DNA of 64,000 nt, taken from NCBI GenBank assembly GCA_027923505.1, contig BROI01000006.1, positions 992,001 through 1,056,000 of the forward strand. Reading direction: 5' to 3'. The DNA is from Mayamaea pseudoterrestris (taxonomy: Eukaryota > Bacillariophyta > Bacillariophyceae > Sellaphorales > Sellaphoraceae). The position numbers and the translations under genes are program-made. Below are positions 1-64,000 of the stretch, piece by piece. How positions within the stretch are numbered: the first letter of the stretch is position 1; each line of letters opens with the position of its first letter. The notes beneath the pieces are model-generated. The model was not told the DNA's origin and ran no database searches. It saw nothing but the letters and a program-made list of their open reading frames with translations.

Positions 1-383
1 TGCTGTTGACTGCCTTCTCCTTCATCGTCATGCGTGACGAGTCGAGGAATGGCTTCATGCGTCAAGTCCAGTCCTTGTCGAAGCGGACCATACTCTAGCG
101 TAAACTCGCGGCGGCGTTGTTCGAGCGACGAAAGTAAACTTGCACTTGGCGGTCGGTAGCGTAAACCCAGCGCCAGCTTTCGCACTGGGATTGTAGAATT
201 GGCCAATCCATGCAAAAGTGCAGTTCGTTGGAGAACGTAGCATTCCAAAACGCTCGAAGCATCCAAGCCTTGGGTGAGTGATGGGATGAGCGAGGCTGTC
301 AAAATTCGAGGAACTGTTGCAGGGTCGTTGCTGCTGCTGCTACTAGTGCTAGTTGCGGAGTTATCGCCTGCTGCAACGCTCAT
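1..383 (-). CDS. 5' part of a paralogue of the 695-residue membrane protein (cut by window edge)
   Basis: Reading from an ATG at 383 down to the window edge gives 127 open codons. They match the first ~125 residues of the protein encoded at 23036-25123, with about 3% base differences by eye. Length changes stay in frame: one extra Ser near residue 15, and Gly-Glu-Gly in place of Asp near residue 121. An unbroken frame with in-frame indels suggests this copy is or was recently coding, unlike the formin copy next to it. No function is recognised. The rest of the gene, including the membrane segment, lies outside the window. Confidence 0.75.
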   Translation of the reverse strand, partial: MSVAAGDNSATSTSSSSSNDPATVPRILTASLIPSLTQGLDASSVLECYVLQRTALLHGLANSTIPVRKLALGLRYRPPSASLLSSLEQRRREFTLEYGPLRQGLDLTHEAIPRLVTHDDEGEGSQQ

Positions 384-872
384 TTCCTCTTTTAAAAGAA
401 ATTCTTTCTATCTCTATGCTCTCTGCCATGTACAGTAACTGCCTGATAGGTGTAACAGGTGGATGAAAATGGCTACCGGTGGCTCATGGTCGCCATTCTC
501 TCGGCCGTTTTTGGCTGTCGCATCGGTTTGCGATCCAAGACTCGAGCAAGCGCAAAGCGATGGCAACATTGGCAACAAGTTGGGTAGCTATCACGACTCA
601 CCTGCGATACAGGTAGCTCTTCAAAGTCGAGCGATTCTAGCCTGATAGAAGCAGGTGGATACATCATAGAATTAGTGTATAAGTCCCTGTATGCTTGCGG
701 GTCCGACCGACTTTTCTACGTACCTCCAGCTTGCGCTTGAAGCGGCATTTCGGTTTAGGCGTTGTGAAGGAAAACAACTGGCCGTACAATCCATGTGTTG
801 GCTCAACTAAACAAATTATAGGAAGCAGATTGTTTCATATCAATATAAAGTTAATTATCCCGCTCCCGTCAT
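384..872. other. Duplicated intergenic spacer (copy A)
   Basis: This 489-base stretch matches 25124-25610 in copy B. It separates the start of the membrane-protein gene from the 3' end of the formin. No gene or RNA was recognised in either copy. Short ORFs here are not conserved between the copies. Confidence 0.7.
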
Positions 873-3800
873 TTACGATGCATCCTCCGTCCCCAAGGAT
901 ACTCGTCGGTTTTCACGCTTCAAATAGGCCAGCTCCAATAAATGGCCCTTTGGTGGAGTAGCTGCGGCGTCGTGGGATCCGGCGTTAAGCAGCTCCATCT
1001 CATGGCCGGGTATCATTGCCTTAGAGTCGTCGGTACACTCCTCGACAGCCGGCTCGGGCAAAATGGCCGCACTTGTCGAAGAATGTTTGTTCGCTCGGCG
1101 CTCTCTTGCCATCTCACCAATACTTTTGCGCTCAATTCTTACAGGAGTTGTCGGTAACGAAATCGGCTGCTGCAAACATTTATTCTCCACGTGACTGGCA
1201 TTGATGTTTCCTACCTCCTCGACTGCAGCGTCGACCGTCGGGAGTTTCTCTGCCGAACTCAGTGTTGGCACCACCAAATTGGCTATTTCAAGGTCATGAA
1301 CAGATCCAGAAAGACGACGCGCCGACACAAGCGGCAGCAATGCGCTCTTATGTGGTCGATTAGCGGCTTTCTCCATAGACATTCGGGCCCTTCTGGCTTC
1401 GCTGAGTAGCATAGGGCTACCCACCGGCTTGACTCCAGCGTCTGGAGCGGATGGTATTGTCGTAAGTGATGGTTCGTCCGTCGTGAAACAGTCGGGAGGC
1501 TCGACAAGATCCTCCTTTTCTTTTACTAAATTGTTGCAAGCAGTCTCTATCACATGTATCAGAGATGATTGACCTTCTGGCGAAAGTAAAGCCTCCTTTT
1601 TGAATGTGCATTCAACTCCGGGCATCGTTTCTGCATTTGCCGCATTGATAGGGACTGATTCGGTTGGCATGCTCTGACATTCAGCTTCATGAGCTTTTGC
1701 TGAATTGTGTGTCTCCGAAGAGGAATTGAAATGTGGTAGCTTGTCGGTGTGCTTGACAACTGTTGCTTTCATTGGAGAGTGAGATGCAATCGGCTTTGTT
1801 GGTGACCGAAGAATTAGATTTTCAAAAAGTGCTCGAGCATGTTGGACACCGGAGCTCGGAACATTTTCCGGGTCATAGCTTTGTGGAGGCTCTGGCGTTT
1901 CCAACACTACGTGCGTCCTGCTATCCTCATTACAAGCGTTCTTGTCCATGGTAGCCAACGTACTGACTTTGTTGTCGCTCGCCAAAGTACCAACACTCCC
2001 AACACTGTTGCTCGCTGACGACGAGATAAGTTTCTCGCGCTCGTAGATGGCTTTCATGTGACTGCTCGGGTCCGGAATCAGTCGACCCTTCTTTAATTCT
2101 TTAATAGTTCGTTCACTAGCATTTTTTAATATTATTGACAAGGACTATTAGAGAAGCGCCTTCCTTTGGGTTCTTTGCGCTTAATGAGCCGCGGACTTGA
2201 ACTTGACAGACTCGATGTTTCATTTGCTCGTCTCTTTCTGACTCTATAGCTTCTCGTTCATCGTACTTCGCCAATGCCCGACTCAAGATAGTGGTGAACG
2301 ACGCGAGAATACCCAAAAGCGTAGTCGTCGGACCAGTCTGGAAACCTTCTCCACAATATCGGGAGAGTGCTTTACAATTATCAAGTGCTTGTTTTTTCAC
2401 AGCGTCGAGCTCACGAAAAGCAACGTTACCAGCTGAAAACTGTTCCACGAATGCACGATTGAATTTGAGCCCGAGTCAGTCTGCGTCAATAATTTGATTC
2501 TCTTCACTAGAATGCTTTGATTCTTTGACTTTATACTCAAGAAAACTGTTCGCGTTGACAAACCCATCGGATTTCTTCGCTTCGTGTCACTTCAGGTGCT
2601 GCTTCAGACTCTCTGGCAATCAGTCGCAACCATAGCGCGATGCTTCCATGTCATTACGCAGTTGATTTGGTCCGCTTTGGCTTGTTCCTTTTAAAGCATC
2701 TAGTTCGACTTGACACAGCTGTAATGAATCCTTCAAATTTTGCGTCTCTGCAATCAGATTCCAATTGCCATGCGGCTAGCAGTGTGACACCAGGAAATCG
2801 CTTGTCGATCCAATTTGTCGTTGTCCATTGACAAAAACCACCAAAAATCAAGACTGTTTTTTATTATCCTTGCTCTTTGTCTCGGTGAGTTTTAAAAGAC
2901 TGTCCAGCGTTGGTGCCCTCGTTCAAATTTCCGATGCGAAGGACCATACCCAGTACCTCTGAGTTTCGCTGCCCATTACTCTTGCTCTGCAAACAGTGGA
3001 CAAGAGATTAAAGTTTCCAGTACGTTTTTTTGACTCTTGCTCAAACGACTCCAGTCTGTAGCACCTGACCTTTGTTCATTGCTCAATGCTTTGAATATGA
3101 CGAACCATTGTTCAGCAGGTGTGAGAGCTATCTGGTCCATCATAAGTCGCACAAGTGAACGCGATTGTCGGCAAGAGTCCTCTCAGAAACTGAACCTTTA
3201 TCGCTGAATGCGTCTCAATGATGAGATTAGCCAGTATCAGCGAGTTCGATGGGATATTTAAAAGCCTTGAGGCTTATAGCAATGTTGTTCGAACGGGTCA
3301 GGATCCAGCAAATCTTGCTTTCCCTTTTCCTCTGTACCCAGATGGCTTGTTAGAAACGACCGCAGCTCCTTTGAAATAAATCAATTAATTTGCTAATGCT
3401 CGTGCTTCAGGTAACGATTCTTCTTCGTCCGCGGTTGGCGTTAGCAGCTTTCACACGCTTTGATCGAGTTTTCCGACACAGAACATTCCATGCAAAGAGA
3501 CAAGTACTAGATTGGCTTGTTGGGTGTCCTTCGAAGAAACTTTAGAATTGATTGATGATTGGTTGTTATGCGCCCCTATGCGACATAACCTCCCTTGCTG
3601 GCTCTTTCGTGCCTCATATTTTTTGGTACACCTCATCCTTTGGAATTTGAATTTCAACAATACCTTCGATAATTTGAAAGTCAAAAAGACTCGTCCTCAT
3701 CTGAAAGGACTGACTTCGACAAGGACTTTCGCGCCGTTTGCACCGCACATGGGTCAGAGTAGCGTGATCGTCGGTTGTCCGATTTCTTGGCTTCTGCAAG

Positions 3801-6145
3801 TTTTCGATCTCAACTTGTCGTGATTCTTTGTCATGCAGTGCTCAACCACCGATCGTACTTGATGCCCATTTTGTAACATTTTTCGATACTTTGTCACTAG
3901 CGCTTCTTCTTTGTCGGTCGTTGTGGCTTCTGCCTTCGATGTCGTGGGTACCGCATCAACCTTGCCGGGTCGCCTTTGTGGACACAGTGGCTGCTTTAGC
4001 ACCAAGCTTTGCTTCTAAACAGACTTTTTCAAATTCCCTGATAAAAGCGCTTTAGCAGCTGATCCGACAGAGCGAAATGGCTGGAATGGGGTGAGGATGG
4101 GTCGGGGTATCAGATGGTGGTTGATCGATTGAACGAATGCACTGGCAACTGTGTCACTTTCGTTGAGTGTTTGTCGTGTGCACTGATCCAGTCAGAACAG
4201 CAGATGGATCGTTCGCTCGCACCAATATCGAGCTTTGATACTTATTCGTGTCGTTGATGTCCTCTGGCGCAAGATATGTTTCAAGAAAAGTCCTGTCGTT
4301 CAGTGATTCGACATGTTGATCGTGAAGTGACGTTCGATCTGAAAGTATCAATATTCGTTCATTGTGAGCAACTCGTTGCATTTCATGCTATGGTACGTTC
4401 GCAAATTCCTTAAGCAATCGTCCGAGCTAGTGAACGTCAACCATTTGTGCGCGCTGACGCAGAGTTACGTCAACGTCAAGAGGACATGTCGAGCGAAAAT
4501 GTCTTGACATCGGAACGAGAAAGCTTCCAAAGCACTCGCGTCGTAGGATTATTGGGCTCAGATTGAGCAACCATTAGCAACTGACTACCGACAGTCACAT
4601 GAGCAACACAATTGTTCTTGAGTCCAGGCGTGTCCTTCAGCTTGAAAACTTTAGCATTTGCAACCTTGTTTTCCAATGAACAATCGTTCGGATCCTGTTT
4701 AGATAAGATGTCTTTGGCATCTTCGTCAACGAAACTTCGCGCTTGCTCTACGCGATCGTTATCATTTGGACAGATAGGCGAAGAAGTTTCACTTGAAAGC
4801 GAGGCGGCTGGTTGAAATTCATGCGAAGAAGAGCTCTTTTCGAAGTGACTCGTGTCCGATGACGATTCGAAATTCATTCGCATTGCCATACTGTGGGCGT
4901 TGCTCGAGCTTCCAGCCGAGGATGCAAAAATCGTAGTCAGCGCCGTTGAACTTGGCGTCGTCCCAGATGGTTGCTCCAGCGAGGTCGGACTGTCCTCAGA
5001 ATCGACATAACGCATTGTTGCATCGTCGCTTTCTTCGTATTGCTGGACGTGACGAAGCTTCAATGAGGCCCATTCCGGCGGCGGCAGTTCGTCGCTCGTA
5101 TCAGAGAGGCGCTGGGGTCTTGTTCGACGAATGAGACGGATTTGATGTTCTTATGATCCATTCGATGCCAAAACATCTGTTTTAACGCGTTCATTGGGTA
5201 TTTGGAATTGAATTGACCCAATGTAACTTCCCCAGTCCAGGATTAGAATCATCCTCGCCAAAGGCAGCGGGCCCGCAGGAGATGAGATTCGCGCTGGATG
5301 ATCGTCAGTCTTCCCTCTTCAAATCGGGGATCGGTGCTGCAGGTTAGCGTCGCAGTCAGATCAAGCTTTCGATGGCCATATAGCTTGTGTTCGCTCTCAT
5401 CATCGCCAGAAACTGATCTCATCGTAACGATTGCATCCATTGCTCCATCTGTCCTCGATTGCGATAGGTTGTTGTTCCAATGATCGTTCGTAAACGTTCG
5501 AGTGTACACAGCTGGCTCGTGTGAATTGCTGTGTTCCGAGTGAGCAGTTGGCCGTCCTTGAAATAGTCCGCATCGTCAGCAACTGTCAACGTCTTCGTCT
5601 GTTCGAGCTGCATGAAGTCCGTCGTCAATCTCATTTCGTCATTCTCCTCATATAATGCGACGCTCCCACCCAACGATGCTGTACGACGACCCCGATTGCA
5701 GATTGATCGCAACTCTCTTCAAGCGATGATGACGTCGCAAGTGAAGGCAATTGTGCGCACTTCCTTTTCCAAGGTTTTTGTCATTTACGACTTGTGTCGC
5801 ATGAAGGCATTCGACTGGCGCATGCTCCTTGAGATGCAGATTCATGGCGTTGAGTGCCGACTTTGTCTTGGAATCGAACTTGAACACTTTAGAAGGGCGA
5901 ACGACAGTTGGCGTCGGCGGCGTCTCTCCAGACAATACAGCTTTAAAACTTGACCATAGCTAGTCGATCAATATTTGAGTGATTTAAATGTGAGAGTTTG
6001 CAAATTCAAAGTTGTCATGCACATGAATGCATGCAGTTGAAACGTACCTGCGAGTGCTGCCCCGACACTTCGGCTTGCAGGATTTCAATAAACTCAGAGT
6101 AGCCATCCACTTCTTCCTCTGATGATCCGAGTACCGTCACTGAAT
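873..6145 (-). pseudogene. Broken, 5'-truncated formin copy
   Basis: This is a degraded duplicate of the formin at 25611-31994. The C-terminal 422 residues (873-2141) are open and nearly identical to the intact copy. Upstream, recognisable pieces lie in different frames: the FH2 end (2116-2448), the serine-rich middle (4476-5063) and the start of exon 2 (5648-5935). Many 1-20 base deletions separate them. The copy of the exon 1/intron junction is still visible near 6048-6052. Homology stops at about 6145 inside exon 1, where the 356-bp satellite begins, so roughly the first 290 codons and the promoter are missing. The clean C-terminal third beside a heavily indel-ridden middle is odd. It could reflect uneven assembly quality instead of true decay. 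Confidence 0.88.
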
Positions 6146-9100
6146 GATGGGCCAATGCTTTGTGTCGTGCATCCATTTCTCTCCCACGTGTGCCATGGTG
6201 GGACTCAGCTTGCAGATCCAACAACTTGTTGAATCGGCTAGAAGTGCACCTCAAGTGGCACTTCAGACTGCCAGAACCACTTGTCAACACTGGAATACAA
6301 AGAACATTGTGTTTCAATTTGATTAGGACTCAAAAGCTGGTCATCTTGGGTGTGGAACCTATCCCTTTATCATGAGACTCCACACATTCAACCATTGGTT
6401 GAATGTGCCAGCAGTGCACCCTTTTTGGCTACAGGGACCATCAGCGCTGCCTTCTGAGCCCTGAAATCCTTTTCATTTTATGTTTGTTGTCTTGATAGGC
6501 CAATGCTTTGTTCAGTAGCATCCATTTCAGTCTCCACCACCATGTGTGCCATGGTGGGACGCAGCTTGCAGATCCAACAACTTGTTGAATCTGCTAGCAG
6601 TGCACCTCAAGTGGCACTTCAGACTGCCAGAACCACTTGTCAACACTGGAATACAACGAACATTGTGTATCAAATTGATTAGGACTCAAAGGCTCGTCAC
6701 CTTGGGTGTGGTACCCATCCCTTTGCCATGAGCTTCCGCACATTCAACCAATGGTTGAATGTGCCAGCAGTGCACCCGTTTTGGCTACAGGGATCATCAG
6801 CGCTGCCTTCCAAGCCCTGAAATTCTTTTCATTTAATGATTGGTGTCTTGATGGGCCAATGCTTCGTTCAGTAGCATCCATTTCAGTCTCCACCACCATG
6901 TCTGCCATGGTGGTACTCAGTTTGCACATCCAACAACTTGTTGAATCTGCTAGCAGTGCACCTCAAGTGGCACTTCTGACTGCCAGAACCACTTGTCATT
7001 ACTGGAATACAAAGAACATTGTGTTTCAATTCAATTAGGACTCAAAGGCTTGTCACCTTGGGTGTGGAAACCATCCCTTTGCCATGAGCTTCCGCACATT
7101 CAACCATTGGTTGAATGTGCCAGCAGTGCACCCTTTTTGGCTACAGGGATCATCAGCGCTGCCTTCTGAGCCCTGAAATCCTTTTCATTTCATGATTGTT
7201 GTCTTGATGGGCCAATGCTGTGTTCAGTAGCATCCATTTCAGTCTCCACCACCATGTGTGCCATGGTGGGACGCAGCTTGCTGATCCAACAACTTGTTGA
7301 ATCTGCACTCAAGTGACTCAGCCCCGAAGCTGCCAAATCTGGAATACAACGAACATTGTGTTTCAAATTGATTAGGACTCAAGGCTTGTCATCTTGGGTT
7401 TGGAAACCACCATGAGTTCATTCAACCATTGGTTGAATGTGCCAGCAGTGCTCCTTTTTTTGCTACAGGGATCATCAGCGCTGCCTTCTGAGCCCTGAAA
7501 TCCTTTTCATTTTATGTTTGTTGTCTTGATAGGCCAATGCTTTGTTCAGTAGCATCCATTTCAGTCTCCACCACCATGTGTGCCATGGTGGGACGCAGCT
7601 TGCAGATCCAACAACTTGTTGAATCTGCTAGCAGTGCACCTCAAGTGGCCCTTCTGACTGCCAGAATGGCCTGCCAAATCTGGAATACAATGGTCATTGT
7701 GTTTCAATTTGATTAGGACTCAAAGGCTCGTCACCTTGGGTGTGGAACCCATCTCTTTGCCATGAGACTCCGCACATTCAACCATTGGTTGAATGTGCCA
7801 GCAGTGCACCCTTTTTGGCTACAGGGATCATCAGCGCTGCCTTCTGAGCCCTGAAATCCTTTTCATTTTATGTTTGGTGTCATGATTGGCCAACGCTTTG
7901 TTCAGTAGCATCCATTTCAGTCTCCACCACCATGTGTGCCATGATGGGACGCAGCTTGCTGATCCAACAACTTGTTGAATTTGCTAGCAGTACACCTCAA
8001 GTGGCACTTCTGACTGCCAGAACCACTTGTCAACACTGGAATACAAAGAACATTGTGTTTCAAATTGATTAGGACTCAAAGGCTGGCGTTGGAACCTTTG
8101 CCAGACGCATCATCAAGGTGAATGTGCCAGCAGGCCTCATCCAGCGCTGCTTCCGAGCCCTGAAATCCTTTTCATTTATGTTTGTTGTCTTGATAGGCCA
8201 ATGGCTTTGTTCAGTAGCATCCATTTCAGTCTCCACCAATGTGTGCCATGGGGACGTGAGTGCAGATCCAACAACTTGTTGAATCTGCTAGCAGTGCACC
8301 TCAAGTGGCTGCCAGAATGGCCTGAAATCTGAAAATGACAGTTTGTAATAACTCAAAGGCTCATTCCTGTTGGAAACCACTTTGCCAAGACCACATTCAA
8401 CCATTGGTTGAATGTGCCAGCAGTGCACCCTTTTTGGCTACAGGACCATCAGGCGCCGCTTCCTCTGAGCCCTGAAATCCTTTTCATTTTATGTTTGGTG
8501 TCTTGATTGGCCAATGCTTTCTATAGCATCCATTTCAAGTCTCCACCACCATGTGTGCCATGTGGTTGGAGCTTTCTAGATCCAACAACTTGTGAATCTG
8601 CTAGAAGTGCACCTCAAGTATGGCACTTCTGACTGCCAGAATCCACTTGCCACCATTGGAATACAAGAACATTGTGTTTCCATTTGATTAGGACTCAAAG
8701 GCTGGTCACCTTGGGTGTGGAAACCATACCTTTGCCATGAGACTCCACACATTCAACCAATGGTTGAATGTGCCAGTGGGGCACCCTTTTTGGCTACAGG
8801 GATCATCAGCGCTGCCTTCTGAGCCCTGAAATCCTTTTCATTTTATGTTTGTTGTCTTGATAGGCCAATGCTTTGTTCAGTAGCATCCATTTCAGTCTCC
8901 ACCACCATGTGTGTCATGTTGGGATTTGAGCTCGGCTTATCCAACAACTTTGTTGAATCTGCTAGCAGTGCACCTCAAGTGGCACTTCAGACTGCCAGAA
9001 CCCATCGTCACTTACTGGAATACAACGAACATTGTGTTTCAGATTTAATTAGGACTCAGAGGCTCGTCACCTTGGGTGTGGTACCCATCCCTTTGACAAT

Positions 9101-11535
9101 GACTTCCGGACAGGGCATCTGCGCTAGCTCACACCTTCTCACATTCATTTGTTGTTTTCTTGATGGGCCAATGCTTTGTTCAGTAGCATCCATTTCAGTT
9201 TCCACCAATGCCTGGATGGCTCCGCAGCTTCTGGGATCCAACAACTTGCTGAATTGCGGCCAGTGCACCTCAAGTGACACTTCTGACTGCCAGAACCTTG
9301 TCAACACTGGAATACAAAGAACATTGTGTTTTCAATTTTGGAGAGGACTCAAAGGCTGGTCTCTTGGGTGGAACCTATCCTTCTTCCATGAGACATTCAA
9401 CCATTGGTTGAATGTGCCAGCAGTACACCGCACCCTTTTTGGCTACAGGGATCATCAGCGCTGCCTTCGGAGCCCTGAAATCCTTTTCATTTCATGATTG
9501 TTGTGAGGGGCCAATGCTGTGTTCAGTGAACATCCATTAGTCTGTTGCTGTGGGACTCAGCTTGCACATCCAAGGTTGAATCTGTAGCAGTCTCAAGTGG
9601 CACTTGCAGGAATGGCTGCCAACTGGAATAAGAATTGTGTTTCAATTTGATTGGAGACTCAGCTGGTCATCTTGGGTGGAACCTATCCTTCTATCATGGG
9701 ACTCCGCACATTCAACCATTGGTTGAATGTGCCAGCAATACACCAGCACACGGCTACAGGGAGCTCCTCCCTAAAATCCTTTTCTCACCTTTGGTACAGG
9801 AGGATCACAGCGCCCTTTGGCCTGTAATCCTTTCATTTTATGTTTGAGTGTCGCGATGGGCCAATGCTTTGTTCAGAGCATCCATTTCAGATTCCTGTTT
9901 GTATTGTCATGTTGGGACTCAGCTTGCAGATCCAACAGCTTGTTGAATCTGCTTTAGCAGTGCCTGGCGTGGCACTTCAGACTGCCAGAACCACTTGTCA
10001 ACACTGGAATACAACGAACATTGTGTATCAAATTGATTAGGACTCAAAGGCTCGTCACCTTGGGTGTGGTACCCATCCCTTTGCCATGAGCTTCCGCACA
10101 TTCAACCATTGGTTGAATGTGCCAGCAGTGCACCCTTTTAGCTACAGGGATCATCAGCGCTGCCTTCTGAGCCCTGAAATCCTTTTCATTTCGTAGTGGT
10201 GTATGGGCCAATGCTTTGTTCAGTAGCATCCATTTCAGTCTCCACCACCATGTGTGCCATGGTGGGACGCAGCTTGCAGATCCAACAACTTGTTGAATCT
10301 GCTAGCAGTGCACCTCAAGTGGCACTTCAGACTGCCAGAACCACTTGTCAACACTGGAAAACAAAGAACATTGTGTTTCAAATTGATTAGAACTCAAAGG
10401 CTTGTCATCTTGTATGTGGAAACCATCACTTCGCTTCACAGACACATTCACCATTGGTTTGAATGTGTGCCAGCATGCACCGCTTTTTGGTACAGGACCA
10501 TAGTGGTGCCTTCTGAGCCCTGAGATTTCTTTTCATTTCATGGTGTTGTCTTGATGGGCCAGCGCTTTGTTCAGTAGCATCCATTTCAGTCTCCACCACC
10601 ATGTGTGCCATGTGAGCTTGCTGATCCAACAACTTGTTGTTGCTAGCAGTACACCTCAGTGGTTTGGTACAGGAGGATCACAGCGCCCTTTGGCCTGTAA
10701 TCCTTTCATTTTATGTTTGAGTGTCGCGATGGGCCAATGCTTTGTTCAGAGCATCCATTTCAGATTCCTGTTTGTATTGTCATGTTGGGACTCAGCTTGC
10801 AGATCCAACAGCTTGTTGAATCTGCTTTAGCAGTGCCTGGCGTGGCACTTCAGACTGCCAGAACCACTTGTCAACACTGGAATACAACGAACATTGTGTA
10901 TCAAATTGATTAGGACTCAAAGGCTCGTCACCTTGGGTGTGGTACCCATCCCTTTGCCATGAGCTTCCGCACATTCAACCATTGGTTGAATGTGCCAGCA
11001 GTGCACCCTTTTAGCTACAGGGATCATCAGCGCTGCCTTCTGAGCCCTGAAATCCTTTTCATTTCGTAATTGGTGTCCTGATGGGCCAATGCTTTGTTCA
11101 GTAGCATCCATTTCAGTCTCCACCACCATGTGTGCCATGGTGGGACGCAGCTTGCAGATCCAACAACTTGTTGAATCTGCTAGCAGTGCACCTCAAGTGG
11201 CACTTCAGACTGCCAGAACCACTTGTCAACACTGGAAAACAAAGAACATTGTGTTTCAAATTGATTAGAACTCAAAGGCTTGTCATCTTGTATGTGGAAA
11301 CCATCACTTCGCTTCACAGACACATTCACCATTGGTTTGAATGTGTGCCAGCATGCACCGCTTTTTGGTACAGGACCATAGTGGTGCCTTCTGAGCCCTG
11401 AGATTTCTTTTCATTTCATGGTGTTGTCTTGATGGGCCAGCGCTTTGTTCAGTAGCATCCATTTCAGTCTCCACCACCATGTGTGCCATGTGAGCTTGCT
11501 GATCCAACAACTTGTTGTTGCTAGCAGTACACCTC
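6146..11535. repeat. Satellite A, subfamily 1 (356-bp units)
   Basis: About 15 head-to-tail units. The interval between successive copies of the main dyad is 356 bases (6383, 6739, 7095). Each unit carries several inverted repeats: CAACAA-C-TTGTTG, CACCATG...CATGGTG, and a long dyad with arms CACATTCAACCA and TGGTTGAATGTG around a single base. Units between ~8080 and ~9790 are much more degenerate, with many small deletions. Since 356 is not a multiple of three, the short ORFs shift frame from unit to unit, so no coding role is supported. Confidence 0.95.
9790..11535. repeat. 873-bp near-perfect tandem duplication inside satellite A
   Basis: 9790-10662 and 10663-11535 are almost identical. 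They share unusual sequence such as TTTGGTACAGGAGGATCACA and the same private deletions. They differ visibly only around 10188-10204 versus 11063-11083. The 873-base period is not a multiple of 356, so the exchange was out of register. It may be a recent unequal crossover or an assembly duplication. Confidence 0.85.
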
Positions 11536-11785
11536 AGTGGTTGGGTGAGTCACACTTGTGACCAAATCCTCACATACATGAGTGAAATTGCTGACGATCG
11601 AGGTGTGAACCTCGACCGTAAACCCAGTGATAACGATGAAGAAGCGCACGAGTAGAGTAGCGAGTAACATCCACTATTCTAGCGATTGAGTTTGTTTGTT
11701 TGCTTTACGCTGGACAAAGAGGTTGATTGCTCCTATAGTCCATTGTATCCGCTGGAATAAAGGTTCGTCTGATATTATCGTGTCA
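11536..11785. other. Unique island between satellite A subfamilies
   Basis: About 250 bases unrelated to the satellite. One plus-strand frame is open for 36 codons from about 11545 to a TAG ending near 11655. It encodes a polar, acidic tail and is followed by an AT-richer stretch. It could be the 3' end of a lost gene or of a mobile element that separated the two subfamilies. No family is recognised. Confidence 0.4.
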
Positions 11786-14700
11786 ACCACCATGTATGCC
11801 ATGGTGCGACTCAGCTTGCAGATCCAACAACTTGTTGGATCTGCTAGCAGTGCACCTCAAGTGGCACAGACTGCCGGAATGGCCTGCCAATACTGGAATA
11901 CAAAACGCATTGTGTTTCCATTTGATTAAGACTCAAAGGCTTGTCACCATGGGTGCGGAACCCATCCCTTTGCCATGAGCTTCCGCACATTCAACCAATG
12001 GTTGAATGTGCCAGCGGTGTACCCTTTCTGGCTACAGGGATCAACAGTGCTGCCTTTTGAGTCCTCAAATCCTTTCCAATTCATGATTGGTGTCATGATG
12101 GGCCAATAATTTGGTCAGTTGCACCCATCCCAGTCTCCACCGCCATGTATGCCATGGTGCGACTCGGCTTGCAGATCCAACAACTTGTTGGATCTGCTAG
12201 CAGTGCACCTCAAGTGGCACTTCAGACTGCCAGAATGGCCTGCCAATACTGGAATACAATGCCCATTGTGTTTCCATTTGATTAGGATTCAAAGGCTTGT
12301 CACCATGGGTGCGGAACCCATCCGTTTGCCATGAGCTTCCACACATTCAACCAATGGTTGAATGTGCCAGCGGTGCACCCTTTTTGGCTACAGGGATCAA
12401 CAGCGCTGCCTTCTGAGCCCTGAAATTCTTTCCAATTCATGATTGGTGTCATGATGGGCCAATAATTTGGTCAGTTGCACCCATCCCAGTCTCCACCACC
12501 ATGTATGCCATGGTGCGACTCCGCTTGCAGATCCATCAACTTGTTGGATCTGCTAGCAGTGCACCTCAAGTGGCACTTCAGACTGCCAGAACGGCCTGCA
12601 AATACTGGAATACAAAGCGAATTGTGTTTCCATTTGATTAGGACTCAAAGGCTTGTCACCATGGGTGTGGAACCCATCCCTTTGCCATGAGCTTCCGCAC
12701 ATTCAACCAATGGTTGAATGTGCCAGCGGTGCACCCTTTTTGGCTACAGGGATCATCAGCGCTGCCTTCTGAGCCCTAAAATCCTTTCCAATTCATGATT
12801 GGTGTCATGGTGAGCCAATAATTTGGTCAGTTGCACCCATCCCAGTCTCCACCACCATGTATGTCATGGTGCGACTCGGCTTGCAGATCCAACAACTTGT
12901 TGGATCTGCTAGCAGTGCACCTCAAGTGGCACTTCAGACTGCCAGAATGGCCTACCAATACTGACATACAATGACCATTGTGTTTTAATTTGATAAGGAC
13001 CCAAAGGCTTGTCACCTTGGATGTGGATCCCATCCCTTTGCCATGAGCTTCCAAACATTCAACCAATGGTTGATTGTGCCAGCAGTGCACCCTTTTTGGC
13101 TACAGGGATCATCAGCGCTGCCTTCTGAGCCCTGAAATCCTTTCCAATTCATGATTGGTGTCATGATGGGCCAATAATTTGGTCAGTTGCACCCATCCCT
13201 GTCTCCACCACCACGTATGCCATGGTGCGACTGAGCTTGCAGATCCAACAACTTGTCAGATCTGCTAGCAGTGCACCTCAAGTGGCACTTCAGACTGCCA
13301 GAACGGCCTGCCAATACTGAAATACAATGACCATTGTGTTTAAATTTGATAAGGACCCAAAGGCTTGTCACCTTGGATGTGGATCCCATCCCTTTGCCAT
13401 GAGCTTCCGCACATTCAACCAATGGTTGAATGTGCCAGCCATGCACCCTTTTTGGCAACAGGGATCATCAGCGCTGCCTTCTGAGCCCTGAAATCCTTTC
13501 CAATTCATGATTGGTGTCATGATGAGCCAATAATTTGGTCAGTTGCACCCATCCCAGTCTCCACCACCATGTATGCCATGGTGCGACTCCGCATGCAGAT
13601 CCATCAACTTGTTGGATCTGCTAGCAGTGCACCTCAAGTGGCACTTCAGACTGCCAGAACAGCCTGCCAATACTGGAATACAAAGGGAAATGTGTTTCCA
13701 TTTGATTAGGACTCAAAGGCTTGTCACCATGGGTGCGGAACCCATCCATTTGCCATGAGCTTCCGCACATTCAACCAATGGTTAAATGTGCCAGCGGTGC
13801 ACCCTTTTTGGCTACAGGAATCAACAGCGCTGCCTTCTGAGCCCTGAAATCCTTTCCAATTCGTGATTGGTGTCATGATGGGCCAATAATTTGGTCAGTT
13901 GCACACATCCCAGTCTCCACCACCACGTATGCCATGGTGCGATTGAGCTTGCAGATCCAACAACTTGTTGGATCTGCTAGCAGTGCACCTCAAGTGGCAC
14001 TTCAGACTGCTGGAATGGCCTGTCAATACTGGAATACAAAACGCATTGTGTTTCCATTTGATTAGGACACAAAGGCTTGTCACCATGGGTGTGGAACCCA
14101 TCCCTTTGCCATGAGCTTCCGCACATTCAACCAATGGTTGAATGTGCCAGTGGTGCACCCATTTTGGCTACAGGGATCATCAGCGCTGCCTTCTGAGCCC
14201 TGAAATCCTTTCCAATTCATGATTGGTGTCATAATTTGGCCAGTTGCACCCATCCCAGTCTCCACCACCATGTATGCCATGGTGCGACTTGGCTTGCAGA
14301 TCCAACAACTTGTTGAATCTGCTAGCAGTGCACCTCAAGTGGCACTTCAGACTGACAAAAGCGAATTGTGTTTACATTTGATTAGGACTCAAAGGCTTGT
14401 CACCATGGGTGCAGAACCCATCCCTTTGCCACGAGCTTCCACACATTCAACCAATGGTTGAATGTGCCAGCGGTGCACCCTTTTTGGCTACAGGGATCAT
14501 CAGCGCTGCCTTCTGAGCCCTGAAATCCTTTCCAATTCATGATTGGTGTCATGATTGGCCAATAATTTGGTCGGTTGCACTCATTTTAGTCTCCATCACC
14601 ATGTATGCCATGGTGCGACTCAGCTTGCAAGTCCAACAACTTGTTGGATCTGCTAGCAGTGCACCTCAAGTGGCACTTCAGACTGCCAGAACAGCCTGCC

Positions 14701-14995
14701 AATACTGGAATAAAAAGCGAATGGTGTTTCCAGTTGATTAGGAGCCAAAGGCTTGTCACCATGGGTGTGGAACCCATCCCTTTGCCACGAGCTTCCGCAC
14801 ATTCAACCAATGGTTGAATGTGCCAGCGGTGCACCCTTTTTGGCTACAGAGATCATCAGCGCTGCCTTCTGAGCCCAACAAATCTAATCCAGTCATGTTT
14901 ACTGACATGATGGGGCCAATGGTTTGGTTGGTTGCACCACAAAGTCAGTTTTCATCACCATGTATGCCATGGTGAGACTTAGCGGATCCAACATC
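11786..14995. repeat. Satellite A, subfamily 2 (356-bp units)
   Basis: About nine units with the same 356-base spacing (dyads at 11986, 12342, 12698). They differ from subfamily 1 by diagnostic changes: ATGTATGCCATGGTGCGACT instead of GTGTGCCATGGTGGGAC, CCAATTCATGATTGG near the unit end, and a CCAATGG dyad centre throughout. These units are cleaner and more uniform than those of subfamily 1. The array decays at ~14990. Confidence 0.94.
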
Positions 14996-15389
14996 ACATT
15001 GCCATAACAAGCTACTGCGGCATACTGTTAAAATGTACTTCTACTTTATATTAATTCATTGACTGGTCTATGTCCCTATGAAGACAAAAGGTGTGGTTAC
15101 ATGTCGCGATAGGATCGCTCCAAAGAACTGACAACGATCAGTGCCTCCTGTGTTCTGTCCAGATTTGTAGTCTTACTGCTACCAATTGAGTTGTCGGTGA
15201 CTGTCGGCTGATCGCTGTACTCGAATGTCGATACAATTCGCTTACTACTTTTCCACTGATACAATACATCATTCTCGCCAGTGTAGCCGTAGAACCTTCA
15301 AGCCATGGAAGTCTTTAGCAAGAACGTTTGAGTGGATTCACAATCAAGTCGGAACATCCTGGTTCTTCAGTGAAGCGAGCCGTCGACAT
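14996..15389. other. Spacer between satellite A and copia relic
   Basis: About 390 bases with no recognised gene. They may belong to the same decayed copia element as the reverse-transcriptase fragment that follows, but no terminal repeat or primer-binding site was identified. Confidence 0.35.
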
Positions 15390-15715
15390 GCAGTATTCGC
15401 AAGTTCAAAGCGAGATTCTGTGTCAGGGCCGCCCGCCAAGATCTTAAAGATGTGGCGTGCCAAGCGTGCAATGGTCCACCATAAGACTGATGTTTAACCT
15501 GATGATTGCTCACAAGCTCAAGTCGACCCAGATTGATTTCCGCAATGCTTTCGTTCAGTCTGATTTGCCAGAGCCGATTTACATCCAAGCTCCAGCGGGT
15601 TTGAATGACCCTAGCAAGAAGGATCACGTTCTTAAGGTCTTGAAGAGTTTGTATGGCGACAGGCGCGCACCCCAGTTATGGTTCAAGCATTTGTGCAAAG
15701 GATTGGAGATGCAAG
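15390..15715 (+). mobile_element. Ty1/copia retrotransposon relic (reverse-transcriptase fragment)
   Basis: The plus strand encodes a stretch typical of copia-family reverse transcriptase: KARFCVR, then QIDFRNAFVQ, then a SLYG...AP..W segment. Only this part of pol is seen. Gag, integrase, RNase H and flanking LTRs were not found, so it is a broken fossil fragment. Its downstream end overlaps the 3' end of the helicase gene on the other strand. Confidence 0.85.
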
Positions 15716-18700
15716 CAAAACAATAGAAATTGTCGCCAAACGAAGTCGCGCATCATGGTACGGGGGTCGCCCACCACAATGAAAAGCTTCTGCGCTCGAG
15801 TCATGGCCACGTTAGAACGCTTTGGTTGGTTAAACATTCCCATGCTATGCTGAACGTCATGGCCCACTAGGTTCCAGTTACTTCGAGTTAAACTGAGAAG
15901 AATCACATCCCGTTCAACGGCCTGATAGTCTTCGACGAGGCCAACGTTGACAGCTCCCAATCCTCGTTGCCGCAGCAAATCACGAATCAATACGACTTGC
16001 GCGCGGAACGGTGCCATGATCCCAATGGATTGCGTGGACACTTCTAAACTCGTTAGCTCAGCTGCCAATTCGACAACGACTTTAGCTTCATCCTCGTTCT
16101 GCCACGAGTTGCCAGCAAACCCAGATTGTATCGTGACAGACTTGTCAGCACCCTTGACACCCCGCAAGTGAATCGGCCAACCATACTGCTTCTTCGCGCT
16201 AATAACATGCGGCACTGGATCCGACTGCGTCCCATCTGAAGCCACAACCACCGGCTCAGTTTGTAATTCTAAACGTCGAAGTTTTTCGCACCATCCCAGT
16301 CCGTCAATGATTGGAACTGCACTCTGCAACTTATCGTAGTAGAATAGGGCACTTGGCATCATCAGAAACGATGGATGTCCGCGATAATTGATTGTCAAGA
16401 ATATTGATAGGTTGTCTCGAAACGAAAGCTGGATAAAGTCAAGCATGCTGACCATGTCGGGTCCGAGCAAATGATTGTTGCCACCGCCAAGAGCCCCAAC
16501 TGGTCGAAGGAGGAGGCGCTCCATCCAGGATTTACCCATGCCGGCGGTCCGCGCCTGCGAAGAATATACCGAGGGTGATAGTTGCCGAGGGTCTCCACAG
16601 AGAACCAATTCCGCTTTGCGTACGCCAGGCGCTGTATCAGCAACAACCGACACCGGAATGAGGGACTCGGGCTCTGTCGCTTGGGCCGCCTCGTCAATGA
16701 ACAAATGAGTAAAATGGCACGAGTCAATTCCTTTCAAAATCACATCAACGTTGCATGACGCGCCAGCTTGTGCCACGTAATTAGCAAGATCTTTGCGGCG
16801 CACTCGAAGCTGCTGATTCGTCAAACCCTCCCCGTACAGTATATGAGCGTCTTCGCATGTCGAAACAATCACCTTAAAGGCAAATAAGTCTTTACGCGAC
16901 GGTATGCAAAATTCGCCCAATCCACCTGTGAGTTGTCGCGTGTATCCAAGAACTTGGACTGGAACAGTTTCAACTGCTCGTGAGCTGTCATAAAGTCGAA
17001 ATAGTTGCAGTCGATCCAAATGTTTGCTAAGCCGCGTGATAATGTTGTCAGCTGCAGCATGTGACGGCGTGCACATCAAGATATGCGCCGACGGATCTGA
17101 TGCCAGAACATGGCGGACGGCTGCCAGTTGAGTGTTGGTCTTGCCAGTCCCCGCTGGCCCTGTAAGAATGATCGGGCTCCGCATCGTGCCGAATTCAATA
17201 TGGCGCGTGCGACGCAACACGAGTTTGAGAAAGTCTCGCTGCTGCAAATTCAAGTCTTCCGAATAGACGACTCCATGATCAAGCGGAACATCGTCGTTAG
17301 GCGAGACTGGAGCCACAGACGGATATATGATAGGTGATAAATAGTCCAACGGCTGTTTGTAGAGCCAGTCTAATGCCGTGAGGCATCTCGCGTGCTTCGT
17401 CACTTGGGGAACAAAGCGTACGTTGAACGTCGACAACAGGGACGGCGCTGCCGTGAACAAAACGTTGTGCTTTGTTTGGTCAACCCATGTGCCGTGCACC
17501 AGGTCACCTTTTCGTTGAATTGATTGCACTGTGCAAAATATTTCAATAATGACGGGAGGGAAAAATCCGGCCGCCCGGCCCACTGCTGGATTGATGGGCA
17601 AGGCGATCGGACGCATCGAACGAACCAACATGACATCGCCCACCTGCAGGGGTGGATTCGCGTCGGCAATACCAAGCACCGTCGTTGAGCAAACGTATAC
17701 AATTGAGTCATCCTTCGTTTGCGCATGAAACGTGACGGGGTGGTTGTACTGGGAGTATCGCTCGTAGAGCAACGCCATTTCTTGTCGCTCCGTGGTCAAT
17801 AATCTGTCAAAGGTTGAACAGTAGCTCCCTAAATCCAAAGCGCTCTCTACTTGCGGCAGAGGAGGCAATTCATTGCTCGTCAAAGTCCCCATCAGTTTGC
17901 GGTGCCGATGCTCTATGGCAAAATAAAGCGAGTCGTCAACTGGAATAGTTCGGAAAGGACAGAGCTCATTATCGGGTACGGAAGCATATTGCTGTGGAAC
18001 CAAGATTACATCGCGACCAAACTGCATGCACGGTGGAGCAGATGCATACATGCGTGTGGCAAAAACTTCATTGATACGTCGAAATGATTCTGGCACATAG
18101 TTGGCGCTCAAGAGAGATGTCGATGCCAACTTCGTCGTAATCATTCCAATTTTATTGCCCTTCCCCTGAGGCTCTTTCGTCATGTTTTTGCTATTTCCCG
18201 GTAACTTGCCATTATATTCTGCAGCATCAGCTATGTGGGTCGCTATGGTCTGCAAAGCCGAATCAGCTTTCGACGAACTCGCAGCAATGACCTTCTCAGA
18301 CTTGCTTGGCGATTTTTCAATATGAGGATTGCTGCTTTCTGCATTCTTTTCAATGTCAGCGTTCCCGCCATTTGCGCAAGAGAGCGATGTGTCTTTTACA
18401 TTATATAAAATCTTTTTAGAAATACCGCCACACCCAAGCTGTTGTTGTGGAACGAAATTGCTGTCGAGCACTCCCAAGGTAAGAACATCTTGAACGTCAC
18501 CTTCGCTTGAAATTGAGGTTGACTCCAGTGTCGGCGAAATTTCCTTCTCATTCGCTTCGTCCTCATCTGCTGCTGGCTTGGAGTGACTGCTTGCGGTATC
18601 TGAAGCAAGTTTGCGGCCTTTTTTCAAGCGCTTGGGCTCCCCAATGCGAGCTCGTTCGCCACTGACATGAGTCAGCTCTGAAATTGCCACGTACGGCCAC

Positions 18701-19115
18701 TCTGAATCTTCCTTCAAGGTGACCAGGACAATGGAAAACTGTGCGATATCGCTACTTTCGTTGAGGCAGCTCATACTGCTTTCAACAACCTTGTCAGCCT
18801 TGATTCGCATTGAGTAAATCCCATCGGAGAGGAGCAACTGCATGAAGAAAAGTGAGGAGAAGATGATTAGAATCATGCGCTGTGCCAAGTACCAAGGAAG
18901 AACCTTCGATCTGCTTGACTCACCGTATTTGGATATATGCTAATATCCTGTCCAGCGTTGAGACAAATCGAAAGCACTTGCAGCAAATGCTCTTGTCCGA
19001 CGACTTCATTCTTGCATTCCGATTGATTCGCAGGCGAAGTCGCCGCCAAGGAGGCGATTGACGACAGCAAACCAGAAGAAAGCGTCGTTGACATTATAAA
19101 TACGTTTTTAGTCAA
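15676..19115 (-). CDS. SF1 RNA/DNA helicase, MOV10/UPF1-like
   Basis: Predicted 1117 residues from two exons, 19115-18924 and 18837-15676. The 86-base intron has GTGAGT at 18923 and ends TTCATGCAG; both exons join in phase 0. Motifs run in family order: Walker A GPAGTGKT (~624), DEAAQ (~780), GDPRQLSP, NYRGHP, EDYQAVERDVI, and NVAMTRAQKL...VVGDP near the C-terminus. This set is typical of UPF1-like helicases, closest in feel to the MOV10/Armitage group of RNA-silencing and mRNA-decay helicases. The N-terminal ~500 residues are low-complexity and then unassigned. The last ~15 residues are read from DNA antisense to the copia fragment, so the original C-terminus may have been replaced. It is divergent with the aconitase gene across repeat array 1. 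Start could also be the second Met at residue 8. Confidence 0.9.
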
Positions 19116-19409
19116 TCTTTCCTTGCTATACCTGTACGTGCAGGTATCTCTCGGAAGCCTTTGCTTGTTTTCAATGTATGGATCGTTGCTTGAGTCGTTG
19201 AACAGTAACGCCAGAATGTGTCAACTTTTCGTCATCAAGTCGCTTGCAATCTCTTATTTCCCCGGTCAAGAGACTTTTAGAAGCTGTCTGGCCAAGGTAA
19301 ACGCCCGATGAAACTTTCAAGGGAATGCATTGGGTGCCGGCGGGTTCGTTCTGATTATTTTTGGATCGCCATGGTTTGCGCCTGTCGACAATTTTGCGGT
19401 ACGACGCTG

Positions 19410-19800
19410 TGACGTAATTGACACTGGCACTCGTTTCGTACTATTGCCTTAATGACGTAATTGACACTGGCACTTGTTTCATACTATTGCCTTATGACGT
19501 AATTGACACTGGCACTCGTTTCGCAACATTGTCTTGATGACGTAATTGACACTGGCACTCGTTTCGCATTATTGCCTTGATGACGTAATTGACACTGGCA
19601 CTCGTTTCATACTATTGCCTCATGACGCAGTTTTCACTGGCACTCGTTTCGCACTAAAGCCTTATGATGTAGTTTTCACTGGCACTTGTTTCGTACTATT
19701 GCCTTGTGACGTAATTGACACTGGCACTCGTTTCATACTATAGCCTTATGACGTAATTGACACTGGCACTCGTTTCGCACTATAGCCTTGTGACGTATTT
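19410..19800 (+). promoter_or_regulatory. 42-bp repeat array 1 (nine units), helicase/aconitase promoter
   Basis: Nine tandem ~42-base units and a partial tenth. Type a reads TGACGTAATTGACACTGGC; type b reads TGACGCAGTTTTCACTGGC. Both continue ACTCGTTTC...ACTATTGCCTT. Order is aaaaabbaa. The array begins 295 bases upstream of the helicase ATG (19115, minus) and ends 217 bases upstream of the aconitase ATG (20017, plus). TGACGT/TGACGC are CREB/ATF-type bZIP half-sites. The regulatory role is inferred from position and conservation. Confidence 0.75.
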
Positions 19801-20016
19801 ACCATCTCAGTCGCGAGTGTCACGTGACGCGCCTCGAGGTTCGAGCGGCAGCTGCCGGATCCATTCGCTGTCGCTCGCTTGCTGCTGCTCTCGAAAAGGA
19901 TTCTTCCGTGCGAAGCACTTGGACGACTGGTCGCGAAGACATATATCTTCTCGCACTTTTCACTCTCTATATCAATCACTACTATAGCAGAAAAAGCGAG
20001 TCAATTAGCTACGACC

Positions 20017-22914
20017 ATGATGATGCTTGCTCACCGCCGCGTTGCGGCTCGAAGCTTGTCGACCTTGATGGGTCGGGTGAGTGCCGGCCGCAATTTGAAT
20101 CCAGCGACGTCTTGCCTAGGAACCATGCCTACGATGGATGTTACGATGTTGCAAGCCATAAGATCAGTTGTATCGTCATCTACGTTCAATCGCTCGTTTC
20201 ATTCGTCGTCTCCAGTGACATTATCAGCATCATCTCCATTTTTGAGCGACTACCAAAAGCACGTTGACGAGCGCGCGCAGATGGCAGCCGGCTTTGGAAT
20301 TGCGCCGCTGCCACTCAATGCCTCGCAAGTTTCGACATTGCTCAACGAACTGGAAAAGGAACCAGTCGATTCTGAAACCGCCAAGCAGCTTTTGGAATTA
20401 TTCACCGAGCGCGTTCCTCCTGGAGTCGATGAAGCCGCTTATGTCAAGGCGACGTGGCTGTCAAGCATTGCCAAGGGTTCGACGACTAGTCCTCACATGG
20501 ATCGTGCGCAAGCAATCAAGCTACTTGGAACCATGCAGGGCGGCTATAATGTTGCAGCGCTGGTGGAGTTGCTGGAAGATTCGGACGAAAGTCTTGCCGT
20601 ATTGGCGGGCGAGCAGCTGTCGCACACGCTCTTGGTCTTTGACGCCTACTATGACGTTGAAGCGCTTCATAAAAAGGGCGTCAAAGCTGCAACAACCGTT
20701 TTGGAAAGCTGGGCGAATGCCGATTGGTTTTTGAAAAAGCCAAAGGTTCCAACCAAAATGAGCGCCACCGTCTTTCGCGTCACTGGCGAAACAAACACCG
20801 ACGACCTTAGTCCAGCGCAGGATGCTTGGAGTCGACCCGATATTCCGCTACACGCCGTCAGCATGCTCAAGAATGCCCGCGATGGCATAGTGCCAGTCAA
20901 GGATGGAGAGATTGGGCCGCTCAAACAAATCAAAGAGTTGCAAGCCAAGGGATTACCATTAGCCTATGTTGGTGACGTGGTTGGGACGGGTAGTTCGCGC
21001 AAGTCGGCTACCAACTCGGTGCTTTGGTACATGGGTGATGCCATTCCGTATACACCAAACATTAAAGCAGGTGGTTTGTGCATTGGTCAAAAGATTGCGC
21101 CCATTTTCTTCAACACCATGGAAGACTCTGGTTCATTGCCGATTGAAATGTCCGTGGACGCTTTGAACATGGGTGATGCCATTGATGTTTATCCATATGA
21201 TGGCAAGGTTTGCAAGCATGAGACTGATGAAGTCATTTCCGAATTTACGCTCAAGACGCCTGTCATTTTGGATGAAGTCCGCGCTGGTGGACGCATTCCG
21301 CTCATTATTGGACGTGGATTGACGGCCAAGGCGCGCGAAACGCTTGGCCGAGCATCAGACTTGACGGATGTTTTTGTCATGCCGCAGCTTCCTGAAGGAG
21401 CAAACGAGCCAAAGGGATTTACGCTTGCGCAAAAGATGGTTGCCAAGGCGTGTGGATTACCAGAGACGCAAGGCGTCGTCCCCAATCAGTACTGCGAACC
21501 CATGATGACTACGGTTGGCAGTCAAGACACGACGGGTCCAATGACACGCGACGAACTACGCTCCTTGGCTTGCTTGGGATTTTCGGCCGATTTGGTCATG
21601 CAGTCGTTTTGCCATACCGCCGCCTACCCAAAACCAGTGGACGTTGTTACGCACCACACGTTGCCCGACTTTATTCGCACGCGTGGTGGAGTTTCGCTGC
21701 GACCAGGTGATGGAATCATTCACTCATGGATCAATCGCATGTTACTGCCCGATACGGTTGGAACGGGCGGTGACTCGCATACACGCTTTCCCATTGGAAT
21801 TTCCTTTCCGGCGGGTAGTGGATTGGTAGCGTTTGCGGCTGCAACGGGTATCATGCCGCTCGACATGCCGGAATCCGTCTTGGTGCGATTCAGTGGTGAC
21901 ATGCAACCTGGTATCACGCTGCGCGATCTTGTCCAGGCGATTCCATACACAGCCATTCAAATGGGACTGTTGACGGTGGAGAAGAAGGGCAAGAAGAATG
22001 TGTTTTCGGGACGCATTTTGGAGATTGAAGGCTTGCCAGACTTGAAGTGTGAGCAAGCGTTTGAGTTGTCGGACGCTTCGGCAGAGCGATCAGCGGCTGG
22101 ATGCACGATCAAGCTCAACAAGGAACCAATTATCGAATACATGAACTCGAACATTGTCATGCTCAAGTGGATGATTTCTGAAGGCTACGGCGATCGGCGC
22201 ACATTGGAGCGTCGTATCGCTCGCATGGAGGAGTGGGTTGCGAATCCAATCTTGATGGAAGCTGACAAGCAGGCGGACTATGCGTGTGTCATTGATATCA
22301 ATTTGAATGACTTGAAAGAGCCGGTGCTTGCTTTGCCAAACGATCCGGATGCCTGCGCCCTTCTGTCAGAGGTTGCTGGGTCCAAGATTGACGAAGTCTT
22401 TATTGGAAGCTGCATGACGAACATTGGTCACTTTCGCGCGGCAGGCAAGCTATTGAATCAGCTCCAAAAACCGCTTCCAACTCGTCTCTGGGTCGCCCCT
22501 CCCACCAAGATGGACGAAGCGCAGTTGATTGAGGAAGGATACTATGGCATATTTGGAGCGAGTGGAGCCCGCACGGAAATGCCGGGCTGCTCCTTGTGCA
22601 TGGGTAACCAGGCCCGCGTCGCTCCTGGATCAACGGTTGTTTCAACCAGTACGCGCAATTTCCCGAATCGCCTTGGACAAGGCGCGAACGTTTACCTCGC
22701 CAGTGCGGAATTGGCGGCCATTGCGAGCATCGAGGGTGAGCTTCCATCGGTTGATACCTACATGAAGTACATGAGCCAGGTCAATGCGACAGCTGCTGAT
22801 ACATACCGCTATTTGAATTTCGACGAGCTTCCGGACTATGTCAACTCGGCTGGATCAGTGGAGATTAGTGAGGAGATGAGAGCGGCGGCGCACAAGCTTT
22901 CAGCTGGACAGTAA
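20017..22914 (+). CDS. Aconitate hydratase, AcnB type, mitochondrial
   Basis: Predicted 965 residues, no intron. It interconverts citrate and isocitrate; bacterial AcnB also hydrates 2-methylaconitate. Domain order is AcnB-like: an N-terminal helical domain, then the swivel domain (TNTDDLSPAQ), then the Fe-S domains. Iron-sulfur cysteines are visible in GSCMTNIGHF and GCSLCMGNQ, with GGDSHTRFPIG for substrate binding. The first ~110 residues exceed bacterial AcnB and are rich in Arg and Ser, as in a mitochondrial presequence. I chose the ATG at 20017 (ACCATGATG), where the presequence starts; the frame is open up to 19879, but that stretch looks like 5' leader. It is divergent with the helicase across repeat array 1. 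Confidence 0.95.
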   Translation: MMMLAHRRVAARSLSTLMGRVSAGRNLNPATSCLGTMPTMDVTMLQAIRSVVSSSTFNRSFHSSSPVTLSASSPFLSDYQKHVDERAQMAAGFGIAPLPLNASQVSTLLNELEKEPVDSETAKQLLELFTERVPPGVDEAAYVKATWLSSIAKGSTTSPHMDRAQAIKLLGTMQGGYNVAALVELLEDSDESLAVLAGEQLSHTLLVFDAYYDVEALHKKGVKAATTVLESWANADWFLKKPKVPTKMSATVFRVTGETNTDDLSPAQDAWSRPDIPLHAVSMLKNARDGIVPVKDGEIGPLKQIKELQAKGLPLAYVGDVVGTGSSRKSATNSVLWYMGDAIPYTPNIKAGGLCIGQKIAPIFFNTMEDSGSLPIEMSVDALNMGDAIDVYPYDGKVCKHETDEVISEFTLKTPVILDEVRAGGRIPLIIGRGLTAKARETLGRASDLTDVFVMPQLPEGANEPKGFTLAQKMVAKACGLPETQGVVPNQYCEPMMTTVGSQDTTGPMTRDELRSLACLGFSADLVMQSFCHTAAYPKPVDVVTHHTLPDFIRTRGGVSLRPGDGIIHSWINRMLLPDTVGTGGDSHTRFPIGISFPAGSGLVAFAAATGIMPLDMPESVLVRFSGDMQPGITLRDLVQAIPYTAIQMGLLTVEKKGKKNVFSGRILEIEGLPDLKCEQAFELSDASAERSAAGCTIKLNKEPIIEYMNSNIVMLKWMISEGYGDRRTLERRIARMEEWVANPILMEADKQADYACVIDINLNDLKEPVLALPNDPDACALLSEVAGSKIDEVFIGSCMTNIGHFRAAGKLLNQLQKPLPTRLWVAPPTKMDEAQLIEEGYYGIFGASGARTEMPGCSLCMGNQARVAPGSTVVSTSTRNFPNRLGQGANVYLASAELAAIASIEGELPSVDTYMKYMSQVNATAADTYRYLNFDELPDYVNSAGSVEISEEMRAAAHKLSAGQ

Positions 22915-23035
22915 GGATGTGAATCGAGCGTTGAATGTTTAATGTTAACTTCAGACTAAATATTTTGATGACAAATGTGACTCCATGTTAACTTGTGTAT
23001 TCGTTATGAGGTTATTCTACGTCTTCGTTTTATGA

Positions 23036-25123
23036 TCAATCTTCTTCCAGTGTTTGACTGCCATTACCAAAACCGACAGGCATGGCCACCTTGCTGCTAC
23101 TCGCCAGCGTTGGGAGGTCGACCAGATCTGGATCGCGAAACATACGCCTTGATATGTCGCCATTAGCAAGATTGCTCGTGCTAGAACTTCTCGACAGCGC
23201 ATTTACTGAAACATCAGTCTCAGACAAGCTATCAGCATGTAGTCGCACAGGACATTCCACCATTTCCATGTCCAGCCCATCGTCACCGGCGCCTAGTCCC
23301 CATTCATCATTTGCCGAATCGCTAGCGTCGTCATTCTTCTTCTTCCTTTTGCTCACGCGAGGAAGCGACGATTGAAGTCCGCCCATGGACAATGGAATAA
23401 CATTCTTCATCAAGTTTGCCGCCTGCGACTGCTGGCCGCCTCGTATGCTATCATCATTATCGTCCAGCAACATTCCATCACGCGTCGTGGCATTTGCATG
23501 GTGCATTGGATCGAACAAAAATCGTTGAAACTTGTAGAGCGGTCGAATCACTTGATAGTTGCGTCCCATGACTTGCTGAAGCAGCAGCAAAAAGCCAACC
23601 ATGCTAAACATTAAAACCATGAGCGCCAATATGTAATCACTGTAATCAGCGTCGGCAATCAACGAAGGGTGCGTCGCCGATGGCATGGCCGTGTTGACTG
23701 AAACAATCTGCAAATAGGGAGTCGTCAAGTTCACTCGATAGTAGTACGAGCCATCAAAGAATACATAAGCTTGCGCGGTGGTATTTGTCACTGCCAAGCC
23801 ATATCTTGGATTCTGAAAACATTGCGCAATCGTTTGCACCATGAGTGAACCATCTCCATTCAGCAGCGCTGTTTGATACATGCCAGCGGCTTGGGTGTGC
23901 GTTGCATTGGCAGCCTTTTTGGCCGCCTCGGCAGCAGCGGCGGCCGCCTGCGCCGCCTGCTCGTTTCCGGAGTGTTGCGCGTCCTCGGCAGCAGATTGTG
24001 CATCCTGTGCAGCTTCGGAAGCGTCTTGAGCAGCTTGACTGGCGTCATCCTTGTTGAGTGGAGCTACCGTCTTGAGCATTGTTGGTGCGAGAGAAACTGA
24101 TGGTTGTAGCGTTGGTGATTGTGAAATAGTTGCATTGGTCGAGTCGTTGATTGTTGCCAATGGCGTTGGTGCAACCGAGGTCGAGTCCAGCAGAGTTCTC
24201 AGCAGTAAGTCTTCCAGCGTCCGATGGTACCGTCCATTGTCGTTTCTCGACCGCTCCTTGCGCTTGCGATTACCAATGGTACGATTAGTCTTTCGCTGTT
24301 GTTCGTAAATGCTGTAGTTGGCCGTGGCCATTGAGGTTAAACAGTTGTATAGCTTGCTGTAAAACAGCGTCGGATCCAAACTATCAAAGTTATCATTGTT
24401 TCCAGCATGAACACGTTGAACGTCACTGGCAATCAAACGCAGCTGCCATCGGTTTGGAAGAATCAGAGGGGACAAGTCCACTCCAACATCCGCAAGATGC
24501 TGCAGGAGTGCAAGTAAAAAGTCGAGGTCACTGCTTGACTTTAGTAGCAGTTCATTCGTAGATTTCTTGTAGACACTAAAGGGCTGATACCGCCGTCGCG
24601 ACTTTGTCGGATAAGCTACAGCTGTCTGCAGTAGATTCTTTAGAACGGCGCCAGTCATGGTGGCAACGTAGGTGGCGGAATGATAGTCATTTGGACTTAT
24701 TCTTGTGGTGAAGTAAATGCGCGCCTCATTGTCCCAAGCAACAAATTTCTGCTGTTGACTGTCTTCATCGTCATGCGTGACGAGTCGAGGAATGGCTTCG
24801 TGGGTCAAGTCCAGTCCTTGTCGAAGCGGACCATACTCAAGCGTAAACTCGCGGCGGCGTTGTTCGAGAGACGAAAGTAAACTTGCACTTGGCGGTCGGT
24901 AACGTAAACCCAGCGCCAGCTTTCGCACTGGAATTGTAGAATTGGCCAATCCATGCAAAAGTGCAGTTCGTTGAAGGACGTAGCATTCCAAAACGCTCGA
25001 AGCATCCAAGCCTTGGGTCAGTGATGGGATGAGCGAGGCTGTCAAAATTCGAGGAACGGTTGCAGGGTCGTTGCTGCTGCTACCAATGCTAGTTGCGGAG
25101 TTATCGCCTGCTGCAACGCTCAT
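23036..25123 (-). CDS. Single-pass membrane protein, function unknown
   Basis: 695 residues, one exon. The first ~340 residues form a soluble-looking region of no recognised family. A Ser/Thr/Pro stretch with PTLQPSV and LAPT motifs follows, of a kind common in diatom secreted or wall-associated proteins. Residues ~355-415 are an Ala/Gln-rich helix with AAQDA-type repeats. One hydrophobic helix lies at ~497-519, then a basic-acidic tail with KRKKK near 590. NxS/T sites before the helix suggest a lumenal or extracellular N-terminal part, but no signal peptide is visible, so an upstream exon may be missing. The gene converges with aconitase (121 bases between stops) and follows the formin on the same strand. 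A paralogue begins at 383. Confidence 0.8.
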   Translation of the reverse strand: MSVAAGDNSATSIGSSSNDPATVPRILTASLIPSLTQGLDASSVLECYVLQRTALLHGLANSTIPVRKLALGLRYRPPSASLLSSLEQRRREFTLEYGPLRQGLDLTHEAIPRLVTHDDEDSQQQKFVAWDNEARIYFTTRISPNDYHSATYVATMTGAVLKNLLQTAVAYPTKSRRRYQPFSVYKKSTNELLLKSSSDLDFLLALLQHLADVGVDLSPLILPNRWQLRLIASDVQRVHAGNNDNFDSLDPTLFYSKLYNCLTSMATANYSIYEQQRKTNRTIGNRKRKERSRNDNGRYHRTLEDLLLRTLLDSTSVAPTPLATINDSTNATISQSPTLQPSVSLAPTMLKTVAPLNKDDASQAAQDASEAAQDAQSAAEDAQHSGNEQAAQAAAAAAEAAKKAANATHTQAAGMYQTALLNGDGSLMVQTIAQCFQNPRYGLAVTNTTAQAYVFFDGSYYYRVNLTTPYLQIVSVNTAMPSATHPSLIADADYSDYILALMVLMFSMVGFLLLLQQVMGRNYQVIRPLYKFQRFLFDPMHHANATTRDGMLLDDNDDSIRGGQQSQAANLMKNVIPLSMGGLQSSLPRVSKRKKKNDDASDSANDEWGLGAGDDGLDMEMVECPVRLHADSLSETDVSVNALSRSSSTSNLANGDISRRMFRDPDLVDLPTLASSSKVAMPVGFGNGSQTLEED

Positions 25124-28100
25124 TTCCTCTTTTAAAAGGAATTCTTTCTATCTCTATGCTCTCTGCCATGTACAGTAACCGCCTGATAGGTATAACAGGT
25201 GGATGAAAATGGCTACCGGTGGCTCATGGTCGCCATTCTCTCGGCCGTTTTCGGCTGTCGCATCGGTTTGCGATCCAAGACTCGACCAAGGGCAAAGCCG
25301 ACAGCAACAAGTTGGGTAGCTATCACGACTCGCCTGCGATACAGGTAGCTATTCACAGTCGAGCGACTGTACCGGTAGCTTGATAGAAGCAGGTGGATAC
25401 ATCATAGGATTAGTGTATAAGTTCCTGTATGCTTGCGTCTCGGACCGACTTTTCTACGTACCTCCAGCTCGCGCTTGATGCGGCATATCGGTTTAGGCAC
25501 TGTGAAGGAAAACAACTGGCCGTACAATCCATGTGTTGGTTTAGCTAAACGAATCAAGGGAAACAATATGTTTCATATCAATATAAAGTTAATTGTCCCT
25601 CTCCCGTCATTTACGATGCATCCTCCGTCCCCAAGGATACTCGTCGGTTTTCACGCTTCAAATAGGCCAGCTCCAATAAATGGCCCTTTGGTGGAGTAGC
25701 TGCGGCGTCGTGGGATCCGGCTTTAAGCAGCTCCATCTCATGGCCGGGTATCATTGCCCTAGAGTCGTCGGTACACTCCTCGACAGCCGGCTCGGGCAAA
25801 ATGGCCGCACTTGTCGAAGAATGTTTGTTCGCTCGGCGCTCTCTTGCCATCTCACCAATACTTTTGCGCTCAATTCTTACAGGAGTTGTCGGTAACGAAA
25901 TCGGCTGCTGCAAACATTCATTCTCCACGTGACTGGCATTGATGTTTCCTACCTCCTCGACTGCAGCGTCGACCGTCGGGAGTTTCTCTGCCGAACTCGG
26001 TGCTGGCACCACCAAATTGGCAATTTCAAGGTCATGAACAGATCCAGAAAGACGACGCGCCGACACAAGCGGCAGCAATGCGCTCTTATGTGGTCGATTA
26101 GCGGCTTTCTCCATAGACATTCGGGCCCTTCTGGCTTCGCTGAGTAGCATAGGGCTACCCACCGGCTTGACTCCAGCGTCTGGAGCGGATGGTATTGTCG
26201 TAAGTGATGGTTCATCCGTTGTGAAACAGTCGGGAGGCTCGACAAGATCCTCCTGTTCTTTTACTAAATTGTTGCAAGCAGTCTCTATCACATGTATCGG
26301 AGATGATTGACCTTCTGGCGAAAGTAAAGCCTCCTTTTTGAATGTGCATTCAACTCCGGACATCGTTTCTGCATTTGCCGCATTGATAGGGACTGATTCG
26401 GTTGGCATGCTCTGACATTCAGCTTCATGAGCTTTTGCTATATTGTGTGTCTCCGAAGAGGAATTGAAATGTGGTAGCTTGTCGGTGTGCTTGACAACTG
26501 TCGCTTTCATTGGAGAGCGAGATGCAATCGGCTTTGTTGGTGACCGAAGAATTAGATTTTCAAAAAGTGCTCGAGCTTGTTGGACACCGGAGCTCGGAAC
26601 ATTTTCTGGGTCATAGCTTTGTGGAGGCTCTGGCGTTTCCAACACTACTTGCGTCCTGCTATCCTCATTACAAGCGTTCTTGTCCATGGTAGCCAACGTA
26701 CTGACTTTGTTGTCGCTCGCCAAAGTACCAACACTCCCAACACTGTTGCTCGCTGACGACGAGACAAGTTTCTCGCGCTCGTAGATGGCTTTCATGTGAC
26801 TGCTCGGGTCCGGAATCATTCGACCCTTCTTGAAATCTTCAATAGTTCGTTCACTTGCATTTTTTAGCATATTATTGACAAGGACTATTAGAGAAGCGCC
26901 TCCTTCCTTTGGGTTCTTTGCGCTTAATGAGCCGCGGGACTTTGAACTTGACAGACTCGATGTTTCATTTGCTCTTCGTCGTTCATTTCGACTCTTCATA
27001 GCTTCTCGTTCATCGTACTTCGCCAATGCCCGACTCAAGATAGTGGTGAACGACGCGAGAATACCCAAAAGCGTAGTCGTCGGACCAGTCTGGAAACCTT
27101 CTCCACAATATCGGGAGAGTGCTTTACAATTATCAAGTGCTTGTTTTTTTACAGCGTCGAGCTCACGAAAAGCAACGTTACCAGCTTTCAAAAACTGTTC
27201 CAATCGAGCAATGCCACCTTCGATTGAATTTAGCCCGGAGTCATTCGTATGGTCAATACTTGAATTTTCTTCACTAGAATGCTTTGATTCCTTTGACTTT
27301 ATACTCTCAAGAAATTGTTCGCGTTGAGCAAACCCATCGGATTTTTGCTTCGTGTCAATTTCAGGTGCTGCTTCCTCAGACTTGCCTCTGGCAATCGCCG
27401 CAACCATAGCCGCGATGCTTCCCATGTCATTACGCAGCTGATTTGGTCCGCCTTTATGGCTTGTTCCTTTTAAAGCATCTAGTTCGACTTGACACAGCTG
27501 TAATGAATCCTTCAAATTTTGCGTCTCTGCAATCAGATCTCCAATTGCCATGCGGCTAGCAGTGTGACACTCAGGGAAATCGCTTGTCAGATCCAATGTT
27601 TGTCGTTGTCCATTTTCGACAAAAACTTCCACCAAAAAATCAAGCACTGTTATTTTATTATCCTTGCTCTTTGTCTCGGTGAGTTTTAAAAGACTGTCCA
27701 TTTTGAAACCAGCCGCTCGCCCCGCTTTCGTGCCCTCGTTCATGAAATTTCCGATGCGAAGGACCATACCCAGTACTTCTTGGAGTTTCTCGCTGCCCAT
27801 TACTTGCTTGCAAACAGTGGACAAGAGATTAAAGTTTCCAGTACGTGTTTTTGACTCTTGCTCAAACGACTCCATAGTCTGTAGCACCTTGACCTTTTGT
27901 TCAATCCGCTCAATGCTTTGAATATGACGGAACCATCGTTCAGCAGGTGTGAGATTGCTATCTGGTCCATCATAAGCTCGCACAAGTGCAATCTCCGCGA
28001 TTGTCGGCAAGAGTCCTCTCAGAAACTGAACTTTATCGCCTCGAATGCGTCTCAATGGGTCGAGATTAGCCAGTATATCAGCGAGTTCCCTGGATGGGAT

Positions 28101-31100
28101 ATCTTTGAAAGCCTTGAGGCTTATAGCAATGTTGTTCGAACGGGTCAGATCCAGCAAATTTGCTTTCCCTTTTTCCTCTGTACCTTGTGATGGCTTGTTA
28201 GAAACGACCGCAGTCTTCTTTTGAAATAAATCAATTAATTTGCTAATGTCGTGCCTTTCAGGTAACGATTCTTCTTCGTCCGCGGTTATGTTAGCAGCTT
28301 TCCACACGCTTTGATCGAGCTCTTTTCCGGACAGAACATTCCAATGCAAAGAGACAAGCTTACTAGATTGGCTTGTTGCGTCCTTCGAAGAAACTTTAGA
28401 ATTGATTGATGATTGGCTGTTATAAAAGGCGCGCCCCACGACTGCGACCATAACCTCCTCGCTGGCTCTTTCGTGCCTCATTTTTTTGTACACCTCATCC
28501 TTTGGAATTTGAATTTTCAATAACCTTCGATAATTTGAAGCCAAAGACTCGTCCTCATCTGAAAGGACTGACTTCAACAAGGACTTCGCGCCGTTTGCAC
28601 TCGCACATGGGTCAGAGTGAGCGTGATCGTCGGTTGTCCGACTTTTCTTGGCTTCCTCGCTCGCGTTTACGATCGCTCTAACCTTGTCCGCTGCACTTTC
28701 CTTTGTCATGCAGTGCTCAACACGATCGTACTCGATGCCCATTTGTAACATTTTTCGATACTTTGTCACTAGCGCTTCTTCTTTGTCGGTCAGCTTGCTG
28801 GTGGCTTCGCCTTCGATGTCGCCAAGTACCGCATCAACCTTGCTGCCGGTCGCCTTTGTGGACACAGTGGCTGCTTTAGCACCAAGCTTTGCTTCTAACA
28901 GACTTTTCAAATTCCCCCTGATAAAAGCTTTAGCAGCTGATCCGACAGAGCCGGAAATGGCTGAGACGGGGCTCGATGGATGGGTGGCGGCATCCACGAC
29001 TGATGGTGGTTGATCGGCCATTGGAACGAATGCACTGGCAACTGTGTCACTTTCGTTGGAGTGCTTGTCGAGTGTAACTGCACTGGATCCAGTCAGAAGC
29101 ACATTGCAGGCAGATTGGGATCGTTCGCTCGCACTATCGAGCTTGATACTTTCATTCAAGGCGTCGTTGACGTCTTTCGTTCGGCGCAGACGACGATATG
29201 TTTCCAAGACGATATGCTCCTCGTCGTTCAGTGACTCGACATGAATGGATTCGTCGTGAAGTGACTCGTTCGATTCGAAAGTATCAATATTCGGTTCATT
29301 GTGAGCAACTTCGTCGCATTTCATGCTATGAAACACGTTCGCAAATTTTAAGCAATCGTCCGAGCTAGTGAACGTCAACCATTTGTGCGCGTCAGACCGC
29401 AGAGTCACGTCAACCGTCAATGAGGACATATCAAGCGAAAATGTCTTGACATCGGAACGAGAAAGCTTCCACAGCACTCGCGTCGTAGGATTATTGGGCT
29501 CAGATTGAGCAACCATTAGCAACTGACTCCCGACAGTCACATGAGCAACACAATTGTTCTTGAGTCCAGGCGTGTCCTTCAGCTTGAAAACTCTTGCATT
29601 TGCAACCTTGTTATCCAATGAACAATCGTTCGGATCCTGTTTACATAAGATGTCTTTGCCATCTTCGTCAACGAAACTTCGCGCTTGCTCTACGCGATCG
29701 TTATCATTTGTACAGATAGGCAACGAAGTTTCACTTGAAAGCGAGGCGGCTGGTTGAAAATTATGCGAAGAAGAGCTCTTTTCGAAGTGACTCGTGTCCG
29801 ATGACGATTCGAAATTCATTCGCATTGCCATACTGTGGGCGTTGCTCGAGCTTCCAGCCGAGGATGCAAAAATCGTAGTCAGCGCCGTTGAACTCGGCGT
29901 CGTCCCAGACGGTTGCTCCAACGAGGTCGGACTGTCTTCAGAATCGACATAACGCATTGTTGCATCGTCGCTTTCTTCGTATTGCTGGACATGACGAAGC
30001 TTCAATGAGGCCCATTCCGGCGGCGGCAGTTCGTCGCTCGTATCAGAGACGGCGCCTGGGGTCTTGTTCGACGAATGAGACGGCTTTAGTTTGATGTCTG
30101 ACCACGTGACTGATCCATTCGATGCCAAAACACTCTGTTTTAACGCGTTGTTTGGGTATTTGGAATTGAATTGACCCAACGTAACTTCCAGTCCAGGATT
30201 AGAATCATCCTCGCCAAAGGCAGCCGTGCCCGCAGGAGATGGCAAGATTCGCGCATATGGATGATCGTCAGCCTTCTTCTCCTCTTCAAACTCGGCATCG
30301 GTGCTGCAGGTTAGCGTCGCAGTCAGATCAAGCTTTCGATGGCCATATAGCTTGTGTTCGCTCTCATCATCGCCAGAAACTGATCTCATCGTTACGATTG
30401 CATCCATTTCTCCATCTGTCCTCGATTGCGATAGGTTGTTGTCCCAATGATCGTTCGTAAACGTTCGAGTGTACACAGCTGGCTCGTGTGAATTGCTGTG
30501 TTCCGAGTGAGCAGTGCTGTCGTCCTTGAAAATTGTCCGCATCGTCATGATCTTGTCAACGTCTTCGTTTGTTCGAGCTGCATGAAGTCCGTCGTCAATC
30601 TCTGCTTCGTCATTCTCCTCGTAATGCGACTCTCCCGATTCAACGACGCTGTACGACGACCTCGATTGCGAGATTGGATCGCAACTCTCTTCAAGCGATG
30701 ATGTCGTCGCAAGTGAAGGCAATTGTGCTGCAATCTCCTTTCCAAGGTTTTTGTCATTTACGACTTGTGTCGCATGAAGGCATTCGACTGGCGCATGCTC
30801 CTTGAGATGCAGATTCATGGCATTGAGTGCCGACTTTGTCTTGGAATCGAACTTGAACACTTTAGAAGGGCGAACGACAGTTGGCGTCGGCGGCGTCTCT
30901 CCAGACAATACAGCTTTAAAACTTGACCATAGCTAGTCGAACAATATTTGAATGATTTGAAAGTGAGAGTTTGCAATTCAAAGTTGTCACGCACATGAAT
31001 GCATGCAGTTGAAACGTACCTGCGAGTGCTGCCCCGACACTTCGGCTTGCAGAATTTCAATAAACTCAGAGTAGCCATCCACTTCTTCCTCTGATGCATC

Positions 31101-31120
31101 CGATGCTACCGTCACTGAAT
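24750..31120. repeat. Segmental duplication, copy B (intact)
   Basis: This is the whole counterpart of 1-6145 in the same orientation. It covers the first ~125 codons of the membrane-protein gene, the spacer and the formin back to codon ~291 of exon 1. Genes are open here, so this is the likely source copy. Confidence 0.9.
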
Positions 31121-31994
31121 CAGTCGCGGTATGTTTGGCAACTTCGTCATGGCGATTAAATGCGTCCGTACCTCTCGGTGACGAGGTTGTTGATGACATA
31201 ATCGACGACGCGCGGACAATTTGTGCAGTCTCGATCGTCTCGTCGTCCATTACTTGCCCCTGGCTTTTATGCGAGCCTGGTACTGCATACCGCTGTTCTT
31301 CCGCGCGACTTTTGGGTCGTTCCTCTCGACTCTTCAATATCGGAATTCTACTCGGAGACAATGCAGTAGGTTTCGCAGATGGAGCCGGCTTGGCAATGTC
31401 ATCCTTGCGCCGACGCAAGCGCTCCTGCAGTCTTGATGCCATGGGAATTCGATCCGCGAGCCGCATTGAATTGCTGCTACTGTTGGTGCTGCTCCCAACC
31501 TGCCGGCTGCTGCGTCCCATGTTTCGAGCGTCGACAATACTGCTGCTGTTGCTTTGATTGCTGACGGCACTCGACGCCTTTTCCAAAATACGCGAAAAAT
31601 TTGGAATTTCCGTCGTTCGAACGCCAGAGCTACTATCCCTGGAAACTGGATTGCGCGTTCGAATCGGAGTGGCAAGGCGAGGGTGCTGCTGTTCGTCAGA
31701 TGAATTGGACAATCGAGTCGACTCTGGATCCAATTCTAGCCGCCGCTGCCGCGGCCCAATGAGTACGACGGATGGATCTCGAGGAACGTTTGGATGCTGC
31801 GTTGATTGCTGCTGCTTTTGCTGTCGCTGCGCCTTTATTGCTAGCTGACTGCTCGACAATGAAATGGTAGGCGATCCGCTGCTGCTAGTATCTGAAGTGG
31901 GCGGATCCATTACAGTCCTTGCATGAAAAGCTGATGGAGGCTCACAAAGCCGTCGCGCCACAGGCTCCCGGGGAGCTCGGCGAGGAAAGTTCAT
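25611..31994 (-). CDS. Formin (FH2-domain actin nucleator)
   Basis: Predicted ~2098 residues from exon 1 (31994-31020) and exon 2 (30932-25611). The 87-base intron has GTACGT at 31019 and ends GACTAG; exons join in phase 0. Formins nucleate and cap actin filaments as FH2 dimers. The FH2 domain lies at ~1180-1632: start LHWNVLSGKELDQSVW, core LLDLTRSNNIAISLK, signature GNFMNEGTK...GFKMDSLLKL, and an end resembling the usual post region (YCGEG...ALAKYDE). A possible PH-like segment lies near 770-865. No proline-rich FH1 stretch was seen, which is unusual. The N-terminal 700 residues and the last 450 are Ser-rich and disordered. The ATG at 31994 is divergent with the gene starting at 32349, without a 42-bp array. 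A broken copy lies at 873-6145. Confidence 0.92.
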
Positions 31995-32348
31995 TGCTGC
32001 AACGAGATCGTGTCACGCTGGATGAGGGACGATGCTGATTGTTCGCGTGGAGTTGAGGACTCATTCATGGTCTGCCTGCTTGCTTGCATGTCGTTAGCGA
32101 GGGTATCTTTTGGAAAGACGTCCTTGCACGCCTGCAGGTGTTTCAGCTTGAACCGGGTGAATTGATGCATCGCACCGGTACCCACCTTCTTGGATCCCAA
32201 CATCGCGCCAGCCGAGCCAGAAACGCCGATGATTGTTCGACAGGCGCTCGCTCGTTGCATTGCAAAGGCGCCACTTTTAAAACTTGTTTCATTACATCCA
32301 AACGAGACGGAACGGAGCTCCATACAACATTTGCAGCAAAGTTTTACC
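31995..32348. other. Divergent spacer, formin / repeat-module protein
   Basis: 354 bases between two head-to-head start codons. The frame of the plus-strand gene stays open back to 32190, so a longer N-terminus is possible. No 42-bp repeat and no other element was recognised. Confidence 0.5.
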
Positions 32349-35300
32349 ATGGCGTCGACGAACGCTAGCGTCGTTACCGAAGATGCTTTGGTGTGGTACT
32401 TGACCGATGCCAGGCATTGGTGGCCGTCGCTCCTGGAGCAAGTCGATTCCGCAAAAATCGATCCGGAAAACTTGTCGGAGCAAGATGCCGCAGAGCTGTT
32501 CATTTGCATGGTTGACAAGTCTCCCCTCTATAGCGTCAAGCTACTTGGACGGAGCAGCGAGACGCTTCAGCTGATTTGTCCGAAGAGCAAGGAAGCTCGG
32601 ATTCGTCAGCCTTTTTTGACGTGGTTTCAAAAGTGTCAGGTGTTTGACGAAGTGCAGCAGCAAGAACTCTTTGGAGCCGAGCTTGCTGCAGAGTACGCCA
32701 AAGGTTGTGAAATGATGAGAGACCTTGTCATGGTATCGAAGAGTCGCTCCCGCACAAGTGAACAAGCCGCAATAGCTGCAATTTTAACCAATGGAAATGA
32801 GCCTCGACGAGTGTCAGTAGCGCCCGAGACGACAATGAAAGCGCAGCAGCAGCAGCCTCCTTCACTGGCTACGGCAATCGGCAACCAAAAGGACGGTTAC
32901 GCAAAAGAGAATGCTTCTCCGATTAACAGCGGCGACGATATCATACCTACGAGCAACAACAATGACGACGATAGCAGCGTACCAACCATGAACCTCGAAA
33001 TCAAATCGCATGACGACTGGGAATCAGTGTGGGACAAGCTTGATTGGGCCGGCTGGGAGAATGTCAATGGCGTCTATGCGAAGCCTGGAGTGAAGTATTT
33101 TCACGGCGATTCAAGTCTGGTGGATGGCGTCGACTATTTCACGACTTTGGAAGGCGTCCAAGAGTATGTTCGTAGCGCTTTTGGATGGACTGGTCCGCGT
33201 CAAGCTCGTTTGCCAACTAAAAAGCCTTTTGCTCGAGCGCAGCCTATTGAACGACAGCTATTTTCAACGCCTCCAGACCAGTCAACCGTTCCTCAGGATC
33301 CTGGCAAGCCTCTATTTTCATCCAGTGTCAAAGTACCTAGAAAGTCGGCGACCAAGAGCACCAAGAAGAAGAACAGCAGTGTTAAAACTCGTCGCGTCAA
33401 AGATTCAGTTGCCGAAGCAAAGTATCAGCGAGCACCATCGCGCATGACCAAGGAGCACAATAGCAAAACAGCTACCGTGAGAAAGGTTAGCAGCGGCAGC
33501 AAGAAGAAAAACGTATCGCTGCCGCAGTGGTGGATCAAGACGCCGTTGCCATCTACGAAACGTGTCTGGAAACTTTTGAAAAAGCTTGGATACACATGCA
33601 CGAAGACTGTCGATGGGGACTGCTATGAGCTCCCGGAAGGCGTCTACGGCGAGCCGCGAGAAGCGCCAGTCTTTGCATCCTTGTCGGGTCTTCGCAAGTT
33701 CCTCTGCAAATTCGGCATTCCAAAATATACAAAGAAATCCATTGGCATCGACGAAGCGACCTACTTGCAGCGTTGGGTTACTTTTGCAAATGTTCCAGTC
33801 ACTAAACGCGATAGTATTCGACAGCTGAAAAAGGTTGTTTTGCCGTCAACCACGAACCAGCTCTCCCTGCTGCTTGCCGACAACGGCTTTAGCACCATGG
33901 GCGGCAAGGTGTGGGCTCCAAACGTTAAGCACGGCAAGCACAATGACGAATTTGTCTTTGACATTGGGACGGAGCAAGACAAGCTCAAGGCTTTTATCCG
34001 TGGAGCATGGACGTTGGATTCAATGGCGCTTTCCATGGACATTGTAGACGACGACGAGCCGTTAGACATTGACCTGCTGCCAATCGGCAAGTACGCGCAT
34101 CGCACGAGCGATGCCAAGCATTTGGCACTTCGCTTTTGGGCCGTTGCTTCCGATGATATAATGCTGCCACGATTTGAAGCGACTGAGGCAAACTGTAAGG
34201 CGAAGCAGATTCGTTTTCTCGAAATGCTCGACGACAACGGTGCCGAGGACGAAACGAAGTCAGTCAGCAGCGACGAAACGTCAGTCTCTACAGAGAATGC
34301 CAGTAGCCAATCCGAAGCGACTCATTCGTCTGAAAGTGCCGCGGAAGGCACAGATGATGAAGGATTTGGATTACAGTCCGAAGCAAGCGATGATTCGCTT
34401 GACAACGGTCGAGTTGTCAGCCGGCCGGTCGCTCCACCAAAGCAAGCGACAAAACGAAAAGGCAAGAGCGAATCTGTAGACATGCCATGGTGGAAACATT
34501 GTGCGTTGCCTTCCTCCGACCAGGCGTGGGAGATTTTAGAGCGGCTGGGGTATCTGCATTTAGGTGGTATATATAAGCTTCCTTTGAAAGTCGACAAAAA
34601 TCAGCTACTGGCCTTTCAAAGTTTGACTGGCCTACGAAAGTTTCTTTGCAAGTTTGGTATACCAACATTTGATAGGAAACTTATTTCCGAGGCCGACGCC
34701 ACAAGCCTTACTCGCTGGGTGGAATTTGCCAACGTGCCTGTCGATAGTCGCAATAGTTTGAGCGTGCTTTCAAACGTTTCGAAACCAAGGACTCAAGATT
34801 ACCTGCGCAATCTGCTCACGCGCAATGGATTTACTACAGTTGATGGCAAATTTTGGGCTCCTGGATACAAAACCGCGATCAACAAGAAGGAGTTTATCTT
34901 TCATGAGTCTGAACTATCCGAAGGAAGCGATGGAAGAAGTCGCCTCAAGAGCTTCATCCGCGGCGCCTGGACACTGGATTCGAACACCATTTACACTGAA
35001 TCGACACCAGAGAAACATTTGAATGTCCTACTAGACGATTCACATCTTAAGTTGCGTGTTTGGGCAGCTGCAACGTCGGAGAGTCTGCCAACTTTCAAGT
35101 ATATGCCGGATAGGACCACGGAGGTAAAAATGATGGAGATGCTCCCCGACGTCAGTTTTACCGACGATGCTGCGGCGAGCGAAACAGAGTTCACTGACGA
35201 TGAACAATCTACGAAAGCAGCAAAGAGAGATGAATCGTGTGCCAAGCTTCCTTTGGTAGCAGACCTGCGCGCTTCACCAGCGAATGTCAAGTCAACTCGC

Positions 35301-36410
35301 AAAGCCAAGGAAACATCAACCGTGCATGAGCCGAGATTAACTACGAAGAAGCCCAAGACGCTTCCCTGGTACTATCACGAAGACACTGTTTACATGCGAG
35401 AAGACTGGAAGACGCTTACTGACATTGGCTGGAATTACGCTCCTAGCGGCTACTACCATCGACCTGAGTATCCGGGACAGCGTTTCGATCTGATGCAATT
35501 ACGTCAGCATTTATGCGCTCATGGCATTCTTGATATAAAGAAGCATCGACGCAAAATTGGACAGAAAGCGTTTGATCGACTGATCAAGTGGATACGTTTC
35601 GTTCATGTCCCAATTTTACCGAACTATTTTAAGCAAAAAATCCAGACGTTGCAGCCTCTGACCGATTTGGACGCCCTCGACGCTCTGACGAGTCAATTTA
35701 ACTTCCAAGTCAAAGGAGACTGGGTGTTCCTTCCCGGATGTGCATCCAAAGACGATCCTGTACATGGTGCCAACTTCGTCTACAAGAACGAAGTCGCCAG
35801 CTGGTTACGTGCTCAGGAAGTTTGGACTTACAACGGAGTGCCTTCATCTCGTCGTAATAGCCGCCAAAAATTAGATGCAGAGACGGAGAAACTCCAATTG
35901 AGGCTTCGGCTGTGGGCAGCTGCCAAAGATGATCCCCTTCCACAATGTCAAGGGGCGAGCGAAAGCGATTTAGTTGACACAGCCGCAGAAGACGCGAATG
36001 AAGAAGACGAATCGGGCGACGATTTGAATGGCCAAGACGATGACGCTAGCATGGAAGAGACGAACGACCTTGACGACAAGAGCTCCGAATACAGCGAGGA
36101 ACCCCAAAATCCGTCGTTCTGCAATCCCTTTGAGAAAGACAGACCAAAATGTCACCAAAATGTTCGTAAAAACTCGTTCGGCAGCAGACAAGACATAAAC
36201 AAAGATCCTGCTGTCGACACTCTTGCTCGCTTGTTCACACAACCTGAAATCGAGGTGCCATCGGACGAGAGCAGCGACGATGACGAAGATTTATTCAACG
36301 ATATGAGTCATAAACAGCAAGACCAGGATGAAGACGACGGCTCGATCGATTCATCATTCCATCGACAAAACGACAGTACAGACGAGCCGATCTTGCTCAC
36401 GCAAGCTTGA
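32349..36410 (+). CDS. Protein with repeated Trp-rich modules, function unknown
   Basis: 1353 residues, one exon, starting at ATG 32349 in a good context (ACCATGG). The N-terminal ~130 residues contain VWYLTDARHWWPSLL, faintly like a PWWP domain. A module recurs: one short copy (33010-33210) and three long ones (33520-34150, 34480-35100, 35360-35950). Its first half has W..L...GY/GW, a Tyr-Pro segment and LRKFLCKFGIP; its second half has LL..NGF, a W.P(G/N) turn, FIRGAWTLDS and LR.WAAA. Long acidic linkers (TDDE, EEDESGDD) join the modules, and several lysine-rich basic stretches lie before module 2. Acidic/basic linkers and no signal peptide suggest a nuclear protein, which is inference only. 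It is not assigned to a named family. Confidence 0.85.
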   Translation: MASTNASVVTEDALVWYLTDARHWWPSLLEQVDSAKIDPENLSEQDAAELFICMVDKSPLYSVKLLGRSSETLQLICPKSKEARIRQPFLTWFQKCQVFDEVQQQELFGAELAAEYAKGCEMMRDLVMVSKSRSRTSEQAAIAAILTNGNEPRRVSVAPETTMKAQQQQPPSLATAIGNQKDGYAKENASPINSGDDIIPTSNNNDDDSSVPTMNLEIKSHDDWESVWDKLDWAGWENVNGVYAKPGVKYFHGDSSLVDGVDYFTTLEGVQEYVRSAFGWTGPRQARLPTKKPFARAQPIERQLFSTPPDQSTVPQDPGKPLFSSSVKVPRKSATKSTKKKNSSVKTRRVKDSVAEAKYQRAPSRMTKEHNSKTATVRKVSSGSKKKNVSLPQWWIKTPLPSTKRVWKLLKKLGYTCTKTVDGDCYELPEGVYGEPREAPVFASLSGLRKFLCKFGIPKYTKKSIGIDEATYLQRWVTFANVPVTKRDSIRQLKKVVLPSTTNQLSLLLADNGFSTMGGKVWAPNVKHGKHNDEFVFDIGTEQDKLKAFIRGAWTLDSMALSMDIVDDDEPLDIDLLPIGKYAHRTSDAKHLALRFWAVASDDIMLPRFEATEANCKAKQIRFLEMLDDNGAEDETKSVSSDETSVSTENASSQSEATHSSESAAEGTDDEGFGLQSEASDDSLDNGRVVSRPVAPPKQATKRKGKSESVDMPWWKHCALPSSDQAWEILERLGYLHLGGIYKLPLKVDKNQLLAFQSLTGLRKFLCKFGIPTFDRKLISEADATSLTRWVEFANVPVDSRNSLSVLSNVSKPRTQDYLRNLLTRNGFTTVDGKFWAPGYKTAINKKEFIFHESELSEGSDGRSRLKSFIRGAWTLDSNTIYTESTPEKHLNVLLDDSHLKLRVWAAATSESLPTFKYMPDRTTEVKMMEMLPDVSFTDDAAASETEFTDDEQSTKAAKRDESCAKLPLVADLRASPANVKSTRKAKETSTVHEPRLTTKKPKTLPWYYHEDTVYMREDWKTLTDIGWNYAPSGYYHRPEYPGQRFDLMQLRQHLCAHGILDIKKHRRKIGQKAFDRLIKWIRFVHVPILPNYFKQKIQTLQPLTDLDALDALTSQFNFQVKGDWVFLPGCASKDDPVHGANFVYKNEVASWLRAQEVWTYNGVPSSRRNSRQKLDAETEKLQLRLRLWAAAKDDPLPQCQGASESDLVDTAAEDANEEDESGDDLNGQDDDASMEETNDLDDKSSEYSEEPQNPSFCNPFEKDRPKCHQNVRKNSFGSRQDINKDPAVDTLARLFTQPEIEVPSDESSDDDEDLFNDMSHKQQDQDEDDGSIDSSFHRQNDSTDEPILLTQA

Positions 36411-36566
36411 GCGCCATTGTACGGCAATGTATTTCGTTATGCTTGACGACGTATCGACTTTAAAGCTAAGTAAACCGATATTTCCATCGTGAACATGATC
36501 TGCTAAGTAGTAGTTCAAAGTGATAGTTTACCAGTTGTAACTCACTGTAAAGCGACCACTCAATTT

Positions 36567-37261
36567 TCATTTGCCTTGGCCTTGTAGCGTAATGACAATG
36601 TTTCGCTTGTGTCCGCCACCGTAACCTCCTTGATCGCGATGCTCACACAAGTAGATGCCCTGCCAAGTACCAAGAGCAAGCCTTCCCTTGGTGATTGGAA
36701 CGTTAACTGACGCTCCCATCAAACTCGACTTGACGTGGCCAGGCATGTCGTCGTCACCTTCCAGTGTGTGTTTAAAGGTTCCATCGCGGTTCCACTGAGC
36801 GGGTACAATTCTGTTGAGAGCCGTCTCCATATCTAGACGTACGTCGGGATCAGCATTCTCGTTAATGGTCAGTGAAGCGGATGCTGTGACAATGAGTGAG
36901 CAAACGTTTTAGTAGGACAATCTCCTGCCAACGTCACGAAACAACAACTGCACAATTTTCCCTTCACAAATGACCTACTATGCTGAATGAACAGGTTCAT
37001 GAGACCCATTTCCATTCCAGCCAGATCGTTTTGAATTGCTCGCTGAATCTGCGAGGTGACCAAGTGGCAGCCTCGGCTGGGAGCAGTAATGGAAATGGTG
37101 TGTTGAAAGAACAGGGGCTTCATGTTTGTCGTGCTGCTGCTATCGTTTGAAATCGTTAAAGCCAAACAAGTAGAAGATGAAGAGGCGAGTACTGGCAGAA
37201 CAAAGGATGCTGATAATGAAAGAAAGGAGGACAAGACCAAGATGGACGAAAGGATTCTCAT
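36567..37261 (-). CDS. YjbQ/UPF0047 family protein, plastid-targeted
   Basis: Predicted 199 residues from exons 37261-36979 and 36883-36567. The 95-base intron (GTAGGT at 36978, ending TCACAG) splits a Thr codon and restores the family motif FIQHTSASLTINENADP. Further family motifs are HTLEGDDDMPGH, PITKGRLALGTWQG and YLCEHRD. The family is compact and metal-binding; YjbQ members have been reported to show thiamine-phosphate synthase side activity. The N-terminus from the chosen start is a signal peptide followed by SASFVLP, an ASAFAP-like plastid motif. An in-frame ATG at 37306 is the alternative start. The gene is divergent with the acidic protein at 37894; array 2 begins only 72 bases upstream. 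Confidence 0.93.
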
Positions 37262-37332
37262 GGTGGAAAACAATCGAAAATGCATTCGTTGTCGATGCCG
37301 AGTCAATACCGATGACTTGCACTTTCGTCTTG

Positions 37333-37721
37333 TGACGTAATTGACACTGGCACTCGTTTCATACTATTGCCTGCTGACGTAATTGACACTGGCACTCGTT
37401 TCGTAATATAGCCTTATGACGTAATTGACACTGGCACTCGTTTCGCACTATTGCCTTGTGACGTAGTTTTCACTGGCACTCGTTTCGCACTATTGCCTTA
37501 TGACGCAGTTTTCACTGGCACTCGTTTCGCACCATTGACGTATGACGCAGTTTTCACTGGCACTCGTTTCATACTATTGCCTTGTGACGCAGTTTTCACT
37601 GGCACTCGTTTCTCACTATTGCCTTATGACGCAGTTTTCACTGGCACTCGTTTCATACTATTGCCTTTTGACGTAATTGACACTCGCACTCGTTTAACAC
37701 TATTGCCTTCTGAAGTACACG
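37333..37721 (+). promoter_or_regulatory. 42-bp repeat array 2 (nine units), YjbQ/acidic-protein promoter
   Basis: Nine tandem units in the order aaabbbbba (types as in array 1; unit 4 is a b unit with TGACGT). The array lies 72 bases upstream of the YjbQ-type ATG and 173 bases upstream of the ATG at 37894. As 42 is divisible by three, a frame stays open through it, encoding TGTRF-type repeats; this is a by-product and not a gene. Confidence 0.75.
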
Positions 37722-37893
37722 CACGTCTACTCCGTCTCTACGTAGGATCAGTACTGAATTCTCGTAGGCTCAAGTCGCTGGACAACCTCAAGCGTTGCGG
37801 CCATGACGAAAGAAGACCATTGGACGACTGTCGATTGATCGACTGCTTTCGTCCTGTGAACCATTGACACTAGAACGTCAATTACTACAAATA

Positions 37894-38640
37894 ATGTCTT
37901 CCGCCAATTACTTCAAGACTCTATTGTACCGCCAATTGGCTGGCTTCCGACGCACGCTTTCGAGCGAGGCCGTATGGATCGTTCCCGCTGGTCTTGGCGC
38001 TGGATGGCTCCTTTGGCCGGCCATGGACCATGAATGGAAGATGGAACTGGGACTGGCACGCGATCCTGACGCCGAAATGTTCAAGGTGCAAGAAATGAAG
38101 AAGCAGCGTTACGAAGCCAAGTTTGGCAAGAGTATGGACGCCAAGGATGAAGACGAAGAGGAGGAAGATGAGCCTGAAGATGACGAGGAGGAAAAGGAGG
38201 ACGGACCTGAAGAGGAAGCACCAGAGGAAGAGTCCGAGGAGGAAGGAATTGGCGGAGGTGATGATGATGCCAATGACACGGGCGACGATGACGACGATGC
38301 TGCTGGCGACGACGAGGAAGAGGAGGAAGAAGAAGAAGAATCACCAATTCAAGTGCCGCCCCTCTACGTTCCCACCAAGGGCAAGCTTACGCCAGAACAA
38401 GTGTGGGACAATTACACAATCAGGGTATGTATCGAGTGTAGGTGAGAGGTGCTGTTTGTGCGTCGATTCGCTGTCTAATTGGTTCTTGTTTTCTTAGGCG
38501 GTCAACTGGTTGGCAGACGACGATGATGACGAGGATGAAGGTACGTATTGTCGCATCGAAGGTTTTAAGTTTGTTAGCATATCAAATGACTCACTCTTTA
38601 ACGTTGCTGCATTTGTATCGATGCAGAGGATGACGAGTAA
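37894..38640 (+). CDS. Small acidic membrane protein, function unknown
   Basis: Predicted 195 residues from three exons: 37894-38424, 38498-38540 and 38627-38640. Introns of 73 and 86 bases start GTATGT and GTACGT and end TTCTTAG and GATGCAG. The exon sum is an exact multiple of three. A basic, amphipathic N-terminus precedes one hydrophobic segment (~27-44, VWIVPAGLGAGWLLWPAM), as in small mitochondrial inner-membrane proteins. Residues ~78-152 are almost only Glu and Asp, then a short PPLYVPTKG segment and VWDNYTIRAVNWL before an acidic end. The last part recalls accessory subunits of respiratory complexes, but no family was recognised. Confidence 0.8.
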
Positions 38641-38993
38641 GCAATCGAGGATGGTTATGTTGGCATCCCGGCGTTTGCCTCGCTTGATCAAATTCATTGG
38701 GGTACAACCATAACTTGCTAATGAATCGTTGCTTGCGTTTATGTATAAACCAACTTTGTTGGTATAGGAGTAGGTTGCCTCATGGGCGAAGGGCCTTAGC
38801 TGATGTGCGAATGGGTGACGCATGTCGCGTCATGCATCGTCGCCGCATCACAGTCAATGCGGCAAAACCATGACAAAAGCGGCCGTCAATCCAACTCGCT
38901 GTACTCGTATAATATCAGCCAAAAAGTCGAGACGATATACTACAAGCACGATTGTTGTTGAATAAACTGAGTCCGAGGACAAGATAAATCATC
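38641..38993. other. Spacer upstream of glutathione transferase
   Basis: 353 bases without a gene. It holds the TGACGC dyad described separately, and is otherwise featureless to inspection. Confidence 0.5.
38816..38832. promoter_or_regulatory. TGACGC inverted repeat upstream of GST
   Basis: TGACGCATGTCGCGTCA has perfect 6-base arms around five bases and lies 162 bases before the glutathione transferase start. The half-site is the same as in type-b units of the 42-bp arrays. Binding by a bZIP protein is inference. Confidence 0.4.
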
Positions 38994-39776
38994 ATGCCGC
39001 CGTTTCCAAATGCAACTCCCTCCATCATGATTTTCTTCTGCATCACGCACCTCCTTCTTGCATCGGCATTCGCCTTTACAACCAGCCCCAACCTTCCACA
39101 TCGCCATACACATACACAAACAAACTCCAAGACTGCACTCTCCATGGGTTTGACTCTCTACGGACATCCAGGAACTCGATCGCCCCTCTGCAACTGGGCG
39201 GCCAACGAACTGGGCGTGACGCTTCAGGCTGGCGATTTGCATCAGAATCCTCATCCCTTTCATCAACTCCCATGCTTGACGGACGATAATGACGTGCTCG
39301 TCTTTGAATCGGGCGCCATTCTCGCCTACTTGGTGCAGCATTACGGAGACGATAAACTTTCAAAGGCCGACAAGGCTTCCATCCTTGCGTGGATTGTATG
39401 GGCAAATGCAAGTTTGGATGGCATCTGCTTCAAGGAAACGCCCGACGGCAAGGTGTATGACACTGCATTACGAAACGCCAGCAACCAAAAGATGGCTCGA
39501 CTCGATAGCATTCTGCAGGAGCAAAAATATTGCTTGGTGCCGTCGGTTGGATTCAGTGTGGCGGACGTTGCCGTCGCTTCCTACTTGCTGTATGCGCTCC
39601 AGTTCTTTCCAGACTTGGACATGAGTCCATGGCCGGCCGTCAAGGAATACATGAAGCAATCTGCTAGTCGATCTGCCTATGGAGCAGCGTTTGGAGCGGC
39701 GGTGCAGTCGAAGCTGGTGAGTGCCCTTTCGAGCGATGTTCCGCCGACCAAGAAGAAGCTTTTTGGTGTATTGTAA
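38994..39776 (+). CDS. Glutathione S-transferase-like protein, plastid-targeted
   Basis: 260 residues, one exon. The mature part begins near residue 51 (MGLTLYGHPGTRSPLCNWA), a thioredoxin-fold N-terminal domain with the cis-Pro loop LPCLTD and glutathione-contact FESGAILAYL; the all-helical C-terminal domain follows (FSVADVAVASYLL near 185). The N-terminus has a hydrophobic signal peptide and ASAFAF, a canonical diatom plastid-targeting motif. Translation could start at 38994 or at the second ATG, 39027, directly before the signal peptide. The substrate is unknown. The gene converges with the transporter on the minus strand. Confidence 0.9.
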   Translation: MPPFPNATPSIMIFFCITHLLLASAFAFTTSPNLPHRHTHTQTNSKTALSMGLTLYGHPGTRSPLCNWAANELGVTLQAGDLHQNPHPFHQLPCLTDDNDVLVFESGAILAYLVQHYGDDKLSKADKASILAWIVWANASLDGICFKETPDGKVYDTALRNASNQKMARLDSILQEQKYCLVPSVGFSVADVAVASYLLYALQFFPDLDMSPWPAVKEYMKQSASRSAYGAAFGAAVQSKLVSALSSDVPPTKKKLFGVL

Positions 39777-39905
39777 GGAATGAACTACCGGCAAACTAGT
39801 GACAGAATAGAGTTCATAAATCTATATACAAGATGTCTATACACTATGTACAAGCTTATTCATAGTATTCTTAAGGCCATGCGCCAGCCAACTCGCATTG
39901 TCTTA

Positions 39906-41234
39906 CTACACAGTCGTTTGCGTCAAATGCATCCATCCACTCAGCATGACGAGCAACGTACCCAGCACATGCGCCCACGGCATTGGTTTGCCACGACCCT
40001 TCTCGCCTCCCATTAGTGACTCAATGACGCCGGCCAAGACGAGTCCAAACATGAGAGCAAATCCCTTGCTCACGGCGCCAGTGTGCTTGTGCACCAAGAC
40101 GGTCAAGACGCCGCCGAGTGCCTTGGAAACGACTGGATACCAGGTTTGATATGTCCAACCGTCAAAGAATGCAGTCGAGGTCTGCTTCATCTGCTGTGGT
40201 CCAACGTGTTTTCGCTTTCTACTTTGACGTTTCGTCGCAGCAATGACGGCGCGACTCACTGCCAGCGTCAAGGCCGAATACAGCGACACCTCCATGGCGT
40301 AAACGTAGGCGTTCCTTCCAAAGCTGCCAGTCGCCTGCACGCCCTTTTGACTCAGTGCACCCGCCAGTCCCGACAAGAGGGTGGCAGTGGCGCACGGCAA
40401 GACGCCCAACCAAAAGCGTTCCTGGCGTATTTTGGTAGTTGCGCCGGCAGCCGTAGCAGCATCGTTTGTCTTGGTCGTTTTGCTTGAGTTACTCTTCACT
40501 GTCGCATCATTGTCTCGCTGAAATAGCAGTGCACTAAAAAACAAGACACTGAGAGCCAGCATTTGCCGTAACGATTGCGACTTGTTGAGCAACAAGTAGC
40601 ACCACAGTGCGGCGCTCAGCGTCTTGGTTTGCGACAAGCCGTTAAAGGCTATCGCGTCAAGCTTTTGGTGCGAAACGTACTGCAGCACGTTTTGCAACGC
40701 ATATAATGCCGCAGGTAATCCAGCCACGACGAGACTGCTAGACAGTAGTGAGACTGCAGCAGTCTTGTCGGTCAAAACGTTTGCAACCTGCGAAACGACT
40801 GGCATCCACTTTTGCCGACTTGCCGTGGTCAGTAGCAATACACCTGCCAGTGAAGCTTTGGTGATTTCCTCCACGAGTGCGACTGACGTTGTAGAGACTG
40901 ACTTTGCAATGTATTTCTTGGATAGTCGTGGTTGGAGTGCGTAATGAACGGCTAAGAGCAGCATGTAGAAAATGCTCATGGGAGTGAGCGATGTAGAGGA
41001 AGGATGCTGCAATACATGCTGATACAAGGCTGCTGTTCCTCCTAGTAATGAAACGGGTGCAGCGACTTGTCGGATCCAATAGTGTTGGTGATGCGAATTG
41101 TTTAGGAGTACGTCGTTGGATATTTTTGTCATCCATAAAGGTGGTCGAAACGAAGATGATGAAAGAGTAATTTGATTTCTCTTTGATTTCCCTTGCGTCT
41201 TTCCTTTTGCTATGAATGGATGTTGCTGCATCAT
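39906..41234 (-). CDS. Nucleotide-sugar transporter (SLC35A-like)
   Basis: 442 residues, one exon, about ten hydrophobic segments. Motifs include ALYALQNVLQYVS, FNGLSQTKTLSAALW and, near the end, YQTWYPVVSKALGG.L, all typical of the UDP-galactose/CMP-sialic-acid transporter family, which moves nucleotide sugars into the Golgi or ER lumen. The loop between ~245 and 270 is Thr/Asn/Ala-rich and probably cytosolic. The first ~55 residues are polar and unassigned. Substrate cannot be told from sequence. The start is divergent with ThiC. Confidence 0.88.
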   Translation of the reverse strand: MMQQHPFIAKGKTQGKSKRNQITLSSSSFRPPLWMTKISNDVLLNNSHHQHYWIRQVAAPVSLLGGTAALYQHVLQHPSSTSLTPMSIFYMLLLAVHYALQPRLSKKYIAKSVSTTSVALVEEITKASLAGVLLLTTASRQKWMPVVSQVANVLTDKTAAVSLLSSSLVVAGLPAALYALQNVLQYVSHQKLDAIAFNGLSQTKTLSAALWCYLLLNKSQSLRQMLALSVLFFSALLFQRDNDATVKSNSSKTTKTNDAATAAGATTKIRQERFWLGVLPCATATLLSGLAGALSQKGVQATGSFGRNAYVYAMEVSLYSALTLAVSRAVIAATKRQSRKRKHVGPQQMKQTSTAFFDGWTYQTWYPVVSKALGGVLTVLVHKHTGAVSKGFALMFGLVLAGVIESLMGGEKGRGKPMPWAHVLGTLLVMLSGWMHLTQTTV

Positions 41235-43538
<2,304 letters not shown>

Positions 43539-43584
43539 AAAGTTTTCAGGTTGGTCAATGCAAAAGTTAGTGTCGGTTTGTGTT

Positions 43585-43690
43585 GCTGTGCGGGAGCCAT
43601 GTTGCTGAGATCTGTCCACCTTGAATTGTTAAATTGGTGTACTGTACCGCTTGAACCTGATCCAAGTTAGTACTTGCGGAGGGAAACAGC
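43585..43690 (+). promoter_or_regulatory. TPP riboswitch in the ThiC 3' UTR
   Basis: The aptamer starts 47 bases after the ThiC stop. P1 is GCTGT (43585) with ACAGC (43686-43690). P2 is GCGG (43590) with CCGC (43647). The invariant CTGAGA is at 43605-43610. The pyrophosphate-sensing half is CTTGAACCTGATCC, with P5 CAAG/CTTG and GCGGAGGGAAA at its end. P3 carries an extended CACC/GGTG hairpin, as in eukaryotic examples. A 3' UTR position on THIC is known from plants and algae, where ligand binding changes 3' splicing and mRNA stability. The splice sites used here cannot be fixed from sequence. Confidence 0.95.
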
Positions 43691-43894
43691 TCATAAACCA
43701 TTGTTAGTAAGAAAAGTTAATTTATTAATGCAGTTGTTGCTATGTATAGCAAAGAAACTTTGGACATAATAGCTTCCATGGGAGCTGAGTAGTGAAAAGT
43801 TCTTCCCAATAGTGGCAGCCAGCTACTGTGGACAAGCCTGGGGCCATGAAATTAAGGCTGTCCCTGTGACAGAACTTGGAGACAAGATGGGCTA

Positions 43895-44584
43895 GTGATG
43901 AATGCATTGCACTTTCTACATCATGAAACAATGCCTGTCAACTGCCAGCTATCAAGTTATACGTCTACCACTGATACCACGTGGCTAGCGCCAATGGGCC
44001 GTTGTTTCTTCCTCCCGAAAAACCATGGAATGCCACTCGCCGTCGGTTTCAACCCAGGCAATTGCCGTTCCGGCTTGGAGCTTCGCAATCATTGCATTGA
44101 GTTTACAGGACTACCGGAAGAAGTCTACAACTGGATGCTGGAGAACCCTCTCTTGGACATGTGGCTACAGGGTTGTCGCATAAGCCCAGAGCTCCTCCAA
44201 GTGGACACCGTCTTTCTGTCGCAGGTGGCGGACACTTGGAACGAGTGGAAGACTCTTCAGACGCGAGCCTCTTTCGACACGTTTAATCAGCCAGACTTGA
44301 CCCTTCGCAGTCGGGTAATCTGGGATCATCTCATCCACACATTGGAGGGTACATGGCCAGAAAAATTGAAGCAATTGGGCGCGCACGCAATGGACATTTT
44401 CGACAGGTCGCCAGAAATCGCACGTTTCCACCATTCTGGTGTGATTTGGGTGTATATAGGGCATGTTATAGGGGCAATTGAATGTCACGGCATCTGCAGG
44501 CTGAGACTGGTGACAAGTTGTCACCAAATACATTGCAGTCTACTGAGACACCCCCCAGGCATGCCATCTTGTAGCGCAGAATGA
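43895..44584 (+). CDS. Unassigned ORF running into satellite B
   Basis: An ATG at 43895 opens a frame whose first ~178 codons look protein-like (FTGLPEEVYNWMLENPLLD, DTFNQPDLTLRSRVIWDHL). From about 44432 the frame runs into the first 169-bp satellite unit, so the last ~50 codons are repeat. No family is recognised. It may be a gene fragment truncated when the satellite expanded, or a real gene whose 3' end was replaced. It lies 204 bases after the TPP riboswitch on the same strand. Confidence 0.45.
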   Translation: MMNALHFLHHETMPVNCQLSSYTSTTDTTWLAPMGRCFFLPKNHGMPLAVGFNPGNCRSGLELRNHCIEFTGLPEEVYNWMLENPLLDMWLQGCRISPELLQVDTVFLSQVADTWNEWKTLQTRASFDTFNQPDLTLRSRVIWDHLIHTLEGTWPEKLKQLGAHAMDIFDRSPEIARFHHSGVIWVYIGHVIGAIECHGICRLRLVTSCHQIHCSLLRHPPGMPSCSAE

Positions 44585-46170
44585 ATGATGATGTTGGCAC
44601 CACTCTGGTGTGATTTGGGCGTATACAGGGCATGTTATATGGGCAAGTGATTGTCAAGGCATCTGCAGGTGGAGACTGGTGAGAAGTTCTCACCAGTCAC
44701 ATTGCAGTCTACTGAGACACCAGCCATGCATATCATTATGTAGCACAGACGGAATAATGATGTTGGCACCATTCTGGTGTAATATGGGCAGCTACAGGGC
44801 TTGCTGTATGATAGGGGCGTTTGAATGTCACGGCATCTGCGGGCTGAGACTGGTGACAAGTTGTCACCAAATACATTGCCATCCCCTGAGACACCAGCCA
44901 AGCCTACCATCTTGTAGCGCAGCCTACATAATGATGTTGGCACCATTCTGGTGGAATTTGGGCACCTACAGGGCTTGCTGTAGGGGCGTTTGAATGTCAC
45001 GGCATCTGCAGGCCGAGACTGGTGACAAGTTGTCACCAAATACATTGCCATCCCCTGAGACAACACACAAGCCTACCATCTTGTAGCGCAGCCTATATAA
45101 TGATGTTGGCACCATTCTGGTGTAATTTGGGCACCTACAGGGCTTGCGGTAGGGCAATGGAATGACACCGCATCTGCAGGCTGAGACTGGTGACAAGTTG
45201 TCACCAAATACATTGCCATCCCCTGAGACACCAGCCAAGCCTACCATCTTGTAGCGCAGCCTATATAATGATGTTGGCACCATTCTGGTGTAATTTATGC
45301 ACGTACAGGGCTTGCGGTAGGGCAATGGAATGACACCGCATCTGCAGGCTGAGACTGGTGACAAGTTGTCACCAAATACATTGCCATCCCCTGAGACACC
45401 AGCCAAGCCTACCATCTTGTAGCGCAGCCTGAATAATGATGTTGGCACCATTCCAGTGTAATTTGGGCACCTGCAGGGCTGGCTGTAGAGGCATTTGAAT
45501 GTCACGGCATCTGGGGGCTGAGACTGGTGACAAGTTGTCACCAAATACATTGACATCCCCTGAGACAACTGCCAAGCCTACCATCTTGTAGCGCAGCTGG
45601 AATAATGATGTTGGCACCTTTCTAGTGTAATTTGGGCACCTACAGGGCTTGCGGGACGGTGACAAGTTGTCACCAAATACATTGCCATCCCCTCAGACAC
45701 CAGATAAGCCTACCATTTTGTAGCGCAGCCTGAATAATGATGTTGGCAGCATTCCGGTGTGTTTTGGGTGTATACAGGGTATGTTATAGGGGCAATTGAA
45801 TGACACGGCATCTGGGGGCTGAGACTGGTGACAAGTTGTCACCAAATACATTGACATCCCCTGAGACAACTGCCAAGCCTACCATTTTGTAGCGCAGCCT
45901 GAATAATGATGTTGGCAGCATTCCAGTGTAATTTGGGCACCTACAGGGCTTGCTGGAGAGGCGTTTGAATGTCACAGCATCTGCAGGCTGAGACTGGTGA
46001 CAAGTTGTCACCAAATACATTGCCATCCCCTGAGACACCTGCCAAGCCTACCATCTTGTAGCGCAGCCTAAATAATAATGTTGTCAGCATTCCGGTGTGA
46101 TTAATAGGTTGCACTTGCAGAGGCTTGTTGAAGGGCATTTGAATGTCACGGCATCCTGGGCCTGTGATGA
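44432..46170. repeat. Satellite B, block 1 (169-bp units)
   Basis: About ten units. Each has the dyad GGTGACAAGTTGTCACC, then CATTGCCATCCCCTGAGACA, a CACCA-TTC-TGGTG hairpin, and CTACAGGGC. Units in this block are more varied in length than in block 2, with insertions and deletions near 45655 and 45780. Minus-strand ORFs of 80-90 codons recur in each unit but change frame, since 169 is not a multiple of three. Confidence 0.93.
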
Positions 46171-49100
46171 CTCGCATCCCATGAGTCTACATTTTTGGCA
46201 GTTATGAGATCCAAGCCATTCAACTGGTAAGTCAATCCAACATGAGTCCACCATTTTGTATTTGGGACAATCCAATCCAAGGAGCATCACTTACTTCGCA
46301 GTAGAGATTGATCCATCACCACAAGCCATCCCATGTGTACTTGCGGGTTACGGTCAATGCACCGCATCCTGCCGTTGATGATTCACATCCCATGTGTCTA
46401 CGAGATTGCCAAGCCAATTTTTGCCAGCCTGAATAAGATGTGCAGCATTCCGTTGTAATTTGGGCACCTGCAGGGCTTGTATAAGGGGCGTTTGAATGTC
46501 ACAATCGGGCTGAGACTGGTGACAAGTTGTCACCAAAACATTGCCATCCCCTGAGACACCAGCCAGGGCCCACCATCTTGTATTTTGGGACAATCAATCC
46601 AAGGATCATTGCTAACTTGCAGTAGAGATTGATCCATCCAAGGAGTTTATGTAAACTTGCGGTTATGGTCAATGCACCCCGCATCCCATGGGTCCATGTT
46701 GATGATTCACATCCCATGTGTCTACATTTTTTGGCAGTTATGATTGATCCAAGCCATGGGTTCAACTTATTTTGTGGTTAAGGTCAATCCAAGCCATGAG
46801 TCCACCCTATTTTGTATTTAGGGACAATCCAATCCAAGGAGCATCACTTACTTGCAGTAGAGATTGATCCATCCAAAGAGTTCATGTTAACTTGCGGTTA
46901 TGGTCAATGCACCCCGCATCCCATGGGTCCATGTTGATGACTCGCATCCCATGTGTCTACTTTTATGGCAGTTATGATTGACCCAAGCCATGGGTTCAAC
47001 TTAATTTGTGGTTAAGGTCAATCCAAGCCATGAGTCCACCCTATTTTGTATTTAGGGACAATCCAATCCAAGGACCATTGCTAACTTGCAGTAGAGATTG
47101 ATCCATCCAAGGAGTTCATGTTTACTTGCGGTTATGGTCAATGCACCCCGCATCCCATGGGTCCATGTTGATGACTCGCATCCCATGTGACTACTTTTTT
47201 GGCAGTTATGATTGACCCAAGCCATGGGTTCATCTTAATTTGTGGTTAAGGTCAATCCAAGCCATGAGTCCACCCTATTTTGTATAAGGGACAATCCAAT
47301 CCAATCCAATCCAAGGATCATCGCTTACTTGCAGTAGAGTTTGATTCATCCAAGGAGTTCATGTTAACTTGCGTTTATGGTCAATGCACCCCCAATCCTA
47401 TGGGTCCATGTTGATGACTCGCATCCCATGTGTCTACATATTTTGGCAGTTATGATTGATCCAAGCCATGGGTTCATCTTAATTTGTGGTTAAGGTCAAT
47501 CAAAGCTATGCGTCAACCCTATTTTGTATTTAGGGACAATCCAATCCAAGGATCATTGCTAACTTGCAGTAGAGATTGATCCATCCAAAGAGTTCATGTT
47601 AACTTGCGGTTATGGTCAATGCATCCCGCATCCCATGGGTCCATGTTGATGACTCGCATCCCATGGGTCTACATTTTTTGGCAGTTATGATTGATCCAAG
47701 CCATGGGTTCAACTTAATTTGTGGTTAAGGTCAATCCAAGCCATGAGTCCACCCTACTTTGTATTTAGGGACAATCCAATCCAAGGATCATTGCTTACTT
47801 GCAGTAGAGATTGATCCATCCAAAGAGTTCATGTTGACTTGCGTTCATGGTCAATGCACCCCGCATCCCATGGGTCCATGTTGATGACTCGCATCCCATG
47901 TGTCTACTTTTATGGCAGTTATGATTGACCCAAGCCATGGGTTCAACTTAATTTGTGGTTAAGGTCAATCCAAGCCATGAGTCCACCCTATTTTGTACTT
48001 AGGGACAATCCAATCCAAGGATCATCACTTACTTGCAGTAGAGATTGATCCATCCAAGGAGTTCATGTTTTTGCGTTTATGGTCAATGCACCCCGCATCC
48101 CATGGGTCCATGTTGATGACTCGCATCCCATGTGTCTACTTTTTTGGCAGTTATGATTGACCCAAGCCATGGGTTCATTTTAATTTGTGGTTAAGGTCAA
48201 TCCAAGCCATGAGTCCACCCTATTTTGTATTTAGGGACAATCCAATCCAAGGACCATTGCTAACTTGCAGTAGAGATTGATCCATCCAAGGAGTTCATGT
48301 TTACTTGTGGTTATGGTCAATGCACCCCACATCCCATGGGTCCGTGTTGATGATTCACATCCCATGGGTCTACATTTTTTGGCAGATATGATTGATCCAA
48401 GCCATGGGTTCAACTTAATTTGTGGGTAAGGTCAATCCAAGCCATGAATCCACCCTATTTTGTATTTAGGGACAATTCAATCCAATCCAATCCAATCCAA
48501 GGATCATTGCTGACTTGCAGTAGAGATTGATCCATCCAAAGAGTTCATGTTGACTTGTGTTTATGGTCAATGCACCCCGCATCCCATGGGTCCATGTTGA
48601 TGACTCGCATCCCATGTGTCTACATTTTTTGGCAGTTATGATTGATCCAAGCCATGGGTTCATCTTATTTTGTGGTTAAGGTCAATCCAAGCCATGAGTC
48701 CACCCTATTTTGTATTTAGGGACAATCCAATCCAAGGATCATCGCTTACTTGCAGTAGAGATTGATTCACCCAAGGAGTTCATGTTAACTTGCGTTTATG
48801 GTCAATGCACCCCCAATCCTATGGGTCTATGTTGATGACTCGCATCCCATGTGTCTACATTTTTAGGCAGTTATGATTTACCCAAGCCATGGGTTCAACT
48901 TAATTTGTGGTTAAGGTCAATCCAAGCCATGAGTCATCCCTTTTTTGTATTTTGGGACAATCCAATCCAAGGACCAGTGCTCACTTGCAGTAGAGATCAA
49001 TCCACGCAAGGAGTTCATGTTAACTTGCGTTTATGGTCAATGCACCCCGCATCCCATGGGTCCATGTTGATGACTCGCATCCCATGTGTCTACATTTTTT

Positions 49101-49410
49101 GGCAGTTATGATTGATCCAAGCCATGGGCTCAATTTATTTTGTGGTTAAGGTCAATCCAAGCCATGAGTCCATCCTCTGTTGTATTAAGGGACAATCCAA
49201 TCCAAGGATCATTGCTAAAGTGTGGTAGAGATTGATCCATCCAAGCAGTTTCTGTTAACTTGTGGTTATGGTCAATGCACCCCGCATCCCATGGGTCCAT
49301 GTTGATGATTTGCATCCCATGTGTCTACATTTTTTGGCAGTTATGATTGATCCAAGCCATGGGTTCATCTTAATTTGTGGTTAAGGTCAATCCAAGCCAA
49401 GCCAAACCAT
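46171..49410. repeat. Satellite C (about 235-bp units)
   Basis: About 13 units of a separate family, spaced 235/234 bases (GCATCCCATGGG at 46681, 46916, 47150). Typical pieces are GATCCAAGCCATGGGTTCAA, ACTTGCAGTAGAGATTGATC and GGGACAATCCAATCCAAGGA. Short CCAAT/AATCC runs expand in some units (47290, 48480). One B unit (about 46425-46580) is embedded near its left end, so the families are interleaved. Non-coding. Confidence 0.93.
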
Positions 49411-52400
49411 CTTTTAGCATAGGAATAACTGATGTTGGTATGTCAGCATTCTGGTGTGATTTGGGTAGCTACAGGGCTTGTTGTAGGGGCGTTTGTATGT
49501 CACAGCATCTGCGGGCTGTGACTGGTGACAAGTTGTCACCAAATACATTGCCATCCCCTGAGACACCAGCCAAGCCTACCATCTTGTAGCGCAGTCAGAA
49601 TAATGATGTTGGCACCATTCTGGTGTAATTTGGGCACCGACAGGGCCTGCTGTAGGGGCAATTGAATGACACAACATCTGTGGGCTGACACTGGTGACAA
49701 GTTGTCACCAAATACATTGCCATCCCCTGAGACACCAGCCAAGAATACCATCTTGTAGCGCAGCTAAAATAATGATGTTGGCACCATTCTGGTGGAATTT
49801 AAGCAGCTACAGGGCTTGCAGTAGGGGCATTTGAATGTCACGGCATCTGCGGGCTGAGACTGATGACAAGTTGTCATTAAATACATTGCCATCCCCTGAG
49901 ATACCAGCCAAGCCCACCATCTTGTCGCGCAGCCTGAAGAATGATGTTGGCAGCATTCCTGTGTAATTTGGGCACCTACAGGGCTTGCTGTAGGGGCGTT
50001 TGTATGTCACAGCATCTGTGGGCTGAGACTGGTGACAAGTTGTCACCAAATACATTGCCATCCCCTGAGACACCAGCCAAGCCTACCATCTTGTAGCGCA
50101 GCCAGAATAATGATGTTGACACCATTCTGGTGTAAATTGGGCACCTACAAGGCTTGCGGTAGGGGCGTTTGAATGTCACGGCATCTGCGGGCTGAGACTG
50201 GTGACAAGTTGTCACCAAATACATTGCCATCCCCTGAGACACCAGCCAAGCCTACCATCTTGTAGCGCAGCCTGAATAATGATGTTGGCACCATTCTGGT
50301 GTAATTTGGGTGTATACAGGGCATGTTATAGGGGCAATGGAATGTTACGGCATCTGGGGGCTGAGACTGGTGACAAGGTGTCACCAAATACATTGCCATC
50401 CCCTGAGACACCAGCCAGGCCTACCATCTTGTAGCGGGGACTGCAGAATGATGTTAGCGCCATTCTGGTGGAATTTGGGCAGCTACAGGGCTTGCAGTAG
50501 GGGCCTTTGAATGTAATGGCATCTGCAGGCTGAGACTGGTGACAAGTTGTCACCAAATACATTGCCATCCCCTGAGACACCAGCCAAGCCTACCATCTTT
50601 TAGCGCAGCCTGAATAATGATGTTGGCAGCATTCCGGTGTGATTTGGGTGTATACAGGGCATGTTATAGGGGCAATTGAATGACATGGCATTTGAGGGCT
50701 GAGACTGGTGACAAGTTGTCACCAAATACATTGCCATCCCCTGAGACACCAGCCAAGCCTACCATCTTGTAGCGCAGCCTGCATAATGATGTTGGCGCCA
50801 TTCTGGTGGAATTTGGGCACCTACAGGGCATGTTATAGGGGCAATTGAATGACATGGCATTTGAGGGCTGAGACTGGTGACAAGTTGTCACCAAATACAT
50901 TGCCATCCCCTGAGACACCAGCCAAGCCTACCATCTTGTAGCGGGGACTGCAGAATGATGTTAGCGCCATTCTGGTGGAATTTGGGCAGCTACAGGGCTT
51001 GTAGTAGGGGCCTTTGAATGTAATGGCATCTGCGGGCTGAGACTGATGACAAGTTGTCATTAAATACATTGCCATCCCCTGAGATACCAGCCAAGCCCAC
51101 CATCTTGTCGCGCAGCCTGAAGAATGATGTTGGCAGCATTCTGGTGTAATTTGGGCACCTGCAGGGCATGTTATAGGGGCATTTGAATGTCAAGGCATCT
51201 GCGGGCTGAGACTGGTGACAAGTTGTCACCAAATACATTGCCATCCCCTGAGACACCAGCCAAGCCTACCATCTTGTAGCGCAGCCAGAATAATGATGTT
51301 GGCACCATTCCAGTGTGATTTGGGTGTATACAGGGCATGTTATAGGGGCAATGGAATGTCACGGCATCTGGGGGCTGAGACTGGTGACAAGTTGTCACCA
51401 TATACATTGCCATCCCCTGAGACACCAGCCAAGCCTACCATCTTGTAGCGCAGCCGGAATAATGATGTTGGCACCATTCTGGTGTAATTTGGGCACCTAC
51501 AGGGCCTGCTGTAGTGGCGTTGGAATGTCACGGCATCTGCGGGCTGAGACTGGTGACAAGTTGTCACCAAATACATTGCCATCCCCTGAGACACCAGCCA
51601 AGCTCATCATCTTGTAGCGCAGCCTGAATAATGATGTTGGCACCATTCTGGTGTAATTTGGGCACGTGCAGGGCTTGCGGTAGGGCGTTTAAATGTCACA
51701 GCATCTGCGGGCTGAGACTGTGACAAGTTGTCACCAAATACATACATTGCCATCCCCTGAGACACTAGCCAAGCCTACCGTCTTGTAGCGCAGCCTGAAT
51801 AATGATGTTGGCACCATTCTGGTGTAATTTGGGCACCTACAGAGCTTGCTGTAGGGGCGTTTGAATGTCACGGCATATGAGGGCTGAGACTGGTGACAAG
51901 TTGTCACCAAATACATTGCCATCCCCTGAGACACCAGCCAAGCCTACCATCTTGTAGCGCAGCCTGAATAATGATGTTGGCACCATTCTGGTGTAATTTG
52001 GGCACCTGCAGGGCATGTTATAGGGGCATTTGAATGACAAGGCATCTGTGGGCTGAGACTGGTGACAAGTTGTCACCAAATGCATTGCCGTCCCCTGAGA
52101 CACCAGCCAAGCCTACCATCTTGTAGCACAGCCGGAATAATGATGTTGGCACCATTTTGGTGTAATATGGGAACCCACAGGGCTTGCGGTGGGGATGTTT
52201 GAATGACATGGCATTTGGGGGCTGAGACTGGTGACAAGTTGTCACCAAATACATTGCCATCCCCTGAGACAGCAGCCAAGCCTACCATCTTGTAGCGCAG
52301 CCAGAATAATGATGTTGGCACCATTCTGGTTTAAATTGGGCACCTACAAGGCTTGCGGTTGGGGCAATGGAATGTCACGGCATCTGCGGGCTGAGACTGG

Positions 52401-55400
52401 TGACAAGTTGACACCAAATACATTGCCATCCCCTGAGACACCAGCCAAGCCTACCATCTTGTAGCGCAGCCAGAATAATGATGTTGGCACCATTCTGGTG
52501 TAATTTGGGCACCTACAAGGCTTGTGGTAGGGGCGTTTGAATCTTACAACATCTGCAGGCTGACTGGTGACAAGTTGTCACCAAATACATTGCCATCAAC
52601 TGAGACACAAGCCAATCTTACCATCTTGTTGTGGAGACGGAATAATGATGTTGGCACCATTCTGGTGTAATTTGGGCACCTACAAGGCTTGCGGTAGGGG
52701 CGTTTGAATGCCATGGCATCTGCGGGCTGAGACTGGTGACAAGTTGTCACCAAATACATTGCCATCCCCTGAGACACCATCCAGGCATATCATCTTGTTG
52801 CATACACTGAATAATGATGTTGGCACCATTCTGGTGTAATTTGGGCACCTACAGGGCCTGCTGTAGGGACGTTTGAATGTTATGGCATCTGCAGGCTGAG
52901 ACTGGTGACAAGTTGTCACCAATTACATTGCCATCCCCTGAGACACCAGCCAGGCATACCATTTGTAGCGCAGCCTATATAATGATGTTGGCACCATTCT
53001 TTTGTAATTTGGGCATTTACAGGGCCTGCTGCAGGGGTGTTTGAATGTCACAGCATCTGCAGGCTGAGATTGGTGACAAGTTGTCACCAAATACATTGCC
53101 AACCCCTGAGACGCCAGCCAGGCATATCATCTTGTAGCGGAGACTGGACAAATGATGTTGGCACCATTCTGGTGTAATTTGGGCACCTACAGGGCCTGCT
53201 GTAGGGGCGTTTGAATGTCACGGCATCTGCGGGCTGAGATTGGTGACAAGTTGTCACCAAATACATTGCCATCCCCTGAGACGCCTGCCAGGCATATAAT
53301 CTTGTAGCGGGGACTGCAAAATGATGTTAGCACCATTCTGGTGTAATTTGGGCACCTACAGGGCCAGCTGTAGGGGCGTTTGAATGTCACAACATCTGCA
53401 CACTGAGACTGGTGACAAAATGTCACCAAATACATAGCCATTATCTGAGACACCAGCCAATCTTACCGTCTTGTAGAGCAGCCTGAATAATGATGTTGGC
53501 ACCATTCTGGTGTAATTTGGGCACCTACAGGGCCTGCTGTAGGGGTGTTTGAATGTCACAGCATCTGCGGGCTGAGATTGGTGACAAGTTGTCACCAAAT
53601 AGATTGCCATCCCCTGAGACGCCAGCCAGGCATATAATCTTGTAGCGGGGTCTGCAAAATGATGTTGGCACCATTCTGGTGTAATTTGGGCTCCTACAGG
53701 GCCTGCTGTAGGGGCGTTTGAATGTCACAGCATCTGCGGGCTAAAACTGGTGACAAGTTGTCACCAAATACATTGCCATCACCTAAGACACCAGCCAACC
53801 TTACTGTCTTGAACCGGTAGCGCAGCCTGAATATTGATGTTGGCACCATTCTGGTGTAATTTGGGCTCCTACAGGGCCTGCTGTAGGGGTGTTTGAATGT
53901 CACAGCATCTGCGGGCTGAGATTGGTGACAAGTTGTCACCAAATACATTGCCATCTCCTGAGATGCCAGCCAGGCATATCATTTTGTAGCGCAGCCGAAA
54001 AAATGATGTTGGCACCATTCTGGTGGAATTTGGGCACCTGCAGGGCCTGCTGTAGGGGCGTTTGAATGTCACAGCATCTGCGGGCTAAAACTGGTGACAA
54101 GTTGTCACCAAATACATTGCCATCACCTAAGACACCAGCCAACCTTACCGTCTTGTAGCGCAGACTGAAAAATGATGTTGGCACTATGCTTGTGTAATTT
54201 TGGCACCTACAGGGCCTGCTGTAGGGGCGTTTGAATGTCACGGCATCTGCAGGCTGAGATTGGTAACAAGTTGTCACCAAATAAATTGCCAGCCCCTGAG
54301 ACGCCAGCCAGGCATATCATCTTATTGCGCAGCCTATATAATGATGTTGGAACCATTTCTGGTGTAATTTGGGCACCTACAGGGCCTTCTGTAGGAATGT
54401 TTGAATGTCACAGCATCTGCGGGCTGAGATTGGTGACAAGTTGTCACCAAATACAGCCATCCCCTGAGACGCCAGCCAGGCATCTCATCTTGTTGCGGAG
54501 ACTGAATAATGATGTTGGCACCATTCTGGTGTGATTTGGGTGTATACAGGGCCTGCTGTAGGGGCGTTTGAATGTCACAGCATCTGCGGGCTAAAACTGG
54601 TGACAAGTTGTCACCAAATACATTGCCATCACCTAAGACACCAGCCAACCTTACTGTCTTGAACCGGTAGCGCAGCCTGAATATTGATGTTGGCACCATT
54701 CTGGTGTAATTTGGGCACCTACAGGGCCTGCTGTTGGGGTGTTTGAATGTCACAGCATCTGCGGGCTGAGATTGGTGACAAGTTGTCACCAAATACATTG
54801 CCAAACCATGAGATGCCAGTTAGGCATATCATTTTGTAGCGCAGCCGGAAAAATGATGTTGGCACCATTCTGGTGGAATTTGGGCACCTGCAGGGCCTGC
54901 TGTAGGGGCGTTTGAATGTCACAGCATCTGCGGGCTAAAACTGGTGACAAGTTGTCACCAAATACATTGCCATCACCTAAGACACCAGCCAACCTTACCG
55001 TCTTGTAGCGCAGACTGAAAAATGATGTTGGCACTATTCTTGTGTAATTTGGGCACCTTCAGGGCCTGCTGTAGGGGCGTTTGAATGTCACGGCATCTGC
55101 AGGCTGAGATTGGTGACAAGTTGTCACCAAATACAGCCATCCCCTGAGACGCCAGCCAGGCATATCATCCTGTTGCAGAGCCTGAATAATGATGTTGGCA
55201 CCATTCTGGTGTAATTTGGGCACCTACAGGGCCTGCTGTAGGGGCGTTTGAATGTCACAGCATCTGCGGGCTAAAACTGGTGACAAGTTGTCACCAAATA
55301 CATTGCCATCACCTAAGACACCAGCCAACCTTACTGCCTTGTACCGGTAGCGCAAACTGAAAAATGATGTTGGCACCATTCTGGTGTAATTTGGGCACCT

Positions 55401-56540
55401 ACAGGGCTTGCGGTAGGGGCAATGGAATGTCACGGCATCTGCGGGCTGAGACTGGTGACAAGTTGACACCAAATACATCCCCTGAGACAGCAGCCAAGCC
55501 TACCAAATTGTAGCGCAACCAGAATAATGATGTTGGCACCATTCTGGTGTAATTTGGGCACCTACAGGGCTTGCGGTAGGGGTGTTTGAATGTCACAGCA
55601 TCTGCGGGCTGAGACTGGTGACAAGTTGTCAATAAATACATTGCCATCCCCTGAGATGCCAGCCAGGCATATCATCTTGTTGCGGAGACTGAATAATGAT
55701 GTTGGCACCATTCTGGTGTGATTTGGGCACCTACAGGGCCTGCAGTAGGGGCGTTTGAATGTCACAGCATTTGCGGGCTGAGACTGGTGACAAGTTGTCA
55801 CCAAATACATTGCCATCCCCTGAGACACTAGCCAAGCCTACAATCTTGTAGCGCAGCCGGAATAATGATGTTGGCACCATTCTGGTGTAATTTGGGCACC
55901 TGCAGGGCATGTTATAGGGGCATTTGAATGACAAGGCATCTGCGGGCCAAGACTGGTGACAAGTTGTCACCAATCACATTGCCATCCCCTGAGACACCAG
56001 CCAGGCATGCCATCGTGTAGCGCGGACAGAAAAACGATGTTGGCAGCATTCCGGTTTGATTTGGGTGTATACAGGGCATGTTATAGAGGCAATGGAATGA
56101 CACGGCATCTGCGGGCTGAGACTGGTGACAAGCTGTCACCAAATACATTGCCATCCCCTGAGACAACGGCCAAGCCTACCATCTTGTAGCGCAGCCTGAA
56201 TAATGATGTTGGCAAAATTCTGGTGTGATTTGGGTATATACAGGGCATGTTATAAGGGCAATGGAATGTCACAGCATCTGCAGGCTGAGACTGGTGACAA
56301 GTTGTCACCAAATACATTGCCATCCCCTGAGACACCATCCAAGCCTACCATTTTGTAGCGCAGCCTAAATAATAATGTTGGCACCATTCTGGTTTGATAA
56401 GGGCATATACAGGGCATGTTATAGGGGCAATTGAATATCCTGGTATCTGCTGGCTGAGACTGGTGACAAATTGTCACCAATCATATTGCAGTCTACTGAG
56501 ACATCAACCAGGCATACCATTTTGTAGTGCAGACTGAACA
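49411..56540. repeat. Satellite B, block 2 (169-bp units)
   Basis: About 42 units, very regular in the left part (CCATCC at 49551, 49720, 49889, 50058). From about 52900 the units drift to a variant with GAGATTGGTGACAAG, GACGCCAGCCAGGCATATCA and CTAAAACTGGTGAC, and alternating variants form two-unit or longer higher-order repeats (for example 53690-54290 recurs near 54550-55060). The dyad GGTGACAA-G-TTGTCACC is kept in nearly all units. Non-coding. Confidence 0.95.
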
Positions 56541-56889
56541 TGACATTTGCTTGATTGTTGTTAATAGAAGGTGCTCCCCATGAGAGTGGGTTCCATACAA
56601 GGCAAACCTCCTCCTTACTGCTGCTGTTGCTGCTGCAGCGCAGTTTTTTGTCCGATGATGGCCTGGAGTGGAACAATGTTTGGGTACTATACGAGCATTA
56701 TTACAAAGTGCAAGACAAGTCAAGAGGTGAGAGAAGTTTGAATCCAACATGACATTGACACGAGCACACCCTCACGACGTAATTGCCTCATCACAAAAGC
56801 CTCACCATGTGAAGCAACCTGATGACAACGACGAGGCACAATTTCAAACACAAGTCTTGTTCATTTTTCATATTCACCTTGTCATTGCG
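56541..56889. other. Spacer after satellite B
   Basis: 349 bases with no recognised gene. It includes a short CTGCTGTTGCTGCTGCAG run, and a lone GACGTAATTG at 56777-56786 that matches the start of the 42-bp repeat but is not tandem. Confidence 0.45.
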
Positions 56890-57078
56890 CTAATTCAAAT
56901 CCTTATTCTCACGTGACAATGTAATGACGGTCTGAAGCTCCTCAATCATGGTCTTTTTGCGCATGCGAGACTCTCGGGCTGAAATGCAGTTTTGCTCCAA
57001 GCGTTCCTTGCGCTTGCGCACCTTGGTGTCCTCATCATCGTTGGCTTTGGCGTCATTGTTGTTGTTATCAGATGACAT
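56890..57078 (-). CDS. Very short bZIP protein
   Basis: 62 residues. After an Asn/Asp-rich start it has the basic region of a bZIP factor: RKRKERLEQNCISARESRMR with the N-x(3)-A-R-x-S-R core, followed by KK and a zipper start (EELQTVITLSRENKDL). The frame stops after about two heptads, too short for a stable coiled coil, so the gene may continue in an unrecognised exon, encode a dominant-negative-like micro-protein, or be truncated. A GTGAGA donor-like site overlaps the end of the frame (CAC|GTGAGA). bZIP factors bind TGACGT-type sites, which occur in the 42-bp arrays. It is divergent with the gene at 57429. Confidence 0.65.
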   Translation of the reverse strand: MSSDNNNNDAKANDDEDTKVRKRKERLEQNCISARESRMRKKTMIEELQTVITLSRENKDLN

Positions 57079-57428
57079 GGTGGATGATAGTGAGAGCGCT
57101 TATGTATAAAGAAGGTCAAAGAGGCGAGAGGAGGTGACTTGTGGAGGCCGAGGCACGGCAAGCAGCAGCGAATTACTTTGCTTTGCAGACTGGCTAATTT
57201 ATTCGCCGGAGAAGTGCTTCTCGTTCGGTGGAGCTCAGAGCTCACGGGATCGAGTTTTCACAGTCAATGGTTGCACGACTGAAAAGTCATCGTCTCGTGT
57301 TTCCTTATGACCATGGCGCGCCGGATGGATTTTCACCAGTTCATTCATCCATTCGCGTACTGATAGCGCTGCCTTGCTTCTTGCTACGTTATGATACAAA
57401 CATTTTCGTCTGAAGGTCTCTTCAAAAC
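57079..57428. other. Divergent spacer, bZIP / NAD(P)-binding protein
   Basis: 350 bases between two head-to-head starts. No 42-bp repeat, promoter motif or RNA was recognised. Confidence 0.45.
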
Positions 57429-58175
57429 ATGACTGCTGCTCATCTGGTGATTCTTTATGGCTTCGGTGGCCTTAGTGACGTTGGTCGACACGCCGTCGTT
57501 GCCGCATTGGAGCGATCCAAAGACGAAATCTCCAAAATTACAGTCTTGACCAAGCACCCAAAGCTGTTGGACGAGAGTAATTGGAATTGTGCATGCGTCG
57601 GTGGGCATGGAGCGCTCACGGAGGAGCAAAGGGAGCGAGTCAATGTGGTGGCGTTGGACGACTATAGCGACATTGCGACTCATATCCAAGGAGCCACGGC
57701 TGTAGTTTCCTGTCTTGGCAATCGTCAGCCATTCTTTGGCTTTCGGGATGCCTGCGAAGGAACGACGGCATTACTAGAGGCCATGCGTTCCAACAAAATT
57801 AAGCGGCTTGTCTGCATGACAAGTGTTGGCATTGCCGAAGACTGGCCGCCAATGGAGCGTCACTGGTCGCGGTGGATCATGACTGGGATATTTTTGACGA
57901 TCGGTCGTCCATCCTTCAACGACTTGTCGCAGATGGAGAAAGCTGTCCGAGCGGATGATGACTGCGACTATCTTTTGGTTCGACCTGTTGGTATCAGCGA
58001 AGACATGGTTCCTGTCAATCAGTGGTACATTCAAAAGACCAAGTGGGAAGATGCGCCCTACTTTAACATGGCCAAGCTTGACGTGGCGCGCTTCATGGTG
58101 GGAGAAGCCATTCAGCCTACTCGAATCAAGGATGCAGTAGTGATTGGCGCCGTTCCGCCGGAGACGTCAACGTGA
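57429..58175 (+). CDS. NAD(P)-binding Rossmann protein (NmrA/SDR-like)
   Basis: 248 residues, one exon. An N-terminal Rossmann start (VILYGFGGLSDVGRHAV, with a G-x-G-G-x4-G loop) leads through ATAVVSCLGN to LVCMTSVG at ~135 and LLVRPVGIS at ~192, the usual strand order of atypical short-chain dehydrogenases such as NmrA-like and biliverdin-reductase-B-like proteins. The family includes redox enzymes and cofactor sensors; substrate unknown. No targeting peptide is evident, so it is probably cytosolic. Confidence 0.85.
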   Translation: MTAAHLVILYGFGGLSDVGRHAVVAALERSKDEISKITVLTKHPKLLDESNWNCACVGGHGALTEEQRERVNVVALDDYSDIATHIQGATAVVSCLGNRQPFFGFRDACEGTTALLEAMRSNKIKRLVCMTSVGIAEDWPPMERHWSRWIMTGIFLTIGRPSFNDLSQMEKAVRADDDCDYLLVRPVGISEDMVPVNQWYIQKTKWEDAPYFNMAKLDVARFMVGEAIQPTRIKDAVVIGAVPPETST

Positions 58176-58474
58176 TCTGCAGTCTGAGTTAGTGTGAATG
58201 TTAACGCGCTCTCTATTTTAGGACAACTTTTATTGTAATGCAACACATTTCAGTTTGCGGGATTGTTTGTAACCTAATTGCTCTTGTACAACGACCGGTC
58301 CGTGCGCTGCGGGATTACTTCGAAAAGACGAAATCGAAGTGTGTCGCATTGAGAACCACTACGATCTTAAGGCACGCCTCCGTGCATCGCATTCGCCGAC
58401 ATCATCGCTGTCAAGTGTGGACCCTTTTGCCTCCCCTACAACTCTCCAGGAGATTACCGGTAGAAGTGACTATC

Positions 58475-60850
58475 ATGTGGAGCAAAAATACATTTCAATT
58501 TTCAGTGCGTCACAATTTCTTCCGTCGCGACACCTTTTCGACATCAACAAGATTCCGTCACGCTCATGGCAGCAGACGAACCTTTCACTTTGCGACGACA
58601 GAATATGCAAAATGCTTTCTAGACTTGCCGCAACCCGATCCTGTCGCTCTTCGAAAACAAGCAATTGAATTCATCGACTCGTTCGACAAGAATCTGTGGT
58701 ACGATGAGCCGGTGAGTGATAGGCTAGTTGTTCTTTCAAAATCCTTTTCGGTTTCTGCATTCTGACACGACGTTATGATTGCTGCTGCTCCAGATGGTTA
58801 CACTACTATGCGGAAATGCACTGACTGATAACTCATCGGCACCCGTTGATACGATTGACGCACTCGGATCGATCAATGGTAAACAAATCATGGCGTCTCC
58901 CGAACAAATCCAGCAGTTGAAGGAACACGTCAAAACCTTTGTCTCGCCCTATACTGACTTGCGACAAAAAATGCGAGCAGTCGAACAAGAGTTACTGACC
59001 AATTATGCTGGTTTTCTAATTGGTATCCAATGCATTGACTTTCAAAAGCAAGATGGCATTACAGAGGCAAGTACGAAGTACCGGTTGCGAGTAGGCGTTT
59101 TATCCCATATATTGTCATGTTTACTCGTCCACTCGTTCTTTGATAGATTGAGGAAGCAGTCATGGCCAATGCCGTCGAGCGTCGATTGAATGATTTGCTC
59201 TTGAGGGACGAAGCACTCAAAATGGTTCACATTGATCGACGACCAATCTATGTTTCGTGCGTCTCCAACTTTAGCAACTTTTTGGATCTTTTTCGAAAGT
59301 CGATTCGATCGTTAGAAGTCGGAGTGCCTGTTGTAATACTTGGGCGGTCAAACACGGCGCAACACTGCTTTCGCTGGACGCAGTTGCTGGTCCAGCTCAT
59401 GACGGAGCAAGGTGTGGATCCTGGAATGGTCACTTTTCTTTCTTGCGCACTGGACGATATTAAAGATATTACTAGATCCTGTAAAGACCAAACCGGCAAC
59501 TTGTACACGACATGCTCGCGAGAACTGGCTGCGGCGATCAAATCTGACTATCCGAACACTGTGGCATCAACTGGAGGCCCCAACACGCTGGTGACAACCC
59601 AACTGACCGACGCTGTCAAGCAGGCGGTCCAAACGAGTGCAAGTATCGAGTCATCTGGTCAGTGCACAGCCTTGCGCCATTGTGTTGTTCCACTGGACAC
59701 GAGCGATGAAGATTTGGAGGGCGTCTTTGGATCGATCCATGAAATTAACGACGCTCCACACGCTGTCAAAAACTTGCAGTTTGATGGAGTCTTTAGCAAT
59801 CATAAAGGCAGTGCCGCGCCGGACGACGGCAGCGGTTACAAGCGGCATGCAAACGCCGATGCTTATTACAAGATTAGTGATGAGCTTCCGCCAGCAGGTA
59901 TGAATGAGTACTGGCGACGAGTCGCTATTGATTTTTCAAAATTGGATTTGCAGGCGAATGGCAATGTAAACAAACTTGCCACGTGGCTTAATACGAATCA
60001 GCCAATTTCGCTGGCCGTGAATGGTCCACGTAAGGAAGCACTAAAGCTGGGTTTAGAGCTATTTGGAAAGACTGGTATGGTTGTAAACACGATTGGAAGT
60101 ACAGACGATGCCGACATGGCACCGGCAATGACTTGCCAAGCTCGACCCCAGGAAGCAGAAATATTTGGAGAATTTCCACCGCGAACTGATTTGAACAAGT
60201 ATACTCGCTTTCCAGTCGTTGTTCCTTCCTCGAATCCATCGTATGGAGCTACCTATGTGGAAGCATTCTTGGCGAATAAGACTATCCCGTCATGGTTTGG
60301 GGAGTCAACGAAGAATCTGCTCGGTGAACTAGAAAGTCCATTGGTCAGAGGATACTGCGTGATCCTGATCAAATACCTTCAAGACGTTGCACGCCAAAAT
60401 CCAAAACAAGGCTTTGGGAAGAGTCGAACAGCCGTCTGGGGTCTTCAGCGTCCCCCGCTTGGCACAAAGACGATTCTGCGCTGCTCGCCGTCAGTTGACT
60501 GGGATGGTGTTTGCCCCATTTTTGTGCTGTTCCATGCGACAAATGCTCGACCACAGGTCGAGTTGTCCATCGACCCAGCCAATAAGGAGCTCGTTGATCT
60601 CTGCCGCAAGCATAACCTGTCTCATGACGTGGAAACAGCTGTTGAGGCGGAGGAACGAGCAATGTCGCAGCCGGACCTCATGTTTAACACAGTTCAAGTC
60701 GAGGAGCATTTGCTTAGTAGCTTTCCCATGGCTGGGAACTTTGTCAGTCTCTACTTCCCGCTCGGTCACATTAAAAGCACGAAGCCCAACGACCTCGAAT
60801 TTACATTGTTAGCGCGACTTTCCGACAAGTGGCTCAACACACTCTTTTAA
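58475..60850 (+). CDS. Aldehyde-dehydrogenase-like protein, probably mitochondrial
   Basis: About 745 residues in three exons: 58475-58711, 58794-~59090 and ~59147-60850. Intron 1 (82 bases, GTGAGT...TCCAG) is clear. Intron 2 is less certain: GTAGGC at 59091 to AG at 59146 keeps frame but is only 56 bases; GTACGA at 59071 to AG at 59156 gives 86 bases. The first ~45 residues are Arg/Ser/Phe-rich, like a mitochondrial presequence. The aldehyde dehydrogenase fold is suggested by VPVVILGRSNTAQHCFRWTQ, a cofactor-strand analogue, and by SSGQCTALRHCVV at ~346-358, matching the catalytic-cysteine motif. Elsewhere it is divergent and longer than the usual ~500 residues, so the activity is uncertain. 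Confidence 0.72.
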
Positions 60851-61191
60851 CGTACAAGCAACAACATATTGTAACGAATAGAATGAGTTATCTGACGTGT
60901 CAAAAAAGTCTTTTGTGTACTCGGGCGGTCATGTTGTGTTGTTTACCAGTGAAGCTGCGCCCATCACCGTAGTTGTGGCTTGAAAAGCGCATGTCGGTCG
61001 CCAGCGTTGTCCAAAGAACAATTTGACTGCTTTTGGTGTGCGCGCCTCTATGCGTTGATCGTTGCACAAGCGCAGCCGGCTAAGATCCACGTTCGACTTT
61101 TGCAGATTCTGATAGCATCGAGCCATGTAGATTGCTCCAACAGATATTCGTGTTCCGTATGCAGCTCCGCTCATTCATTTACAAGACGGAT
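60851..61191. other. Convergent spacer
   Basis: 341 bases between two converging stops. A minus-strand frame of 81 codons (60929-61174) exists, but it has no recognised family and lies where 3' untranslated regions are expected; I do not call it. Confidence 0.4.
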
Positions 61192-62565
61192 TCAAGTTTG
61201 CCCGCCCAATGACTTCTTGAACACCAAACTCGCCCTTGACGCCACCTCTCCCTTGGCGTCAGCCTTTTTTACAGTATGTTGGTAAGTCTGCTGACAATTT
61301 CCAAACATGTGCGTGACATCGCCGTCCATGACCCAAAACGAGTGCACTCGGCCACGCGAGTCTGCGTTCTCCCGAAAGGCAAACCTCCTCGTTGCCCCAA
61401 TGCTCACCACGGCCGTATCAAACTCCCAGAGTGTGCCTTGGTCAGGATCGGAATGGTAACGCATGGCACTTGTGCCATCGTAGTAGTGATTGATCAAGCA
61501 GCAATCGTAGTCAATGCCGAGTGGAATTTTCAACGCATCTCGCGTCGTTTGCACCAATGGTGACCAATCTTGCCGGCGCATGCTCTTGCCCGAGTACAGA
61601 AACGGGCCAACCGACGTTTCGCCCTGCCACGCCGTCCGCCGTCGTTCCAAAACGGGCAAGCCCTGGTTAGTCTTAATGGTTGCTTCATCGCCGCTTGCAA
61701 AGCTGACCTGCGACAAGAGGCTGTCGACGTTAAGATGAAGTGCACTGGGTCCCTCGTTTAATGCAACGTTTGCGCAAAGGTTTGGATGAATGCGAAACGG
61801 CAAGCCCAGCTCATGATAGGCTCGTTCAATGTGGCTTGGTACGAGAGGAAGCGAGTAATTGCCCCGTGAGGCACTCATCGAGCGTAAGCCCTCCAGCGCC
61901 CAAAACAGTCCCGACAATTGGTGCGGTTCAAATGCTTTGAGCTGGTCGACTGTAACGTCACTCCAAAAGTTCATTAGTGGATATGTAATGGCTCGTAACC
62001 AATTGCTTGACATATCAGTTGGTTGGTTCTTGACTAGAATGCGAATTACGACAGAAGCCGCTTTTGTTGCGTCAACTAGCGATCCGATGGATTGGTGATT
62101 ATACGGCATCCGGCTCAGCAAGCGATGCAGAATGAATTGAGCGTCGTCGTCACCGTCGCAGTCGAGCAAAAGTGGAAGACTCGCTGCTGCTGCGGCTGCA
62201 TCGATATCTCTCTCGCTACAATTTTCTGCTTCATTTGCATATCTTTGCTGGTTGTCGAGTGCGACAAGCTGCTTGCAGAGCCGAGTCCAAATGAGGGCGT
62301 TAATGTGAAGATAGTCGCCGCTGGCTTCACCATGACATGCTTGAAACCCCAACGGCCGAGCGACTCGCTGCAAGAGTCCTTCCGGCGTGACGCACTGCTG
62401 GAGCGTGGCAATGAGACTGCTACTTGTACTGCTGCTGGAGCTTGTCGTTGTTGATAAAAGGTGCGTCGCTTGTCGGCGCGTGGTGCCGATCGGGCGAACA
62501 ACAAGTGCACCAACACCGACATGCAGCAGCAATGAAAGCGTCACAGCGACGCTCGTCCTTCGCAT
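61192..62565 (-). CDS. AlkB-like 2-oxoglutarate/Fe(II) dioxygenase
   Basis: 457 residues, one exon. The C-terminal ~200 residues form the dioxygenase: NHYYDGTSAMRYHSDPD holds the iron ligands His371 and Asp373, YQHTVKK holds His430, and RASLVFKK supplies the Arg that binds 2-oxoglutarate. AlkB relatives remove alkyl groups from DNA, RNA or protein by oxidation; the substrate here is unknown. The first ~300 residues are not recognised. The N-terminus has a hydrophobic signal-like stretch (LLLHVGVGALVVRP), possibly organelle targeting. It is divergent with the pseudouridine synthase across array 3, whose polarity points towards this gene. Confidence 0.88.
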   Translation of the reverse strand: MRRTSVAVTLSLLLHVGVGALVVRPIGTTRRQATHLLSTTTSSSSSTSSSLIATLQQCVTPEGLLQRVARPLGFQACHGEASGDYLHINALIWTRLCKQLVALDNQQRYANEAENCSERDIDAAAAAASLPLLLDCDGDDDAQFILHRLLSRMPYNHQSIGSLVDATKAASVVIRILVKNQPTDMSSNWLRAITYPLMNFWSDVTVDQLKAFEPHQLSGLFWALEGLRSMSASRGNYSLPLVPSHIERAYHELGLPFRIHPNLCANVALNEGPSALHLNVDSLLSQVSFASGDEATIKTNQGLPVLERRRTAWQGETSVGPFLYSGKSMRRQDWSPLVQTTRDALKIPLGIDYDCCLINHYYDGTSAMRYHSDPDQGTLWEFDTAVVSIGATRRFAFRENADSRGRVHSFWVMDGDVTHMFGNCQQTYQHTVKKADAKGEVASRASLVFKKSLGGQT

Positions 62566-62732
62566 GATTGCAGCAGCCGTCTTTCTTTTGGACTATTAAA
62601 ACAACAACTGCAGATGACAATGGTTCCTTTGCTAATCATAAAGTGTGATGAAGCGCATGAATGGCTCCGCCTTGGTCGAAAGGCGTTCAAACAGTAAATG
62701 GCGACATGCGGCACAGTATCAACCTAATAAAA

Positions 62733-63128
62733 AACGTCATGAGGCAATAGTACGAAACGAATGCCAGTGTCAATAACGTCACAAGGCAATAGTACGAAAC
62801 AAGTGCCAGTGTCAATTACGTCACAAGGCAATAGTATTAAACGAGTGCCAGTGAAAACTGCGTCATAAGGCAATAGTACGAAACGAGTGCCAGTGAAAAC
62901 TACGTCAGAAAGCAATAGTAAGAAAACGAGTGCCAGTGAAAACTACGTCACTAGGCAATATTGCGAAACGAGTGCCAGTGAAAACTGCGTCTCGTAGGCA
63001 ATAGTGTGAAACGAGTGCCAGTGAAAACTGCGTCGCAAGGCAATAGTACGAAACGAGTGCCAGTGTCAATTTCGTCACAGGGCAATAGTACGAAACGAGT
63101 GCCAGTGTCAATTTCGTCCCAAGGCAAT
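62733..63128 (-). promoter_or_regulatory. 42-bp repeat array 3 (nine units), AlkB/RluA promoter
   Basis: Nine units on the minus strand, order aabbbbbaa read in that direction, plus a partial unit. It ends about 170 bases before the AlkB-like start (62565) and lies about 60 bases from the pseudouridine synthase start (63191). The two units nearest 63128 carry GACGAAATTG instead of GACGTAATTG. Confidence 0.75.
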
Positions 63129-63190
63129 GTATGGCCATTCACTTGTGCATTGCTTTACTTCCATCCTGCCATCAGGAACAGATTGAGATC

Positions 63191-64000
63191 ATGTTTAGCT
63201 TGCTGACAAGGTCTGGAAAACAAAGCGGAGTTTGCATCAATTACCGTCACTTCAGTCAAGCGATAGCGCAAAAAAAAAGCATCAGTCGAGAACCAGCAGC
63301 CGCACTGCCGACTCCGCAAGTTCTCTACACCAACAACCATTTGCTCGTCGTGAACAAGCCTCCAGGATGGCACAGCATGCCAGGCACTGATCGAAAGAGT
63401 ATTGTTTCGTATCTTCAGTCGCAGCGACTCGGTGGCGGCTCGCAAAACACTTACTTGACGCCACTCCATCGCATCGATCAGCCATGTTCGGGCGTGTTGA
63501 TGCTGGCCAAGACGAAACGCATCGCGCAACGAATACAATCGAACTGGAACAAGGCCGTCGTTCGAAAAATTTATTTTTGTGTCTTGGATGACTCGGTGAA
63601 TCTGGAGCGACTGGAGCAGGCATCATCGAAATGCGTCAATGACGAGTGGATGGAACTGACTGGATATCATTTGCCGACGCGTCAACAACATCAAGGCCAA
63701 ATGATTCATGGCACTGCGCCCAAAGGATGGTCCGTGACCATGGCACTGCATGTAAATGATGCGAATCAAGCTGATTGCATGCGAACCATTCAGTGGCGGC
63801 GAGCAGTTGTTGAAGACAGCAACGACACGAGCCGCAACAATACACTACTTGCCATTGAGACGCACCAAGGATCTCGACACATGATTCGAGCACTGCTGGG
63901 CATGGTGCAGTGTCCAATCGCCGGAGACGTTCGATATGGAGCAAGACGACCGCTGCCGGATTGGTCGGTCGCCCTTCATGCGAAACGATTGGACCTTTCG
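63191..64000 (+). CDS. RluA-type pseudouridine synthase (cut by window edge)
   Basis: 270 open codons from ATG 63191 to the window end. This family isomerises uridine in rRNA or tRNA to pseudouridine. The catalytic motif is LHRIDQPCSGVL, with the nucleophile at Asp96; LLVVNKPPGW precedes it, and RKIYFCV, SRHMIRALL and GDVRYGARRP follow in family order. The N-terminal ~40 residues are basic and could be an organelle presequence. Only the last part of the domain is missing. An A-run (9 A) in the presequence near 63270 is a spot where sequencing could slip. Confidence 0.92.
   Translation, partial: MFSLLTRSGKQSGVCINYRHFSQAIAQKKSISREPAAALPTPQVLYTNNHLLVVNKPPGWHSMPGTDRKSIVSYLQSQRLGGGSQNTYLTPLHRIDQPCSGVLMLAKTKRIAQRIQSNWNKAVVRKIYFCVLDDSVNLERLEQASSKCVNDEWMELTGYHLPTRQQHQGQMIHGTAPKGWSVTMALHVNDANQADCMRTIQWRRAVVEDSNDTSRNNTLLAIETHQGSRHMIRALLGMVQCPIAGDVRYGARRPLPDWSVALHAKRLDLS

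Follow-up and report, generated by a model that had tools for sequence, protein, structure and literature searches.

Three nine-unit arrays of a 42-bp repeat in divergent gene gaps: candidate clusters of a composite binding site

Three arrays between divergent genes

The 64-kb window, by which we mean the entire stretch of DNA analyzed here, contains three tandem arrays of one 42-bp unit, each situated between the start codons of a divergently oriented gene pair and each comprising exactly nine complete units (27 in total, counted with the anchor CACT[GC]GCA[CT]T). With confidence that is evenly balanced, we interpret them from their sequence as putative groupings of many copies of one composite binding site, which would act in bidirectional promoters and would all go back to a single ancestral array. 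The arrays were delimited by TRF with a 42-bp period: A1 (19410–19797, + strand; 9.2 copies, score 553), A2 (37333–37717, + strand; 37329–37717 in TRF, 9.3 copies, score 498), and A3 (62734–63128, − strand; 9.4 copies, score 506). The A3 units, being on the − strand, extend from 63119 down to 62740. Unit length is 42 bp in 22 of the 27 units and 43 bp in the other five (three in A1, two in A3), the last unit of each array being set to 42 bp in this count. The edges are worn: A1 ends just inside a tenth unit, A2 has a degraded start of a tenth, and A3 is bordered by partial units on both sides. The TRF and anchor counts agree with the original prediction of nine full 42-bp units in each of three arrays, and its further claims, that the window has no array elsewhere and that the flanks are unshared, were likewise borne out. 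A unit profile run on the window with the arrays masked recovered no convincing further unit (best E 0.48), and the six flanking stretches (118–517 bp) have no common exact match longer than 12 bases (blastn, word size 7, E up to 1). A search of the window for structural RNAs gave no Rfam match at gathering scores.

A1 separates an SF1-type helicase (15676..19094, − strand; Pfam AAA_11/AAA_12), for which the first exon from the ATG at 19094 and an 86-bp intron are both inferred, from an AcnB-type aconitase B with an N-terminal extension (20017..22914, + strand; Pfam; NCBIfam TIGR00117 acnB, 1434 bits), a type that occurs in diatoms. A2 lies between a YjbQ/UPF0047 protein (36567..37261, − strand), with a signal-peptide-like N-terminus, an inferred 95-bp GT-AG intron, and a Pfam match (PF01894) on its second exon, and a small acidic protein (37894..38445, + strand) with no Pfam or NCBIfam match. 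A3 is placed between an AlkB-like protein with a 2OG-Fe(II) oxygenase domain (61192..62565, − strand; Pfam PF13532) and an RluA-like pseudouridine synthase (63131..64000, + strand, running past the window end; Pfam PF00849) that starts at ATG 63131 or 63191 and whose NCBIfam rluA_subfam match falls under the curated cut-off. The predicted location between head-to-head start codons thus holds for all three arrays, with the amendment that the helicase appears to start at 19094 in a short inferred exon and not in the open frame beginning at 18888. The six flanking genes display no evident common pathway, which we count against a regulatory reading. Introns and plastid-type presequences, which we take to be of the ASAFAF kind, the diatom plastid-type motif, are present among the window genes and, together with the AcnB-type aconitase, point to a diatom-like nuclear genome.

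The arrays occupy three of the five divergent gaps and none of the 10 tandem or convergent gaps; the remaining divergent gaps separate a nucleotide-sugar transporter from ThiC, and formin from ORF1406, the latter being a less certain pair, and that these two gaps are empty speaks against a regulatory reading. Statistical support for this placement is modest, with P=0.001–0.02 across tests (P=0.022 in a hypergeometric test and 0.0013 by length, the latter rising to 0.017 once the 8.4-kb gene-poor gap is dropped), and these values depend on a gene map with hand-chosen spans (formin extended to 31994, ORF1406 started at 32232, ThiC at the presequence ATG near 41564, RluA at 63191) and without several family-less ORFs (e.g., 4476–5063, 8868–9497, and 58779–59189). 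The gene models combine ORFs, family matches, and two inferred introns; Pfam was searched with 27 different stretches, and the window has 91 ORFs. Between the start codon and the outermost complete unit lie 315 bp for the helicase, 226 bp for aconitase, 183 bp for the acidic protein, 174 bp for the AlkB-like protein, 71 bp for YjbQ, and 71 or 11 bp for the RluA-like protein, depending on its ATG, so that the YjbQ and RluA-like gaps leave little space for a promoter outside the array. The two 71-bp spacers, of which that of RluA depends on an uncertain start codon, are equal in length but only weakly alike (2.4% of 500 shuffles were as good).

Subtypes and uneven conservation within the unit

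The 27 units fall into two subtypes, A and B, distinguished by a second TGAC that is kept in one and absent from the other. Every array contains both, in the order AAAAABBAA in A1, AAABBBBBA in A2, and AABBBBBAA in A3, with A units at both ends in each case. Across units, a 17-column core, TT..CACTGGCACTCGTTT, is almost unchanging: rare changes number 5 in the 17 core columns versus 21 in 11 tail columns (Fisher P=1.6 × 10–5), where the core/tail boundary was drawn after the data were seen and a scan test that keeps the overdispersion gives P=0.046.

At the unit start, 22 of the 27 aligned unit rows have TGACGT or TGACGC, which we take to be the bZIP site published for diatoms; only five of the nine A3 units keep it, a point against a regulatory reading. 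Edge copies included, the hexamer occurs 25 times in the 1,176 bp of array versus 71 times in the remaining window on both strands (96 in total), and its orientation within the arrays always follows the strand of the unit (+/−: A1, 9/0; A2, 10/0; A3, 0/6).

The unit length also equals 14 codons, and forward frame 1 of A2 is almost open, with a single stop, as might be expected of a coding repeat. We regard this explanation as extremely improbable: the 43-bp units of A1 and A3 shift the reading frame, no frame of any array is free of stops (A1 and A3 have at least four in each), and the common variants in the near-open frame, placed by hand, lie at codon positions 1 and 2 rather than 3.

Ancestry of the arrays and neutral alternatives

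The presence of both subtypes in all three arrays argues for common ancestry, and a common ancestor can pass on its copy number; the nine units in each may therefore be a legacy of descent. Of the predicted dispersed cis-regulatory module, the location, the unrelated flanks, and a quiet core beside a diatom bZIP-type site lend support, but a functionally fixed number of nine is not established.

The strongest rival to a regulatory reading is a neutral dispersed minisatellite, whereby a genome rich in repeats made a few copies of a short array, each inheriting the nine units of the source, and these copies persist in promoter gaps because such gaps are either open chromatin or the sole tolerant spaces between packed genes. 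We consider this a tentative but real possibility. It is consistent with tandem units that descend from a common source and lie at separate loci without flank homology, with the sharing of both subtypes and of terminal A units, and with the other tandem families that TRF detects in the window, with periods of 169, 235, and 356 bp. Further, the 42-bp units are as distant within arrays as between them and have no array-specific signature (Fst-like 0.021, P=0.22), and the 169-bp satellite of the window, used as a control, behaves in the same way (Fst-like 0.060, P=0.14); hence, homogeneity is no proof of function. Over the whole unit, the clumping of rare changes (2.0) is also no stronger than in that satellite (2.55). 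On the other hand, the rows of the other families have 1.9 to 41.9 copies and lie in two gene-poor stretches, unlike the constant nine of the start-codon arrays, and when the 169-bp satellite is sampled in 300 matched draws, a run of columns as quiet as the core turns up in just 3.0–3.7% of them. Simple recent copying of whole arrays in register is not visible either: same-index units of different arrays are not clearly closer than permuted ones (P=0.072), and not closer at all with subtype kept (P=0.86). The concordance of subtype order across the arrays is no better than that of random contiguous blocks (P=0.22). Dispersed minisatellite families in general comprise related arrays at separate sites whose flanks are not shared; the start-codon placement, equal copy number, and uneven within-unit conservation set the present arrays apart from them.

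The occurrence of one array type at three sites in both orientations could alternatively reflect a transposable-element remnant or passenger, namely a non-autonomous element with an internal minisatellite and a preference for promoters. One pair of imperfect inverted arms loosely spans A1 (17 nt, 82%), with its left member some 300 bp ahead of the array, and another spans A2 (14 nt, 86%), with its left member inside YjbQ. However, the arms of A1 and A2 differ in sequence, A3 has none, and no flanking ends are common to the three sites, rendering such an origin improbable.

Putative regulatory role and comparison with known systems

Under the composite-site reading, each array would be a homotypic cluster forming the proximal regulatory region of its bidirectional promoter. 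Each unit would offer a single putative half-site for a bZIP, of the TGACGT/C type known from diatoms, and after it the near-invariant block, a candidate site for a second factor. As 42 bp amounts to four helix turns at 10.5 bp per turn, bound proteins would lie on the same side of the DNA, and might maintain an open gap and activate one gene or the two together. A single ancestral array would have reached different promoters, yielding the three seen here, with local duplication and shuffling or exchange of units after the spread. If functional, such a ready-made multi-site module spread to unrelated promoters could rewire gene control in one step. To our knowledge, diatoms are a major algal group with a little-known cis-regulatory code, and three arrays per 64 kb suggest that many could exist genome-wide. 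It appears unlikely that the nine-unit array is a mobile promoter cassette of fixed size, complete copies of which enter bidirectional promoters genome-wide and enroll unrelated neighbors in one bZIP-centered regulon, with the two subtypes arranged A-B-A in each cassette. A chromatin boundary or replication-start element in place of a gene switch would, by analogy, fit the tandem repeats of yeast promoters, reported to occupy nucleosome-free regions and to inhibit nucleosomes (PMC3899988); we deem it very improbable.

The exact unit and exact two-unit tandem patterns had no matches in viral and prokaryote contigs, as expected for a eukaryote, and A1 had none in a plasmid DNA collection; absence from viral, prokaryotic, and plasmid DNA says little. 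No published mention of unit strings of 14–16 bases was found in literature text. Among the matches listed, the accessible portions of the literature on diatom promoter repeats (PMC4686930 and PMC3899988 included) held nothing array-like, and that on bZIP14 yielded no motif. We count against a regulatory role that, in the main text of one paper on promoter targets of PtAUREO1a (PMC10967249), a search found none of the words TGACGT, tandem, aconitase, bidirectional, and divergent.

In Phaeodactylum, TGACGT/C is, per the accessible text, the target of PtbZIP11 and constitutes the CO2/cAMP-responsive elements of the carbonic anhydrase (CA) and bestrophin promoters (PMC11142338). These elements have the same hexamer as the arrays, if the T/C freedom at base six is read as the same, and likewise occur in several copies near the start codon. 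PtBST1 is described with two motifs on one strand and four on the other in a stretch of about 300 bp, and PtCA1 and PtCA2 with motifs on both strands, in contrast to the one-stranded arrays, whereas the motifs of PtBST2-4 are reported as one-directional, like those of the arrays (PMC11142338). The arrays further differ in that the hexamer recurs in a tandem unit fixed at 42 bp and is accompanied every time by a second, longer core. TGACGT is also the aureochrome (LOV-bZIP) site, reported as part of the probe used for in vitro tests of PtAUREO1a (PMC4721966); the hexamer is common to both, but the arrays have one site per 42 bp beside a second core. Lastly, tandem repeats described in yeast and human promoters resemble the arrays in that their units may carry factor sites, lie in open chromatin, and tune expression (PMC3899988). 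What matters in the cases described there is variation in copy number at individual loci, whereas the arrays present one unit nine times over at each of three loci.

Placement of the arrays and their gene setting

TRF with a 42-bp period placed the three arrays at 19410-19797 (A1, forward strand), 37329-37717 (A2, forward strand), and 62734-63128 (A3, reverse strand), and cutting at the anchor CACT[GC]GCA[CT]T yielded 27 units, nine per array, of 42 bp in 22 cases and 43 bp in five (the final unit of every array being trimmed to 42 bp by script). A search of the rest of the window with the unit profile, arrays masked, gave a best e-value of 0.48; the original prediction of three nine-unit arrays and none elsewhere was thus correct. 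Remnants of further, worn units are present at the array edges. As had also been claimed, all three lie between divergent genes: helicase/aconitase (A1), YjbQ/acidic protein (A2), and AlkB-like/RluA-like (A3). In our gene map, three of the five divergent gaps hold an array, with none in the four convergent or six tandem gaps (p=0.022 by a hypergeometric test; with gaps weighted by length, p=0.0013, or 0.017 without the gene-poor 8.4 kb gap). The divergent gaps with no array are those of nucleotide-sugar transporter/ThiC and of the less certain formin/ORF1406 pair. Between an array's outermost complete unit and the start codon, the distance on the units' 3′ side is 226 bp for aconitase, 183 bp for the acidic protein, and 174 bp for AlkB-like; on the 5′ side it is 315 bp for helicase, 71 bp for YjbQ, and 71 or 11 bp for RluA-like, which leaves YjbQ and RluA small promoter space outside the array. 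Similarity between the 71-bp spacers of these two genes is weak, being equaled in 2.4% of 500 shuffles. An exact 11-bp match, TTGGACGACTG, at 19919-19929 and 37820-37830 (e-value about 0.2; possibly chance) lies ~110-130 bp past the final units of A1 and A2, ahead of aconitase and the acidic protein.

The window is eukaryotic DNA, with a GC content of 48.8% and no tRNA detected by ARAGORN. YjbQ reads as a continuous protein across an inferred 95-bp GT-AG intron, an inferred 86-bp intron shifts the helicase start to 19094, and the aconitase belongs to the AcnB type, at 1434 bits. ASAF-like motifs after a signal peptide mark plastid presequences in diatoms and related algae, and a signal-peptide-like N-terminus followed by such a motif was found in a GST-like protein (LLLASAFAF), YjbQ, and ThiC. 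These features suggest that the DNA comes from a diatom-like alga. The ThiC gene (41285-43538) comprises two open frames with an intron likely near 42590-42672, judging from the profile ends, and its plastid-type presequence begins near 41564. A 1765-aa open frame at 25611-30908 contains a formin FH2 domain.

Anatomy and conservation of the unit

Three fully linked columns (8, 11, and 12) of the 27 aligned units separate two subtypes, A (GTAATTGACACTGG or near; n=15) and B (G(C/T)AGTTTTCACTGG; n=12), ordered AAAAABBAA in A1, AAABBBBBA in A2, and AABBBBBAA in A3. Other common variants fall at columns 6 (T/C), 30 (G/A), 31 (T/C), and 43; the column pairs 8/30 and 8/31 display all four main combinations, which shows that there has been short-range shuffling or recurrent change.

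Rare changes number five in the 17 core columns (9-28) vs 21 in the 11 tail columns (Fisher p=1.6 × 10–5), with common-variant and two insertion columns excluded and the core/tail boundary chosen after the data had been seen; one unit of A3 (A3_5) has an additional one-base insertion within the core. A quiet-run scan statistic on the unit columns reached p=0.00075 with a Poisson null and p=0.046 with permutation of whole columns. When the 169-bp satellite, another tandem family of the window, was sampled in 300 overlapping draws, equally quiet runs turned up in 3.0% of them for a length of 12 columns and in 3.7% for 16. Taken over all columns, rare changes clump no more than they do in this satellite (2.0 vs 2.55), which counts against special conservation of the core.

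Counted by hand on the aligned rows, the first six bases are TGACGT or TGACGC in 22/27 units (8/9 in A1, 9/9 in A2, 5/9 in A3). The arrays, 1,176 bp in all, carry 25 such hexamers, edge copies and one chance copy included, and the remaining window 71 on both strands (96 overall). The CACTGGCACTCGTTT part of the unit is more conserved than this TGACGT/C part; a string search of the published literature found no match to it, and we know of no binding partner for it. The notation TGACGT/C, read here as TGACGT or TGACGC, denotes the PtbZIP11 target in a passage of PMC11142338 citing Ohno et al. 2012, and a passage of PMC4721966 uses TGACGT as the aureochrome site. The main text of PMC10967249, on PtAUREO1a promoter targets, contains none of the terms TGACGT, tandem, aconitase, bidirectional, or divergent.

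Origin of the arrays

Units are as alike between arrays as within them (Fst-like 0.021, p=0.22) and both subtypes occur in every array, pointing to common ancestry of the three. Adjacent units of an array resemble each other more than expected by chance (p=0.009, a value that takes in subtype clustering), favoring local duplication, and same-index units across arrays show a weak likeness (p=0.072) that is absent with subtype kept (p=0.86). The equal copy number may be inherited. Of the predicted promoter module, the shared divergent-gap location stands, while nine copies as a functional sign are not established. The two arrays of the 169-bp satellite, taken as a control and sampled as 8 and 37 monomers passing an anchor and length filter, behave similarly (Fst-like 0.060, p=0.14), so that homogeneity of the 42-bp family is by itself no sign of function. 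The main rival reading, possible if somewhat doubtful in our judgment, is a neutral minisatellite surviving in promoter gaps.

The evidence makes a transposon origin unlikely: no shared ends were found in the flanks of the three arrays, which agrees with the prediction of unshared flanks, and imperfect inverted arms around A1 and A2 are loose and mutually different, with A3 having none. A coding repeat was ruled out, as every frame has stops and the 43-bp units in A1 and A3 break frame. Patterns of one unit and of two tandem units had 0 matches in viral and prokaryotic contigs, a result uninformative for a eukaryote.

The 169-bp satellite, whose unit includes the palindrome-like GGTGACAAGTTGTCACC, occupies 44429-46102 and 49447-56538 (the second with 41.9 copies by TRF), flanking a 235-bp satellite at 46578-49399 (11.9 copies, internal 40-bp sub-repeats). 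A 356-bp tandem family with palindrome-like pieces in its unit lies in the gene-poor left part (6145-8084 and 11786-14983).

Predicted role and relation to known promoter repeats

The most likely reading of the sequence, held at roughly even confidence, is that the arrays are homotypic clusters of a composite site. Each unit would combine a bZIP half-site with a putative second core site, the composite would recur every four helical turns, and the array would serve as a proximal element of a bidirectional promoter, with binding and transcription as predicted steps. Tandem repeats of yeast and human promoters are described in a passage of PMC3899988 as acting via factor sites or nucleosome exclusion, and diatom-virus promoters, according to a passage of PMC4686930, carry a short motif in three tandem copies. 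Unlike the repeats described in those passages, the present ones share one longer unit, which recurs in nine copies at each of three unrelated promoters.
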